Shown piece by piece: positions 1 through 58,779 of a stretch of DNA of 58,779 nucleotides. The notes under the pieces were generated by a model, which had not been told where the DNA came from, did no database searches, and saw nothing but the letters and a program-made list of their open reading frames with translations. The stretch's first letter is position 1. Each line of letters starts with the position of its first letter. Origin of the DNA: Solimicrobium silvestre. Lineage in GTDB: Bacteria > Pseudomonadota > Gammaproteobacteria > Burkholderiales > Burkholderiaceae_D. The stretch spans positions 1 through 58,779 of the forward strand of contig NZ_PUGF01000030.1 of NCBI RefSeq assembly GCF_002976435.1, in the 5' to 3' direction. A program made the translations under genes and the position numbers.

Positions 1-266
1 TTCTTCTTTTGTACTTTTTTGTTCCTTATGTGCAAAAAACGATGCTCGATTCAACAGAAAAAATAATTGAAAATAATTTAAATAATGTAAGAAAAATACA
101 ACAAAACACCATAAGCCCACCGCAAGAACAACTCAAGACAAAACATTCGCAACCCTCTGGATGTGTGATTTTTAAAGAAAGCTGCAATTGCTACAATAAA
201 TTTAGTAGCCGCCTAGAAACTACGCAAGAAGAATGCCGAAAATATGTAAAAGATGGAATTTACTAA
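1..266 (+). pseudogene. C-terminal end of a Zot/pI-like filamentous phage morphogenesis protein (cut by window edge)
   Basis: The reading frame is open to the left edge of the window, so only the C-terminal end of about 88 residues is seen. It begins with the end of a hydrophobic segment (YFFVPYV) and finishes with a cysteine-rich tail, GCVIFKESCNCYNKF. The complete zot gene at 2298-3302 has the same arrangement: one membrane segment, then a low-complexity linker, then GCVETKNTCRCFSQQ. The spacing of the cysteines matches. Zot/pI proteins are inner-membrane ATPases that drive assembly and export of filamentous phage; the N-terminal ATPase would lie outside the window. Whether the gene is intact outside is unknown. 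The stop overlaps the Shine-Dalgarno of the next gene, which indicates an operon. Confidence 0.7.
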
Positions 267-276
267 GGAGGATGAA

Positions 277-681
277 ATGAGATTTCCAAACTTAAGATAC
301 GGCAATAATTTTGAACTCCAATATTACTGCCAAGGAAAGTCAATTAAAGTAATCGCTAAAAGACTGCGCCGAACTGAAAGAACCATCAGTGATTGGTTGA
401 ATTGCAAAAAGAAAATGCCTTGGTGGGTCTGTGAGGTTTTGCGATTACAAGACAAAGAGCATGAAGAAATGATGCGGCAAATGTTTTGGGCTACTCACAA
501 AACTAGGGCTAAATTAGGCGTGGTATCGACAGATGCAAAAATAATACCCTTTATAAAAAAAGAAAAGAAGGAATTAACTGAGGAAGAAAAACTATTTACA
601 TTAAATCGTGAGCCGCTTTCGGCACCTGCTCCTGGCGGTCAAGCCGCTGCGTCGCATATACCAAAAGCGAAGGTACTATAA
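277..681 (+). CDS. Small HTH-like phage protein (DUF3653-like) following zot
   Basis: The protein has 134 residues. A strong Shine-Dalgarno (AAGGAGG, 265-271) lies five bases before the ATG at 277, so I prefer this start over the in-frame ATG at 253, which lies inside the upstream gene. The region GKSIKVIAKRLRRTERTISDWL (residues about 20-42) has the pattern of a helix-turn-helix. Small proteins of this kind (DUF3653 type) sit directly after zot in several filamentous phages, notably of Xanthomonas, and are thought to be regulatory. The C-terminal third is lysine/glutamate rich and then alanine/proline rich, where the gene runs into the structured intergenic region. Assignment to DUF3653 is from memory of the family and was not searched. 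Confidence 0.65.
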   Translation: MRFPNLRYGNNFELQYYCQGKSIKVIAKRLRRTERTISDWLNCKKKMPWWVCEVLRLQDKEHEEMMRQMFWATHKTRAKLGVVSTDAKIIPFIKKEKKELTEEEKLFTLNREPLSAPAPGGQAAASHIPKAKVL

Positions 682-716
682 TGTTCCGCTGAAAAAAGAG
701 ATATATGTATTAACGA

Positions 717-910
717 AAAAGCGGTTATTTAGTATGGGAGCAGTTGTTCAGCTTTAACATCCCTGCCCTTCGCATACTACCGCGGCATCAACCGCTTTTC
801 GATTTCCTATGCTGGCCATGAGAGGCCGCAACCACTGAGCCATGCATCACCTCTATAGGATGCCTTCGGCCATGTCCCAAAAACGACGGAAATACGAACC
901 CTATGGGACA
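717..910. repeat. Nested inverted repeats, candidate phage origin or packaging hairpins
   Basis: AAAAGCGGTT at about 718-727 pairs perfectly with AACCGCTTTT at about 791-800. Nested inside, AGTATG (732-737) pairs with CATACT (773-778). A second pair, TGTCCCA (about 874-880) with TGGGACA (about 903-909), lies further right. Filamentous phage genomes carry such hairpins in their main intergenic region for the plus- and minus-strand origins and for packaging. That function is inferred only from position and structure. Confidence 0.4.
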
Positions 911-923
911 GCTTGACGAATCG

Positions 924-1643
924 TTACCAATGCTCAGGTTTCAAAATTGGTTTTTTATTAGTAGACACCATACTTGGCAATTGCGCCAAACTTAATTGAT
1001 CGTCTGTAAGATGCGTAATAGCCCAGTCAGAATGATTGCTCAGTGAGCCGCTTGCTCGACGGTTTACTGTTGATCCTGGCTTTGGGGGATGAATTGGCAT
1101 AACCACACCGATCATAATATGCGGAAAGTCTTGACGAATTACCTGTAGCGCTGGTTCTGCATCGCTATCATTAGACACTAAAATAATGCGGTCATAAAGA
1201 CCCTTGGTAGCATCACGATACATAGAGAGGGCTAAATTAACATCGGTTTTCTTTTCTTCCAACTTCCAGACTCTAACTCGATTCGTTCTGTTATAGGGTT
1301 GGCCGGAAGTAAATGCAGGTAGTAATGTGCCCTTACTATCAAAAGTATGTGTACCGTTGGTTATTTCGAGGCGATCACCATGTAGTTTTTTTAATGCTCG
1401 ATGGTATGCAGATTGTGCATTTACGGAGGCGACGCCATGAGTAGCAAAATTGGCCAATGCAGGAGCAGTAAAAAAATTAACTTTTTCCAAATGTTCGTTT
1501 TGACTGCGTTGAATAAGCAGTGCCTGAAATAATTGAACTATATCAAGCCATTTAAAAGAGGTTCCACGCAATCTACCGTAATACAAGTTGTATCCATCAA
1601 TGTAAATGGCGGTCTTTATTGGGATATTTTCTGTTGTTGGCAC
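924..1643 (-). CDS. NYN-domain (PIN-like) putative ribonuclease
   Basis: The protein opens with AIYIDGYNLYYG, the signature N-terminal strand of NYN/LabA-type domains with its first catalytic aspartate. It continues with KKTDVNLALSMYRDA and LVSNDSDAEPAL, which carry the other acidic residues of the PIN-like nuclease fold. These domains are metal-dependent RNases. The frame extends to a TTG at 1703, but a strong minus-strand terminator (1667-1691) lies in that stretch. I therefore prefer the GTG at 1643 (240 residues), with a GGAAG upstream. The gene sits between two filamentous phage units and could be phage cargo (a moron) or a host gene caught between insertions. NYN identification is firm; the start is not. 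Confidence 0.7.
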   Translation of the reverse strand: MPTTENIPIKTAIYIDGYNLYYGRLRGTSFKWLDIVQLFQALLIQRSQNEHLEKVNFFTAPALANFATHGVASVNAQSAYHRALKKLHGDRLEITNGTHTFDSKGTLLPAFTSGQPYNRTNRVRVWKLEEKKTDVNLALSMYRDATKGLYDRIILVSNDSDAEPALQVIRQDFPHIMIGVVMPIHPPKPGSTVNRRASGSLSNHSDWAITHLTDDQLSLAQLPSMVSTNKKPILKPEHW

Positions 1644-1666
1644 GATATTTTTGATCTTCCAGATGT

Positions 1667-1691
1667 GAAAAAGCCGCCCAAAAGAGCGGCT
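1667..1691 (-). terminator. Rho-independent terminator closing the inovirus late operon
   Basis: On the minus strand AGCCGC, an eight-base loop and GCGGCT form a perfect stem (1672-1691) followed by a T run. It would stop transcripts arriving from the ribbon-helix-helix gene and the prophage operon. It lies just before the likely start of the NYN gene. Confidence 0.7.
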
Positions 1692-1811
1692 ATTTCGTCT
1701 CAAGTAGAAGCCAACTTAATGACATCACGAGAGATGAGTGGTGAACAGATTGTACATTAAATTGAATCAATTCACAAAAATTTTCTTAAGTCACCCATAA
1801 AATTTGGCAGC

Positions 1812-1845
1812 CCCTAAGATCGACGCGCTTACGGCGCCTTTAGGG
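1812..1845. repeat. Hairpin CCCTAA/TTAGGG in the phage intergenic region
   Basis: CCCTAA (1812-1817) pairs with TTAGGG (1840-1845) around a GC-rich core with its own small pairing (GCGC/GGCGC). It lies in the 1704-1949 intergenic stretch downstream of the last prophage gene, where no coding sequence is evident. It could be part of a phage origin, but no function is shown. Confidence 0.35.
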
Positions 1846-1932
1846 TATCGCGATTTGCTCAGGATTTACCTGCCTGACTACATTAGGCCAAATACACATC
1901 ATTAAGTCAATAGTAGTATTTCAAGAATTAAT

Positions 1933-1944
1933 GTGACATGTCAC
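1933..1944. promoter_or_regulatory. Palindrome GTGACATGTCAC, candidate RHH operator
   Basis: Perfect GTGA-N4-TCAC palindrome immediately downstream of the ribbon-helix-helix gene. Two more copies flank that gene on its upstream side (2229-2240 and 2290-2301). Confidence 0.5.
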
Positions 1945-1949
1945 GAAAA

Positions 1950-2210
1950 TTAACGCTTACGTAAAAGCTGAGAGCGAATCAAGCGCTCGATCACAACATC
2001 TTTAGACAGCCCTTTGAACTGGACAAACTTGTCCAGTCCGTCGATGAGCTCAACAGGTAAAATCACAGTAAGAGAGCTCTTGCCGGAATTACGCAGACGC
2101 TCACGTCGTTGTGCCTGACGTTGAGCAGCAGTTAAAGCGTTAACTTTAGGAGGCCGACCACGAGAGGCAGTTAAAAAATCTAAAGTAAACTTATCGCAAG
2201 CTTGTTTCAT
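1950..2210 (-). CDS. Small ribbon-helix-helix-like phage regulator
   Basis: The 86-residue protein has a basic arm containing GRPPKV and a glutamine/arginine-rich stretch, then SSLTVILPVELIDGLDKFVQFKGLSKDVVIERLI. That last part fits a ribbon-helix-helix: a beta strand (LTVILP), helix A, a loop with G-S, and helix B. Such dimers bind short palindromes, and three copies of GTGA-N4-TCAC lie directly around this gene. The ATG at 2210 has AGGAGTACGT upstream, a good Shine-Dalgarno. It is the last gene of the minus-strand phage operon, 87 bases after zot. A role in controlling phage copy number or its own transcription is plausible. I do not recognise a specific named family. Confidence 0.7.
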   Translation of the reverse strand: MKQACDKFTLDFLTASRGRPPKVNALTAAQRQAQRRERLRNSGKSSLTVILPVELIDGLDKFVQFKGLSKDVVIERLIRSQLLRKR

Positions 2211-2228
2211 ACGTACTCCTGATTTTTA

Positions 2229-2240
2229 GTGACAAATCAC
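2229..2240. promoter_or_regulatory. Palindrome GTGACAAATCAC, candidate RHH operator
   Basis: GTGA-N4-TCAC palindrome 18 bases upstream of the ribbon-helix-helix start codon. The position suits autorepression. Confidence 0.55.
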
Positions 2241-2289
2241 GACTATTCTAAATGGGGCTAAATACAATCCCCGCTACCAATGATTATTT

Positions 2290-2301
2290 GTGACGAATCA
2301 C
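2290..2301. promoter_or_regulatory. Palindrome GTGACGAATCAC, candidate RHH operator
   Basis: Third copy of the GTGA-N4-TCAC palindrome, overlapping the stop codon of zot and 79 bases upstream of the ribbon-helix-helix gene. Confidence 0.5.
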
Positions 2302-3302
2302 AATAAATCATTTTTTGATACTTGATTATTTTGTTGATTACTATCTTTTTGCTGCTGGCCGTTAACATCAAAATCCTGAAAAAATCCGTTTTGAACGATA
2401 TTCAGGCACATATTGGCAGAAACGTTTATTGGGGTTCCCTGCTGACTAAAACAGCGGCATGTATTTTTAGTTTCGACACAGCCGACAGGAGTTGGTGCAA
2501 TTGTTGGTTTGGTTAATTCGTCATATTTTGGCGCAGTGTGCGGTAAATCTTGGAAGCGTGGAGTGCTCAAATAAATATATTGTTTTGCTTCTTCCATTCC
2601 ATTTTTGTAGCTTAGGACAGTAGCTTGAGAAGCTCCTGGAGCTATTCCATTTAAGGATGCAAGTTCTGTCGTTGGATTTGATTGTTTTTGCGTGTAACCG
2701 TACATATACCAAACGCCAAATGCGATCGCTATTGGCGCAGCAATTACCAAATAAATCCGAAATGGGACAGAAGTTTTTCCGGTGTGTAGTTCGGCAGACT
2801 TATAGTAGTCATAAACTTTTTTATCAAATCGCCACTTTGTTTTATTTGAATCAAGCCTACCGCTTGTTTTATCGCAGGAATCTTTTACAGAGCCCCACTG
2901 GTGAATCGTAGCGTTTGCAGTGCCCCATATTCGAATGATGTGACGATGATCACCAGTTAGCCGTCGAATCGATGAATCAGCTAATAATGGATGCTGAGTG
3001 ATTAAAACTAAATCAATACCTAAATGCCGATGCGTTTCTAATTTTGAGACGTATTCAGGAATTTCTTTTGAAATTGTTCTTGGTCTGAAAACGCGCTGAC
3101 ATTCATCGATTACGACGATTGAACCTGTCGGGCATTTATGCCAATCTTCGGCTTCGATTTTTGTCCAGGGCAGTAACTCTTCATTTAATTCAATCCCACT
3201 ATAAAACACTGGGCGACTGTCTTTTTCAGACCATTCCTTAACGTGGGAAATGGCGTAAAGAGTTTTGCCGTTACCTGGCAGTCCGGTAAATAGAGAGATC
3301 AT
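2298..3302 (-). CDS. zot: Zot-like (pI) filamentous phage assembly ATPase
   Basis: The 334-residue protein starts with MISLFTGLPGNGKT, a Walker A motif at residues 7-14. Walker B follows at about 62-67 (IVVIDE) and continues into CQRVFRPR, typical of the Zot/pI family. A single membrane segment lies at about 184-206. The periplasmic tail carries the cysteine motif GCVETKNTCRCFSQQ near residue 275. In filamentous phages this protein sits in the inner membrane and uses ATP to strip the ssDNA-binding protein and drive virion extrusion. Its start overlaps the stop of the DUF2523 gene (ATGA-type overlap), which indicates translational coupling. The protein appears complete. Confidence 0.93.
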   Translation of the reverse strand: MISLFTGLPGNGKTLYAISHVKEWSEKDSRPVFYSGIELNEELLPWTKIEAEDWHKCPTGSIVVIDECQRVFRPRTISKEIPEYVSKLETHRHLGIDLVLITQHPLLADSSIRRLTGDHRHIIRIWGTANATIHQWGSVKDSCDKTSGRLDSNKTKWRFDKKVYDYYKSAELHTGKTSVPFRIYLVIAAPIAIAFGVWYMYGYTQKQSNPTTELASLNGIAPGASQATVLSYKNGMEEAKQYIYLSTPRFQDLPHTAPKYDELTKPTIAPTPVGCVETKNTCRCFSQQGTPINVSANMCLNIVQNGFFQDFDVNGQQQKDSNQQNNQVSKNDLL

Positions 3303-3610
3303 TTGGCTTTAAATACCATTTTAGTAAGTGAGCCTTGCGCTGTTTTGATGGCTAGTGAAGCGGTGAAGCTAGAAAACATTAGCGCAAGTGCTTTATCGAC
3401 CCAGCACCACGCAAGAAAGCTTGTGATATCTGATGGCATACCCGATAAATTATTTTTGATTAAATTCATTAAAAAATCAGTGCCGATATTGAAGCCTTTA
3501 TAGGTTACAAAACCAATACCAAGCGCAAGCAAAACTCGGCCAACCAATGAAGGCAAAACAATCGCCAAGCCACCCCAAATAAATCTAACTAAAATAGCTA
3601 ATATTGGCAT
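3299..3610 (-). CDS. DUF2523-family minor virion protein (pVI-like)
   Basis: The 103-residue protein has hydrophobic stretches near residues 3-22, 25-45 and 66-90, and its position directly between the adsorption protein and zot is that of the DUF2523/pVI minor coat proteins. These anchor the adsorption protein at the virion tip and are held in the inner membrane before assembly. The start is one base after the stop of the upstream gene, and the end overlaps the zot start. The family call rests on synteny plus hydrophobic pattern. Confidence 0.8.
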   Translation of the reverse strand: MPILAILVRFIWGGLAIVLPSLVGRVLLALGIGFVTYKGFNIGTDFLMNLIKNNLSGMPSDITSFLAWCWVDKALALMFSSFTASLAIKTAQGSLTKMVFKAK

Positions 3611-3611
3611 A

Positions 3612-5078
<1,467 letters not shown>

Positions 5079-5129
5079 AATTAGACCTAAAAATGAAGGG
5101 GGAAATAATCCCCCCTCAAAAATCAAAAA

Positions 5130-5348
5130 TTACAAAGCGCGAGCGATAAACTTATACGCCTTGATTGCTACCTGAACGGTCAACACGATAGCGCCAACAA
5201 TTGCTACAGCGGCAGCAGCATCTGTCAATGCCGAAACAACCGCACCAGTATCAATCGCAGCATGGGCCGATTGAGCCAGCACAAGCGTCGAGGCTGCCAC
5301 TGTTGATAAAACAGCTTTTTTAGTGAACAAAGTTTTAATCTGAAACAT
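5130..5348 (-). CDS. Major coat protein (pVIII-like) precursor
   Basis: The 72-residue precursor starts at the ATG at 5348, which has AAAGGTG seven bases upstream; the frame itself opens further up at 5408. A signal peptide ends at SAHA, and cleavage leaves AIDTGAVVSALTDAAAAVAI, a hydrophobic core, and the basic tail KAYKFIARAL: about 42 residues. This is the layout of inovirus major coat proteins, with an acidic amphipathic N-terminus, a membrane-spanning middle and a lysine/arginine-rich C-terminus that contacts the packaged ssDNA. It overlaps the end of the upstream small gene by 14 bases. Confidence 0.9.
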   Translation of the reverse strand: MFQIKTLFTKKAVLSTVAASTLVLAQSAHAAIDTGAVVSALTDAAAAVAIVGAIVLTVQVAIKAYKFIARAL

Positions 5349-5589
5349 GGGTATCACCTTTAATAAAATTAGCCAATTGCTTAAATCCCCAAGCAGTTCC
5401 CCAAACAAGTAAAACGAAGCTTGAGATGTGGCTTGCTTCGGCTGGCGTGAGTTGCAAGAATTGGCTATTAATCACCTCACTACCACTCATCACAGCAAAC
5501 TGACACTGTGATAAATCCGGTTGTGTGGGCATAAGCACTAGGCTTAGAGACCCATCAGAATTGCTGACTTGATTGGCGCACGTTGCCAT
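5335..5589 (-). CDS. Small membrane phage protein (pVII/pIX-like position)
   Basis: This 84-residue protein has one hydrophobic segment (ISSFVLLVWGTAWGFKQLANFI, about residues 55-76) near the C-terminus and two cysteines in the N-terminal half. It begins two bases after the stop of the ssDNA-binding protein gene and overlaps the major coat start. Its place directly before the major coat gene is that of small tip proteins in other filamentous phages. I see no sequence signature that proves this. Confidence 0.65.
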   Translation of the reverse strand: MATCANQVSNSDGSLSLVLMPTQPDLSQCQFAVMSGSEVINSQFLQLTPAEASHISSFVLLVWGTAWGFKQLANFIKGDTHVSD

Positions 5590-5591
5590 TA

Positions 5592-5918
5592 CTAATCTTC
5601 GATTACATCAAGTGTGTGATCGACTGGAACGACGGTTTTGATTTCGCCAGATTCTTTATCTTTGGCTTGATACGCCTTGCGTTGGTAACCGCCGAGCGTG
5701 CAACGCAGAGTCACTAAATCGCCGTTTTCGCCAAGCCGATTTTTGCTGCGAACTTCCAGAATTTGTGGCCGCGAATATTCGTCGGCCGCTGGCGTCATTA
5801 TTTTGGTGGCGCGTTTGCCTTCGTAACTGCTAGAACTTTCAATCCGGCCCTTCACTGCTACTTGCATGAATCCGATTTTTGAATTGCTGCTTTGTGTTGC
5901 TGTCGCTGGTTCTGCCAT
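5592..5918 (-). CDS. Probable phage single-stranded DNA-binding protein (pV-like)
   Basis: The 108-residue protein is rich in beta-strand-forming and charged stretches (GFMQVAVKGRIESSSSY, DLVTLRCTLGGYQRKAY) and ends with an acidic tail (HTLDVIED), as in OB-fold ssDNA-binding proteins. It follows rep by nine bases, the usual place of the pV gene. pV-type proteins coat the newly made viral strand and stop complementary-strand synthesis. The ATG at 5918 is preceded by AGGAAAAATC. The call rests mainly on size, acidic tail and gene order. Confidence 0.7.
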   Translation of the reverse strand: MAEPATATQSSNSKIGFMQVAVKGRIESSSSYEGKRATKIMTPAADEYSRPQILEVRSKNRLGENGDLVTLRCTLGGYQRKAYQAKDKESGEIKTVVPVDHTLDVIED

Positions 5919-5927
5919 GATTTTTCC

Positions 5928-7118
5928 TTAGGCGGCTTGCCGCATTGTTTCCCTGCTTACGTTGTACATTTCACGATTGCGAGCAGGTAGGTAGCACAAC
6001 CGTTTATCCGAACGAATCGGCGAAAAATCGTGTGGAATTAATTTGTCATTGGCGATGATTTGAATATCTGTGCCGCGCCAGCTCACGCCGGCATCTTCGA
6101 GTTGTTTACGGTTGCGATAAAAAACCGTTTTAGGAAATTGCTCTTTGGTGACTTCATCGCCAAGGGTGCAGAGCGACGACCAGAAGCCATACAAGCGCGT
6201 TCCGGATGATTTACCGTAATTCATCTGTAATCTGCGCATAACGGCCCTAGTCTCTTTTACTGTGTCCATTCCTTGTTTTCCTTCACGTAGCAGCTTTTCG
6301 ACTTCCTTGTCGTAAACTTGCGCTAGATATGAATCGGTTACTTCGTCGACCCGTGGGTTTTTCTCATAATCGTATTGCAGTTTGTCGGAATGAATTTCCA
6401 CTTCTACGCGCAGTCGATTGTCTGCGAGACGTTGAAGTGCTTGAATTTTGCGTTCGACCCGTTGCTTATTTTTGGGGTCGTCTACGCCATGAAGGTGATT
6501 GAATAAATTGAAGAAGAAATTGCGAAGACGTGCTTTTTCGTGGACGGCAAATTCACTGCCTTTGTGGTAGAACTTGACTGTGGTGGTTTTGCCAGCGAAG
6601 TAGACCGCCATTGCATATTTTGCGGAACCTTTTTTCCGTCTTGGGAAGCTGATTAATTGCATTCCGTCGAAAAATTCCTTGCATGCTGGCTTTGATAATT
6701 TGTAGACGAGTGCAACATCAACGCGGTGTACTGTCCACATTCGTGCATTTGGTAGCTCTACATTTAACAGTGTGGCGATTAATTTTATGAATTTGGCGCA
6801 CACGTCTTGAAAATCTGTTGGACCGCCGTAGACGTTGTGCCCTGTGAAAATTTTATGTACTGATGCTTCAATGACGAGGTAAGGCTCGCACGGTACTAGA
6901 ACTGGACGCCCCGCTGAGTTCAAAACAAAATCTTCGTATTTTGGAATGACGGAAATTCTGGCGTCCCAGGAGCCCAACAGCTCGCCGGCGAATATTTCAT
7001 AACGAACATCACCAGTTTGCATTTCCACGCCAGTGCGGAGGAAGCATTGATTTTGCACGTGATCTACGACGTATTTTAATAAAGCTGGGCTTTTTAATTT
7101 GATCGTGTCGTAAGCCAT
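5928..7118 (-). CDS. Rolling-circle replication initiation protein (phage gene II-like)
   Basis: From the ATG at 7118 the protein has 396 residues and begins MAYDTIKLKSPAL. It matches the Phage_CRI/Phage_X type initiators of filamentous phages and related plasmids: an N-terminal region with YEIFAGELLGSWDARISV, the central WTVHRVDVALVY and VKFYHKGSEF segments, and the C-terminal KTVFYRNRKQLEDAGVSW. The protein nicks the plus strand at the origin and stays attached while the strand is displaced. The frame is open back to 7250, but that leader is hydrophobic and overlaps the upstream gene. The ATG is one base after that gene's stop, suggesting coupling. Confidence 0.88.
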   Translation of the reverse strand: MAYDTIKLKSPALLKYVVDHVQNQCFLRTGVEMQTGDVRYEIFAGELLGSWDARISVIPKYEDFVLNSAGRPVLVPCEPYLVIEASVHKIFTGHNVYGGPTDFQDVCAKFIKLIATLLNVELPNARMWTVHRVDVALVYKLSKPACKEFFDGMQLISFPRRKKGSAKYAMAVYFAGKTTTVKFYHKGSEFAVHEKARLRNFFFNLFNHLHGVDDPKNKQRVERKIQALQRLADNRLRVEVEIHSDKLQYDYEKNPRVDEVTDSYLAQVYDKEVEKLLREGKQGMDTVKETRAVMRRLQMNYGKSSGTRLYGFWSSLCTLGDEVTKEQFPKTVFYRNRKQLEDAGVSWRGTDIQIIANDKLIPHDFSPIRSDKRLCYLPARNREMYNVSRETMRQAA

Positions 7119-7119
7119 A

Positions 7120-7332
7120 TTATTTTTTAAGAAAAAATAAAAGTGCTTTATCGAATGCAAAATCAAAAGCATCCAATTCAGGAGAGCCAAGAAGTAGATC
7201 TTTCCAACCGGATGTAATGAATTTTTGGTGAATGATTTTTTCAGCGGCATTTACTACGCCAAGTTGAAAAAAACTGCTTCTGTCTTTATAAGAAAATGGA
7301 AGTTGATTTAACAGCGATTCGACGGTTTCCAT
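7120..7332 (-). CDS. Small phage protein upstream of rep, function unknown
   Basis: The frame encodes 70 residues starting at an ATG preceded by AGGGGCC. The stop is immediately before the rep start, indicating translational coupling. The sequence (METVESLLNQLPFSYKDRSSFF and onward) is soluble-looking with mixed charge and an aromatic-rich C-terminus. I do not recognise it. Early filamentous phage operons often carry a small control gene here. Confidence 0.6.
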   Translation of the reverse strand: METVESLLNQLPFSYKDRSSFFQLGVVNAAEKIIHQKFITSGWKDLLLGSPELDAFDFAFDKALLFFLKK

Positions 7333-7371
7333 AATGGCCCCTAAAAACGAGTAAATTCCCTAAATCGGGAC

Positions 7372-7430
7372 TGTCAGGCGGTGCTACCACGCTCGCCTGA
7401 CTAAAAAAATTTCGCCGACTGGGGCGAAAA
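7372..7430. repeat. Two adjacent hairpins between repressor and rep, candidate replication origin
   Basis: GTCAGGCG and CGCCTGAC form a perfect 8-bp stem around a 13-base loop at about 7373-7401. Immediately after comes TTTCGCC and GGCGAAA around a six-base loop (about 7409-7428). They lie in the non-coding gap before the rep operon. An open frame of 73 residues across them (7286-7507) looks incidental. Position suggests a plus-strand origin or packaging signal, but no nick site is identified. Confidence 0.45.
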
Positions 7431-7512
7431 TGCAACTTAAAAACTAGAAATACAGATAACAAAAAGAAACAAATTAAAAGCATTAGCAGTTTTATGCTAA
7501 TGTTCATCTATA

Positions 7513-7563
7513 AACCGAATGGATATTATCCAATCGGTTAATAATGTATAACCGTTTGGTTAA
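7513..7563. promoter_or_regulatory. Cluster of AACCGAWTGG half-sites, candidate repressor operator
   Basis: A 27-bp near-palindrome (7513-7539; 24 of 27 positions symmetric) is built from AACCGAATGG and CCAATCGGTT. A third half-site, AACCGTTTGG, follows at 7550-7559. The cluster lies directly upstream of the divergent HTH gene at 7585 and between it and the rep operon, the expected place for a lysogeny-type operator. Confidence 0.6.
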
Positions 7564-7584
7564 TAAGGCAATGGAGAAAATACT

Positions 7585-7884
7585 ATGTCATATGCAGAAA
7601 TGATAAAAACTGCTCTTAAAGGTAGGAGTGTTTACGCGGTGTCAAAATTGTGGGGGGTTAATAATATGACACTAAATAGGTATATACGCGGTGAGCGAAT
7701 GCCTGATTTTGTAACGGCAAAAAAAATGGCTGAAGAGGCGGGAATTGACCTTGCAGATGCCTTTAAATTATTGGCAGAAGAAGAGCAAAAAAGACGTGGT
7801 AAATTAGCAAAAATTTCAGAGGGTTTTAAGAAACTGTTATGCGCAGCAAACGTAAGCTGGGCAATGGCTCCAGCAACGGCATAA
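7585..7884 (+). CDS. HTH phage repressor-like protein (DUF3693-like)
   Basis: The 99-residue protein has an N-terminal helix-turn-helix: SVYAVSKLWGVNNMTLNRYIRGERMPD, then a helix AKKMAEEAGIDLADAFKLLAEEEQKRR. It resembles small phage DNA-binding proteins with a DUF3693/Cro-like fold. It is transcribed away from the rep operon, with an array of inverted half-sites between them, so a role like RstR of CTX phage (keeping the replication operon off) is likely. ATGGAG lies eight bases before the ATG. Confidence 0.72.
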   Translation: MSYAEMIKTALKGRSVYAVSKLWGVNNMTLNRYIRGERMPDFVTAKKMAEEAGIDLADAFKLLAEEEQKRRGKLAKISEGFKKLLCAANVSWAMAPATA

Positions 7885-7898
7885 CAGATTAATTTGCA

Positions 7899-7926
7899 GA
7901 AAACGCAATATAAATTATGCGAAAAT
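7899..7926 (-). other. dif-like XerCD recombination site, candidate prophage attachment end
   Basis: Read on the minus strand, TTTCGCATAATTTATATTGC matches the left arm and centre of bacterial dif (GCGCATAATGTATATT); the other arm is only weakly similar. Many filamentous phages integrate at dif with host XerC/XerD and leave such hybrid sites. The position, just past the last prophage gene and before the non-phage DUF1016 remnant, fits a prophage end. The partner site at the left end was not found. Confidence 0.45.
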
Positions 7927-7959
7927 TGTAGTAGGTAAAAAGATCGAATTAAACCGCTT

Positions 7960-8184
7960 TTAAGCACCTTCATTAACTCTAGGTAATTGTCCAAGCACCT
8001 CTTGGACAATTACCTTAGCTGGCCAGGCGTTGGCAAATGCGCGCATATACATTAGATTACTACGCGACAAACCTTTCATATCGGGGAGCTCCTGTTTTAG
8101 ATCTTTGGTTAATCGATCTATCACTTTTAGCCGTGAAAACAATCCGAGTTTGTGTTTCACGGATGCGAGTTTTAAGCTTTGCAA
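7960..8184 (-). pseudogene. Remnant of a DUF1016 (YhcG-type) nuclease gene
   Basis: The stretch KVIDRLTKDLKQELPDMKGLSRSNLMYMRAFANAW is the conserved N-terminal segment of DUF1016/YhcG proteins, PD-(D/E)XK nuclease relatives of about 350 residues. Only about 55 residues of similarity remain. The frame is closed by a stop right after QLPRVNEGA, and the catalytic C-terminal domain is absent from the DNA that follows. An upstream in-frame stop also cuts the usual N-terminus. It sits against the prophage end and may have been broken by integration. Confidence 0.72.
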
Positions 8185-8347
8185 ACCAATCTCTATATTA
8201 GGTTATTTTGGTATTTTTTCATTTCCGACCTTCCTAAAGTAACGTTGTTTTACGTCACCTTCAGGGAGCGCTCATTATCCTTAACGATAAATTTCGCGTC
8301 TTGCCGATTGCCAACGAGTCCCTGTGGTTGCCCGACTCAGTTCTCTT

Positions 8348-10249
8348 TTATTCCACATCTGCTGATCTGCGCACGACCTTTTGCGCCGGAATGAAAACAG
8401 AAAAACAGCTGCCGCGCCCCGCGATAGAACGAATTCTAAGTTGATAGCCGCATTGCTGGCATAGATTTTTTACGATGAATAATCCCAGTCCGTAGCCCTC
8501 GCCTTCGACTCCTTGTCGGAAAGGCTGCAGCAGGACTTCTTCGATTTCTTTAGTAATGCCTGGACCACTGTCGCAAACCATAATCTCGATTCCATCAGCG
8601 CGGCGTCGCGCGCCCAGTACGACCCGCCCTTTTTGCGTGTAACGCAGTGCATTGGCGAGCAGATTCGTCAGCATGCGATATAAAAGTATCGGGGAACCTT
8701 CATAGCACAGGCTGCTTTTCTGAACCGACAAACGTAGTCCCTTATGTGCGGCGATGCCAGCAAATGCCTGCTTCAACTGCATGAATGTTGCGTTGAGCTC
8801 GATCTGCTCTGGCGGCAGATGTTCATTGCGCGCTTTTTCAAGCAGGTCCTTCAGCAAGGTCTGCGCGTACCGCACCGTATTATCCATATGGTCGGTCAGC
8901 GTATTTGTTTTGGCCTGCTGACTTAACGCTGTGATGGCAAAACTGAGTGATGCCAGCGGTTGGGCAATGTCGTGACTGACTGAGGCTAGGTGCAGTTGCT
9001 GCTCGCTAGCTTTTTTCATGGCACACGTTTTGTCGCGCTCTGCCTGCAGCAACTGCTCGATTTCGGCGATGCGCACTATGCGTTGATCAGATTGATGCTG
9101 ATTGAATTGGCGCATCTGGCTGATTACGGCAGCGCCGAACATCACGGTTTCAAGCAGATATACCAGTTTGGGATAAGCCAGGATCGATAGTTCCGGAAAC
9201 GGATTGAGCTGCGTGACCGTTACGATAGCAAGCATCAATGGAAAAAAGAGCAGTAATAACGCACCAAAAAAATAAAAAGATGCGGCACCGATGCCTTGAC
9301 GAATGCCCTGTAGTGCGCTGTAACAGGCAATCATAGGATAAAAAAGCATAACCACATCAGCTGCATAATCGAGATTGAACATGAGATGTAGTGCAATGAC
9401 CAGGCTCACCAGTCCAAGCAAAAACTGGTGCAGCCGGTACAGGTGCGGCATGCCTGATTTCATGCGCAAAAAATTCATCGCAAACAGAATGTGCGCCATC
9501 GTCGACAATAAACCGAACACGCCGGGCGAGAGCATGGTCCATCTAGGAGAATTGGGCCAGATAAAGGCAAACAGATATCCTTCAATGTCGGCGATAAATA
9601 AAAAATTTGCCAGCACCATTAAACCGTAAAGCCGAAAACTGATTTGCCGTGACGTTGAAAATCCCAATGTCAGAACCGGTATCAACGTCAGCATGATGCC
9701 GTATATGATGCCGTTGAACAGATTGGAGATCGTATCGTTGAAGATGAATTGCCGTTCATTGGACAATCGCGCAAACAACATGATGTCGCCGTGCGAGTGA
9801 TCGTAAACATAGACGGTAGCGGGCCCAGCGCTCAATTGTAGTGGAGCAAACAGTTCACGGTGCTGTACCGGTCTGTCGCTAAAACTACTGGCTTCGTCGA
9901 GATTCAGCACAGTCTGCACCTGGCCGTTTTGCACCAGATAAACCTGTACTTTATAGGAATCGGGTATGCCAAGACTAAGTTTTAGTCGCTCGTTCTGGCT
10001 GGCCAGCAGATCTATCTGGAACCATTTTCCGTTGTCGGTCGTTCTGTCCTGCAATCCTGGAAGCACTTTGTCAATTTCAACCGGGTTGATGCGATGCACG
10101 CAATCTGCCAGATGGACGGGCAACTGAGTGCCGTCAAGGACATTGACTTCGCAGGGGGCCGAATTCGCTTTGTGAAGACACCCGTATAACAACAGCGTCG
10201 CCGATGCAAAACCTATTATGCGGATTAGACGTTGACGACTCTGGGGCAT
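8348..10249 (-). CDS. Membrane sensor histidine kinase with 7TM (7TMR-DISM-like) input region
   Basis: The 633-residue protein has an N-terminal signal/lipoprotein-like segment (LLLYGC), an extracytoplasmic beta-rich domain of about 150 residues, then about seven membrane segments (about 183-390). A cytoplasmic kinase follows, with the H box VSHDIAQPLASL (His near 425), N box NLLANALRYT (near 532), and G boxes DSGPGI and GYGLGL. This layout is that of 7TMR-DISM histidine kinases. The SHDIAQPL form of the H box is a less common variant seen in kinases paired with NarL-type regulators. It lies 64 bases after the response regulator gene on the same strand, and its partner is presumably that regulator. 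The signal sensed is unknown. No clear Shine-Dalgarno precedes the ATG. Confidence 0.85.
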   Translation of the reverse strand: MPQSRQRLIRIIGFASATLLLYGCLHKANSAPCEVNVLDGTQLPVHLADCVHRINPVEIDKVLPGLQDRTTDNGKWFQIDLLASQNERLKLSLGIPDSYKVQVYLVQNGQVQTVLNLDEASSFSDRPVQHRELFAPLQLSAGPATVYVYDHSHGDIMLFARLSNERQFIFNDTISNLFNGIIYGIMLTLIPVLTLGFSTSRQISFRLYGLMVLANFLFIADIEGYLFAFIWPNSPRWTMLSPGVFGLLSTMAHILFAMNFLRMKSGMPHLYRLHQFLLGLVSLVIALHLMFNLDYAADVVMLFYPMIACYSALQGIRQGIGAASFYFFGALLLLFFPLMLAIVTVTQLNPFPELSILAYPKLVYLLETVMFGAAVISQMRQFNQHQSDQRIVRIAEIEQLLQAERDKTCAMKKASEQQLHLASVSHDIAQPLASLSFAITALSQQAKTNTLTDHMDNTVRYAQTLLKDLLEKARNEHLPPEQIELNATFMQLKQAFAGIAAHKGLRLSVQKSSLCYEGSPILLYRMLTNLLANALRYTQKGRVVLGARRRADGIEIMVCDSGPGITKEIEEVLLQPFRQGVEGEGYGLGLFIVKNLCQQCGYQLRIRSIAGRGSCFSVFIPAQKVVRRSADVE

Positions 10250-10313
10250 GCTTTAGGTGTGTGGCTGTCAGAAAAATTCAGTTGATAATGGGTGTATTTG
10301 TTGTGCCACGATG

Positions 10314-10913
10314 TCAGACAAGTCCAAGCAGCTTCGCTTTGTGTATGAGTTGGGCGATGTTGCTCACCTGGAGTTTGCGCATCAGATTTTCTCGATGTTT
10401 GTCTATCGTCTTGGCGGATAGGTTGAGTCGCTTCGCCATATCGGTATTGGTCAATCCGTCATTGATCATGTTCACCGTTTGGAGTTCGCGCGGAGTCAGG
10501 TTGGTGATACTTTCGGCGATACGTTCCTGGACATCTGCCGATACCACGACCTGCCCGGCCATAACTTTTGTGATGCACAGAAGCAGTTCGGAACCGCTTA
10601 CATCTTTGCGGAGCACGGCATCGGCACTGGCGTCCTGTAATTGTTTTAGCACGATGCCTGATTCTGAACCGGTTAGCGCAATCACTTTCAGATCGGCATA
10701 GCGATGCTTGCAATAAGACAGCACCGCCGTCGAGTCGCCCCCCGGCATGTTGTAATCCAAAATCATCAGGTCAATCGGATGTTGTTGCAGTAGTGACGAC
10801 ACAACATCTAAGCTGGCCGCTTCTGCTACGACCTGATAACCACACTGACTGTCCAGTAAAAGTTTGAGCCCGTGCCGGAAAATCGTGTGGTCGTCAGCGA
10901 GCAGTATGTTCAT
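10314..10913 (-). CDS. NarL/LuxR-family response regulator
   Basis: From the ATG at 10913 the protein has 199 residues. AAGG lies upstream, and the start places MNILLADDH at the receiver N-terminus; the frame opens further up at 10997. The receiver carries the acidic pair ADDH, the phosphoacceptor in LMILDYNMPGG (near residue 52), the threonine in ALTGSE and the lysine in VLRKDVSG. The C-terminal domain is a LuxR-type HTH (LTPRELQTVNMINDGLTNTDMAKRLNLSAKTIDKH). The gene precedes the histidine kinase in one operon. A palindrome at 11063-11078 upstream could be its binding site. Confidence 0.9.
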   Translation of the reverse strand: MNILLADDHTIFRHGLKLLLDSQCGYQVVAEAASLDVVSSLLQQHPIDLMILDYNMPGGDSTAVLSYCKHRYADLKVIALTGSESGIVLKQLQDASADAVLRKDVSGSELLLCITKVMAGQVVVSADVQERIAESITNLTPRELQTVNMINDGLTNTDMAKRLNLSAKTIDKHRENLMRKLQVSNIAQLIHKAKLLGLV

Positions 10914-11062
10914 CGATGCCTTCTTATCCATGCATTGTTGTAAGCTATTTTCGTTTTCTTCCTGATTTCCATGACATTTATCTAGCATTTTCGACAATTT
11001 TTTGCCGTAATGTGAAATAGATTTGTCAGTACTTTATCACGAGACATGTAAATTTTTAAAAT

Positions 11063-11078
11063 TACGGTAATCACCGTA
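11063..11078. promoter_or_regulatory. Palindrome TACGGT-AATC-ACCGTA between divergent genes
   Basis: Perfect 6-bp arms lie in the 258-base gap between the response regulator (leftward) and the tail-collar-like gene (rightward). NarL-type regulators bind short inverted repeats of this size, so it may control one or both genes. No experimental support can be seen. Confidence 0.35.
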
Positions 11079-11171
11079 TCTACATCTGTGTTGAAGCAGA
11101 TTAATGTTCAGTATGTTGGATTAATAGTAATGATCTAGCACGTTCATTGAATAACTAACCTGGAAATTAAT

Positions 11172-11750
11172 ATGGCTGACACATCTTTCCCCATTGGCAC
11201 CATTGTTTCAATATTTGGCGCAGACCCAAATAATCCACCAGAGGGTTGGTTACCTTGCATTGGTGGAACGTTTTCATCAGATCAATATGAACAACTTTCC
11301 ATTTTGTTGGGTGGAACCACATTGCCCAATTTTGCTGGGATGACGTTAATTGGCGCAGGTACTAACTCGGCGAACGTTGCCTGGCCGACTTCTAATACCA
11401 AAGGCGCTACCAATCAAAATAGTGACGGCACCTACGGCGCGAGTACTCATCAGCTTTCTTTGGCTGAAATACCACCACATCAACATAATGGGGTTGGCGA
11501 TAGTACCCAAAATGGTTGGCCATACGGGTTTGATAGTGCTGGCAACAACAACCGTGGCTTATCGGGCACTGATACTGACAACGGTTTCTACCCGTCGGGT
11601 TGGGCCGGTGGTCAGGGTACAACTGCGAGTTCGCCTGGAACAACTAATTCCTTCAAATTAATGCAACCATCCTACGCGCTGTATTTTTACATCTATGCAG
11701 GTACATCAGATGAAAGCACCGTTTCAGGAAAGGATGTTGATCATGTTTAA
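11172..11750 (+). CDS. Phage tail collar-domain / microcystin-dependent-like protein
   Basis: The 192-residue protein starts FPIGTIVSIFG, then NPPEGWLPCIGGTFSSDQYEQLSILLGG and LPNFAGMTLIGAG. This is the signature of the tail collar domain (PF07484) used by microcystin-dependent protein (MdpB) homologues. The middle has HQLSLAEIPPHQHNGVGD, and the C-terminus is Gly/Asn/Ser rich and ends PSYALYFYIYAG. In bacterial chromosomes these are often stand-alone proteins of unclear function, not parts of a phage; no other tail genes are nearby. It is divergent from the two-component operon. Confidence 0.85.
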   Translation: MADTSFPIGTIVSIFGADPNNPPEGWLPCIGGTFSSDQYEQLSILLGGTTLPNFAGMTLIGAGTNSANVAWPTSNTKGATNQNSDGTYGASTHQLSLAEIPPHQHNGVGDSTQNGWPYGFDSAGNNNRGLSGTDTDNGFYPSGWAGGQGTTASSPGTTNSFKLMQPSYALYFYIYAGTSDESTVSGKDVDHV

Positions 11751-11877
11751 AAAACAGGACCCTTATTCCTTTACCCAATACGTCCTTCTTTACGGTGTCA
11801 TTAACGGGACGCAAGAAGCAATTGGAACTCTCGCAACGGAATATCGGGTGGCCTTATACAACGATGTACTGGGGTAA
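11743..11877 (+). CDS. 44-residue ORF translationally coupled to the collar protein
   Basis: The ATG at 11743 overlaps the last eight bases of the collar-protein gene, with AAAGGATG eight bases before it. The product, MFKKQDPYSFTQYVLLYGVI and onward, has mixed charge and no membrane segment or known motif. The overlap and Shine-Dalgarno argue for real translation, but the length is short and I recognise no homologue. Confidence 0.4.
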   Translation: MFKKQDPYSFTQYVLLYGVINGTQEAIGTLATEYRVALYNDVLG

Positions 11878-11988
11878 AAGATTTATATGCCCAACGATCT
11901 TTGTACCTATGCAATCAATTCCTTATCAAATTAATTTTCATGATCCAATCCGTCTGGTCTTTACGCAGTAGAGCAAAAATAGACTAAA

Positions 11989-12036
11989 GCGTGTTGACCT
12001 TCATTTTGGTTATGCAAAAAATGAAGCTCAACACGC
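11989..12036. terminator. Long hairpin between convergent genes, probable bidirectional terminator
   Basis: GCGTGTTGA and TCAACACGC form the base of the stem, with CTTCATTTT pairing with AAAAATGAAG inside and a short loop. It lies between the end of the collar-protein unit and the end of the DUF885 operon, which converge here. Confidence 0.7.
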
Positions 12037-12055
12037 CCTCGCCCAACTATACTAT

Positions 12056-13846
12056 TTATTGTTGAGTAACTATCCACTGATTGATCACATTGTTTAATAT
12101 TTCCAATGGAAGTCCGCCATGATCAACAACCTGGTTATTAAATTTGCGGATATCAAACTTTGCCCCCAATGTCTTTTCCGCTTTATTACGCAACGCAATG
12201 ATTTCCAATTGTCCTAGCTTGTAACCAGTTGCCTGCCCTGGCCACACTATGTAGCGATCAACTTCCGCAACGGCAAAATCATGCGTTACTGCCGCATGCG
12301 TTATCAGGTAGTCGATGGCTTCTTCACGCGTCATACCAAAAGCATGTATGCCGGTATCAACCACCAGGCGGCAGGCACGGAAAATTTGCGAACTTAAATA
12401 ACCGTAACGTGTGTATGGACTGGTATACATGCCCAGATCGTACCCCAGTGATTCCGCGTAAAGTGCCCAACCTTCGCCATAGCCGGAATTAAAATAGGCA
12501 CGGCGAAATGTAGGGAATCCGGTTAATTCCCCGGCACGTGCGATTTGAAGATGATGCCCAGGTACAGCTTCATGCAATACCAGGTCTTCCATACTCCAGT
12601 TGGCGCGTCGCTTTAGATTATTGACGTTGGCTTCAAAATAACCGGCCCGGCTGCCATCCAGAGCGCCCGTCGTGTAATGTTCCGGCCCATCTCCTTCCGA
12701 GGGCATCATGGCACGTATTCCATAAGGCAAACGCGGCAGTGTTTCAAATTGCTCGGGTAAGCGTGCATCGATACGTTTTGCAATATCCCGGTAGGAAGCA
12801 AGCATTGCTTCTGGATTGGAAAAGAAAAATTGCGGATCCGTATTCATAAACAAATTGAACTCGGCCGGAGTGCCTTTAAAACCCGTTTCTTTCATTACAT
12901 CCAGCATGGCTTTTTCAATCTTATCCACTTCACTCAAACCGATTTGATGAATTTCTTCCGGGGTCTTGAGCGTAGTATTACTGGAAACGAGCATAGCCTG
13001 ATAAAAAGCTAGTTTGCCTGGAAGCTGTGAAGCTGCAATATGCTCACTTGCCGCTGGCAGATATTCTGTCGCAAGGAATGTTTGCAGTTTGCCCAGCGCA
13101 GGAAGTGCGTGTTGCAAAATGACTTCTTTGGCTTCTTTACGTAATTTATCCTGATCCGCTACTGATATGCCGTTCGGTAATTTGATAAATGGCTGAAACA
13201 TGGGATTATTTTCCAACGCGGTGGTCAGCAATGGATCAAACTGGCTGGGCACTTTTTTCAGCGTAATTGCAGCAGGCATCCAGCCGCTTTTCACGCCTGC
13301 GCGCAGTACATAGGTCAGTTGGTCTATGTAGACTGGCAAGGCGTCCAGCCTTTTTATCAGCATTTCGACGTCCTTAGTTGTTTTGAGCGAGGTAGCTCGC
13401 AACAACTGGGGAATTCCAAGCTGGAGACCATTCATTTGCGTAATGGCAAACGGCAAATCATCCGCTGAAAACGGTAAATCTCCAAAAATGGCATCTAACA
13501 CGATGTTTTTATGGGTTTGATAACGCAAGATAGAAAGGGAAATTTGATCTTCCGCATTCAGACCTTGCGTATCGATGCCATTTAATCTTTTTTCAAAACT
13601 GAGGCGATCACTCTTACGCTTGGCTGTAGCTTTAGGTGACAGATCGTGTAGACGGTCTGAATAGCGATTGTCTCCTAAAAGCGTGGCACGTTCGGGGTTG
13701 TCGATCAGTTGATCTTGCCAATATTCTTCAAATACGGATTTCACTGAGGCAGTCGCTGCGCTGTCAGTTCCGGCATAACTTTGCATTGGCGACAATGCGA
13801 ATGTAATCAATAGTGCGGATACTACTTTAAAAGACTGCTTAATCAT
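12056..13846 (-). CDS. DUF885-family exported metallopeptidase-like protein (copy 1)
   Basis: The 596-residue protein starts at the ATG at 13846, which has AAGGAG upstream; the open frame extends further to 13909. A signal peptide (VVSALLITFALSPMQSYA) directs export. The core has HEAVPGHHLQ near residue 422, the HExxPGH motif of DUF885 proteins, a relative of the zinc-peptidase HExxH. A further region (AGYFEANVNNL, GEGWALYAESLG) carries the conserved downstream glutamate. DUF885 proteins are predicted periplasmic or secreted peptidases, mostly without assigned substrate. It follows a paralogue by 59 bases on the same strand. Confidence 0.85.
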   Translation of the reverse strand: MIKQSFKVVSALLITFALSPMQSYAGTDSAATASVKSVFEEYWQDQLIDNPERATLLGDNRYSDRLHDLSPKATAKRKSDRLSFEKRLNGIDTQGLNAEDQISLSILRYQTHKNIVLDAIFGDLPFSADDLPFAITQMNGLQLGIPQLLRATSLKTTKDVEMLIKRLDALPVYIDQLTYVLRAGVKSGWMPAAITLKKVPSQFDPLLTTALENNPMFQPFIKLPNGISVADQDKLRKEAKEVILQHALPALGKLQTFLATEYLPAASEHIAASQLPGKLAFYQAMLVSSNTTLKTPEEIHQIGLSEVDKIEKAMLDVMKETGFKGTPAEFNLFMNTDPQFFFSNPEAMLASYRDIAKRIDARLPEQFETLPRLPYGIRAMMPSEGDGPEHYTTGALDGSRAGYFEANVNNLKRRANWSMEDLVLHEAVPGHHLQIARAGELTGFPTFRRAYFNSGYGEGWALYAESLGYDLGMYTSPYTRYGYLSSQIFRACRLVVDTGIHAFGMTREEAIDYLITHAAVTHDFAVAEVDRYIVWPGQATGYKLGQLEIIALRNKAEKTLGAKFDIRKFNNQVVDHGGLPLEILNNVINQWIVTQQ

Positions 13847-13905
13847 TGAATCTCCTTTTTTAGAAAATAATTGATCACTATAGTAAAAGTTTTTACTGAG
13901 GTAAT

Positions 13906-15699
13906 TCAATAATTCGCTGCTGCGCGGACTTCCTGAACTGGTTTATTCAAGTCCTGCAACAGCTCCGGACCAACAACCGCAAATGGAGTTGTTCCATAAG
14001 ACAGCAAGCGGTCATGAAAATCATGTAGCGAACCGTTAGCACCCGTGCGCAACATATATTCACCCAACAAAGTCTGTAGCTGCAAGCGCCCTACCGTATA
14101 AGCAATCATATAACCCGGATTTTTGGCAATGCCGGCGACGGCGGCCTTGGCGGCATCAAGAGTAAAGCCTGACTGTTTGGAATAGAACTCAGCAGCTAGT
14201 TCATAGCTCCATTCACCGGTAATGAATTTATAGTCGACAATGGCACGCGCACCACGCACCCGCTCCCATCGTGCAGTGAATAAACGCCCGTCTAAATTGT
14301 CGCCATACATACCTAACCGCACGAACATTTCCTCGCCATAAAATGCCCAGCCTTCGGCAAATACACCGCTTTCCTGGATGCGCCGGATGTAATTTGAATG
14401 ACGCTTGGCTATCGACAATTGCATGAAGTGTCCTGGCATAGCTTCGTGCGCGGCGGTGGACATAATGCGGTCACTGTCGAAATCCTGATTCATATCCAGC
14501 CGTTCGGCAGCCTCTTTCAGCGATTTGGGTGGCGTGATGAAGTAAAAGCCAGTGGTGGATGTGGAAAATAGTCGTGGTGAATTCATCGAAGCGCCGGGTG
14601 AAACAGATTGCAGGAACGACGGCGTTTCGATGATTTTCATTGATCCTAACCAGGCAGGCACAGTAACAACATCATTGTCGACGACAAATTTGCGCAGGTC
14701 GGCAATGCGGTCGCGATAATAATCGATCAGCGCAGCACCATCAGGTGCAATGCCACCGCCGCTTAATGGTCCGAACGGCAGCCCCGATTTCACCGAACGT
14801 GATTTCAACCAGGCTTCTTCTGCCCATCCATGGGAAAGTTCGTCCCAACCCATGCGTTGCACGTCCACGCTTTTAAAGGGCAGTAACTGTTCGTCACGCA
14901 ACATCATGTCGTACGTTTCTGGAGTGATGGTGTGATTCTCTGGCCAGCTTTTTAAATGCGCATCGATATACGATTTAGTGACAGATAGAGTTTGTAAAAC
15001 TTGATCACGAGCCTGAACGAAGCGACGATATTCTGCCGACTGTTCTCCTAGCTGACTTTTGGCGGCTCCAGTTAATGCCTCATTTAAAAATTCAGGCGCA
15101 CCACCAAGCTGTTCGCTACTAATCACACCAAACAAATGACCTGGCGTGGTAGACAACCGCTGACCCCGGACAATATAGTCGGATGCCTTACTCATGCGGG
15201 CAATGATGTCGTTCCATGCGCTGGTAACATCAGCATTGCTCGCACCTTCCACACCATTGACGGGCAAATGTAAAAATTGGTCATAAATTACACCGACTAT
15301 ATTTAACGCCCATGACCCGTAGTCCTTGCGATCTTGTCGGTAAATAGTCAACTGATTCAGCTCCCTGGCAATTTTGGATTGCAACAGTTTGGCGTCGTCC
15401 TGATCAACTAGTGACATCGTTTTACCTGCCCCGGCAACAATCGTTTTTAATTGTTTTTGCCACAGGTTCATCTGACCAATATAGTGTTGCCGATACGCTT
15501 CGCTGGGTTGTTCGAGTTCGCCATCATGCCCGGTTATACCCATCATGGTCGCTGAAATTGGATACAGTTTGGCCGTGGTTTGCGTCATATCCTGGGCTAA
15601 TTGCACCAGTTGAACGTGGGTTTGAGTCTCCTGAGCGGCAGAGACGCAAGTTACAAATCCCATCAGGCATGTCGCTAGGAATAGTTTGGATTGAAACAT
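13906..15699 (-). CDS. DUF885-family exported metallopeptidase-like protein (copy 2)
   Basis: The 597-residue protein has a signal peptide (LFLATCLMGFVTCVSA) and the motif HEAMPGHFMQ near residue 418, then EGWAFYGEEMFVRLG, as in its downstream neighbour. Overall sequence identity between the two looks low outside the motif regions, so the duplication is old or the two were brought together. It is the first gene of a two-gene operon. The ATG at 15699 is preceded by AAGGAAAATAACTC. Confidence 0.85.
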   Translation of the reverse strand: MFQSKLFLATCLMGFVTCVSAAQETQTHVQLVQLAQDMTQTTAKLYPISATMMGITGHDGELEQPSEAYRQHYIGQMNLWQKQLKTIVAGAGKTMSLVDQDDAKLLQSKIARELNQLTIYRQDRKDYGSWALNIVGVIYDQFLHLPVNGVEGASNADVTSAWNDIIARMSKASDYIVRGQRLSTTPGHLFGVISSEQLGGAPEFLNEALTGAAKSQLGEQSAEYRRFVQARDQVLQTLSVTKSYIDAHLKSWPENHTITPETYDMMLRDEQLLPFKSVDVQRMGWDELSHGWAEEAWLKSRSVKSGLPFGPLSGGGIAPDGAALIDYYRDRIADLRKFVVDNDVVTVPAWLGSMKIIETPSFLQSVSPGASMNSPRLFSTSTTGFYFITPPKSLKEAAERLDMNQDFDSDRIMSTAAHEAMPGHFMQLSIAKRHSNYIRRIQESGVFAEGWAFYGEEMFVRLGMYGDNLDGRLFTARWERVRGARAIVDYKFITGEWSYELAAEFYSKQSGFTLDAAKAAVAGIAKNPGYMIAYTVGRLQLQTLLGEYMLRTGANGSLHDFHDRLLSYGTTPFAVVGPELLQDLNKPVQEVRAAANY

Positions 15700-16121
15700 G
15701 AGTTATTTTCCTTAAGAGTTACGCAAATTGCAATATGGCCCTGCTCGTCTGTGAATGCATCGTCCCAACACGAAAATATGGTTACGAAATATCTCGAAGG
15801 ATGTTGAAATCTACATCAAGGTGAACGCGCAGCAAAGCTTATTCAACTTTCTGTTGTATCTATTCCACGACCAAGGCCTGCAAGTCCCGCGCCCGTCCCG
15901 CCCTTGTACCAGAGGCTCATACCTCGGCGACGTCTAGCACCGTAGGCTAGGTGTTATTCGTCGAGTTCAGCACACAAATTAGCTGGAGTTATGTGTGTTG
16001 GCGTACTGATTCAGAAAATTAAAAAGATTATCGTGACGTTGGCATCACACAAGCTGATTCCTAATTAGTCGCTTAGATGATTTGTGGCAAGATTTTATTT
16101 TAAAATTGAAGGAGAACTAAA
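15700..16121. other. Intergenic region, 422 bases, with a hairpin and one dispersed-motif copy
   Basis: No convincing coding sequence is present. A hairpin built from CGACG/CGTCG and TAGCACC/GGTGTTA lies at 15928-15963. A copy of the dispersed palindromic motif lies at 15993-16011, about 110 bases before the next gene. The stretch near 15890-15905 is a short GC-rich run. Confidence 0.5.
15993..16011 (+). promoter_or_regulatory. Dispersed palindromic motif, copy 1
   Basis: GTGTGTTGGCGTACTGATT. This is a degenerate match to the consensus GTKCG-N4-CGNACAGATT, 111 bases upstream of the small gene at 16122. Confidence 0.4.
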
Positions 16122-16334
16122 ATGAATGCAGACAGTGATATCGTCCGTACACATGTTGTCGATGAACGCTCAGATATGGAAACTGAATTAGCTGTAAATC
16201 GCGGTTTAGCAGTTGCTTTATTGGATGGCGTTCGGGAAGGAGTGAAAATAATGCAAGATGAAGGAGTTCCAATAGAAATTTGCTCAAGGGTGCTCAAGAA
16301 TAAAGCGAATCGACGAGCTTCTGACTGGAAATAG
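16122..16334 (+). CDS. Small conserved-looking protein of unknown function
   Basis: The 70-residue soluble protein (MNADSDIVRTHVVDERSDME and onward) is predicted helical, with EGVKIMQDEGVPIEICSRVLKNK. AAGGAGAACTAAA precedes the ATG, a very good Shine-Dalgarno, which supports translation. Its upstream motif copy is shared with stress and carbon genes elsewhere in the window. I do not recognise the family. Confidence 0.6.
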   Translation: MNADSDIVRTHVVDERSDMETELAVNRGLAVALLDGVREGVKIMQDEGVPIEICSRVLKNKANRRASDWK

Positions 16335-16631
16335 TGTAATTGAAATTTAATCCTCAAATTACTTCCGATATTATCATCAGCACAATTCAAAACTTCTTCC
16401 TGAATTTTTGCTAAGGAACAAGGCAGTATCAAAACGCATGCTCGCGCTGGCATGGATTTCTGTCTTATAAAAACACGATCAATACATTTAATCTCAATTT
16501 ACTGTGCGATTTTTACCTATTTTTTAGTCAAATTTTTCAAATAATTCCAATTTAATTAATGAGGGCTAAGGCCTACATAAGGGCAACACACGCCGAATTC
16601 TTACGTGTTGTAAGGAAAGTAAAAGTCAGGA

Positions 16632-19600
16632 TTAATTTAATGCGTCACCAATCGTCATCATTTTTATTTCCACCAAATGCTCCAAAGCGTCGTTATTAAG
16701 ATGAATAACGCAATCAGGTTGATCAATGCCATCCACCGTCACACTTTGTTTTGCAACATCAGAAGCGATTTGCACAACCGTAATACGATATGTCGTATCT
16801 CGATAACGATACTTCAATGTGAATGATGTCCAGTCAGCAGGAATACAGGGCTTGAATGTCAGCGTATTGACCTCTAAATGTAATCCGAGCAAGGATTCGA
16901 TAATCAAGCGATACATCCAACCAGCTGATCCGGTATACCAAGTCCATCCACCCCTTCCGATATGCGGCGACACTGCATAGACATCCGCAGCGAGGACATA
17001 GGGCTCGACCTTGTAAGTTTCAACAGCGTGAGCAGTTTTGGCATGATTGATTGGATTAATCATGTCCATTAATTCCCAAGCACGTTTGTTATCCCCCATT
17101 TTTGCAAATGCCATGATCGTCCACACCGCAGCATGTGTATATTGGCCACCATTTTCACGGACACCTGGCGCGTAACCTTTGATATAACCCGGGTTCAGAT
17201 CCGATGAATCAAAAGGCGGCTCAAGTAATTGAATCAGCCCTGATTCACGTTGAACTAAACGTTGGCTGACTTCATACATCGCCGTTTGAGTTCTGCTTAT
17301 TTCTCCAGCACCGGATAAAACTGCCCAGCTTTGCGATATCGAATCAATCTGACATTCTGCATTGCTAATTGAACCTAACGGCGTGCCGTCATCGAAATAC
17401 GCGCGGCGGTACCAATTCCCGTCCCATGCATTGGCTTCAATTTTTTGTTGCAGTTGCATGGCTTGATCGACACATTGTCCCGCAAACGAGAAATCGCCAT
17501 GTAATTTCGCCACCTCAGTAAACCGCATCAATACGTCGTAGAGGAAAAAGCCGAGCCAAACACTCTCGCCTTTGCCTTCCGCCCCTACCTTGTCCATACC
17601 GTCGTTCCAGTCACAAGAACCAATCAGCGGTAAGCCATGAACGCCAAACCGCAGGGCTCTTAAAATAGCGCGTACGCAATGTTCGTAGAGGGTTCCTGAT
17701 GTAGTCGAGATAGTTGGTAAATCATAATAAGAATCTTCTTCAGCATTCACTGCCCGGCCTTCTAGAAAATGTGCATGTTCATCGAGAATGCCCGTATCTC
17801 CGGTACTTTGTACATAGCGGCAAGTTGCCAGCGGCAGCCAAAGATAGTCGTCAGAACAATGGGTACGTACGCCGCGATCTGTTGGTGGATGCCACCAATG
17901 CAAGACATCACCTTCAACAAACTGGTGAGCAGCAGACAGTAAAAGATGTTCGCGTACCAGATGCGGCTCTGTATGGATCAAGGCCATCACATCCTGCAAT
18001 TGATCACGGAATCCAAATGCGCCACCCGATTGATAAAATCCACTCCGCGCCCACAACCGGCAAGCAATGGTTTGGTACATTAACCATCCATTCGCAAGCA
18101 GGTTCAGGGCAATATCCGGTGTTTCTACCTGAACCGCGCCAAGTGTATTCTGCCAATACGCCTTCACTGCTTCCAAGGCTTTGCGAGCCGCCGTAGCACC
18201 ACGATAACGATACACCAGGCTACTGACATCAGCGCTTCGACGGCCAGCAACGCCCAACATAAAGACAATTTCTCGCTCTTGTCCTGCTGATAGTTCGAAT
18301 GGTACCTGGATTGCTGCACACGGATCCAAACCTGCTCCTACCCGGCCTGTTAAACGGGTACGGCTTAACGCGGCGGGATTGTAAAGCGCGCCATTTCGTC
18401 CAAGAAATTCGGCACGATCACCGCTCACCGTACGGTTCATGGCATCGACATCGAAAAACGCAATCCGATCGGCGAACTCGGTGTTGTACGAATTATGTGC
18501 AAATATCGCACCGCTGATCGGATCCGACTCCGTCACAATATGCATGGCCGATTTTGAGCGCAGGTCGCCAAGTAATAATTCAACATAACCTACGGCGGAT
18601 AATTTGCGTTCCGTTTTCGAGTCATTGCGTATCTTTAGTACAGAATATTTAATTGACGCATCGATAGCGACATAAACCCAAAGTTCAGAATGTATTCCAT
18701 CTTCGGTATGTTCAAAAACACTATAGCCATGCCCATGCCGGCTTACATATGGCCCCTGCCCTCGGCAAGGTAATGGGGTTGGCGACCAAAAATGTCCACT
18801 CTCTTCATCGCGCAGATAAAAGGCTTCGCCGCAGCTATCGGATACCGAATCGTTATTCCAAGGCGTCAATCTGAATTCATGTGCATTCTCGCCCCAGGTG
18901 TAGGCTTGTCCGCTTTCAGATATCACCGAGCCAAACCGCGGATTTGCCAGAATGTTCACCCAAGGTGCAGGTGTTGTATTACCCGTTTCGGTCGTAATGA
19001 TGTATTCCTTACCATCCGGCGAAAAGCCGCCCAAGCCATTAAAAAATTGAAGATTATTTTCTTCGGCTTGAATAGCATTTTGTATGCTAATCGCTCGCGG
19101 ATGTGTTGGATTAAGTTGTGGCATACGCAGCTCCGGAATACTGCGTCGATTCAGTTGCTCAGCGAGTGTGCCTCGACTATCGCAAAGTACGACACGTGCC
19201 ACGGTTTGCAGCAAAATACGATCTTCGCTCGACATCTGGTCTGCTAGCCGCACAAAAATCCCGCCAGGACGATCAATAGAATGCGCTTCAATTCCGGAAG
19301 CGATCATTCCCATTATTTGATCCTGTAAAATTTGTCGATAACCGGCATGATCTTCATTCCAGATCACTAAATCGACAGCCAACCCTTTTAAGCGCCAATA
19401 AGAATGCGCTTGCACCATCTGTCGCACTAAATCAATATTTTCTAAATTTTTAACTTGTAATAACACAATCGGTAAATCGCCGGAAATGGCGTAACTCCAG
19501 AGACCGGATTGGCCCCGGCGATTTTTCAATAATATGCTTGCCTCTGCACGCAATTGATCGTTTGCGTAGATGATAGAACTGGCCAAACGTGCGTAGAGTT

Positions 19601-22600
19601 GGGCATCTGCTTCGGTCGCATTCAGCTGACGTAGCACAACCTGGCTATGCGTCCACGCCAGTTCAAATACCCGATCAGCCAGAAAGCGATCCTGGTATTT
19701 CGCAATTAATTGCAACGCATCTTCACGGGATTCCGCCGCGCCGATCACCATATCAATCACCGCTATTTGCTGTGGGGCGAGATCAATTTGAAAACGAATT
19801 GAGGCAATTGGATCAAGTACCGAACCTTGACTTCCAGAGAGCTTGCCGCAAACACGCATCGCCGCCGGTGCTACTGTTGAGTTACCGCGCCCAAGAAATT
19901 TAGCCCGATCTGTTTCAAAAGAAATTTGTTTTATTTCTTCACCATGCGCCACAATCAAATTCAACATCCACGGCATTTTTTCATCACCGGAACGCGGTCT
20001 ACGGCTGGACAAAATGGCATTTTGCGATTCCAAAATTTCAGTTTGCACGAACAAGTTGCTGAAGGCCGGATGTGCGTTGTCGGCGGCCGCTGGGGCAAGC
20101 ACAATTTCCGAATAACTGGTCACTTCGATTGTTCTGCGTACCCGTGAACGATTCGTAATATGAGTGCGGCGCATTTCAATATCATCTTCCGGCGACACGA
20201 CTATTTCCGTATGCATTTCAATATCATGATCGCGACGGCGATATTCAGCCCTTCCTTCCGAAAAAATCACCTCGTAAAAATCGGGTTTAACTAACGTCGG
20301 TTGATACGTCGTGGACCAAAATTCCCCGGATTCGCAATCACGGACATAACAAAATGAACCCCAATTATCGCTAGTGCCATCTTCACGCCAGCGGGTCAAC
20401 GCAAGATCTTTCCAATGGCTGTTATTACCACCCGCATTCGTCACCATTAAGTTATAACGGCCGTTGGACAAAAGCTGCACTTCAGGAACCCGTGTTTCAT
20501 GTCGATTAATAATACGCATCGGCATGCTTTGCTCCTCGCTATTGGTGCGTATATCAGCAAGTTCAATCGTATTGGCATAAAACGCCGATGCTTTAGGAAT
20601 TTTTTCTTGCAATAGCAACATCGTTGCCTGAAATAATGGATCAGATTCAAAGCGTTTTTGCATCGGCCGATCACGCAGGTAATATGCCAGGGACAACAAC
20701 CCCATACCTTGATGATGTGCCATGAACGATTGAATTAATGCATAGGATTGGCCGCGCTGCAAACGCGACGTAGTGTAATCAATGGCTTCGTAAAGGCCGT
20801 ATTTCCCTTCAAATCCTTCTTTAGCAAGTCGCTGTAAATTGCTACATGCTTGTTCTGGGTCGACCATAATGGCCAACATACTTGCGTAGGGGGCAATCAC
20901 TAAATCGTCACCCAAGCCACGTTTCAAACCCAGCCCTGGCACACCGAAGGCGCGATATTGGTAGTTCAGACTGGCGTCGAAAGTATGGAAGCCTGATTCA
21001 GAGACTCCCCACGGCACATCCCGTTGGGCACCATATTCAATTTGGCGTTGAACGACTGAATGATATGTTTGATCAAGCAAGGTATTTTCAAACGTCGGCA
21101 TGATCAATAATGGCATCAAATATTCAAACATGGAGCCACTCCACGACATGAGAATCGGATCACCGCCCGCTACCGTGAGTTGTCTTCCCAGGGCGAACCA
21201 GCTTTCCTGCGGCAATTGGCCTTGTGCAATCATCACAAAAGTACATAACCGGGCTTCTGAAGCCAGTAAGTCGTAGTAACTGCTATCGCAGCGTTGCTCT
21301 GCAACGGCATAGCCTATCGTCATCAGGTGCGTTGCTTTGTCATAGAGAAAACTGCAATCCATTTGCGCGAATTCAGAAGCTTGGAGTGCCAGACTTTCTA
21401 TTTCCTTAATCCGCGTGGCGGCTCGAAGGCTTCCTAAAGCCAGCAGCTCACCGATACCCCGAATTTCTTCATTGCTATTTGCTTCATTGTGATTTTGCTT
21501 TGGAATTATATTTCCGCTCAGCCAAAGCGCCTCTAACCCAGCTAATTCACGTAATGTCGGAATAAAATCAATTTTGGAAAACATGATATTTTTCTCAAGC
21601 GAATTGATCCAGCTACTCCAAGGTGCAAGAAACAATAATTCATCGTACATAGCACGACATTGCCGTAATAATGCCGAAACCCACCAAGTCAACTGATCAT
21701 CTTCTTTACCGCCGAATACGGCGACCAAATCTTCTGCGCCAATAGTCAGTTTCTGCAGCATTACCTGACAATTACTCAATGTCATCATGGACGCATCGGA
21801 AGTAAAATCTAACAGCGTCTTAAATTGCATCAATTCAATTTGTGAACTTGCGCCTGATAGACTTTGAAAAATCTTGAACGTATCTTCTATGCCACCGATC
21901 AGGCGTTGATTGACGATAGGTTGATCAATCAACATCAGCAAGCCGGGCCGTAATGTTAAAAGATGACCGGCTAAGTTCCCGCTGTCCACGCTAGAAATGT
22001 ACATAGGCAACAGCGGTTTCAGGCTTTGGGTATCGTACCAATTATAAAAATGCCCGCGATAGCGCTCCATCCTACGCATGCTGAGTAAGGTATTACTTGA
22101 GCGTTCGAGTAATTGACCGACTGAAATGTAAGCAAAGTCGTAGGCTGTCAGATTAGCGAGTAAAGCTAGCCCGATATTCGTTGGCGAGGTGCGATGTGCT
22201 ACAACGGCAACCGGTCGCTCCTGGATGTTATCCGGCGGTAGCCAGTTATCTTCAGGCCCGACCAATATTTCGTAATAAGACCAAATTTTACGTGCAAGGC
22301 GATACAAGAAAACCGTTTGATCGTCTTGCAATTGCGCTTCTGAACGTGCATGCGGCTCGCTGATATACCACGCAATGGCCGGTGCTATTAACCATGCAAG
22401 TAAGAATCCCGCGGCGGCGAATAATGACGCGGGGTGAATTAAGAGCAAGACAATAATCAGGAAAATTGACAACGTGGACGTGAACCACATGATGCGAAAT
22501 GAGCTGGTCAAGCTAAGGTCGGAATTCGAATTGCTTTGATTTGATGGAGTCCATTCGAGCAAATGTCGACGACTGATCAGCAGGCGCCAAAGCGTCCGTA

Positions 22601-25370
22601 AGATGGCATCTAAACTGAAAAACGCGTCATAAGGCAAAAATATTAACGTGAGCGCGGCATGGAAAAGATGCTGCTTAGTCGATCGTAGAGACGCACTCAA
22701 ATGTTGTAGCACGAGGATGTCGTTTGACTTTCGCAGCAAATCTAGCAAAGAAGTCGTTAACGGTGGAATCAACAAAATGCTTAAAACGATGCCGCTCCAA
22801 AACCACGGCGACGGTGACATTATCCATCCGCACACTAACAATAAGACCAGGCTGGTTGAAACCAAGCTACGGCGTAAATTATCAAATAACTTCCACCGGG
22901 ATAATGCTGAAAGTGGGTTGTGTTTACTCAGCTCTTCCGCATTGACTTTCGGGGCGTGAGGCAACAACCAGCCAATTAATTGCCAATCACCGCGTATCCA
23001 TCGATGCCGACGTTGTACATCGTTGCTATACCGTTTGGGGTAATCTTCAATGACATGTACATCCGTCAGTAAACCAGAACGAGCATAGCAGCCCTCTAAT
23101 AAATCATGGCTCAAAATCTGGTTATCTGGGCAGCACCCGGCCAGCGATTGTTCGAACGCATCAACGTTATATATACCTTTACCAATAAATGAACCTTCGT
23201 CAAAAATATCTTGGTAAACATCCGATGCAGCTTGGGTATAGGGATCAATGCCAGAATCACCGCTACATAGGCGTTGGTAAAGGGATGCATTAGCAGATGG
23301 CAAACTAGCCGAAACCCGCGGTTGTAAAATACCGTAACCCGCAGCGACACGTTGCTGACCGGGATTGAAGCGCGCCTGATTGAGAGGATGTGCGATAGTC
23401 GCAATCAACTGCCGCGCTGAATCGCGTGGTAACTGGGTGTCCGTGTCCAAGGTGATGATGTACTTAACCGAGGATAAATTATCTGAATTACCCACCACAC
23501 AGAAAAATGGATTGAACCCGGTGTTGCGTAAAAAAGCATTCAAATCGGCTAATTTTCCGCGTTTTCGTTCACGACCCATCCAAATTTTTTCTTGCGCATT
23601 CCAGCTACGTGCACGATGCAAAAGTAAAAATCTCCCCTCGCCGCCACTCGTATACTTTTCATTCAACTGCTCTATTTTGTGCCCTAATTGCAGCAGAAGC
23701 GAAGCATCCTCCTCTGTCGTTTCCGTTGCCGCATCAAGAAAATCCGTCAAAAGACAATAATAAATATGTTCATCCTGATTCGCGAGAAACCTGACTTCCA
23801 ACGCTTCACAAAGACTATTGATATTTTCCACGGAAATAAGCATCGTCGGCACCACAACCAAGGTCTTGCACTCAGCAGTAATGCCTTTAGAAAAATCCAA
23901 ACGTGGAAGTTGGTGCGGTGTGACGATGATAGTGACAAACCAGTTAACCAAACCAATTGCTAACTGACTTACGCCTAATAGAGAAAGTATGGCGACTACG
24001 ACTAATTGCCAATCCTGCATCGCTTCGAGATGGGCTTTTACAAGAATACCGATGATGATCAATGACGACAATAAGGAAATAGCACCTAAATAAGTGAGCA
24101 ATGGTGATTTGCTACATGATCGACATAGCAGCCCATAGAGCGAAAACTTCATTGGGACAGCAAGCTCCAAGAGCGGCACCCCATCACCGATTAAAAAATA
24201 ACCGATATGTGCGGTGACGGCATCCTTACCATACGTCATTGCTGCTTGCTCAGCCAGAAACAGCGCTTGCTCTGCAATTTGAATTTCGCTTAACTCACTA
24301 CGCCGGCTAATGCTTTCAATGACATGCCGATAGCGATCGCGGGTAGCGAAATCCATTAAGCGGTATACGTCATTCGGATCACGCAAAAGAACTTGTTCAA
24401 CCACACTCATTGTTTCAACAAATTCACGCCAATCCATTTTCCCTAATAAGCGCAAACTACCGATGCTATTACTGATCGTCACCTGATCAGCGGCCATTTG
24501 TTGGCCCTCTATTTGAATTAACTGTTCGACTGTCAGGCCAATTTCAGAAAGGCGCGGCGCAATCCAGGTGAGCGGTAACGTTAATGCCGGGCCCTGACCT
24601 TGCAGGCGGCGCGCCAATTCAGCGACAAATGAACCAACCATCGGTGGATCTGAACGCGCCATATCGGCAACTAATAAAATAAGACTACTAGGGTCTTTCT
24701 CAACGGTTTCCACCATTTGATCGGCCCATGTATCCGCTAAATTGCAATTAATTCTATTGGCAACCAGACGTGCAGCCACCCGCCTGAGATTTTCAATCAG
24801 GGCCAGCCGCAACATAATTGGAATCGCCCATAATTCGCCTAAGGTCAGCGGAGTGATCTGTTGATAGGATGCGACGAAACGGGATAAACCTTCCGGATCA
24901 ATCCGACCATCACCATGCGATATGGTTTGTAACGCGATGTCGTAGACACGTGGATGTGAATCTGAAGTACCACTGATGAGGCGCGGTAATTCTTTGCTAT
25001 AACCTTTCGGCAAATGCCTTTTCGCAGTACGAATTTGCTCTTCAATCAGGTAAAAATTATCTAGCAACCATTCTGCAGCCGGGCTAATTTGACGGCCCTC
25101 TTTCAGTGCCACGGTCAAAACATTACAGGCTTCGCTGAGAACGATTTCATTATCTGCTAAGCGAGCTAACAACAAATCTTTCGATTTTCCTTTGCTGACT
25201 TTATGTAGCCTGGCCAATACCTTGCCGTGCTCTTCCATCTGGACAATCCCAAACAGCTCGGCGCGCAAAGGTAATTCCCCCTCGTCAGATATTCCTTGCC
25301 AATCGCTATGACGTGTAATGCCAACCAGCCTCAGCAGATTGGAGAGAGAATTTTTATCGATAATCTTCAA
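16632..25370 (-). CDS. Cyclic beta-1,2-glucan synthase-like giant membrane protein (NdvB/ChvB type)
   Basis: The protein has 2912 residues, about the size of NdvB/ChvB/Cgs (near 2800). An N-terminal helical region of about 430 residues is followed by two membrane segments (about 435-480). A glycosyltransferase region comes next, with IITLDTDTQLP near 643 and RRHRWIRGDWQL near 790, then four or so membrane segments between about 830 and 1000. A glycoamylase-like region follows (FDASLNYQYRAFGVPGLGLK near 1475; FMAHHQGMGLLSLAYY near 1550), then two beta-sandwich domains. The C-terminal GH94 phosphorylase-type domain shows GSCDWNDGMDKVG near 2590 and GGWTWYTGSAGWMYR near 2812. The family uses UDP-glucose to build and cyclise periplasmic beta-1,2-glucan. 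The start is TTG with AGGAG six bases before it. The gene diverges from the zwf series. Confidence 0.88.
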   Translation of the reverse strand: MKIIDKNSLSNLLRLVGITRHSDWQGISDEGELPLRAELFGIVQMEEHGKVLARLHKVSKGKSKDLLLARLADNEIVLSEACNVLTVALKEGRQISPAAEWLLDNFYLIEEQIRTAKRHLPKGYSKELPRLISGTSDSHPRVYDIALQTISHGDGRIDPEGLSRFVASYQQITPLTLGELWAIPIMLRLALIENLRRVAARLVANRINCNLADTWADQMVETVEKDPSSLILLVADMARSDPPMVGSFVAELARRLQGQGPALTLPLTWIAPRLSEIGLTVEQLIQIEGQQMAADQVTISNSIGSLRLLGKMDWREFVETMSVVEQVLLRDPNDVYRLMDFATRDRYRHVIESISRRSELSEIQIAEQALFLAEQAAMTYGKDAVTAHIGYFLIGDGVPLLELAVPMKFSLYGLLCRSCSKSPLLTYLGAISLLSSLIIIGILVKAHLEAMQDWQLVVVAILSLLGVSQLAIGLVNWFVTIIVTPHQLPRLDFSKGITAECKTLVVVPTMLISVENINSLCEALEVRFLANQDEHIYYCLLTDFLDAATETTEEDASLLLQLGHKIEQLNEKYTSGGEGRFLLLHRARSWNAQEKIWMGRERKRGKLADLNAFLRNTGFNPFFCVVGNSDNLSSVKYIITLDTDTQLPRDSARQLIATIAHPLNQARFNPGQQRVAAGYGILQPRVSASLPSANASLYQRLCSGDSGIDPYTQAASDVYQDIFDEGSFIGKGIYNVDAFEQSLAGCCPDNQILSHDLLEGCYARSGLLTDVHVIEDYPKRYSNDVQRRHRWIRGDWQLIGWLLPHAPKVNAEELSKHNPLSALSRWKLFDNLRRSLVSTSLVLLLVCGWIMSPSPWFWSGIVLSILLIPPLTTSLLDLLRKSNDILVLQHLSASLRSTKQHLFHAALTLIFLPYDAFFSLDAILRTLWRLLISRRHLLEWTPSNQSNSNSDLSLTSSFRIMWFTSTLSIFLIIVLLLIHPASLFAAAGFLLAWLIAPAIAWYISEPHARSEAQLQDDQTVFLYRLARKIWSYYEILVGPEDNWLPPDNIQERPVAVVAHRTSPTNIGLALLANLTAYDFAYISVGQLLERSSNTLLSMRRMERYRGHFYNWYDTQSLKPLLPMYISSVDSGNLAGHLLTLRPGLLMLIDQPIVNQRLIGGIEDTFKIFQSLSGASSQIELMQFKTLLDFTSDASMMTLSNCQVMLQKLTIGAEDLVAVFGGKEDDQLTWWVSALLRQCRAMYDELLFLAPWSSWINSLEKNIMFSKIDFIPTLRELAGLEALWLSGNIIPKQNHNEANSNEEIRGIGELLALGSLRAATRIKEIESLALQASEFAQMDCSFLYDKATHLMTIGYAVAEQRCDSSYYDLLASEARLCTFVMIAQGQLPQESWFALGRQLTVAGGDPILMSWSGSMFEYLMPLLIMPTFENTLLDQTYHSVVQRQIEYGAQRDVPWGVSESGFHTFDASLNYQYRAFGVPGLGLKRGLGDDLVIAPYASMLAIMVDPEQACSNLQRLAKEGFEGKYGLYEAIDYTTSRLQRGQSYALIQSFMAHHQGMGLLSLAYYLRDRPMQKRFESDPLFQATMLLLQEKIPKASAFYANTIELADIRTNSEEQSMPMRIINRHETRVPEVQLLSNGRYNLMVTNAGGNNSHWKDLALTRWREDGTSDNWGSFCYVRDCESGEFWSTTYQPTLVKPDFYEVIFSEGRAEYRRRDHDIEMHTEIVVSPEDDIEMRRTHITNRSRVRRTIEVTSYSEIVLAPAAADNAHPAFSNLFVQTEILESQNAILSSRRPRSGDEKMPWMLNLIVAHGEEIKQISFETDRAKFLGRGNSTVAPAAMRVCGKLSGSQGSVLDPIASIRFQIDLAPQQIAVIDMVIGAAESREDALQLIAKYQDRFLADRVFELAWTHSQVVLRQLNATEADAQLYARLASSIIYANDQLRAEASILLKNRRGQSGLWSYAISGDLPIVLLQVKNLENIDLVRQMVQAHSYWRLKGLAVDLVIWNEDHAGYRQILQDQIMGMIASGIEAHSIDRPGGIFVRLADQMSSEDRILLQTVARVVLCDSRGTLAEQLNRRSIPELRMPQLNPTHPRAISIQNAIQAEENNLQFFNGLGGFSPDGKEYIITTETGNTTPAPWVNILANPRFGSVISESGQAYTWGENAHEFRLTPWNNDSVSDSCGEAFYLRDEESGHFWSPTPLPCRGQGPYVSRHGHGYSVFEHTEDGIHSELWVYVAIDASIKYSVLKIRNDSKTERKLSAVGYVELLLGDLRSKSAMHIVTESDPISGAIFAHNSYNTEFADRIAFFDVDAMNRTVSGDRAEFLGRNGALYNPAALSRTRLTGRVGAGLDPCAAIQVPFELSAGQEREIVFMLGVAGRRSADVSSLVYRYRGATAARKALEAVKAYWQNTLGAVQVETPDIALNLLANGWLMYQTIACRLWARSGFYQSGGAFGFRDQLQDVMALIHTEPHLVREHLLLSAAHQFVEGDVLHWWHPPTDRGVRTHCSDDYLWLPLATCRYVQSTGDTGILDEHAHFLEGRAVNAEEDSYYDLPTISTTSGTLYEHCVRAILRALRFGVHGLPLIGSCDWNDGMDKVGAEGKGESVWLGFFLYDVLMRFTEVAKLHGDFSFAGQCVDQAMQLQQKIEANAWDGNWYRRAYFDDGTPLGSISNAECQIDSISQSWAVLSGAGEISRTQTAMYEVSQRLVQRESGLIQLLEPPFDSSDLNPGYIKGYAPGVRENGGQYTHAAVWTIMAFAKMGDNKRAWELMDMINPINHAKTAHAVETYKVEPYVLAADVYAVSPHIGRGGWTWYTGSAGWMYRLIIESLLGLHLEVNTLTFKPCIPADWTSFTLKYRYRDTTYRITVVQIASDVAKQSVTVDGIDQPDCVIHLNNDALEHLVEIKMMTIGDALN

Positions 25371-25437
25371 TGAGTGCTCCTCTTTCTTTTAAGCCTGAAA
25401 TCTCAAACAAGTCTAATACGTCAATAACAACGACTCC

Positions 25438-25455
25438 GTTCGTTACCGAACATAT
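25438..25455 (+). promoter_or_regulatory. Dispersed palindromic motif, copy 2
   Basis: GTTCGTTACCGAACATAT. The GTTCG/CGAAC arms are a perfect palindrome. It lies 68 bases upstream of the glucan synthase start. Confidence 0.55.
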
Positions 25456-25540
25456 AAAAAACCTGAGCTTTTCAAAAGACGTGTAATAAACAGGTGCAAT
25501 ACAGGGCGCCAATTAAAGCTATTCCTTTGACTACGGCTTG

Positions 25541-25558
25541 GTATGTGCGATAGCGCAC
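25541..25558 (-). promoter_or_regulatory. Dispersed palindromic motif, copy 3
   Basis: Minus-strand reading GTGCGCTATCGCACATAC with perfect GTGCG/CGCAC arms, in the divergent region between the glucan synthase and zwf. Confidence 0.55.
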
Positions 25559-25644
25559 GGAGTAACTGGATGTAGATAGGCAAACTGCTATAAACGGATG
25601 CAAGGCAATTTCTAAAGCAATGCTCTAAAAATCAATTTTGACAA

Positions 25645-25823
25645 GATTAGGACTTACGCAAAATCGTCATCCTCGCGCAGGCGGGGATCCAGGGGCACGT
25701 GAGTACCTGCAACGTTAATTAAGAATGCAGATACGTATCCCATTACCAAATCATCAAAAACCGCTTTGTTTATTTGGCGATTCTCCGTGTCAATCCTGGA
25801 TTCCAGCCTGCGCGGGAATGACG
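25645..25823. repeat. Small inverted-repeat element (MITE/REP-like)
   Basis: A 29-base arm (25665-25693, beginning CGTCATCCTCGCGCAGGC) pairs with an arm at 25795-25823 (ending CCTGCGCGGGAATGACG) with four mismatches, about 100 bases apart. Sequences of the type CGTCATTCCCGCGCAGGC are a widespread dispersed repeat in proteobacterial genomes. The element is preceded by GATTAGGACTTACGCAAA (25645-25662), an 18-mer found again at 40084-40101. Confidence 0.65.
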
Positions 25824-25879
25824 TTAATGGCGGTGTGGCTTAAGCAACTAAAGATAAGAAATAAAAGAGGGTCGAGGCT

Positions 25880-27277
25880 ATGAGTAAGACCAACACAGGT
25901 AAAGGGCATGCGGATGCATTAGTCATTTTCGGCGTGACCGGCGATTTGGCACGTAAGATGATTTTCCCGGCACTCTATGCAATGGTTAAACGCGGTGTAC
26001 TCACTGTACCGGTAATTGGCGTTGCCTCATCGCCGTGGACGATAAGCAAGTTACATAAGCAAGTCATCGATAGCCTTAAACAGGCAGGGAAAATTGATGA
26101 TCAACCTGCGTTGAACCGACTTCTTGAATTATTAAGTTATGTAAGCGGCGATTATAACGATCCGAATACTTTCCAAGCGCTAAAACAAATATTGGGGAAA
26201 TCACGCCGCCCGGCACATTATCTCGCCATCCCCCCTGCCCTTTTTTCCACCGTAATTAAAGGGCTTGCTGCTTCAGGTTTAGCGCATGGCGCACGGGTTA
26301 TTGTTGAAAAACCTTTCGGACGTGATCTGGCTTCAGCACGCGAACTTAACCGGATTGCGCTATCCGCTTTTCCTGAAGCAGCCATTTTCCGCATTGATCA
26401 CTACCTAGGCAAAGAAGCGATTATGAATATTCTTTATTTTCGCTTTGCCAATTCCTTCCTGGAGCCAATCTGGAACCGCAATTATGTGAAAAGCGTACAG
26501 ATAACGCTGGGGGAATCATTCGGCGTAAAAGGCCGCGGTGCTTTTTATGAAAGCGCGGGTTGCTTGCGTGACGTCGTTCAAAATCATTTATTCCAAATCG
26601 TTGCGTTGCTGGCGATGGAGCCACCCGCGTTTCAAGGTTTTGGTGCAGTTCAAAATGAAAAAGCCAAAGTGTTTCAGGCAATGCGGCCCTTGCGTCCAGA
26701 CGATATAGTCCGCGGCCAATATTCCGGCTATAAAAAAGAAGCCGGTGTGGCAAAGAACTCTAAGGTAGAGACATTTTGTGCAGCGCGCTTGCACATTGAT
26801 TCGTGGCGTTGGCAAGGTGTGCCTTGGTATTTGCGTGCGGGTAAATATCTTGCAACAACCGCAGCTGAAGTCGTGATCGAACTAAAACCACCGCCGCAAA
26901 TGCTATTTGACGACGCAATTTCTGCACACGGTCGATCCAATTATCTACGGTTTCGTCTTTCGCCCAATTCCGCTATCGCATTGGCTGCCCGCGTCAAACG
27001 GCCCGGTAAAGAGTTTGTTGGCGAACAGCAGGAATTATTTCTGCTGGATGAACAACACGGAGCAGAAACCCCTTACGAACGCTTACTGAGTGACGCCATG
27101 ACGGGTGACGCTGCCCTATTCACACGTGAAGATGCCGTGGAAGCAGCATGGTCGGTCGTTGAAGGGGTTCTTGATACGCATAGTCCTTTGCATACGTATC
27201 AACCAGGTAGCTGGGGGCCAAAGCAAGCCAATACACTCATTGCTGCCGATGGTCACTGGTATGACCCAATTTTGTAG
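25880..27277 (+). CDS. zwf: Glucose-6-phosphate 1-dehydrogenase
   Basis: The 465-residue protein has the nucleotide-binding motif [10 protein letters not shown] (residues 18-27), EKPFGRDL, and the active-site signature [10 protein letters not shown] (about 169-178). Later motifs [19 protein letters not shown] and WYLRAGKYL are also conserved. It oxidises glucose-6-phosphate to 6-phosphogluconolactone with NAD(P)+, the first step of the oxidative pentose phosphate pathway. Length is slightly shorter than the usual 480-490. It leads a long plus-strand series of pentose phosphate genes. GAGG lies before the ATG. Confidence 0.95.
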
Positions 27278-27288
27278 AAAGTGACACC

Positions 27289-28005
27289 ATGAGCGCACCA
27301 GAAAAAATAGTATTTCTACTCGACGTTGACAATACATTACTGGATGGGGACCGCATCATATCCGATATCGACAGTCATTTTTACAAAGTATTCGGCGACG
27401 AAGGACGCCTTCGCTACTGGGCAATCGCCGAGTCTTTACGCCTGGAATTAGGCTATGTCGACTACCTTGGTGCCGTACAGCGATTCCGATCAGAGTCAAA
27501 AGAAGATCCCCGCATACTGATGTTGTCTTCATTCTTCCTTGATTACCCATTTGCTGAGCGCTTATATCCACGCGCTCTGGATTTACTCAATCATTTGCTC
27601 CGATGGGGCAATACCGTCATTGTCTCGGACGGCGATATGATTTTTCAACCGCGTAAAATTCAACGATCCGGGTTATGGGATGCGGTTGAAGGCAGAGTCT
27701 TAATCTATCAACACAAAGAAAAAATGCTCGAAGATATCGAGCAACGATTTCCATCACATCACTACGTCATGGTGGATGACAAGTTACAAATTTTGACTGC
27801 GATGAAAAAAATTTGGCACAATCGCTTGACCACAATTTTTCCACGCCAAGGGCATTACGCATTGGATCCAGCAAATATCGCTGCATATCCTGCGGCCGAC
27901 ATGTCTATCGAATACATCGCTGATTTAATCAATACCGATGTTCCTGCATTGCTCCATCACACGCCATTATTTACGAGGAATAATCATGACGGATCAACAT
28001 TCTGA
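27289..28005 (+). CDS. HAD-superfamily hydrolase
   Basis: The 238-residue protein has the HAD motif [11 protein letters not shown] (residues 11-20), motif II VIVSDGD, a lysine region (HKEKM) and motif [14 protein letters not shown] helical cap lies between motifs I and II. HAD proteins are mostly phosphatases on small phosphorylated metabolites. It is sandwiched between zwf (11 bases away) and phosphoketolase (20-base overlap), so a sugar-phosphate or 6-phosphogluconate-related phosphatase role is possible, but the substrate cannot be read off. Confidence 0.85.
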
Positions 28006-30400
28006 ATCAACAGCACCACCACGTGATGCACTTTCCCCCCTTCAATTAAAAAAGATGAATGCTTATTGGCGAGCGGCCAATTATTTATCGGTTGGTCAAA
28101 TCTATTTACTGGATAACCCGCTGCTCAAAAAACCATTAACCTTAGAGCACATCAAACCACGATTATTAGGACACTGGGGAACGACTCCAGGCTTGAATTT
28201 TATTTATGTGCATTTAAATCGCATTATTAAACTGCATGATTTAAACGTCATTAATGTCACCGGCCCTGGTCATGGTGGGCCAGGGCTGGTCGCCAATACG
28301 TATCTTGAAGGCAGTTATAGCGAGCTTTATCCCAACATTCTTCAAAATGAATCAGGGTTAAAAAAATTGTTTACGCAATTTTCTTTTCCCGGAGGAATCC
28401 CCAGTCACGTCGCCCCCGGAACACCGGGCTCAATCAATGAAGGTGGAGAACTTGGCTATTCCTTATCACATGCTTATGGCGCCGCGTTTGATAATCCCGA
28501 TTTATTAGTTGCCTGTGTCGTCGGTGACGGTGAAGCAGAGACTGGAGCAATGGCGACGAGTTGGCATTCGAATAAATTCCTAAACCCAGTACGTGATGGT
28601 GCTGTGCTACCGATTCTGCATTTAAATGGCTACAAGATAGCCGGCCCGACAGTATTAGCGCGCATTAGTCATGAGGAATTGGAGCAACTATTTCGCGGCT
28701 ATGGTTATACGCCCTACTTTGTTGAAGGGGATGATCCTGAAAAAATGCATCAGTTAATGGCGGCTACTCTTGATATTGTGATAGCCGAAATTCAGCGCAT
28801 ACAAGACGATGCGCGTTTAAATGGATTTAGTGTACGACCGCGTTGGCCGATGATTATTTTGAACTCACCAAAAGGATGGACTGGGCCAAAAATAGTCGAC
28901 GGCAAACCAGTCGAAGGAACGTTTCGGGCGCATCAAGTCCCGGTTGCAGAACTAAGAAATAACCCTGAACACGTTGCCATACTCGAACAATGGCTGAAGA
29001 GTTACCACGCCGAAGAACTCTTCGACAAAAATGGCCGACTGTTACCCGAGTTAGCAGAATTAGCACCGCGCGGGAAACGCCGCATGGGTGCCAATCCCCA
29101 TTCCAATGGCGGTTTGCTGCTACGTGATTTGATATTGCCCGATTTTCGCGAATACGCAATTAAGGTTCCAAAGCCCGGCGTGGTGGATGCGGAAGCGACG
29201 CGCATACAAGGGCAATTTTTGCGTGATGTGATGAAACTGAATACAGTAGAAAATAATTTTAGACTTTTCAGCCCGGATGAAACAGCATCAAATCGCTGGA
29301 ACGCGGTATTTGACGTAACAGACCGCTGTTCAACGGCAAGAATTATCGCCATCGATGACCATGTCGCCAACGATGGCCGGGTAATGGAAATGTTGAGCGA
29401 ACATCAATGCGAAGGTTGGCTCGAAGGGTATTTGCTCACAGGGAGGCACGGCTTTTTTTCCTGCTATGAGGCATTCATTCATATTGTTGATTCCATGTTC
29501 AATCAACATGCCAAGTGGTTAAAGATGGCACATCAAATTCCATGGCGTCGTCCAATTGCATCACTAAACTACCTGCTCTCTTCACACGTTTGGCGACAGG
29601 ATCACAATGGTTTCAGTCATCAGGATCCCGGGTTCATCGACCATGTTGTGAACAAAAAATCTGAAGTTGTTCGTGTCTATCTACCACCGGATGCCAATAC
29701 GCTATTGTCGGTCACTGATCATTGCTTACGCAGTCGCGATTACATCAATGTGATTATTGCCGGCAAACAGCCTGAGCCGCAATGGCTTGATATGGCGTCC
29801 GCAGTGAAGCATTGCGCAAATGGAATCGGCATATGGGATTGGGCCAGCAACGATGAAGGCATTGAGCCGGATGTGGTGATGGCCAGTTGCGGTGATGTGC
29901 CGACGCTCGAATCGCTGGCTGCTGTAAAAATTCTTAGAGAGCATTTTCCTGATCTGAAAATTCGCTTTATTAATGTCGTTGATTTAATGGCGTTGCAGCC
30001 GCAGATTGAGCATCCGCATGGGTTAAGCGATCAAGATTTTGATGTTTTATTCACCAAAGATAAGCCAATTATTTTTGCATTCCATGGCTACCCCACATTA
30101 ATTCATCGCCTTACCTATCGACGTACCAACCATCATCAATTGCATGTGCGTGGCTACAAAGAAAACGGTACCACAACCACACCATTTGACATGGTTGTAC
30201 TAAACGATCTTGATCGCTTCCATTTAGCCATTGACGTCATTGACCGTGTACCTAGTTTAGGAGCCAAAGCGGCACATGCTAAGCAATTTTTACGTGGAAA
30301 ACTACTGGATCACAAAGCATATATTGAACAGTACGGGGAAGACATGCCGGAAATCCAGAATTGGAAATGGGATAGCGGAAAATCAGGGATCAATTTGTAA
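27986..30400 (+). CDS. xfp: Xylulose-5-phosphate/fructose-6-phosphate phosphoketolase
   Basis: The protein has 804 residues from the ATG at 27986, which has GAGGAA upstream; the frame opens at 27938. It shows the N-terminal signature [40 protein letters not shown], the thiamine diphosphate motif [20 protein letters not shown] (about 180) and, near the C-terminus, [17 protein letters not shown]. The enzyme splits xylulose-5-phosphate (and in many cases fructose-6-phosphate) with phosphate to acetyl-phosphate plus a sugar phosphate. No acetate kinase or phosphotransacetylase gene is in the window. It overlaps the HAD gene, so translation is probably coupled. Confidence 0.95.
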
Positions 30401-30428
30401 TTGCATCGTCAATAAAATGGGGGGATCT

Positions 30429-30447
30429 GTTGGGTAACGTACAGATT
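30429..30447 (+). promoter_or_regulatory. Dispersed palindromic motif, copy 4
   Basis: GTTGGGTAACGTACAGATT, in the gap between phosphoketolase and the hibernation-factor-like gene. It is preceded by ATCT, so ATCTGT and ACAGAT extend the symmetry. Confidence 0.5.
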
Positions 30448-30581
30448 AACGCTACGTTTTCAACTAACTTGTAGATCAAAGCAGATTTCTCTCAACATAA
30501 GGTATCCGCTATACAACCGCTACCCCAAAAATTCTGGCGGCCTCCTTTTCATAACACTATTTAAGGTCTCACACTTCTATC

Positions 30582-30944
30582 ATGCATATTCAACTTAATA
30601 CAGACAATACAGTGGAAAGCCATGCTCCCTTAGTTGCGCATGTTGAAACGATAGTGGCAGAAACTTTGCAACGATTCAGCGAGCGCATTTCACGTGTCGA
30701 AATACATCTTAGCCTGATCAATGATCACAAACATAGCGGTGGTGAGCATAAGTGTGTCATGGAAGCGCGCATTGAAGGCCATCCACCGATCATTGCAAGC
30801 GACCATGCAATTAGCATGCATCATTCCATTCATGGTGCTGTTAATAAGCTACGAAGAGCGATCGAAAGTACTTTTGGCCGTATCAATGTTAATAATAAAA
30901 ATGGCGATGCGGTTAACGATACGGATCCGCAATTTTCCTCTTAA
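30582..30944 (+). CDS. HPF/RaiA-family ribosome-associated protein
   Basis: The 120-residue protein has the HPF/RaiA fold pattern: a central RISRVEIHLSLINDHKHSGGEHKCVMEARIEGHPPIIASDH and a final helix HHSIHGAVNKLRRAIESTFGR. Members bind the ribosomal decoding region and silence ribosomes in stationary phase or stress. It is a short form without a dimerisation domain. The presence of such a gene inside a pentose phosphate/phosphoketolase series suggests stationary-phase or stress-linked expression of the whole island. Confidence 0.75.
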   Translation: MHIQLNTDNTVESHAPLVAHVETIVAETLQRFSERISRVEIHLSLINDHKHSGGEHKCVMEARIEGHPPIIASDHAISMHHSIHGAVNKLRRAIESTFGRINVNNKNGDAVNDTDPQFSS

Positions 30945-31000
30945 AAATGCGAAATGATAAGGCGCCTGCAATTATTCAATTGACTAATTAAAGCGACTAA

Positions 31001-31019
31001 GTGGGATAACGAACAGATT
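31001..31019 (+). promoter_or_regulatory. Dispersed palindromic motif, copy 5
   Basis: GTGGGATAACGAACAGATT, 75-93 bases upstream of the transketolase start. It is close to copy 4 in its right half. Confidence 0.5.
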
Positions 31020-31093
31020 GAATCTGACACTGAGCCTATGCTGAACCAGCCCCTTTTCATTTGAAAGAAAATTTTATCTAGCTTAGGAACATC

Positions 31094-33190
31094 ATGCCTC
31101 CAGATATTACGGTTCCGGCGACGGCTCCAGCCTTATCGCTTGACGATTTATGTGTCAATACACTACGTTTTCTTGCAGTGGACGCGGTACAAAAAGCAAA
31201 TAGCGGTCATCCAGGTCTGCCTTTAGGTGCAGCTTCAATGGCATACGTCTTATGGACGCGTTTCCTGAAACACAACCCATCTAATCCGGATTGGTTCAAT
31301 CGCGATCGGTTCGTTTTATCTGCCGGACACGGTTCTGCCTTGCTATATAGCTTATTGCATCTTACGGGTTATGCGGTTCCGCTGGACCAGATCAAACAAT
31401 TTCGTCAATGGGGCAGCATCACTCCCGGGCATCCGGAGCGCGGCGTTACTCCGGGCGTCGAAACGACAACCGGACCACTGGGACAGGGATTTGCTAACGG
31501 CGTAGGTATGGCGATAGCCGAAGCAAATTTGGCGGCGCGCTATAACCAGCCCGGCCTTAGCGTAATCGATCACCATACCTATGGCATCGTGAGCGATGGC
31601 GATTTGATGGAAGGAATTGCTTCCGAAGCAGCTTCGCTGGCGGGGCATTTGCAATTAGGTAAATTAATTTACCTTTATGATGATAATCACATCACCTTAT
31701 CCGCCGCAACAGATATGAGTTTCACAGAAAATTGCGCACAGCGTTTCGACGCGTATGGATGGCATACACAAACCGTCGTTGATGGTAACGATTTAATGTC
31801 AATTGAAAACGCATTACGACGAGCCAAAGCCGAAACGTTACGTCCGTCATTAATATTGGTACGGACACATATCGGCTTCGGTTCGCCGCATAAACAAGAT
31901 ACCTTCGCAGCACATGGCTCACCTCTTGGCGAGGAAGAAGTTCGTTTAACTAAAGCGCATCTTAATTGGCCGATTGAACCGCCCTTTTATATCCCTGACT
32001 CCGCTCAAATTTATTTTTCATTTGCCCTTGATCGAGGGAAACTAGCCGAAACACAATGGAGCACCACATTTGCTAGCTACGAGCAAGAATTTCCAGAATT
32101 GGCTACAGAATTACGCCAATTAATGACCGGTAATCTTCCAATCGACTGGGATGTAGAGCTACCTCAATTTCCAGCTGATGTGAAGGGCTTATCAACAAGA
32201 GTCGCTTCCGGAAAAATAATGAATGCCATTGCAGGACGATTACCAGGGCTAATTGGCGGCTCAGCTGACTTAGACCCTTCCACATTTACGGCGCTGACCA
32301 ACCTCGGTGATTTTCAACCATCCGTCAGCAACATCATTAGTACTGAAGACCGCCAAGGCTCCAACGGTGGTGGATGGTCTTACTCAGGACGCAATCTGCA
32401 TTTTGGAGTACGTGAGCACGCTATGGGGGCGATCATGAATGGATTAGCTGCGCATGGCGGATTTACACCATTTGGCGCAACCTTTCTTGTTTTTGCCGAT
32501 TACATGCGGCCACCTATGCGTCTTGCCGCACTGATGGGCTTACATGTCATTTATATATTTACGCACGATAGCATTGCCGTTGGCGAAGATGGATCAACGC
32601 ACCAACCCGTCGAACAAGTAGCCAGCTTACGTGCAATTCCACGCTTAATTGTTATTCGTCCAGCTGATGCCAATGAAACGGCAGAAGCTTGGCGAATGGC
32701 ACTGACATCGACCAAACAACCGGTCGCATTAATATTGACCAGGCAGCATGTGCCTACGCTTGATCGTATCCAATACGCCTCCTCCGAGGGGCTATCACAT
32801 GGCGCTTATATATTAGCGGATGCGCCGAATGGCGACCCCGATTTAATACTCATTGCGAGTGGTTCCGAAGTTGGGCTGATCGTCGCTGCACGAGAGGCGC
32901 TTGTAAAGCAAGGGCTAAAAATCAGAATAGTTTCAATGCCAAGTTGGGAGCTGTTTGATGCCCAAGATGTGGACTACCGCAACCAAGTTCTACCGCCTTC
33001 CGTCACCGCCAGACTTGCTGTAGAAGCCGGAATATCTCAGGGATGGCATCGCTATGTCGGCACGAAAGGCGACGTACTTGCCGTTGATTGTTTCGGTGCA
33101 TCAGCACCGGGGGAAGAAATGATGCTGAAGTATGGATTTACTGTAGAAAATGTCTGTGAAAGAGCATTGGCTATATTGAAATCGGGTTAA
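31094..33190 (+). CDS. tkt: Transketolase
   Basis: The 698-residue protein shows [18 protein letters not shown] at the N-terminus, [19 protein letters not shown], the thiamine diphosphate motif [19 protein letters not shown] (about 165) and [17 protein letters not shown], then a C-terminal domain with [13 protein letters not shown]. It moves two-carbon units between pentose and other sugar phosphates. It shares xylulose-5-phosphate with the phosphoketolase upstream. GGAACATC lies before the ATG. Length is normal for the family. Confidence 0.95.
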
Positions 33191-33229
33191 ACCACTTAAC
33201 GCAGTGTTTGTTTATTCAGGAGTTTTACT

Positions 33230-34243
33230 ATGCAAATAGGAATGATCGGATTAGGCCGCATGGGCGCTAACATGGTTCGCCGCCTGGCGGATGGTGATCA
33301 CAATTGTATCGTCTATGACGTACAAGATTCCGCGATACAAGCACTTGTTCATCACAACGTGGCAGGCGCTACATCGATTAGTGACTTGGTCAGTCAATTA
33401 GATCAACCGCGCGTCATTTGGTTAATGGTTCCCGCTGCGATCGTGGACGAAAGTCTGAAAACACTAGTTCCTTTACTCAGCAGTGGTGACATTATTATTG
33501 ATGGCGGCAATTCCTATTACCACGACGATATTCGACGAGGTAATGAATTGAAATTACACAAAATTCATTATCTGGATGTCGGTACCAGCGGCGGGGTTGC
33601 GGGATTAGACCGCGGATATTGTTTAATGATCGGCGGGGAAAAAGAGATTGTTCAACATCTCTCCCCAATCTTTGAAACACTTGCGCCCGGCGTCGATGCG
33701 GCTCCCCTGACCGTTGGCCGAACAAACAGGAGCAGTACCGCGGATCATGGTTACTTACACTGCGGGCCACAGGGTGCAGGTCATTTCGTCAAGATGGTAC
33801 ACAATGGTATTGAGTACGGCATCATGGGCGCCTATGCCGAGGGATTGAACATCTTACATCACGCGAACATTGGCAAAAGTAAAGTTGACAGTGATGCCGA
33901 AACTACGCCGCTACGTAATCCTGAACACTATCAATATGAATTAGATTTAACTGAAATTACAGAGTTGTGGCGTCGTGGCAGTGTCATTGGTTCCTGGTTG
34001 CTTGATCTGACTGCAGCCGCGCTCGTTAAAGATCCAAAGCTCGAAAACTATACCGGCCGTGTCTCCGATTCCGGAGAAGGCCGATGGACAATTATGGCCG
34101 CAATTGATGAAGCGGTGCCTATACCCATTCTCAGCGCCGCCTTGTTTGAGCGTTTTAGCTCACGCGGCGCAGCTGACTTTTCCGACAAATTATTATCCGC
34201 GATGCGCCATGGCTTCGGCGGTCACATCGAGAAATCCGACTAG
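33230..34243 (+). CDS. gnd: 6-phosphogluconate dehydrogenase, decarboxylating (short, YqeC/GndA-like type)
   Basis: The 337-residue protein starts MQIGMIGLGRMGANMVRRL, an NAD(P)-binding GxGxxG. It has IIIDGGNSYYHDD, DVGTSGGVAGLDRGYCLMIGG and GAGHFVKMVHNGIEYGIMGAYAE with the catalytic lysine and asparagine. The short length (versus about 470) marks the YqeC-like class, many of which prefer NAD+. It converts 6-phosphogluconate to ribulose-5-phosphate and CO2. CAGGAG lies before the ATG. A 6-phosphogluconolactonase gene between zwf and this step is not present in the window. Confidence 0.92.
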   Translation: MQIGMIGLGRMGANMVRRLADGDHNCIVYDVQDSAIQALVHHNVAGATSISDLVSQLDQPRVIWLMVPAAIVDESLKTLVPLLSSGDIIIDGGNSYYHDDIRRGNELKLHKIHYLDVGTSGGVAGLDRGYCLMIGGEKEIVQHLSPIFETLAPGVDAAPLTVGRTNRSSTADHGYLHCGPQGAGHFVKMVHNGIEYGIMGAYAEGLNILHHANIGKSKVDSDAETTPLRNPEHYQYELDLTEITELWRRGSVIGSWLLDLTAAALVKDPKLENYTGRVSDSGEGRWTIMAAIDEAVPIPILSAALFERFSSRGAADFSDKLLSAMRHGFGGHIEKSD

Positions 34244-34277
34244 CTAAATTTACATCATTATTTGGAGATAGAATTCC

Positions 34278-35459
34278 ATGAACACAACTCAACAATTACA
34301 CGATCTTGGGCAAAGCGTATGGCTTGACAACATCACGCGTGAACTTTTACAAAATGGCACCTTGCAAAATTACATCGATAATTACAACGTCACAGGCCTT
34401 ACTTCAAATCCAACGATTTACGAGCAAGCCATTCGACATAGTCATTTTTATGATGAAGAAATCAAGGAAAAAGCCACAGAAGGAAAAACCAATTCAGAAA
34501 TTTTTTTTGAACTGGCGATAGAAGACTTAAGGCAGGCAGCTGATTTATTTGCCCCAATTCATAAAGCGACATCGGGCGTCGATGGCTGGGTCTCACTTGA
34601 AATATCGCCACTGCTGGCAAATGATGTCAACGCTACCATCAGCGAAGCAATACGACTTCATGAAAGTGCTCAACGGGAAAACCTCTTTATCAAGATTCCA
34701 GGCACACCATCCGGTTGCATCGCGATTGAAGAAGTCATCTTCGCGGGGGTACCTGTCAACGTAACTTTATTGTTTTCATGCGAGCAATATATGAAAGCAG
34801 GATCCGCCTATATGCGTGCGATTGAACGACGTATTGCCGCAGGACTCAACCCTAAAGTAGCATCGGTTGCTTCCTTATTTGTCAGCCGGTGGGATGTAGC
34901 GGTCAAAGATAAAGTTCCTGCTGATCTGCATAATAAACTAGGTATAGCGATAGCGCAGCGTACCTATCGGGCATATCAACACTTATTAGACTCACCGCGC
35001 TGGCTCGATTTGGCGAAGGCCGGAGCGCAAACACAACGACTTCTTTGGGCCAGCACGGGCAGCAAGGATTCAGCCATATCCGACACCTTTTATGTACAAG
35101 AATTAGCCTCACCAAATACCATCAACACCCTACCGGAAAAGACATTACTCACATTTGGCGATCATGGCTTAATCGGACACACCATGTCGGTTGATGGTGA
35201 CAACGCAGAACAAGAAATTGCCTTGTTTATGAAAGCGGGGATTGATATTGATTTATTAGCAGGGCAATTACAAACTGAGGGTACCGCTTCATTCACAAAA
35301 TCATGGAATGAATTACTGGCAATGATCAATAGTAAAAGCGTTACGCTCGCGAATGGAGAAGCAGAGAAACAACAACCTACGCCAACTATACCGACAGAAC
35401 CTACAGCGCCCTCAAGGCCAACGTTAAGATTAAAAAAATATAGCAAGGAATTAACATGA
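34278..35459 (+). CDS. tal: Transaldolase
   Basis: The 393-residue protein has GQSVWLDNITRELLQNG, VTGLTSNPTIYEQAI, and the Schiff-base lysine in LFIKIPGT (near 138), followed by INVTLLFS-type VNVTLLFSCEQY and ASVASLFVSRWD. It transfers dihydroxyacetone units between sugar phosphates. The C-terminal about 30 residues are proline/threonine rich and not part of the usual fold. The stop overlaps the next start (ATGA), indicating coupling. Confidence 0.93.
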   Translation: MNTTQQLHDLGQSVWLDNITRELLQNGTLQNYIDNYNVTGLTSNPTIYEQAIRHSHFYDEEIKEKATEGKTNSEIFFELAIEDLRQAADLFAPIHKATSGVDGWVSLEISPLLANDVNATISEAIRLHESAQRENLFIKIPGTPSGCIAIEEVIFAGVPVNVTLLFSCEQYMKAGSAYMRAIERRIAAGLNPKVASVASLFVSRWDVAVKDKVPADLHNKLGIAIAQRTYRAYQHLLDSPRWLDLAKAGAQTQRLLWASTGSKDSAISDTFYVQELASPNTINTLPEKTLLTFGDHGLIGHTMSVDGDNAEQEIALFMKAGIDIDLLAGQLQTEGTASFTKSWNELLAMINSKSVTLANGEAEKQQPTPTIPTEPTAPSRPTLRLKKYSKELT

Positions 35460-36424
35460 AACCTGGCTATATAAAACCACTGTATTTACTTCCATTCGAT
35501 CATCGCGATTCCTATGTGCGTGACATGTTTCATTTTCAGTTGCCACTTTCGAATGAGCAGCATAAAAAAATAGTCGCTAGTAAACAGCTCATTTATGAAG
35601 GGTTCTTGGCCGCATTAGATAGCGACGAGTTGAAATCACGCGCAGGCATTCTCGTCGATGAACAATTCGGTACAGAAATTTTGCAAAATGCGATTAAACG
35701 CACTTGTATCCGCGCAATTTCGGTAGAGAAAAGCGGCACTGATGAGTTTGAATTTGAATACGGTAAAGCATTTCCAGCACATATCGACTTATTCAAACCA
35801 ACCTTCGCGAAAGTGTTAGTCCGTTATAACCCGGAAGGTGACGCGGCTCTTAACCTGCGTCAGGTTGCTCGACTTTTAAAATTATCCGAATATTGTCAAT
35901 CAACTCAACGACCTTTAATGTTTGAGTTACTCGTGCCTGCAACGAAAGCGCAATTGAGTTGGTATAACGAAGATAAAAATGCCTATGATCGAAAATGCCG
36001 TCCCATGTTAATGGTACAAGCGATCTGCGCACTGCAAGATGCCGGTATAGAACCTAGCATTTGGAAAGTTGAAGGTTTGGATAGTCGAGAGAATTGCGAA
36101 AAAGTAGTCGATGCGGCACGGCGCCATGGAAGAAATGAAGTAAGTTGCATCATTTTAGGAAGAGGCGCGGATGAAAAAAAGGTTGCAGAATGGCTGGCAA
36201 TTGCAGCACCCGTTCCCGGTTTCATCGGCTTCGCAGTGGGACGTACGACATTCTGGGATGCCATCGCAGAATTTGAATCGAAAACAATCAGCAGGGAGGT
36301 CGCCATCGCACATATCGCTCAACGGTATCGGATGTGGGTTGATATTTTCGAAAATGCGCATTCTGTCAAAAACGGTCAACCCAAAAAATTGAGTAATGCA
36401 ACTTCTGCAAAGGCGCTCGCATGA
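35456..36424 (+). CDS. Stand-alone DUF2090 aldolase-like protein
   Basis: The 322-residue protein begins LYLLPFDHRDSYVRDMF and has LVRYNPEGDAALNLRQVARL, LMFELLVPAT, IWKVEGLDSRENCEKV and FIGFAVGRTTFWDAI. This is the DUF2090 domain (PF09863), usually found as the C-terminal half of IolC fusion kinases and annotated as 2-deoxy-5-keto-gluconate-6-phosphate aldolase-like. Here it stands alone, without an iol neighbour. It overlaps transaldolase upstream and phosphoglucomutase downstream by four bases each. A TIM-barrel aldolase acting on a sugar phosphate is likely, but the substrate is unknown. Confidence 0.75.
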   Translation: MKPGYIKPLYLLPFDHRDSYVRDMFHFQLPLSNEQHKKIVASKQLIYEGFLAALDSDELKSRAGILVDEQFGTEILQNAIKRTCIRAISVEKSGTDEFEFEYGKAFPAHIDLFKPTFAKVLVRYNPEGDAALNLRQVARLLKLSEYCQSTQRPLMFELLVPATKAQLSWYNEDKNAYDRKCRPMLMVQAICALQDAGIEPSIWKVEGLDSRENCEKVVDAARRHGRNEVSCIILGRGADEKKVAEWLAIAAPVPGFIGFAVGRTTFWDAIAEFESKTISREVAIAHIAQRYRMWVDIFENAHSVKNGQPKKLSNATSAKALA

Positions 36425-38079
36425 TAATCAGCCCTCTTGCTGGGAAATCAGCCCCAATCGACATGCTCGTCAATGTGCCCCGCCTTGTCTCTGCATACTA
36501 TACAAATGTGCCTGACCCTTCGGTTCCTTCTCAATGTGTCGCATTCGGCACATCCGGTCATCGCGGGTCTTCCCTGGAAACCAGTTTTAATGAATTGCAT
36601 GTCGTCGCAATTAGCCAGGCTATTTGTGAATATCGCGCCAAGCACAATATTACCGGCCCCCTATTTCTTGGCATTGATACGCATGCTTTGTCAATTCCAG
36701 CCAGTGCCAGTGTAGTGGAAGTATTAGCGGCCAATGGCGTCGATGTGATGCTGGCAAAACATGATGAGTACACCCCTACCCCAGCAGTTTCACTCGCCAT
36801 TGTGATGTATAACCGTGGCCGCCAATTCGGTTTTGCTGATGGCATCGTAATTACGCCCTCCCATAACCCACCTGATAATGGCGGGTTTAAGTACAACACA
36901 CCCAATGGCGGGCCAGCGGATACGTCCGTCACCGATGCAATTGAATTAAGAGCCAACGAACTTTTAAAAAAAGGCCTGTCCGAACTCAAGCGCATGCCGT
37001 ACAGCAAAGCGTTACAGGCTTCGACTACCCACTACTTTGATTACCTGACTTCGTACGTAAATGAACTCACCCAAGTCATCGATCTGGATGCAATTCGTGA
37101 CGCAAATCTTCGCATTGGAATCGATCCGCTCGGCGGCGCTGGTGTGCATTATTGGGGCAGAATTGGAGAACAATATAAATTAAATTTGAGGGTAATCAGC
37201 GAAGAAGTTGATCCTACGTTCCGTTTTATGACGCTTGATTGGGATGGCCGCATCCGCATGGATCCTTCGTCGAGTTATGCCATGCAGCGTTTAATCCATT
37301 TGCAAAATCATTACGATATTGCCTTCGCCTGCGACACAGATCATGACCGTCACGGCATTGTTACGCCCACATCAGGCTTGCTTCCACCTAACCACTATCT
37401 GAGCGTTGCTATCGACTACTTATTCAGGTATCGCCCCGCATGGTCAACAACTGCCGGAGTAGGAAAAACTATCGTCAGCACGCAAATGATTGATCACGTC
37501 TGTGTCGGATTGGGTCGAAAAATGCACGAAGTACCGGTTGGTTTCAAATGGTTCGTCGATGGCTTAAGTAATGGCTCGCTTGGATTCGGCGGAGAAGAAA
37601 GTGCCGGCGCCACATTTCTGCGACTGGACGGCAGTACTTGGACAACGGATAAAGATGGGATTGTGTCAGCGTTGCTGGCAGCAGAGATAACAGCTAAAAA
37701 AGGACGTAATCCAGGTGAAGAGTACCGACATCTCACGGAAAAGTTTGGTGATCCAGTCGCTAAACGCGTAGAGGCAGTTGCCACTCCAATCCAGAAAAAA
37801 AATCTCTCTAAACTATCGGCACAGCAAATTCATTCAACCGATCTGGCCGGGCAAAAAATTATCAGCATTCTTACCGAAGCACCTGGTAATGCAGCGCCAA
37901 TCGGCGGAGTAAAAGTCATTACCGCTGATGGCTGGTTTGCGGCAAGACCATCTGGCACGGAGGATATTTATAAAATTTATGCTGAAAGTTTTCAAGGGCA
38001 AGATCATTTAGATCGAATCTTAAAAGAAGCGCAAGAAATTGTTGATACTGCCATTTCTGGTTGCAATGACGGCCAGTAA
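36421..38079 (+). CDS. pgm: Phosphoglucomutase (alpha-D-glucose specific)
   Basis: The 552-residue protein has the active-site serine motif ITPSHNPPDNGGFKYN (about 144-158), the metal-binding ACDTDHDRHG (about 304-313), the sugar-binding GFGGEESAGA and the phosphate-binding ARPSGTEDIYKIYAES. It interconverts glucose-1-phosphate and glucose-6-phosphate, the branch point between UDP-glucose/glucan synthesis and the pentose phosphate route. It is coupled to the upstream aldolase-like gene by a four-base overlap. Confidence 0.95.
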   Translation: MIISPLAGKSAPIDMLVNVPRLVSAYYTNVPDPSVPSQCVAFGTSGHRGSSLETSFNELHVVAISQAICEYRAKHNITGPLFLGIDTHALSIPASASVVEVLAANGVDVMLAKHDEYTPTPAVSLAIVMYNRGRQFGFADGIVITPSHNPPDNGGFKYNTPNGGPADTSVTDAIELRANELLKKGLSELKRMPYSKALQASTTHYFDYLTSYVNELTQVIDLDAIRDANLRIGIDPLGGAGVHYWGRIGEQYKLNLRVISEEVDPTFRFMTLDWDGRIRMDPSSSYAMQRLIHLQNHYDIAFACDTDHDRHGIVTPTSGLLPPNHYLSVAIDYLFRYRPAWSTTAGVGKTIVSTQMIDHVCVGLGRKMHEVPVGFKWFVDGLSNGSLGFGGEESAGATFLRLDGSTWTTDKDGIVSALLAAEITAKKGRNPGEEYRHLTEKFGDPVAKRVEAVATPIQKKNLSKLSAQQIHSTDLAGQKIISILTEAPGNAAPIGGVKVITADGWFAARPSGTEDIYKIYAESFQGQDHLDRILKEAQEIVDTAISGCNDGQ

Positions 38080-38138
38080 TCGCTTAACAAAATCCGTAAA
38101 TCGACTTTTCTTTGCAATTAAATATTAACTTAGGCGCC

Positions 38139-39437
38139 ATGAATCACCGAATTTTATCTGAAGATGATGAACTGGAGATACTCCAACGCGAGTCATATCG
38201 CTATTTTAAACACGAGACTAATCCAGAAAATGGATTGGTAATCGACAAAAGCGCTCCAGATTGGCCATCCAGTATTGCCGCTGTGGGACTTGCATTGACA
38301 GGTTATCCGGTTGCGGTTGAGCGAGGCTTCATCACACGTGATGAAGCAATCAAACTTGTATCAACTACGCTGAGATTTTTTTGGCAGAGTCCGCAAGGGC
38401 CTGAGCCTGATGCCACCGGTTATCACGGTTTTTATTATCATTTTCTTGACATGCAAACTGGGCGTCGTACTTGGAATTGTGAACTATCGACGATTGATAG
38501 TGCTTTTTTATTGGCTGGCGCATTAACTTGCGGCGAATACTTTAATGCAGATAATGTAGATGAAAAGGAAATTCGAACCTTGGCCAACGCGCTCTATCAA
38601 CGCGCCGACTGGCAATGGGTACGAGCTGAAGATAATACGGTCTCCATGGGCTGGACGCCAGAAAACGGATTCTTACCCTATAAATGGACAGGATACGATG
38701 AAGCTTTGTTGCTATACATCCTTGGTCTCGGTTCACCAACATATCCATTACCAGAAAGCAGTTATTTAAATTGGACATCAGGTTATCAATGGCAACACAG
38801 TTACGGCTATAGCTATTTATATTCCGCACCGCTATTTGCGCATCAGTTATCCCACATATGGGTTGATTTTCGAGGCATACAGGATGTTTATATGCAAGAT
38901 AAGGGAATCGACTACTTTGAAAATAGCCGGCGCGCGACACTAATTCAGCAGCAATACGCTATTCATAACCCACATGGATTTGCCGGTTACGGTGAATTTT
39001 GCTGGGGCTTTACTGCTAGTGATGGCCCTGGCCCCAGAGTTGTACATATAAATGGTATCAAGCACGAATTTTTCGATTACATCGCACGGGGTGCTCCAAA
39101 CGGCGTGGACGACGGCACTATTTCACCTTGGGTGGCAGTCGCATCGTTACCCTTCGCTCCGGAGATTGTATTACCCACTATTGATCACTTTGTGCATCAA
39201 ATTGGATTAAAAGCGGGCAATCCCTATGGCTTTAAATCTACCTTCAATCCAACCTATCCGTGCAATGCTCATGCTGTATACGGCTGGATGTCGCCATGGC
39301 ATTTCGCAATCAACGAAGGGCCGATTTTATTGATGGTTGAGAATTATCGCAGCGAACTAATCTGGAACTTGATGCGCAAAAATTCTTACATTATCCAAGG
39401 CTTGAAACGTGCCGGGTTTATTGGTGGATGGTTGTGA
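38139..39437 (+). CDS. PF10091 glucoamylase-family protein (GH144 endo-beta-1,2-glucanase-like)
   Basis: From the ATG at 38139 the protein has 432 residues; the frame opens at 38112. It starts ELEILQRESYRYFKHETNPENGLVID and has SSIAAVGLALTGYPVAVERGF, FYYHFLDMQTGRRTWNCELSTIDSA, WGFTASDGPGP and the C-terminal NEGPILLMVENYRSELIW. This pattern is PF10091, historically named glucoamylase; characterised members (GH144) cleave beta-1,2-glucan. No signal peptide is evident, so action in the cytoplasm is possible. The link with the beta-1,2-glucan synthase-like gene nearby supports a beta-1,2-glucan substrate, but that is inference. Confidence 0.8.
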   Translation: MNHRILSEDDELEILQRESYRYFKHETNPENGLVIDKSAPDWPSSIAAVGLALTGYPVAVERGFITRDEAIKLVSTTLRFFWQSPQGPEPDATGYHGFYYHFLDMQTGRRTWNCELSTIDSAFLLAGALTCGEYFNADNVDEKEIRTLANALYQRADWQWVRAEDNTVSMGWTPENGFLPYKWTGYDEALLLYILGLGSPTYPLPESSYLNWTSGYQWQHSYGYSYLYSAPLFAHQLSHIWVDFRGIQDVYMQDKGIDYFENSRRATLIQQQYAIHNPHGFAGYGEFCWGFTASDGPGPRVVHINGIKHEFFDYIARGAPNGVDDGTISPWVAVASLPFAPEIVLPTIDHFVHQIGLKAGNPYGFKSTFNPTYPCNAHAVYGWMSPWHFAINEGPILLMVENYRSELIWNLMRKNSYIIQGLKRAGFIGGWL

Positions 39438-39461
39438 TAGCTAAAAAAATTTAATCCGTAA

Positions 39462-39480
39462 GTGCGATGCCGCACAGATT
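39462..39480 (+). promoter_or_regulatory. Dispersed palindromic motif, copy 6
   Basis: GTGCGATGCCGCACAGATT, with perfect GTGCG/CGCAC arms. It lies 25 bases after the glucanase-like gene and about 190 before the next start. Confidence 0.55.
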
Positions 39481-39668
39481 CTTACACCGTTCAGTCACAT
39501 ACTTCCAATTAATCAGACAAAAAACATATTCATAAACAAATGCTGCTGTCTCAATCTCACAATAACTGAATGTGATGATTTGTATATGGTTACATTTGAC
39601 GTAGTGATGTCTTATTCAAAGAAAACAGAATCTTTCGAATTTAACAATCTATTGTAAGGAACAGAAAA

Positions 39669-40064
39669 ATGATCAGCAATAACCCCTCTTCTCTTAGTAT
39701 TTCCAAACATAACGATGCTATTCATCCGTCACGATTGTTTACTCAGCGAGAAATAGCGGTAACCCATGCAGCGAATGCGCTCCCTTTAACGATCAAAATG
39801 TCATTAGTCGATCGCATAAAAAAGCAGTTGATGCGTGGTTTCAAGAAAAATGAAATTACACTGATCAGCCCCAAAAATTACGAGATACAAATAATGCCCA
39901 CACCTAAGTTAACAAGCGGCGCACCCAGATTGGTGCGTAATGATCGCTTATTTTTTAGCGTAGCTGTCATATCGTTGATGAACCCAACTATCTCAAAAAG
40001 ATATTGGTTAGCAAATAAAGTACCGCGTGACAAATTGACTAATACCTCTTCAAATCTTGGCTAG
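39669..40064 (+). CDS. Hypothetical protein, 131 residues
   Basis: TAAGGAACAGAAAA precedes the ATG, a good Shine-Dalgarno. The protein is basic (KMSLVDRIKKQLMRGFKKN), has one weakly hydrophobic stretch (LFFSVAVISLMN) and no motif I recognise. It lies between the carbon island and the CsbD-like gene, and a dispersed-motif copy lies upstream, so it may be a stress-responsive protein. Coding status is supported mainly by the ribosome site and the intact frame. Confidence 0.5.
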   Translation: MISNNPSSLSISKHNDAIHPSRLFTQREIAVTHAANALPLTIKMSLVDRIKKQLMRGFKKNEITLISPKNYEIQIMPTPKLTSGAPRLVRNDRLFFSVAVISLMNPTISKRYWLANKVPRDKLTNTSSNLG

Positions 40065-40083
40065 TTAATGAAACAAATAACAT

Positions 40084-40101
40084 GATTAGGACTTACGCAA
40101 A
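40084..40101 (+). repeat. 18-mer GATTAGGACTTACGCAAA, second copy
   Basis: Identical to 25645-25662, where it abuts an inverted-repeat element. Possibly the end of a decayed insertion element or MITE. Confidence 0.5.
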
Positions 40102-40146
40102 GTAGCGTAGTTTTTCAGCAATTGTAGGTAACTTGGAGATGACATC

Positions 40147-40332
40147 ATGAACCGAAAGCAAATTAGAGGAACCATACGTGGGCTAGCAGGAAAACTAGAA
40201 GAGGAAACAGGTAAATTTCTGGGCAATTGGAATTTACGGCGTAGCGGAATAACAAAGAGAATTTCAGGAAATATGGAAAGGCGCGCCGGTGATGCTGTTG
40301 AGATGATTAAAATTATGCTAAAGCAGCACTGA
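40147..40332 (+). CDS. CsbD-like small stress protein
   Basis: The 61-residue protein has RKQIRGTIRGLAGKLEEETGKFLG and KRISGNMERRAGDAVEMIK, the repeated KGxxxxxxGKxxExxG-type pattern of the CsbD/YjbJ family of general-stress proteins. Their molecular role is unclear. GGAGATGACATC precedes the ATG. The family usually has about 60-70 residues, so this is full length, although the spacing of the second repeat is slightly unusual. Confidence 0.7.
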   Translation: MNRKQIRGTIRGLAGKLEEETGKFLGNWNLRRSGITKRISGNMERRAGDAVEMIKIMLKQH

Positions 40333-40472
40333 GCATTCAGGGTAGCGTTATCTGTACTAGTTGTGACTTTATAAGGCAGAAACTTTCAGATGACATAACA
40401 TCGGTGCGAAACATCTCCAACGAATTCGCCGTCGGCACTTCTCTATGGCGCGAACCGTATGGCATCATGATC

Positions 40473-42998
40473 TTACTCAAGTGGAACACCATGCAATAGA
40501 CTATGGTGCTGAAAGGCCTCGCAGATATTGTCGCGCAAGACTTTGTTGTCCCATGGCTTGGTGTAAAAGCGATAAATTGCGCCGCGGTTGATCGCGTTTA
40601 AAATGGATTCCACATCGATATAACCTGACAAGATAATCCGCAATGTATTGGGGTACATGTCTTTGACCAAGTCGAGGAAGACAGTGCCATTCATGGTGGG
40701 CATGCGCTGGTCGCACAGAATTACTTGCACCTTATGGAGTGCCAGTAATTCAAAACCCTCGGCGGCCGACTCTGCGGTCAGGATATGGTAACCATCCTGA
40801 CGCAGGACGCGTTGCAGCGCGGATAATATGTGGGCTTCATCGTCCACCAGCAAAAGTGTCTTGCGCGGCGTGCCTGCCTCGTCATCCTGTTTCGGCAGTC
40901 GCCTTTCTTCGCGCAGCATTTGCTCTAGTTCCAGCACCGGTAGCGGCCGGCTGAAATAATAGCCCTGGATTTGATCGCAGCGATGACGTCGCAAGTACTC
41001 TAGTTGCGCTGCTGTCTCGACACCTTCCGCAATGACTTCAAGCTTCAGACTATGGGCCATGTCGATGATGGCCTGCACAATGGCGGCATCGTCCGGATTA
41101 CTCGTTACTTCACGAATAAAAGCGATATCGATTTTTAATTTATCGATGGGGAAGCGACGCAAATAGGCCAGGCTCGAATAGCCAGTGCCGAAATCATCGA
41201 CGGAAATCTGCACGCCCCGATTTTTCAAATTTTTCAAACTGGCTATGGTTCGATCGGTATTCGCCATCATGGAACTCTCGGTCAATTCCAATTCAAGCAG
41301 ATCGGCTGTAATGTCGTTATCATCGAGCGCTTTGATGACATCCCCATCCAGATCGCCTTCGATGAACTGACGTCCGGAGACATTCACTGATACCTGTATC
41401 GGCCCGATTGAAGAATGGGCCCAAAGTCCGATTTGCTTGCATGCAGCGGCAATGACCCAACTACCCACGCGTACGATGAGGCCGGTCTCTTCCAATATCG
41501 GAATAAAATCTCCTGGAAAAACCAGGCCGTGCCCCGGCCGCTGCCAGCGCAGTAAAGCTTCCATACCGGTAACGCGACCACTATCGAGCCGCACCTTGGG
41601 TTGATAGTGCAATACGAATTCATTATTTTCAACGGCTTGACGCAAGGCTTTTTCCAGATCAAGCCGGGTCAACATCTCGACATTCATTTGTGCCGTAAAA
41701 AAGCGGAAAGTATCTCGTCCCGCATGTTTAGCCCGGTACATCGCCGTGTCTGCGTATCTGAGTAGTGTTTCAGGATCGGATGCGTCGGTGGGATAAATGG
41801 TGATGCCAATGCTGGCCGTTACAGTAACTTCGTGACCATTCAAGTCAAAAGGCCGGTGCAACGTATCTCGTATTTTATTGGCGACGATAACAGCATCCTG
41901 TTCGTCTTGCATCACCAGGACGAGAGCAAATTCATCACCACCCAAACGCCCGACTGTATCGCGAATGCGTACGCATTCGACAAGGCGGTTGCTGAATTGA
42001 CGTAGTAATTCATCGCCAACTCCATGGCCCAACGAGTCGTTCACATTTTTGAAAAGGTCTAGGTCGATAAACATGACGGCGATCAACCAGCCGCTATTCG
42101 CGGTCTGAAGCATAATCTTCTTTAAGGACTCATAGAATAACGTGCGATTGGGCAAGCCTGTAAGTGCATCGTAGTGCGCCAGATGGTGCAGGCGCAGTTC
42201 TGCCTGCTTGCGCTCTGTGATATCACGTACGACGCCAACAATGATCCAGTCCGGGCCGGAGGGTTGGGTCTGTCTATGCATTTCTACCTGCAATTGCGTA
42301 CCGTCCTTGCGGCGTAATTGAGTTTCGACCAAATCAGTCAAACTGTTACCAGTGATAGCAGCATAGTAGGCGCTTTGCAGCAGTTCTTGCGTGCCAGCCC
42401 CTAACTGCGACGGGTCCATTTCGAACAATTCTTCGCGTGTATAGCCGAGCATTTTGCAGGCTGTCGTATTGACCTCGATAAAATGCATGGTGGCATGGTT
42501 TAACAGGAAAATCGCGTTGGCGGTTGCATCCATCGCAGTACGGAAGCGTTGAAGATCAGCCATACGCGCCTGCACCTGTTGTTCCAGGACCAAACTATGG
42601 CTTTGAAGTGCGCAAAATGTTTTTAAGCGCAACAGATTACGCACCCTTAACCACAATTCTGCCCGGTCGACCGGCTTCGTCAAAAACTCTTCCGCACCCG
42701 CATTAAGACCGGCAAGGCGGGCGCTGCGGTCGATAAGAGCGGTCACCATGATGATCGGAATATTCGCCGTGGCGGGATTGGCCTTGAGGATGACAGCCAC
42801 CTGGTATCCGTCGATACCCGGCATCATAATGTCGAGCAAAATCAAGTCCGGTGTGCTTTGCCCAATCGAGGTCAGCGCATCTTCGCCATTGGCCGCACTG
42901 AGAGTGCGATAGCCTTCAGGTCGCAGCAACGTTTCTAACAGCTTGCGGCTCTGTGGTTCGTCATCGACGATGAGAATAGTGGCAGCGGCACTGCTCAT
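40473..42998 (-). CDS. REC-PAS-GGDEF-EAL-REC cyclic-di-GMP signalling protein
   Basis: The 841-residue protein has an N-terminal receiver (ILIVDDEPQSRK; DLILLDIMMPG), a PAS domain (about 150-270) and a GGDEF domain with intact RLGGDEFALV near 350. An inhibitory RxxD site (RIRD) lies five residues before it. An EAL domain follows with GMEALLRW near 478, DDFGTGYSSLAYL and EGVET. A second receiver (TLLLVDDEAHILSAL; VILCDQRMPTMNG) ends the protein. Both catalytic motifs look intact, so it could make or degrade cyclic-di-GMP under phosphorylation control. Its start overlaps the stop of the receiver gene (42995-43408), giving a three-gene operon with the hybrid kinase upstream. Confidence 0.92.
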   Translation of the reverse strand: MSSAAATILIVDDEPQSRKLLETLLRPEGYRTLSAANGEDALTSIGQSTPDLILLDIMMPGIDGYQVAVILKANPATANIPIIMVTALIDRSARLAGLNAGAEEFLTKPVDRAELWLRVRNLLRLKTFCALQSHSLVLEQQVQARMADLQRFRTAMDATANAIFLLNHATMHFIEVNTTACKMLGYTREELFEMDPSQLGAGTQELLQSAYYAAITGNSLTDLVETQLRRKDGTQLQVEMHRQTQPSGPDWIIVGVVRDITERKQAELRLHHLAHYDALTGLPNRTLFYESLKKIMLQTANSGWLIAVMFIDLDLFKNVNDSLGHGVGDELLRQFSNRLVECVRIRDTVGRLGGDEFALVLVMQDEQDAVIVANKIRDTLHRPFDLNGHEVTVTASIGITIYPTDASDPETLLRYADTAMYRAKHAGRDTFRFFTAQMNVEMLTRLDLEKALRQAVENNEFVLHYQPKVRLDSGRVTGMEALLRWQRPGHGLVFPGDFIPILEETGLIVRVGSWVIAAACKQIGLWAHSSIGPIQVSVNVSGRQFIEGDLDGDVIKALDDNDITADLLELELTESSMMANTDRTIASLKNLKNRGVQISVDDFGTGYSSLAYLRRFPIDKLKIDIAFIREVTSNPDDAAIVQAIIDMAHSLKLEVIAEGVETAAQLEYLRRHRCDQIQGYYFSRPLPVLELEQMLREERRLPKQDDEAGTPRKTLLLVDDEAHILSALQRVLRQDGYHILTAESAAEGFELLALHKVQVILCDQRMPTMNGTVFLDLVKDMYPNTLRIILSGYIDVESILNAINRGAIYRFYTKPWDNKVLRDNICEAFQHHSLLHGVPLE

Positions 42999-43408
42999 GG
43001 TATTTGACCGAAAAGATTTTCTTCGCTCGCCGCCGGTGGCTTTCGCTTGAGTAAGAGCGCATCAATCGCTGCATACAACTCCATATAGCGTAGCGGTTTG
43101 GCGATATAGGCGTCGCAACCGGCAATTCGAGTCTTTTCCTGATCGTCTTTCATCGCCATTGCGGTTAGCGCAATGACAGGAATGGAAGCAGTGCCAGGAT
43201 TTTGCTTCAATAGAGCAGTCGCAGCCAGTCCGTCCATGTCGGGTAGTTGGATATCCATCAAAATAAGCTCTGGCTGGCTGTCGCGCGCCAGCGTTAAACC
43301 TGTCTCGGCATCGACAGCGCACAGCGCTGTATGACCGGCGTTACGCAACAGAAAAGAAGCTAGTTTCATATTCGCCGGATTATCCTCAATGATTAATATT
43401 TTCGCCAT
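42995..43408 (-). CDS. Single-domain response regulator
   Basis: The 137-residue receiver has ILIIEDNPANMKLASFLL, the phosphoacceptor in LILMDIQLPDMDG, ALTAMAMKDD and the lysine in YIAKPLRYME. No output domain follows. Such DivK/CheY-like proteins relay phosphate between a hybrid kinase and another regulator, and here they lie between a hybrid kinase and a GGDEF-EAL protein. GGAGGTTCC precedes the ATG. Confidence 0.9.
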   Translation of the reverse strand: MAKILIIEDNPANMKLASFLLRNAGHTALCAVDAETGLTLARDSQPELILMDIQLPDMDGLAATALLKQNPGTASIPVIALTAMAMKDDQEKTRIAGCDAYIAKPLRYMELYAAIDALLLKRKPPAASEENLFGQIP

Positions 43409-43418
43409 GGAACCTCCT

Positions 43419-46013
43419 TCAATTAGGTGACAATGCGCGTGTTACTTCCGCGATAAAGCCGACACGATTGAAACCGGCTTTTTCGATAATGCGGATGGCC
43501 TTGTCCGGATTGCTATTGAGCGCGGCACGATCTTGCACTGTAATTTGCTTGGAGGTCAACGCCAGTATCGGGATGCACGCCGTATCGGCATTGCGTCGGA
43601 GTGCTAAAACCACATCGAATCCGCTCACTTCTGGCATCATCAAGTCCAGCAGGACCAAATCTGGCCGGAGCCTCTGCGCCAGGGCAATTGCCTCGATGCC
43701 GCCATATGCACGTACGACCGAATATGCCGGCGGCGGCAGGAACGCGGCAATCATGTCGACTGCTTTAGGATCATTGTCTACGACCAATACTGTACGAATG
43801 TGCCCTTCGCCCGAAAGCACGCCCAAATTGGTCAGTGAGGCTTTCAACTGGTTGCTGCTAATTGGCTTTTGGACTAAGGGTAAAGTGTGCGCGGCTTGGG
43901 CCGAGGTGCGCAACGGCAACCAGACGGCAAAGCGCGCCCCGTTGCCTTCTGCGCTAGCTACGGCTACAGCGCCCCCTTGTAGTTCCGTCAGTTGTTTTAC
44001 CATCGCAAGACCAAGACCGGTACCCTCGAATTTGCGCGCCAGGCTGCTGTCGATTTGACTGAAGGCCTGGAACAATTTCGCCATGTTTTCCTTCGAAATG
44101 CCGATGCCGTTATCAGTAACGCATATTTCAAGAAATTCGTTGAACTCATTGTCGGCGAGAGGAAAGCTATGCACCGGCCATATGCCGGGCAATGTGCCAA
44201 CGGTATTGCGTGAAACGCGGCGCGCGCTTAAAGTCACACGTCCTCGGTTGGCGCTGAATTTGACGGCGTTCGATAACATGTTGTACACAATTTGCTTGGT
44301 CTTGCGCATGTCCAAATGGGGTACACCCAGGTCGTCGCTTGTTTCCAGTTCGAGATTGATGTGCTGGGCTGCCGCTTTTTCCCTGACGATCGACAGACTG
44401 TTCGACAGCAGATTGTTCAAGTCGACTTCTTCCAGTTCAAGCGCCATCATGCCAGCTTCGACCTTCGACAAATCCAGGATGTCATTGATCAGAGACAGCA
44501 GATGCTGCCCACTCGTAAAAATATCGCCAATGTATTCCTGTTGGGTAGCACTCATCTGCCCCATCAGACCGTCCTTAAGCGCCTCGGAAAATCCGATAAT
44601 AGCGTTCAGCGGCGTGCGTAATTCATGCGACATAGTGGCTAGGAATTCCGATTTCATGCCGCTGGCATGCTCCAACTCGATATTTTTTTCCTGCAAGGCA
44701 CGCTCGAAGCGCTTGCGCTCAGTCACGTCGCGTGCCGCCGCAAATACGCCTTGCAGCTTGCGTTCGCGGTCGTGAAAGGTCGCGGCGTTGTAGGACACAA
44801 CCGTTTCTTCCCCGTTCTGCGCACGAACAGTCAGCTCATAGTTGCTCACTTTGTTCTCGGTAAGGACGCGCCTGATTGCCGCATCGGCACGAACCGGATC
44901 GGTAAAAAAATTCTTGCAGGGAGCGCCGATCAATTCATCGCGTGTACGCCCCGTAAGTGACATCATCTGCTGGTTCACATCCGAGATGATGCCCTGCGGG
45001 TCAGTCGTCATGAGCGCGTCGATATTCGATTCGATCAGAGAACGTGTATAAAACTGCTGGTCGCGTAGTCGTTGATCGGTCAGCGCCTTGGCTGCCTCGA
45101 CCTGCTTGCGTGCGGTGTTGTCGGTACCAATTAGTAAATAGCCGATGATTGCACCTTGATCATCGCGCAATGCCGTAACCGACACGACCGCCGGAAAACG
45201 GCTGCCATCCTTGCGGATATAGGTCAATTCATAGATATCTTCAATCCCTCGTGCGGCCTTGAAAACCAATGCCTCAAAGCCCGGCGCTATCGTTGTCCCG
45301 ACTTCAAGACTCAGTGCTTCGGCGCGCATAATAACTTCCTGCGAATCGGAAATGTCGGCCGGCGTAATCTTGTTCATGACCTCGGCTGCCGCGTAACCTA
45401 GCATGCGTTCGGCCCCGACATTGAATAATTGAATGACACCCTTTGCGTCGGTAGCAATACTGGAAAAATTGGCGCTGTTGAAAATTGCAGTCTGCAAGGC
45501 CCCCGCCTTGAGCAGCGCCTCTTCTGCCTGCTTGCGCGCGGTATTGTCGGTGCCGATCAACAAATATCCGATGATGTTTTCTTGTGCATCACGCAGCGCC
45601 GTGACCGAAACAATGGCAGGAAGACGGCTGCCGTCCTTGCAGATATACGTCAACTCGTAAATATCTTCGATGCCGCGAGAAGCCTTGAATACCAGCGCCT
45701 CAAAACCTGGCGTAATCGGCGTATCCAATTCCAGGCTCAGGGCGGTAGCCCGCGCAATCAATTCTTGTGGGTCGGAGATATTGGCTGGCGTGATTTGATT
45801 GACGACATCCACTGCCGCATATCCCAACATGCGTTCCGCGCCGACATTGAAAATCTGGATGACCCCTTTTTCATCCGTGGCAATACTGGAGAAATTGGCG
45901 CTATTGAAGATCGCGTCTTGCAACGCGCCTGTCTTCAACAGGATTTTTTTTCGCTTGGATTCCATGACACCATCAGGGCCGCCCGCCCCCTCACCGTAAC
46001 CAGTTTTTGGCAT
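43419..46013 (-). CDS. Hybrid sensor histidine kinase (3 PAS - HisKA - HATPase - REC)
   Basis: From the ATG at 46013 the protein has 864 residues. Three PAS domains (about 30-410) come first; the first two are near-identical tandem copies. The kinase has the H box FLATMSHELRTPLNAIIGF (His near 461), N box NMLSNAVKFS and G boxes DNGIGI and GTGLGLAM. The C-terminal receiver has VLVVDNDPKAVDM and LVLLDLMMPEVSG (Asp near 789). No membrane segment is seen, so it is a cytoplasmic sensor. It is first in an operon with a receiver protein and a GGDEF-EAL protein. Confidence 0.9.
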   Translation of the reverse strand: MPKTGYGEGAGGPDGVMESKRKKILLKTGALQDAIFNSANFSSIATDEKGVIQIFNVGAERMLGYAAVDVVNQITPANISDPQELIARATALSLELDTPITPGFEALVFKASRGIEDIYELTYICKDGSRLPAIVSVTALRDAQENIIGYLLIGTDNTARKQAEEALLKAGALQTAIFNSANFSSIATDAKGVIQLFNVGAERMLGYAAAEVMNKITPADISDSQEVIMRAEALSLEVGTTIAPGFEALVFKAARGIEDIYELTYIRKDGSRFPAVVSVTALRDDQGAIIGYLLIGTDNTARKQVEAAKALTDQRLRDQQFYTRSLIESNIDALMTTDPQGIISDVNQQMMSLTGRTRDELIGAPCKNFFTDPVRADAAIRRVLTENKVSNYELTVRAQNGEETVVSYNAATFHDRERKLQGVFAAARDVTERKRFERALQEKNIELEHASGMKSEFLATMSHELRTPLNAIIGFSEALKDGLMGQMSATQQEYIGDIFTSGQHLLSLINDILDLSKVEAGMMALELEEVDLNNLLSNSLSIVREKAAAQHINLELETSDDLGVPHLDMRKTKQIVYNMLSNAVKFSANRGRVTLSARRVSRNTVGTLPGIWPVHSFPLADNEFNEFLEICVTDNGIGISKENMAKLFQAFSQIDSSLARKFEGTGLGLAMVKQLTELQGGAVAVASAEGNGARFAVWLPLRTSAQAAHTLPLVQKPISSNQLKASLTNLGVLSGEGHIRTVLVVDNDPKAVDMIAAFLPPPAYSVVRAYGGIEAIALAQRLRPDLVLLDLMMPEVSGFDVVLALRRNADTACIPILALTSKQITVQDRAALNSNPDKAIRIIEKAGFNRVGFIAEVTRALSPN

Positions 46014-46394
46014 AAATGCTTCCGTAGACAAACACACATCAGTAAATGACGTGCATGTGAAATGCACGTAACGCTACTGCAGAGCAGGCTCGCGGGTCGC
46101 CACATCGACCAGCACTAAAACGTGAACTGGCCGACGGCAAGAAGGAGGGAGTTGGAAAAATTTTCACAGGTTGCCATCCCGATATACAACGAAATATGTA
46201 TGATCTGTGACAAGGAGGAGAAGATGCCTTGAGGTTGCTTATATCATGAATTTGAATCATGTCGGAGCTAATTTTTGATCTCAATCATAAATATCGGAAT
46301 TAATTAATAACTTGGAAATTGCACAATACTCGTAAAAGGCGAGTGGAAAGCGTATCGGCGCGGGCATTGCGCACTAAGCCAATTTAAGACTGAC

Positions 46395-46428
46395 CAAAAA
46401 ATTGAAAAGACGCTTCTGCAAAGAAGCG
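46395..46428 (-). terminator. Hairpin CGCTTCT...AGAAGCG followed by T-rich DNA
   Basis: On the minus strand the stem CGCTTC/GAAGCG (46411-46428) is followed by TCTTTTCAATTTTTT. It resembles a rho-independent terminator for transcripts leaving the PRC-barrel gene or the small frame just upstream. Confidence 0.5.
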
Positions 46429-46434
46429 CGTAGC

Positions 46435-46467
46435 TCATGTACGGTTGTCTGTTGTAAATCCCAACAT
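46435..46467 (-). CDS. Possible 10-residue leader peptide
   Basis: AAGGAGG lies eight bases before an ATG (minus strand). The frame reads MLGFTTDNRT and stops. A hairpin with a following T-rich run lies directly after (46395-46428). This looks like a leader-peptide/attenuator arrangement, but no structural gene follows closely on this strand: the hybrid kinase starts about 420 bases further on. A decayed gene start is also possible. Confidence 0.3.
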   Translation of the reverse strand: MLGFTTDNRT

Positions 46468-46613
46468 AAACCGCACCTCCTTAAAATGACACAAAAATGC
46501 ACAACCGATTTCAAATTGGCACAAAACAAAATCATCTTAGAACCCGCGTCGTTATGCGGATTCTTCAGAGTTTCATAGCAACTTAACCGGGCACTAGTGA
46601 AATCAAATGTGAA

Positions 46614-47450
46614 TTAATCGTACAATTCAACGTCTTTATTTGATTCCTCATGCTCCCAGTAGCCAGCACGCCCGTAATGTTGGTGAATATCAACCTCCTG
46701 CTCTCGCCCCAACTCCACTGCTATGTCATATGGCGCAGCGTCTTTTACCTCCTGCCGGGTCAGATTGACGGTGACCGTTCTATCGAGCCATCGAACTTCT
46801 TCAACCCATAATGGTGCAATTAACACTTGATGACCCAGCCACCAATTGCTAGTGTCTACAATGAAGTAGCGAATGGCCCAGGTCTCATCGTCGACAAGCA
46901 TGCCACTTACATGGCCGATATCTCCATCGCTCGCATGGATGTGATAGCCGATTACTGCTTTACAGCTACGCAGGTGACTACCGGAATTTTGATGTCGCTC
47001 CACTTCTTCAGGTCGACTGCCATTTATTACAGCTTCTTGGGGCAACGTATTTGTAGACGTATTGTCGCCAAGGTAACCTGGCATCATCATGTCTGGGTAA
47101 ATCCCCGCGCCCCAAAGTCCGGCACCGCCCCAATAGATTGGATAACCGTAATATCCTAGATAATGGTTTTCGTGTTGCCGCGATACCGGCTTTTCGGTAT
47201 CAATATCCGGACTATTTTTAACTTGCTCCTTCGTGATTAAAACTGGAAGTGTTTTTTCAGCCCAATTTGGTTTCCCAATAGCTATTGGTGAAATCAATAC
47301 CTTACGGCTCAAAAGCCAACTACCCGTATCAACAATAAAATAGCGGATTGCCCAGCCCTCATCATCGAAATAGAAATCCTTCACATGACCAATATTGCCG
47401 TCCGTGGCATGAATTGCATATTCATTTAGATCAATCAAACTGCGTAACAT
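46614..47450 (-). CDS. Double PRC-barrel domain protein
   Basis: The 278-residue protein has two PRC-barrel copies. Residues about 5-80 have YAIHATDGNIGHVKDFYFDDEGWAIRYFIVDTGSWLLSRKVLISP. Residues about 165-250 have YHIHASDGDIGHVSGMLVDDETWAIRYFIVDTSNWWLGHQVLIAP. A Gly/Tyr-rich linker joins them. PRC-barrel proteins of this type are common in stress and photosynthetic contexts but mostly lack an assigned activity. AAAGGAG lies eight bases before the ATG. A dispersed-motif copy lies about 107 bases upstream. Confidence 0.88.
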   Translation of the reverse strand: MLRSLIDLNEYAIHATDGNIGHVKDFYFDDEGWAIRYFIVDTGSWLLSRKVLISPIAIGKPNWAEKTLPVLITKEQVKNSPDIDTEKPVSRQHENHYLGYYGYPIYWGGAGLWGAGIYPDMMMPGYLGDNTSTNTLPQEAVINGSRPEEVERHQNSGSHLRSCKAVIGYHIHASDGDIGHVSGMLVDDETWAIRYFIVDTSNWWLGHQVLIAPLWVEEVRWLDRTVTVNLTRQEVKDAAPYDIAVELGREQEVDIHQHYGRAGYWEHEESNKDVELYD

Positions 47451-47556
47451 GAGTTTTCTCCTTTAAGAACACCGAACGGAATGCAATCGGTGAATTGCAT
47501 TTACACTGGCTTACTTGGATGCGCTTGCACAGTAAGCTTATATTCGAGGTTAGTCC

Positions 47557-47575
47557 GTGCGCTATCGCGCAGATA
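47557..47575 (-). promoter_or_regulatory. Dispersed palindromic motif, copy 7
   Basis: GTGCGCTATCGCGCAGATA (plus-strand reading), between the PRC-barrel gene and the ABM-type gene and about 107 bases upstream of the PRC-barrel start. It differs by one base from copy 3 in its core. Confidence 0.5.
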
Positions 47576-47617
47576 TGTTCAGACCAATATCAAATAATAA
47601 TTAATTCATTGGCCGGA

Positions 47618-48292
47618 TCATTGAGTCTTTGCATCAGAATAATATTGTGGTGCTTCCCGCCGATCCTGCATCCCGTACATGCGTATCACTCGCACATGCC
47701 TGTGGCGTAACATGGAAACACCCGCGAATGATTTCGGCGTCCATGCGTGTGCTGCTCCAGCGTCCTTCCAATCAACCAATAACAAGTACTTATCTGGGAT
47801 CGTGATACCTTGGAAAACGACGTGATCAACAAGCCCTGCTGAGCTCAGATCGAGGCCGAGATGCGCGGGGAGTAATTTGCCCAACCCACCTAGCGAAGCT
47901 CCCTTTGCGGGTATAACCTCAGTGATAGTGCAAACCTTTGCTTCTCCGATCACCGTTTCATCAAAGCGTTTTTCGTCCACCGTCCCACCTTCTGGAGGAT
48001 GACTATCTGCAGTGACTTCACCCACTCTTAAGTGATAGTCCTTGAAGACGTCAAAACGCCCTTTCTCCTGGACCTGATGATGTTCGCCCTGCGTGCGCCA
48101 GCGTACGACGGCTTTTTCGTCGCGCCATGTTGAGAGCGACAGGACGTCACCTTCGGTACGTTTGCTTTCGAAACGTTCGTTATCGATGAAGCCATCAGTG
48201 CCTTCCAGCAGCGGCTTCAAGTGTTTGGCCAAGCCAAGATATTCATCCTTGCGACCGTCCTTTGGATGTACTACAAAAATCACGGCAAACAT
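47618..48292 (-). CDS. Antibiotic biosynthesis monooxygenase (ABM)-domain protein
   Basis: The 224-residue protein begins FAVIFVVHPKDGRKDEYLGLAKHLKPLLEGTDGFIDNERFESKR and continues VLSLSTWRDEKAVVRWRTQGEHHQVQEKGRFDVFKDYHLRVGEV, a typical ABM/dimeric alpha-beta barrel domain. The second half (about residues 110-224) may be a degenerate second copy. ABM proteins are small oxygenases or heme/quinone-handling proteins. It lies downstream of an alpha/beta hydrolase, 41 bases apart. Confidence 0.8.
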   Translation of the reverse strand: MFAVIFVVHPKDGRKDEYLGLAKHLKPLLEGTDGFIDNERFESKRTEGDVLSLSTWRDEKAVVRWRTQGEHHQVQEKGRFDVFKDYHLRVGEVTADSHPPEGGTVDEKRFDETVIGEAKVCTITEVIPAKGASLGGLGKLLPAHLGLDLSSAGLVDHVVFQGITIPDKYLLLVDWKDAGAAHAWTPKSFAGVSMLRHRHVRVIRMYGMQDRREAPQYYSDAKTQ

Positions 48293-48333
48293 TGGAGTTT
48301 CCTTTATAGAGTAATGAGTTAAGTAGCAAATTT

Positions 48334-49341
48334 TTAGCTAGTACCTTTAGCTGGTGACAGATCTGGCGGCAGATCGCCGCCATGCAGAAAGCTAATCGAC
48401 TCGCGATATAACGCAAATCGCATTGCCTCAAGATGCATCAAATGTGTACCGCCACTGATCTTAATGTCACGCTTATTCGGCGATGCGGTGAAGGCGTCAA
48501 ATAACCACCGCGCATCTTGATCAGGAATTAGTCCATCCCATTCGCCGCGAATCAACGCGACAGGTGCTCGCACCATAGCTGGTTCATAACCGAGCTGCCC
48601 ATGCCAAGCACGTAAGATATCGTTGACCGGGCCGGAAGGCACCATTACGCTGGCAGGATCGCGCAGCCTGCTACCAGGATCGCTATCAAGATAGTGTTCA
48701 GCCCAATCGTCGAAATGAACTTGAGACAGTACCGGCACAACTCCGGGAGGGACATCTTCAACGAAACGCTTCCACTGGTTTTCAATGGTCACTAGACCCC
48801 ATGCCGTCGCAGTTGGCGCGACCTCATAGCGTCGCGGCCCTCGTCGCGCTATGGGCCCAAACAACACCAGTCGATCAATGAGCGTAGGGTAAATACTTGC
48901 CAAGCGACATGTCGGAATTGAGCCCCAAGAATGCGCAATGATCGACAACCTCGAAGCAGCATGGTGGGACAGAATAAATTGAACGCAGCAATGTAGCTGT
49001 TCAGTTGCATCGGCTGTATTGCATAGAGCTGGATTCAACTTAGCTGGGGCATCCATCTCGGGATAACGATCGGAAAAACCAAAACCCTGGAAATCCAGGC
49101 CCCAGACGTCAAACCCTGCTGCATTGAGTTCATCACGCCATGAGTGTCCATCAAACCGGTGAGCAATCGATAGTGCCGATGGAAAGCTAGCACCATGTAC
49201 GTAAAGTACGATATGCGATGAGTGTGATGAGTTAGCGATAACTTGTGTCGCAGGAAGGTAACGCAAAAACAAATTCAAGGGCGCATGCGGCCCTGGTATA
49301 AAGAAATGCTGCTCACGGTGGTCAAGAGAAGGAATGTCCAT
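48334..49341 (-). CDS. Alpha/beta hydrolase
   Basis: The 335-residue protein has LYVHGASFPSALSIAHRFDG (oxyanion-hole region), GFDVWGLDFQGFGFSDRY, the nucleophile elbow SIIAHSWGSIPTC with Ser as nucleophile, ALIRGEWDGLIPDQDAR (acid) and ISGGTHLMHLE (His). The catalytic triad is therefore complete. Substrate is unknown. It precedes the ABM gene in a likely operon. Confidence 0.88.
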   Translation of the reverse strand: MDIPSLDHREQHFFIPGPHAPLNLFLRYLPATQVIANSSHSSHIVLYVHGASFPSALSIAHRFDGHSWRDELNAAGFDVWGLDFQGFGFSDRYPEMDAPAKLNPALCNTADATEQLHCCVQFILSHHAASRLSIIAHSWGSIPTCRLASIYPTLIDRLVLFGPIARRGPRRYEVAPTATAWGLVTIENQWKRFVEDVPPGVVPVLSQVHFDDWAEHYLDSDPGSRLRDPASVMVPSGPVNDILRAWHGQLGYEPAMVRAPVALIRGEWDGLIPDQDARWLFDAFTASPNKRDIKISGGTHLMHLEAMRFALYRESISFLHGGDLPPDLSPAKGTS

Positions 49342-49731
49342 CAGAAAAAAAACACACTTGGCAGCGTGTCGTAAATAGCTATCGTGCTAATCGCCTCACT
49401 CAAGAACCACGCGGGCTTGAGATCCTTCGTCGTCACAGCACGCTCTTTTCCTATCGAGGCGATAAGCCGTCTATACATTGCCGTGACGTTAGATTTTTTC
49501 ATCCTTGATGCCTTTGCTTGGTCTTTACATTAAAAACTGTGTGTTTTCTCCAGCCTATGCTCGCCATTTTTACCCGGATGTCGGAGCGATTTATTGATTT
49601 CATTGCATTGGATCATCCAGCAAGATCAGGTTGCTCGATATTGAAAGATGCGTCTGTGCGGCATCGAACATTACTCCAAACGACAGCCTTAATAACTAAG
49701 GTAAATGTTGATTTTGAATTTACGAAAATAA
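49342..49731. other. 390-base intergenic region with a motif copy
   Basis: It lies between the hydrolase start and the diiron-protein end, both leftward. It contains a short hairpin (CTCAAG/CTTGAG, 49399-49421) and a dispersed-motif copy at 49656-49673. A 78-residue frame at 49518-49754 has no ribosome site and overlaps the neighbouring gene, so I do not call it. Confidence 0.5.
49656..49673 (+). promoter_or_regulatory. Dispersed palindromic motif, copy 8
   Basis: GTGCGGCATCGAACATTA. The left half is canonical and the right half weaker. It lies just downstream of the diiron protein gene and far upstream of the hydrolase. Confidence 0.4.
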
Positions 49732-50565
49732 CTAGCCTAGAGAAATCAACATAGCTAATCCAACTAAAGGCCATTGCAACATTTTCTTGATTGATTCGAA
49801 CATGGGAATAGGCTTCATCAACATTTTGACTGTCATCAAATAAGGATAATAATTACGAGCCAAGCGTTTCACCGTTTGATTGTAGCGACGCCAATCGGCT
49901 TCAAGATACGGTTGATTTGAATAACGATCGCCATGAACATGTTTAAATGCAATATAAACATCTTCACCGCGTATTTCACTTAAACGACGCCATATTGTCG
50001 CAATACTGGCGCCAACACCATGGCGCTCGATCGCGTTATAAGCTGTGAAATACTTACGAAAATATACATAGTGAGAAATTTCATCGGCTCGGATATGACC
50101 GATCAAATGACGTAGCACAGGCTCACGAACATACTGCTGCAATGCACGATAAAAACTTGACGTCCCAGTTTCAATGACACAACGTGCTAGCAGTTCCAAC
50201 GCTTTACTGGGCTCTAGTTGCTCGACGGTACAAAGCGTACTGTAATGCATAAAAAATGCGTTATAGGCATTATCCCATTCAAAATCTGGCCAAACCGTTT
50301 GCACATAAGTCCTCAATGCTTGTCCGTGCTGCACTTCGTCTCGCTGCCAATATTCGCTCAGCCAATTAGTCAGTTCAGAATCTCCCTGAAAATGCTCGAT
50401 CAAGTTAGCAGCATACATTTCGGAAAGGATTTCAACAAAAGATGCTGACGCTAATGTAAGGAATAAAAAATTATCGTCGCGCACCGACGCTATATCAATT
50501 GCATTGAAATCGATATCGTCAAGGTGCCAGCTCCGTCGTTGATAGCTATTTGGCAAATTCATCAT
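49732..50565 (-). CDS. Ferritin-like diiron-domain protein
   Basis: The 277-residue helical protein has carboxylate/histidine clusters typical of a diiron ferritin-like fold: FVEILSEMYAANLIEHF, EYWQRDEVQHGQAL, ARCVIETGTSSFYRAL and HIRADEISHYVYFRKYF. Each helix supplies a Glu/Asp and the second and fourth a nearby His. The acyl-ACP desaturase and toluene-monooxygenase groups share this pattern, and the last 40 residues include a hydrophobic tail that could touch the membrane (WPLVGLAMLISLG). The reaction is unknown. It is divergent from the efflux operon. Confidence 0.75.
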   Translation of the reverse strand: MMNLPNSYQRRSWHLDDIDFNAIDIASVRDDNFLFLTLASASFVEILSEMYAANLIEHFQGDSELTNWLSEYWQRDEVQHGQALRTYVQTVWPDFEWDNAYNAFFMHYSTLCTVEQLEPSKALELLARCVIETGTSSFYRALQQYVREPVLRHLIGHIRADEISHYVYFRKYFTAYNAIERHGVGASIATIWRRLSEIRGEDVYIAFKHVHGDRYSNQPYLEADWRRYNQTVKRLARNYYPYLMTVKMLMKPIPMFESIKKMLQWPLVGLAMLISLG

Positions 50566-50634
50566 TCATTCTCCATGTTCGTTATTCAGCAATTCGACAT
50601 AGAGCACTGTATAGCCCAATCATTTAATGATTCT

Positions 50635-50652
50635 GTGCGCTATCACACATTA
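50635..50652 (+). promoter_or_regulatory. Dispersed palindromic motif, copy 9
   Basis: GTGCGCTATCACACATTA, about 70 bases upstream of the diiron-protein start. Confidence 0.5.
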
Positions 50653-50741
50653 CGTTGTCCCAACGAGTTTACCGGGCTTCACTAACCATTAAATTTTCAT
50701 TCCAATATTCCTTAAAATCTCCTCACCGATTTTTTTGATAT

Positions 50742-50760
50742 GCGCGCTGCCGTACAGACT
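50742..50760 (+). promoter_or_regulatory. Dispersed palindromic motif, copy 10
   Basis: GCGCGCTGCCGTACAGACT, about 107 bases upstream of the efflux operon. The right half GTACAGACT is close to copies 4 and 5. Confidence 0.45.
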
Positions 50761-50866
50761 TGATGGCGTTACGCATTTAGCCTTATCTGAATAAAAATTC
50801 GTCAGATATATATGTTTTTCGATCTTGGCTGTTCTTGTATTGACTTAATTACGAAAGGCAGCGTCC

Positions 50867-52192
50867 ATGCATGAGGATGAACATGAGCTAGATTTGAATG
50901 ACGATTCGAATCGCAATAACGAATCACGTCCGTCTGTAAAAGAAATAAATGACCTAGCTCTTGTTAATAAAAAACGACATGGGCGGCGCGCTACCGATCC
51001 AGTTTACAGCGTGCTCAGCCAACAGCCTGTTGAAGCCAACGCTGAAACTGGAATGGATTCCGAAAATGGTTCCAAAATTCAGGCTACACCCGTAAAAAAA
51101 GAAAAAACCGAGGACGCCGGCAAGCCAGAGGACGAAGATAAAAAAGATGACGCCAAGCCGCGCAGTAAAACACCGCTGATTATTCTGGCGATTGTAATCC
51201 TGATACTAGCGATCATTGCCTTCATTTGGTGGTTTGATACGCGCAATCAAATTTCTACCGATGATGCCTACACGGATGGCAATGCGGTCGTAATGGCCCC
51301 TATTGTGTCCGGTTATGTGTCCTCCTTATTGGTTAATGACAACGCCTTTGTGCATAAGGGAGATGTGCTAGTAGAAATTGACTCGCGTGATTATGCCGCG
51401 GTACGCGACGATGCAGCGGCTCAGGTCGGCTTGGCACAAGCACAATTAGAATCCTCAAAAATTGCGTTAGAGATGGCAAAAGTCCAGTACCCGATGCAAT
51501 TGGCACAGGCTCAAGCACAAGAAAATTCAGCGCTGGCGAATCTTAAAAAAGCGCAATTTACTTATGACCGTCAACACGCAGTGGATCGCCGTGCTACCAC
51601 CGATGAAAATATTGATAGCGCCAATTCGGCACAAGCTATTGCAAAAGCGAATGTTGACAGTGCGAATGCTCAATTGAAAATTGCTGCACTGGTGCGTCAA
51701 CAATTACTGCAATCACAGAATAAAGTCACCATCAGTCAGGAACAATTGCGCCAGGCAAAGGCCAAACTTGCCGCGACTGAATTGAATGTCGCCTATTGCA
51801 AAATCATCGCCCCTTCCGATGGCTGGATCACAAAACGCAATGTGCAGCTTGGCAGCTTTCTAGCCGCTGGAACCCCGATGTTCATTCTTGTTAATACGGA
51901 TATATGGGTTACTGCCAATTTCAAAGAATCGCAGCTTGAGCGCATGCATGTCGGTGATGAAGTCAACATGACGGTGGATGCCTATCCGAATCGACAATTA
52001 CATGGTCATGTTGACAGTATTCAACTCGGTAGCGGATCACGCTTTGCTGCCTTTCCAACTGAGAATGCAACCGGTAATTTCGTTAAAATCGTGCAACGGG
52101 TACCAGTCAAGATCGTCATTGATCGCGGGCTAGATCCGCATCAGCCATTGTCGCTAGGCTTATCCATTTCACCGGTGGTGCTATTCAAATGA
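50867..52192 (+). CDS. emrA: EmrA/HlyD-type membrane fusion protein of a tripartite efflux pump
   Basis: The 441-residue protein has one membrane segment (TPLIILAIVILILAIIAFIWWF, about 103-124), then DDAYTDGNAVVMAPIVSGYVSSLLVNDNAFVHKGDVLVEID (lipoyl/barrel-sandwich), a long alpha-helical hairpin rich in Ala/Gln, and AYCKIIAPSDGWITKRNVQLGSFL. It bridges the inner-membrane transporter and outer-membrane channel. The cytoplasmic N-terminus of about 100 residues is much longer than in EmrA and is highly charged (EKTEDAGKPEDEDKKDDAK). Its stop overlaps the next start. Confidence 0.9.
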   Translation: MHEDEHELDLNDDSNRNNESRPSVKEINDLALVNKKRHGRRATDPVYSVLSQQPVEANAETGMDSENGSKIQATPVKKEKTEDAGKPEDEDKKDDAKPRSKTPLIILAIVILILAIIAFIWWFDTRNQISTDDAYTDGNAVVMAPIVSGYVSSLLVNDNAFVHKGDVLVEIDSRDYAAVRDDAAAQVGLAQAQLESSKIALEMAKVQYPMQLAQAQAQENSALANLKKAQFTYDRQHAVDRRATTDENIDSANSAQAIAKANVDSANAQLKIAALVRQQLLQSQNKVTISQEQLRQAKAKLAATELNVAYCKIIAPSDGWITKRNVQLGSFLAAGTPMFILVNTDIWVTANFKESQLERMHVGDEVNMTVDAYPNRQLHGHVDSIQLGSGSRFAAFPTENATGNFVKIVQRVPVKIVIDRGLDPHQPLSLGLSISPVVLFK

Positions 52193-53769
52193 GCACAGCA
52201 GCAAGCGCAACTGCCCACGCTAATTGGAAGCCTGCGGGTAACCCGTGGTTAATCGCCGTTGCTGTCACTCTAGCGGCCTTCATGGAAGTGCTCGACACCA
52301 CAATCGTCAATGTCGCTCTGCCGCATATCGCAGGTACGATGTCGGTCAGCTACGACCAGGCAACCTGGGCGCTGACGGCTTATTTGGTCGCCAACGGCAT
52401 CGTGCTGCCCATGTCGGCGTTTCTGGCGCGTACAATTGGCCGCAAGCGCTATTTTCTGATCTGCATCATCGCCTTCACGGCCTGTTCGTTCGCCTGCGGG
52501 ATTTCAACCAATTTGTATGAACTGATTCTTTTCCGGGTATTACAAGGCTTCTTTGGCGGAGGGCTACAACCGGTCCAGCAGTCCATCATCCTTGATACCT
52601 TTCCAGCTTCTCAACGAGGTCGGGCATTTGCAGTGACTGCAGTGGCCATTGTCGTGGCGCCCGTATTTGGTCCGACGTTGGGTGGATGGATTACAGACAA
52701 CTTAAGCTGGAGATGGGTGTTTCTCATCAATGTTCCGGTCGGTGTGTTGACGGCATTTGCAGTGATGCGTTTGGTGGAAGATCCGCCATGGGAAAAAATT
52801 CCCAAGAAAATTAATTTTGACTACATTGGCATTGGTTTGATCGCGCTCGGTTTAGGTTCACTTCAAGTGATGCTTGATCGTGGTGAAGATGCTGATTGGT
52901 TTTCTTCTACATTCATTCGCATCTTTGCCACACTTGCTTTGATTGGGTTATCGACAGCTGTCGCCTGGCTGTTGTATACAAAAAAACCGGTAGTCGATTT
53001 ACGTACGCTCAAAGATAAAAACTTTACTCTCGGCTGCTTAACTATCGCGGCTTTCGCTTCCATACTGTACGCCAGTGCTATCTTAATTCCTCAACTTACA
53101 CAATTACACTTAGGTTATACAGCTTTGCTATCTGGCTTGGTGTTAAGCCCGGGCGCATTAGCTATCATCATTCTTATTCCAATCATTAATCACTTTATGC
53201 CTTACGTACAGATGCGCTACATTTTAAGTGTTGGGTTCTTTTTACTAGGCTGTGCCATGTTGTATTCACACGGATTGGTACCTGACATTGATTTCAACAC
53301 GCTAGTCATGATGCGCATTACACAATCCGTTGCAATCGGGTTCCTGTTCGTTCCAGCCAGCACCTTGACTTACTTGACCCTGCCTAAATACTTGCAAGGT
53401 GATGGTGCCGCACTATTTACAATGTTTCGTAATATTGCGGGTTCAATCGGCATTTCGCTTTCTACTGCGGCCATCACGGCGCGTACTCAAGTGCATCAGG
53501 CAATTCTAGCTGCTCATACTGGGCCTTTAGAGGCTAACTATGCCGTGAGTATTGCGCATATCACTTCGGCCTTAAAAGGAAGCATGTCCGCCATTGGCGA
53601 TCTTACTCAAACTGCTGCTGGAGTTATGTACCAAAACCTGCTCCAACAAGCTTCAATCCTGGCCTATATGGATGTGTTTGCAGCCTGTGCGATCCTTTCG
53701 TGGTGCTTCATTCCATTTACATTTTTCTTTTCACCGGCAAAAGGCAAAAGCGGGGAAGGCGCACACTGA
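52189..53769 (+). CDS. emrB: DHA2-family MFS drug transporter (EmrB-type)
   Basis: The 526-residue protein has about 14 membrane segments. Motifs are LAAFMEVLDTTIVNVALPHIAG (motif D1 of DHA2), ATWALTAYLVANGIVLPMSAFLARTIGRKR (motif A) and RVLQGFFGGGLQPVQQSIILDTFP (motif B/C region). It exports hydrophobic drugs by proton antiport together with EmrA and an outer-membrane channel. It overlaps emrA by four bases and is followed one base later by the channel gene. Confidence 0.93.
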   Translation: MSTAASATAHANWKPAGNPWLIAVAVTLAAFMEVLDTTIVNVALPHIAGTMSVSYDQATWALTAYLVANGIVLPMSAFLARTIGRKRYFLICIIAFTACSFACGISTNLYELILFRVLQGFFGGGLQPVQQSIILDTFPASQRGRAFAVTAVAIVVAPVFGPTLGGWITDNLSWRWVFLINVPVGVLTAFAVMRLVEDPPWEKIPKKINFDYIGIGLIALGLGSLQVMLDRGEDADWFSSTFIRIFATLALIGLSTAVAWLLYTKKPVVDLRTLKDKNFTLGCLTIAAFASILYASAILIPQLTQLHLGYTALLSGLVLSPGALAIIILIPIINHFMPYVQMRYILSVGFFLLGCAMLYSHGLVPDIDFNTLVMMRITQSVAIGFLFVPASTLTYLTLPKYLQGDGAALFTMFRNIAGSIGISLSTAAITARTQVHQAILAAHTGPLEANYAVSIAHITSALKGSMSAIGDLTQTAAGVMYQNLLQQASILAYMDVFAACAILSWCFIPFTFFFSPAKGKSGEGAH

Positions 53770-53770
53770 C

Positions 53771-55312
53771 ATGGGCATGATAATAAAAACATTCGCCGGT
53801 ATCGGCTTAGTATTTCTGACGGGATGTGCTGTCAAAGGCCCTAATTTTTCACCGCCTGAATCACATTTATCCACAACATGGAATGTCGATCAAAGCGTTG
53901 ATACGCGCGCTGTAGTTACAACAAATGTCGCAACAAATCCGCTTGCCGATCCAGACCCTAACTGGTGGCACAGTTTTAACGATACCTTGTTGGATTCACT
54001 GGAACAACGCGCGGTTGCCGGGAATCTTGATCTCCAGGTCGCATTACTTCGCATTGCCGCATCACGTTCGCAAGAGCAAATCGCTCGTGCTCAAGGTTTG
54101 CCAAATTTAAAAGCCGCAGCCAGTTATGATCGTGAACAATTGGGCCTTGAGGGTATTCTAAAATCAGCCGGGCCACTACCGCCCTCTTTACAAAACAATC
54201 CAGCGACTGGCCCCATCGAATCACAATTGACTGATCCGATAAACCTATACACGGTGGCTCTTGATGCTTCATGGGAGTTGGATCTATTCGGTAAAGTAAC
54301 ACGGTCGGTGGAAGCTGCCGCTGCACAATCGCACGCTAATGAAGAGGCGCGTAATGGGGCTTTGGTTGCTCTGCAAGCCGAAGTTGCACAAACCTATGCC
54401 CAATTACGTGCAGCTCAAGCGTTACGAGCGTTAACGATAAAGGAGCTTAGTGATGAACAGCAAATTTTGGACTTAACCAAAGACCTGCAAAAATCCGGTT
54501 TAGGCAATCAGTCAGACGTTGAATCACTAGTCAGCCAGGTCGCGCAAAATCAAGCGCTTTTACCACAATATGAAATACAGATTACCCAGACCTGTAATGC
54601 ATTGGCCGTGTTAATTGGCGTAAATCCCGGGACGTTAAACGCGGAATTAACGATTGATGGAAAAATAATTGCACTACCGGATGTGATCGCCATTGGTGTA
54701 CCTGCCAGCCTGGCACGTCGTCGACCAGACATTCGCGAAGCGGAAGAAAATCTGCATGCGGCAACAGCAGAAACCGGCGTAGCAATCGCCTCCCTTTATC
54801 CAGATTTATCGTTGGGTGCACAATATGGATTACGCAACACGACCACCAAGTATCTGTTCAATTGGGCCAGCCGATTTTACAGCGTTGGTCCGTCCATTTC
54901 ACTACCGATTTTTCAAGGTGGCTCCTTAACCGCCAATGTGCATTTAGCGAAAGCAGAACAAGCGGCTGCGGCGATTATGTATCGCAAAACTGTTCTCAAT
55001 GCATTGCAAGAAGTAGAAAACGCATTGATCAGCTTCCATCAAGACCAGTTACGTGCTCAGTCACTAAAAACCGCAACACAGGCAAATAACCGTGCGCTGG
55101 CACTCAACAGCAACGCTTATCAACACGGCCTGATCAATTTCATCACGGTGTTAAATAGTGAGCGACAGGCAGTTCAGACACAAACACAATGGACTACGGC
55201 ACAGGTTCAGTTGAGCACGGATTTGATCACGCTTTACAAAGCACTTGGCGGTGGTTGGGAAATAAACCCACCCATCATTGCGGCAGACATTGAAAGCAAC
55301 GGATTGAAATAA
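53771..55312 (+). CDS. NodT-family outer-membrane efflux channel lipoprotein
   Basis: The frame opens at 53594 but the real start is the ATG at 53771 (513 residues), one base after emrB. The signal ends in the lipobox LTGC, so the protein is a lipoprotein. It contains NWWHSFNDTLLDSLEQRAVAGNLDLQVALLRIAASRSQ and a second repeat starting ARRRPDIREAEENLHAATAETGVAIASLYPDLSLG, the duplicated OEP domains of TolC/NodT trimers. Together with EmrAB it completes a tripartite pump. Confidence 0.92.
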   Translation: MGMIIKTFAGIGLVFLTGCAVKGPNFSPPESHLSTTWNVDQSVDTRAVVTTNVATNPLADPDPNWWHSFNDTLLDSLEQRAVAGNLDLQVALLRIAASRSQEQIARAQGLPNLKAAASYDREQLGLEGILKSAGPLPPSLQNNPATGPIESQLTDPINLYTVALDASWELDLFGKVTRSVEAAAAQSHANEEARNGALVALQAEVAQTYAQLRAAQALRALTIKELSDEQQILDLTKDLQKSGLGNQSDVESLVSQVAQNQALLPQYEIQITQTCNALAVLIGVNPGTLNAELTIDGKIIALPDVIAIGVPASLARRRPDIREAEENLHAATAETGVAIASLYPDLSLGAQYGLRNTTTKYLFNWASRFYSVGPSISLPIFQGGSLTANVHLAKAEQAAAAIMYRKTVLNALQEVENALISFHQDQLRAQSLKTATQANNRALALNSNAYQHGLINFITVLNSERQAVQTQTQWTTAQVQLSTDLITLYKALGGGWEINPPIIAADIESNGLK

Positions 55313-55368
55313 AGAGCATGGTACGGCCAGAAAAATTACTATTCGCAGCTTTTAGTAACAGCGCCACT

Positions 55369-55386
55369 GTTCGTTAGCGTACATAC
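55369..55386 (+). promoter_or_regulatory. Dispersed palindromic motif, copy 11
   Basis: GTTCGTTAGCGTACATAC, 125-142 bases upstream of the catalase start. It differs from copy 2 (upstream of the glucan synthase) by only three bases. Confidence 0.5.
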
Positions 55387-55510
55387 AAAACAAGGGCGCT
55401 GGCATATCGTCCACTGTAGCAAATTGTTAATCGGAACCGTAATTCCAGCATCATTGAACGCTGACCGTGTAAGACCCTGACAAGATCAAAATTTCTATTG
55501 GAGATTCAAT

Positions 55511-57622
55511 ATGAGCGACATTAAAGTAGGCATACCGCCAGCTAAGTTAGTGCTGGTGACGGTACCCACCGCCATTCCCAGTACATTAGGTCGCGGTGAT
55601 GAATTACATCAATCCATCGTTAGCGATTATCCTGCACTCACTACGAATCAAGGGGTAATAATCGCTGACAACCAAAATTCTTTACGCGCCACAGCACACG
55701 GCCCGACGCTGTTGGAAGATTTTATCTTGCGTGAAAAAATCACTCATTTCGATCATGAGCGCATTCCGGAACGGATCGTCCATGCACGTGGCACTGGGGT
55801 ACACGGCTTTTTCGAGTTGACTGAATCGCTAAGCCAGTACACCACAGCTAAAGTATTAACCGAAGTAGGAGAAAAAACACCGCTGTTTGCCCGCTTTTCT
55901 ACCGTAGCTGGAGGTGCTGGCTCTGCCGATACGCCGCGTGACGTGCGAGGTTTTGCCGTTAAATTTTATACCAAGCAAGGTAACTGGGATTTGGTCGGCA
56001 ATAATATCCCGGTCTTTTTTATTCAGGACGCACTAAAATTTCCCGACCTCATTCATGCCGTCAAGATGGAACCTGATCGCGGATTCCCGCAAGCGGCGAC
56101 GGGGCATGACACATTCTGGGATTACATTTCGCTGACCCCGGAAGCGATGCATATGGTTATGTGGATCATGTCTGATCGGACTTTACCGCGCTCATTGAGA
56201 ATGATGGAAGGCTTTGGCATCCACTCGTTTCGCTTGATCAATGCCGAATATGAATCAACTTTTGTCAAATTTCACTGGCGCCCTAAACTCGGACTGCAAT
56301 CGACCTTATGGGATGAGGCGGTTAAAATTTCTGGTGCCGATGCCGATTTTCATCGACGCGACATGTTTGAGGCGATCAGCAATGGCAATTTTCCAGAATG
56401 GGAATTAGCTGTGCAATTATTTACTCAAAAACAAGCAGACTCTTTCCCGTTCGATCATCTCGACGCGACTAAATTGATACCGGAAGAAATGATTCCCTTA
56501 CAAGTGATTGGGCGAATGGTGTTGAATCGCTGGCCAGACAATTTTTTCGCTGAAACCGAACAAGTTGCATTTTGCCCGTCGCATATCGTGCCCGGTATCG
56601 ATTTTTCGAATGATCCTTTATTGCAGGGGCGCTTGTTTTCCTACCTGGACACCCAACTTTCGCGGTTGGGGTCAGCCAATTTTAATCAAATACCAATTAA
56701 TGCGCCAAAATGCCCGTTTGCCAATCAGCAGCGTGATGGCCATATGCAAATGACGCAGCCAGTTGGGCGCGTTGCCTATGAACCGAATACGCTGGCTACT
56801 GATTCGCCAAGAGAAAAAATTGCTGGCGGCTTTCGCAGTGCAATAGTTGTGGATTCCGGGGAAAAGAGCCGCATCCGCCCAGAAAGTTTTGCAGATCACT
56901 ATAGCCAGGCGCGCCAATTTTATCGCAGCCAAACCGAATATGAACAAGCACATATTGCTTCCGCCCTGGTATTTGAATTATCCAAGTTAGAGCATCCACA
57001 TATCCGGGAAAGCATCGTCGCTCACTTACGCAATATTGACGAACAATTAGCGGGTCGAGTCGGACATGGCCTGGGAATGAAGCAATTACCGGAAGCTGCG
57101 TTGAAGGCGGTTGCAATTCAAGACATGATGCTATCGCCATCTCTGCAAATTATTGGAAAAATGAAGGCGACCCTTGAAGGACGTGTAGTCGGCGTGCTCA
57201 TTATGCGGGGATCTGACAGTACTCACATTAATGCCATTCGTCACGCTATTATTACAGCCGGCGCCGCGATTAAATTTATTTCTCCGATAATCGGTGAAGT
57301 TGAATTATCAGATGGATCATTACAAGTGATCGATGGCCAATTAGCTGGAACGCCTTCAGTGATTTATGATGCAATCGCCGTCATTTTGACGGAAATTAGC
57401 GTATCAACACTTTGTAAGGAAGCTACTGCTCTTGAATTTGTGCGCGATGCTTTTTGTCACTTGAAAGCAATTTGTGTTGATGAAGGAGGCAATACTTTGT
57501 TGCAAAAAGCTGGTATTGAAAAGACTTCCGGTGTGATCGGCATAACAGCGTTAGGAGACTTTATTGAAGCAGCCGCAACCCGTCAATGGGAACGCGAAGC
57601 AAGTATCAGAACTCTTGCTTAA
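55511..57622 (+). CDS. katE: Large-subunit catalase (HPII type)
   Basis: The 703-residue protein has the active-site histidine in RIVHARGTGVHGFF (near 91), the asparagine in GNNIPVFFIQDALKFPD and the heme tyrosine in RLFSYLDTQLSRLG (near 377). The C-terminal extension RVVGVLIMRGSDSTHINAIRHAI belongs to the DJ-1/PfpI-like domain of HPII. It degrades hydrogen peroxide in the cytoplasm; clade 2 enzymes are usually stationary-phase controlled. GGAG precedes the ATG and a terminator follows. Confidence 0.95.
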   Translation: MSDIKVGIPPAKLVLVTVPTAIPSTLGRGDELHQSIVSDYPALTTNQGVIIADNQNSLRATAHGPTLLEDFILREKITHFDHERIPERIVHARGTGVHGFFELTESLSQYTTAKVLTEVGEKTPLFARFSTVAGGAGSADTPRDVRGFAVKFYTKQGNWDLVGNNIPVFFIQDALKFPDLIHAVKMEPDRGFPQAATGHDTFWDYISLTPEAMHMVMWIMSDRTLPRSLRMMEGFGIHSFRLINAEYESTFVKFHWRPKLGLQSTLWDEAVKISGADADFHRRDMFEAISNGNFPEWELAVQLFTQKQADSFPFDHLDATKLIPEEMIPLQVIGRMVLNRWPDNFFAETEQVAFCPSHIVPGIDFSNDPLLQGRLFSYLDTQLSRLGSANFNQIPINAPKCPFANQQRDGHMQMTQPVGRVAYEPNTLATDSPREKIAGGFRSAIVVDSGEKSRIRPESFADHYSQARQFYRSQTEYEQAHIASALVFELSKLEHPHIRESIVAHLRNIDEQLAGRVGHGLGMKQLPEAALKAVAIQDMMLSPSLQIIGKMKATLEGRVVGVLIMRGSDSTHINAIRHAIITAGAAIKFISPIIGEVELSDGSLQVIDGQLAGTPSVIYDAIAVILTEISVSTLCKEATALEFVRDAFCHLKAICVDEGGNTLLQKAGIEKTSGVIGITALGDFIEAAATRQWEREASIRTLA

Positions 57623-57634
57623 ATATGGCAGTAG

Positions 57635-57666
57635 TTGAGGATACCCAAAGATATCCTCAATTTTTT
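57635..57666 (+). terminator. Rho-independent terminator after catalase
   Basis: TTGAGGATA and TATCCTCAA form a perfect 9-bp stem around an eight-base loop, followed by six T. It lies 13 bases after the catalase stop. Confidence 0.9.
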
Positions 57667-57712
57667 GCGAACTTACTTCGTTTATGCATACTCAGTGTCA
57701 ATCGTCGCGCCA

Positions 57713-58147
57713 CTATTGCATGACCGCCTTAAGGGTGATTTCTGGAACACTGGCAAGCGCTTTCGATAACGGGCAATCACGCTTTGCCGTGTTCGCAATC
57801 TCCTGAAACGTCGCATCATCGACGCCAGATAGTGTGGCCTGCATCGTCAGCGCAATTCGATCAATGACAAATCCTTCACCTTGTTTAGACAAACGCACAC
57901 TAGCCGTAGTATCAATGCTGGTGGCTGTCACGCCTGCTTTTTCGCAAGCAAACGAGAATGCCATTGTGAAACACGCGGCATGAGCCGCACCGAGAATCTC
58001 TTCGGGATTGGTACCGTGACGGTTATCCTCGAAACGGCTAGAAAAACCATAAGGATAATCTTTCAATGCTCCAGTTTCAGTGCTGATCATGCCAGTGCCA
58101 GTTTTCCCCTGACCTTTCCAATGCACGCTTGCGTTTTTTTCAGTCAT
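57713..58147 (-). CDS. osmC: OsmC-family peroxiredoxin-like protein
   Basis: From the ATG at 58147 the protein has 144 residues; the frame opens at 58207, but AGGAT precedes this ATG and the family begins here. It has WKGQGKTGTGMISTETGALKDYPYGFSSRFED, GTNPEEILGAAHAACFTMAFSFACEKAG with one redox cysteine, and AKRDCPLSKAL with the other. OsmC reduces organic hydroperoxides with a thiol donor. It converges on the catalase gene with the terminator between. Confidence 0.88.
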   Translation of the reverse strand: MTEKNASVHWKGQGKTGTGMISTETGALKDYPYGFSSRFEDNRHGTNPEEILGAAHAACFTMAFSFACEKAGVTATSIDTTASVRLSKQGEGFVIDRIALTMQATLSGVDDATFQEIANTAKRDCPLSKALASVPEITLKAVMQ

Positions 58148-58441
58148 GATATTAATCCTGTCTTGATGATAGTTAAGTGAACAATGACTCATGCGGTTTT
58201 TGCGCAAGACTCAATTCGTTTAAGTGCTCCAATTGCCGATAGACAACTATTCAATATTTTTACCACATTTTGATTCTATATAAATAAGTTTCAGTATTTA
58301 AAAGAAAACATATTTACGTGATTAGTTAAATTTAATTTAATTAGCCATCCTTACAATGCTAGTATTTCCGAGCTATGTTCTTACAGTCTGCTTCATAACG
58401 CCTTGATTTTGACTCGAAGTAATAATAATGAGGTGCCACTC

Positions 58442-58660
58442 ATGCAGAATATAATTCTTCCATTACTTTCAATCCCAGAAAATCAACCTCATCAAAGCAC
58501 GCTGCTTTATGTCGAAGACAATCCCGCAAATTTGCTTTTAGTCGAACGCTTAATTTCTAGGCGCAGCGATATCAAATTATTGACCGCAACTAACGGTGGT
58601 GCTGGCATAAAAATAGCCCGAAACCATCGTCCCAATATGATTATATTGGATATCAGTAGT
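58442..58660 (+). pseudogene. Response regulator (receiver) truncated by an insertion
   Basis: The ATG at 58442 has GAGGTG six bases upstream. The protein reads STLLYVEDNPANLLLVERLISRR and IARNHRPNMIILDIS, a receiver cut right after the phosphoacceptor aspartate. The expected LPxxxG loop and the last half of the receiver are replaced by unrelated sequence, and the frame ends at 58735. The rest presumably lies beyond an insertion element outside the window. Confidence 0.75.
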
Positions 58661-58779
58661 GTCCCAACGTTTCTCATAGGAGAGACATCTGTTCTGGTTG
58701 ATTTTCACCATCAGATAAATTTGATAGCGGCGTAAGTAGTTGATTTAAAGGTGTTGTTTCAAACATAGTCAAACTCAAG
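58656..58779 (-). mobile_element. End of an insertion sequence (IS4-type transposase C-terminus), cut by window edge
   Basis: On the minus strand a frame open to the right edge runs LSLTMFETTPLNQLL to PEQMSLL and stops at 58674. This matches the C-terminal style of IS4-family transposases (LSLTLFEKTP, Q-rich, ending in leucine/phenylalanine). It begins exactly where the response regulator loses its family sequence, so the element is inserted in that gene. The exact terminal repeat cannot be seen because the other end is outside. Confidence 0.6.

Follow-up and report, generated by a model that had tools for sequence, protein, structure and literature searches.

Eleven intergenic copies of a 20–22 bp palindrome, whose shared form is TMTGTDCGNYRNCGHACAKA, occur in the stretch of DNA analysed here (hereafter, the window: the whole 58,779 nt), and this palindrome is very probably the operator of a self-activating class II activator of the Crp/Fnr family, encoded on contig C14, that controls stress and reserve-carbon genes. 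In the proposed mechanism, a dimer of the C14 protein would bind TMTGTDCGNYRNCGHACAKA centred at −41.5, and the arm closer to the promoter would overlap a −35 element in degraded form (G at −33, A at −32). Once bound, the activator would recruit RNA polymerase of the sigma-70 type to a −10 box located 32 bp downstream; the protein would also activate its own gene. The predicted regulon would serve general stress and reserve carbon, and its members include PRC-barrel, BON, CsbD, catalase, glucan-synthase, and pentose-phosphate genes. Sequence support covers the site, its spacing, the asymmetry of its arms, the sites in regulator promoters, and the co-occurrence of regulator and motif; from these we infer physical binding, activation rather than repression, and a role in stress.

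The first-pass annotation had listed eleven dispersed copies, all of them intergenic. All 11 sequences were found in the window and lie outside called genes, scoring 19.2–24.7 bits with a matrix built from sites of the window's own genome (G000), the window's own sites included. The consensus given for them, GTKCG-N4-CGNAC, fits only 5 of the 11 exactly (25438, 25545, 39462, 49656, and 55369), and the copy written as 25541 is a real site with its core at 25545. Scanning the window for the exact consensus returned 10 strand matches at 6 places (shuffled expectation 1.01, sd 1.33; largest 5 in 100 shuffles), the sixth of which, at 48093, is within a called gene and was absent from the earlier list. 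By the matrix scan, the eleven copies are the only window sites >14 bits, with none at any other place. There is also a 12.6-bit match in coding sequence at 2686. Scans of the window with Rfam (gathering threshold) and for tRNAs gave no matches. The sites and the genes around them are as follows.

15989..16010, plus strand: predicted operator site, 20.3 bits; −10 TATCGT at 16029–16034; faces the 70-aa gene
16122..16334, plus strand: 70-aa gene without family match; start 112 bp from the site
16632..25370, minus strand: cyclic beta-glucan synthase-like protein (NdvB-type, 2912 aa) with GH94 and glucoamylase domains; target of one or two sites, 64 and 171 bp from its start
25434..25455, minus strand: predicted operator site, 22.9 bits; −10 TAGACT at 25410–25415, toward the glucan synthase
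25541..25562, no strand: predicted operator site, 24.7 bits, between glucan synthase and zwf; weak −10 candidates both ways (TAGCTT at 33, minus; CAAACT at 32, plus)
25880..27277, plus strand: zwf, glucose-6-phosphate dehydrogenase (G6PDH family match)
27986..30400, plus strand: phosphoketolase (XFP), family matched using the earlier start 27938
30425..30446, plus strand: predicted operator site, 21.6 bits; weak −10 TAACTT, offset 32; faces the HPF-like gene
30582..30944, plus strand: HPF/YfiA-like ribosome hibernation protein, S30AE domain (over the Pfam cut-off, below the NCBIfam cut-off); start 136 bp from the site
30997..31018, plus strand: predicted operator site, 19.2 bits; −10 TATGCT at 31037–31042; faces tkt, 76 bp
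31094..39437, plus strand: gene run of transketolase, 6-phosphogluconate dehydrogenase, transaldolase, DUF2090, phosphoglucomutase, and a glucoamylase-domain protein
39458..39479, plus strand: predicted operator site, 23.3 bits; weak −10 CATACT, offset 32; faces the 39669 gene, 190 bp
39669–40064: 131-aa gene, no match in family scans
46614..47450, minus strand: PRC-barrel protein (family match)
47553..47574, minus strand: predicted operator site, 21.0 bits; weak −10 candidate TACTGT, offset 32; faces the PRC-barrel gene, 103 bp
49652..49673, minus strand: predicted operator site, 22.6 bits; no convincing −10; nearest properly oriented start >300 bp away
50631..50652, minus strand: predicted operator site, 22.7 bits; −10 TACAGT, offset 33; faces the 277-aa gene 49732–50565, 66 bp
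50738..50759, plus strand: predicted operator site, 21.1 bits; weak −10 TAGCCT, offset 32; faces the HlyD/EmrA-MFS-OEP gene run at 50867, 108 bp from the emrA-like start
55365..55386, plus strand: predicted operator site, 23.6 bits; −10 TATCGT at 55405–55410; faces katE, 125 bp
55511..57622, plus strand: large-subunit catalase (KatE type; family match)

Most sites lie 64–190 bp from the start that they face, close to the 70–190 bases originally described, the exceptions being the site at 49652 and zwf. As a direct target in the window, zwf is doubtful (its start is 318–425 bp from the sites); elsewhere, sites were found upstream of zwf in nine other fetched loci, and the zwf loci of Methylobacter luteus and of a Nitrosospira are among those with sites. 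Family scans back the HPF-like, PRC-barrel, transketolase, G6PDH, HlyD/EmrA-like, and catalase identities, and gave nothing over the cut-off for the protein at 49732–50565, leaving its 'diiron' label unsupported.

The candidate regulator is an atypical Crp/Fnr protein of 268 aa encoded outside the window (L048:14884-15690, minus strand), with the recognition helix LGVRREGVTEAAGKL. Its C-terminal Crp-type winged helix is clear (HTH_Crp_2, PF13545: 54.6 bits, cut-off 27), and its N-terminal cyclic-nucleotide-binding beta-roll scores under the cut-off (PF00027: 23.1 bits, cut-off 27.5). The gene has a 26.4-bit site in its own promoter, 91 bp upstream, and nine of ten close orthologues (74–86% identity; an 88% contig-end fragment was skipped) likewise have an upstream site. 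Across 30 regulator loci (two of them from G000 itself) there were 47 sites >14 bits, a few counted twice because some loci overlap (permuted mean 0.76, max 8), and 29 regulator loci of relatives held 31 (permuted mean 0.38, max 3). An upstream site was found at 26 of 44 distinct regulator genes of the RREG type, the other 18 lacking one >14 bits within ~320 bp, and at 1 of 8 of the RRES type (p = 0.022, the sequences being related), a comparison that is only suggestive of a link between this recognition-helix residue and the upstream site. A search for the regulator in phages gave no match.

We compared motif counts with the presence of the regulator in 139 other genomes of the class. Genomes with the regulator (n = 18) averaged 3.67 matches and those without it (n = 121) 0.93 (p = 7.8e-8), whereas the reversed pattern gave 0.89 and 0.63 (p = 0.15). 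The association is incomplete: 8 of the 18 had <3 matches, and 12 of the 121 had at least 3. Sixteen loci from seven of these 12 regulator-less genomes included four that reach 14.5–16.8 bits at the match, and none higher. Two further genomes have matches though they lack the regulator (G005, 8 vs 1 in the control; G008, 3 vs 0), and the six loci examined from them contained no site >14 bits. Among genus-mates, G004 encodes the regulator, preceded by a 19.1-bit site, and has only two full-pattern matches, neither >12 bits, and G002 has seven full-pattern matches (control 0), one at 26.4 bits, with no regulator found at E ≤ 1e-10.

Strong sites in G002, where a C14-type protein went undetected, are what would be expected if the same operator and regulon were served by a different binding protein and the Crp/Fnr gene were merely one target, and any single target gene would likewise bear a promoter site. 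However, sites accompany the regulator gene in many families, several paralogues have them too, genomes that encode the regulator show higher motif counts, and a 16-bp two-fold symmetric core at −41.5 suits a Crp/Fnr protein. The two other G000 proteins over the HTH_Crp_2 cut-off were set aside, one being an RRES-helix paralogue (C13) without an upstream site and the other (C7:126333) FNR-like with a cysteine cluster. Another binder is unlikely.

Promoter geometry is consistent with the C14 protein acting as an activator. The commonest spacing in four sequence sets places a sigma-70-like −10 box 32 bp from the palindrome centre: 35 at 64 sites of the own genome (best offset outside 31–33: 7), 18 at 46 sites of named zwf loci (5), 6 at 37 sites in a first set of regulator loci (3, with 4 at offset 31), and 9 at 24 sites in a second (2). 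In the window, only 5 of the 11 sites have a −10 scoring >4 at offset 32–33 facing a gene. Class II Crp/Fnr activators recruit polymerase to a −10 downstream of a site at −41.5, and the preference for 32 bp centres the palindrome at this position. The proximal arm has the G in 31/33, 16/19, and 15/20 cases and the distal arm in 6, 4, and 1 of those sets. The AGATT reported after the palindrome thus reflects a genuine asymmetry, reread here as a promoter-proximal arm that is predicted to overlap the −35 element and to carry its G. Relative to predicted starts, these would be class II Crp/Fnr-dependent promoters, with a site at about −41.5 that replaces or overlaps the −35. Overlap with the −35 position would also fit a C14 repressor whose palindrome blocks polymerase until stress relieves it. 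Repressor sites generally tolerate many positions, whereas a single preferred spacing (32 bp) and an arm with only the −35 G and A correspond to what an activator needs, and this pattern makes repression unlikely.

The distribution of sites in the genome was uneven. A matrix scan of 902,596 bp found 62 intergenic and 7 coding sites >14 bits, and at a looser 12-bit cut-off the same sequence held 66 intergenic sites, compared to 0–5 for 12 permuted matrices. The contrast was weaker in the zwf loci, where 56 sites were observed and one permuted matrix of 30 reached 33. In the main control (bases 20001–40000 of each of the 20 largest contigs, 400 kb picked by that rule alone), there were 3 sites >14 bits, compared to 11 in the 59-kb window. 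An earlier control of 17 stretches had no intergenic site, a zero that is partly by construction because the stretches were chosen outside listed pattern places. Of the 54 strand matches of a 16-base pattern in the whole genome (5.24 Mb), 19 are on contigs C22 and C29, which together make up 133.5 kb. The test that the first-pass annotation had named against a regulon, an even spread regardless of gene function, therefore left the idea standing. Its carbon and stress classes also recur: genes within ~200 bp of sites encode catalase, CsbD, BON, PRC-barrel, Ysc84-like, DnaJ, and GGDEF/EAL proteins, as well as phosphoglucose isomerase, transketolase, and glucan synthase. Gene content alone suggests that these targets respond to stress. 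The reading as one regulon is supported, and its formerly unnamed regulator has a strong Crp/Fnr candidate.

Numerous palindromic copies across the genome could in principle be a dispersed repeat family (REP/MITE-like) lying between genes by happenstance, but we reject this as having next to no probability: conservation stops at the 22-bp site, the flanks of 38 aligned copies share no extended unit, the rule-chosen control is sparse in sites, and the sites have a preferred −10 spacing and precede zwf in other families. Chance or GC-driven matches, or CRISPR repeats, could explain some of the counts, in that G036, considered as a regulator-less genome full of sites, owed its pattern excess to a CRISPR-like array whose copies lie multiples of 60 bp apart and was discarded, and 15 of the 16 matches examined in regulator-less genomes are under open frames of at least 179 codons; as an account of the window they are negligible, given eleven intergenic copies, single or paired, of 19–25 bits, and an excess over shuffles that persisted against composition-matched controls.

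The proposed activator resembles the E. coli CRP/FNR class II activators, as these are generally known, in its HTH_Crp_2 winged helix, in a two-fold symmetric site with a 16-bp core TGT...ACA (compare TGTGA-N6-TCACA), and in the −41.5 centring with the −10 downstream. It differs in the half-site (TGTNCG), the stress/carbon gene set, the recognition helix (RREGVTE, compared to RETVGR in CRP), and a nucleotide domain below the Pfam cut-off. FNR/Anr oxygen sensors hold a 4Fe-4S cluster in an N-terminal cysteine cluster; the regulator examined has no cysteine in its first 100 residues. NtcA, the cyanobacterial nitrogen regulator, is, by sequence, one of the closest relatives of known structure (2xgx, E 7.5e-4, second of 19) and provides the best NCBIfam model, yet at 25.2 bits against an equivalog cut-off of 244.95 the candidate is not NtcA; the familiar NtcA site GTA-N8-TAC has the same 14-bp GT...AC span as the palindrome, and the targets differ. 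The SigS and EcfG general stress responses have comparable targets (katE, CsbD, BON, PRC-barrel) and are known to use alternative sigma factors, whereas here an activator site at −41.5 is combined with a sigma-70-like −10. According to PMC3584217 and PMC5552954, BerA (Bcam1349) of Burkholderia cenocepacia is a c-di-GMP-responsive Crp/Fnr activator of polysaccharide genes, berA expression being RpoN-dependent, and term searches of both papers found no operator motif. The likeness to the C14 candidate is one of description, in Crp/Fnr type and in GGDEF/EAL genes near sites, two of which lie 85–199 bp downstream of sites in the own genome. The lxa low-oxygen-activated locus of B. cenocepacia is described in passages of PMC6127331, PMC9104464, and PMC3759415, which give no motif, as a stress and metabolic gene cluster that includes a phospholipid-binding protein; its potential oxygen-sensing regulator, BCAM0049, differs in being an Anr relative (43%).

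On plasmids recorded for Burkholderia, Paraburkholderia, and Acidovorax, the regulator is found in the vicinity of genes for glucan synthase, transketolase, PRC-barrel, BON, or CsbD proteins, so a stress programme and its activator could move together. The regulator copy on a Methylomagnum plasmid has no site >14 bits in 18.8 kb; five other plasmid stretches have 15 in all, whereas permuted matrices averaged 0.6 over the six stretches combined (max 6). Burkholderia arboris and B. cenocepacia records have weak, GC-shifted sites (6 and 2 sites >11 bits in L298 and L297; permuted mean 1.2, max 6, together). We found no description of this operator or regulon in the titles and abstract starts of open-licence literature, where the slash term 'CRP/FNR' is unsearchable and absence is weak evidence; the stress switch would be widespread in environmental bacteria and is apparently undescribed. 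To our knowledge, the control of CsbD, BON, and PRC-barrel 'stress' genes in many environmental beta- and gammaproteobacteria is poorly known. The chances seem even that many of these bacteria share a general stress and reserve-carbon regulon in which a Crp/Fnr subfamily, acting through an operator of its own whose TGTNCG half-sites are fused to the −35, takes the place of an alternative sigma factor; the switch would be partly mobile on plasmids. An operator, a candidate regulator, and an exact promoter geometry make the question directly testable, and the matrix can be used to list targets in any genome. If true, this would provide a functional context for the large set of proteins whose sole annotation is 'Crp/Fnr family transcriptional regulator'.

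The first-pass annotation had described eleven copies of a palindrome, GTKCG-N4-CGNAC, in the window, and all eleven sequences are present; the consensus is exact in five of them, whereas the other six deviate, and the true site is longer. Across the whole window, this consensus is matched 10 times, both strands counted, and at 6 places (1.01 matches expected; largest of 100 shuffles: 5). A symmetric matrix of 22 positions, built from the intergenic exact-pattern sites (38 of 53) in the sampled Solimicrobium silvestre DNA, yields the full-length operator consensus TMTGTDCGNYRNCGHACAKA and scores the eleven copies at 19.2–24.7 bits; the matrix scan found no other window site above 14 bits. Based on gene calling by a hexamer model, all eleven lie outside called genes, as had been claimed. 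An exact match at window position 48093, within gene 47618–48292, was absent from the earlier list and scores below 12 bits.

The copies had been proposed to form one regulon, an idea that an even spread would have refuted; this refutation fails, since a rule-chosen sample and whole-genome counts are both uneven. The sample (bases 20001–40000 from every one of the 20 largest contigs; 400,000 bp) contains three sites above 14 bits, two of which are the already known pair on contig C16, compared to 11 in the 58,779-bp window. Over the whole genome, contigs C22 and C29 (the window), together 133.5 kb of 5.24 Mb, take 19 of the 54 strand matches to the 16-base pattern. In 902,596 bp of this genome (the window, stretches chosen for pattern matches, and 17 further stretches), 62 intergenic and 7 coding sites exceed 14 bits, and at 12 bits there are 66 intergenic sites versus 0–5 with 12 permuted matrices. 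Within the 340,000 bp of the 17 further stretches, there is one coding site (15.7 bits) and no intergenic site, a zero that is partly by construction, since the stretches were chosen outside places known to match the 16-base pattern; the rule-chosen sample is fairer.

The centre-to-centre distance between the palindrome and a TATAAT-like hexamer is exactly 32 bp at 14 of 31 own-genome sites (those among the 62 with one clear downstream gene), compared to about 0.43 per position elsewhere. When both orientations of own sites above 16 bits were counted, offset 32 had 35 matches at 64 sites (best outside 31–33: 7), and it also leads in the sets that are independent of matrix building, i.e., zwf loci of named genomes (18 at 46 sites; best outside 31–33: 5) and the first (6 at 37 sites; best outside 31–33: 3; offset 31: 4) and second (9 at 24 sites; best outside 31–33: 2) sets of regulator loci. 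The −10 box at 32 bp occurs on 30/88 gene-facing sides versus 3/36 other sides (p = 0.003). With the hexamer at −12 to −7, this spacing centres the palindrome at −41.5, the class II activator position of Crp and Fnr. For the eleven window sites, the highest-scoring of nine offsets on the gene-facing side was 32 in nine cases and 33 in two, and only 5 of these 11 boxes score above 4; site 49652 has no credible −10 box. When the arms are oriented by the −10 box and nothing else, counting the sites that have a box on one side only, G at −33 is found in the promoter-proximal arm of 31/33 own sites, 16/19 in named zwf loci, and 15/20 in regulator loci, and the distal-arm G in 6/33, 4/19, and 1/20, respectively. 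Given a 17-bp spacer, the proximal-arm G is the G of TTGACA, with its A next. Judged by this pattern, operator and −35 element are fused, which explains the 'AGATT or ATA' tail reported after the motif as the promoter-proximal arm overlapping the −35.

Reading the genes around sites revealed a candidate regulator on contig C14 (L048:14884–15690, minus strand), an atypical Crp/Fnr protein of 268 aa whose gene has a 26.4-bit site 91 bp upstream. The Crp-like geometry of the 16-bp operator core TGTNCG-N4-CGNACA also pointed to a regulator of this family. The protein matches Pfam HTH_Crp_2 at 54.6 bits (cut-off 27) and the nucleotide-binding domain at 23.1 bits, below the cut-off of 27.5. The one paralogue in this genome (44%, RRES-type recognition helix) lacks a site upstream of its gene; an FNR-like protein is also encoded. 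Regulator genes often occur in adjacent pairs of RREG and RRVG helix types, and in two loci (L179 and L181) both members have an upstream site above 14 bits, hinting at a two-member circuit.

Other genomes were scanned with the matrix from S. silvestre sites only. The 30 regulator loci (two from S. silvestre, the remainder from a class-wide sample; a few overlap) contain 47 sites above 14 bits (100 permuted matrices: mean 0.76, maximum 8), and 29 regulator loci of relatives contain 31 (permuted mean 0.38, maximum 3). Nine of ten orthologues at 74–86% identity have a site centred 54–196 bp upstream, the exception being L233, where the scanned 320 bp contain none. Of the 67 distinct family members that reach 200 aa or more, 37 have an upstream site above 14 bits. 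In 139 other genomes of the class, the 16-bp pattern averages 3.67 matches with the regulator (n = 18) and 0.93 without (n = 121; p = 7.8e-8, only a guide because the genomes are not independent and differ in GC content), whereas the reversed pattern shows no difference (0.89 versus 0.63, p = 0.15). The fit is loose, with fewer than three matches in 8/18 genomes with the regulator and at least three in 12/121 without. Of 16 loci from 7 of these 12 regulator-less genomes, four reach 14.5–16.8 bits, and open frames of at least 179 codons cover 15. The genus-mate G002 has strong sites (e.g., 26.4 bits at L267:1498) and no C14-type regulator at E ≤ 1e-10; genome G004 has the regulator and few pattern matches. 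A CRISPR-like array in another genome (G036:C1:473954–477929; L258, L264, L269), presumably type I-F by resemblance, has copies at multiples of 60 bp and a repeat containing TGTTCGCTGCCGCACAGGC; it mimics the operator and inflates pattern counts.

Of 305 zwf loci in named genomes, the best 80 contain 56 sites above 14 bits (30 permuted matrices: 0–33). Among the 48 above 16 bits, nine lie 86–566 bp upstream of zwf (five Nitrotoga records, one Gallionellaceae, two Methylobacter, and one Betaproteobacteria record), one upstream of tkt, and one of tal; 37 have none of the 18 compared window genes nearby, and none of the 48 falls inside stretches aligned to those genes. Relatives of the regulator occur in 333 plasmid records, 15 of them at 60–80% identity. 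On a B. multivorans plasmid, the regulator is near transketolase, PRC-barrel, CsbD, and glucan synthase-like genes, and on an Acidovorax plasmid its neighbours are genes of the BON and glucan synthase-like types, where the sites score 23.9 and 26.2 bits; sites in the Burkholderia stretches are weak. Two Crp/Fnr regulator copies in L294 (Burkholderia multivorans) and three in L298 (B. arboris) adjoin glucan synthase-like, transketolase, and PRC-barrel genes.

Genes that start no more than about 200 bp from a site were taken as candidate targets, and chosen neighbours were scanned with Pfam. They include PRC-barrel, BON, catalase, Ysc84-like, DnaJ, SpoIIAA-like, Clp protease, LTXXQ, and CsbD (as second gene in its run), a TPP enzyme, an AhpC/2Fe-2S protein, an acyl-CoA dehydrogenase, phosphoglucose isomerase, transketolase, GGDEF/EAL proteins, and CheB-CheR-PAS. 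Genes for an S30AE protein and the glucan synthase of 2912 aa are also near sites, as is an EmrA-like gene, and ferritin-like and DUF883 genes are each second behind a near-site start. Fe/Mn superoxide dismutase, starting 346 bp from the nearest site, is a doubtful target. A gene run with a KaiC-like protein identified by eye (L046:5629–9297) is preceded at 180 bp by a 24.2-bit site and includes a 141-aa gene without a Pfam match.

The sites at GGDEF/EAL genes, together with the c-di-GMP binding reported for the Crp/Fnr protein BerA (PMC3584217 and PMC5552954), lead us to guess that c-di-GMP might be the ligand. Both the superfamily of the protein and the type of promoter are well known; in the open-licence literature searched, no description was found of the operator, of the regulon of this subfamily, or of the composite −35. 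Operator, spacing, asymmetry, self-sites, and co-occurrence are all seen in the sequences, and the operator most probably serves a class II activator of the Crp/Fnr family that would act on its own gene as well. We infer binding, activation, and a stress role for this regulator: a dimer at −41.5 would activate target promoters in class II fashion, and its own gene via the site in its own promoter.
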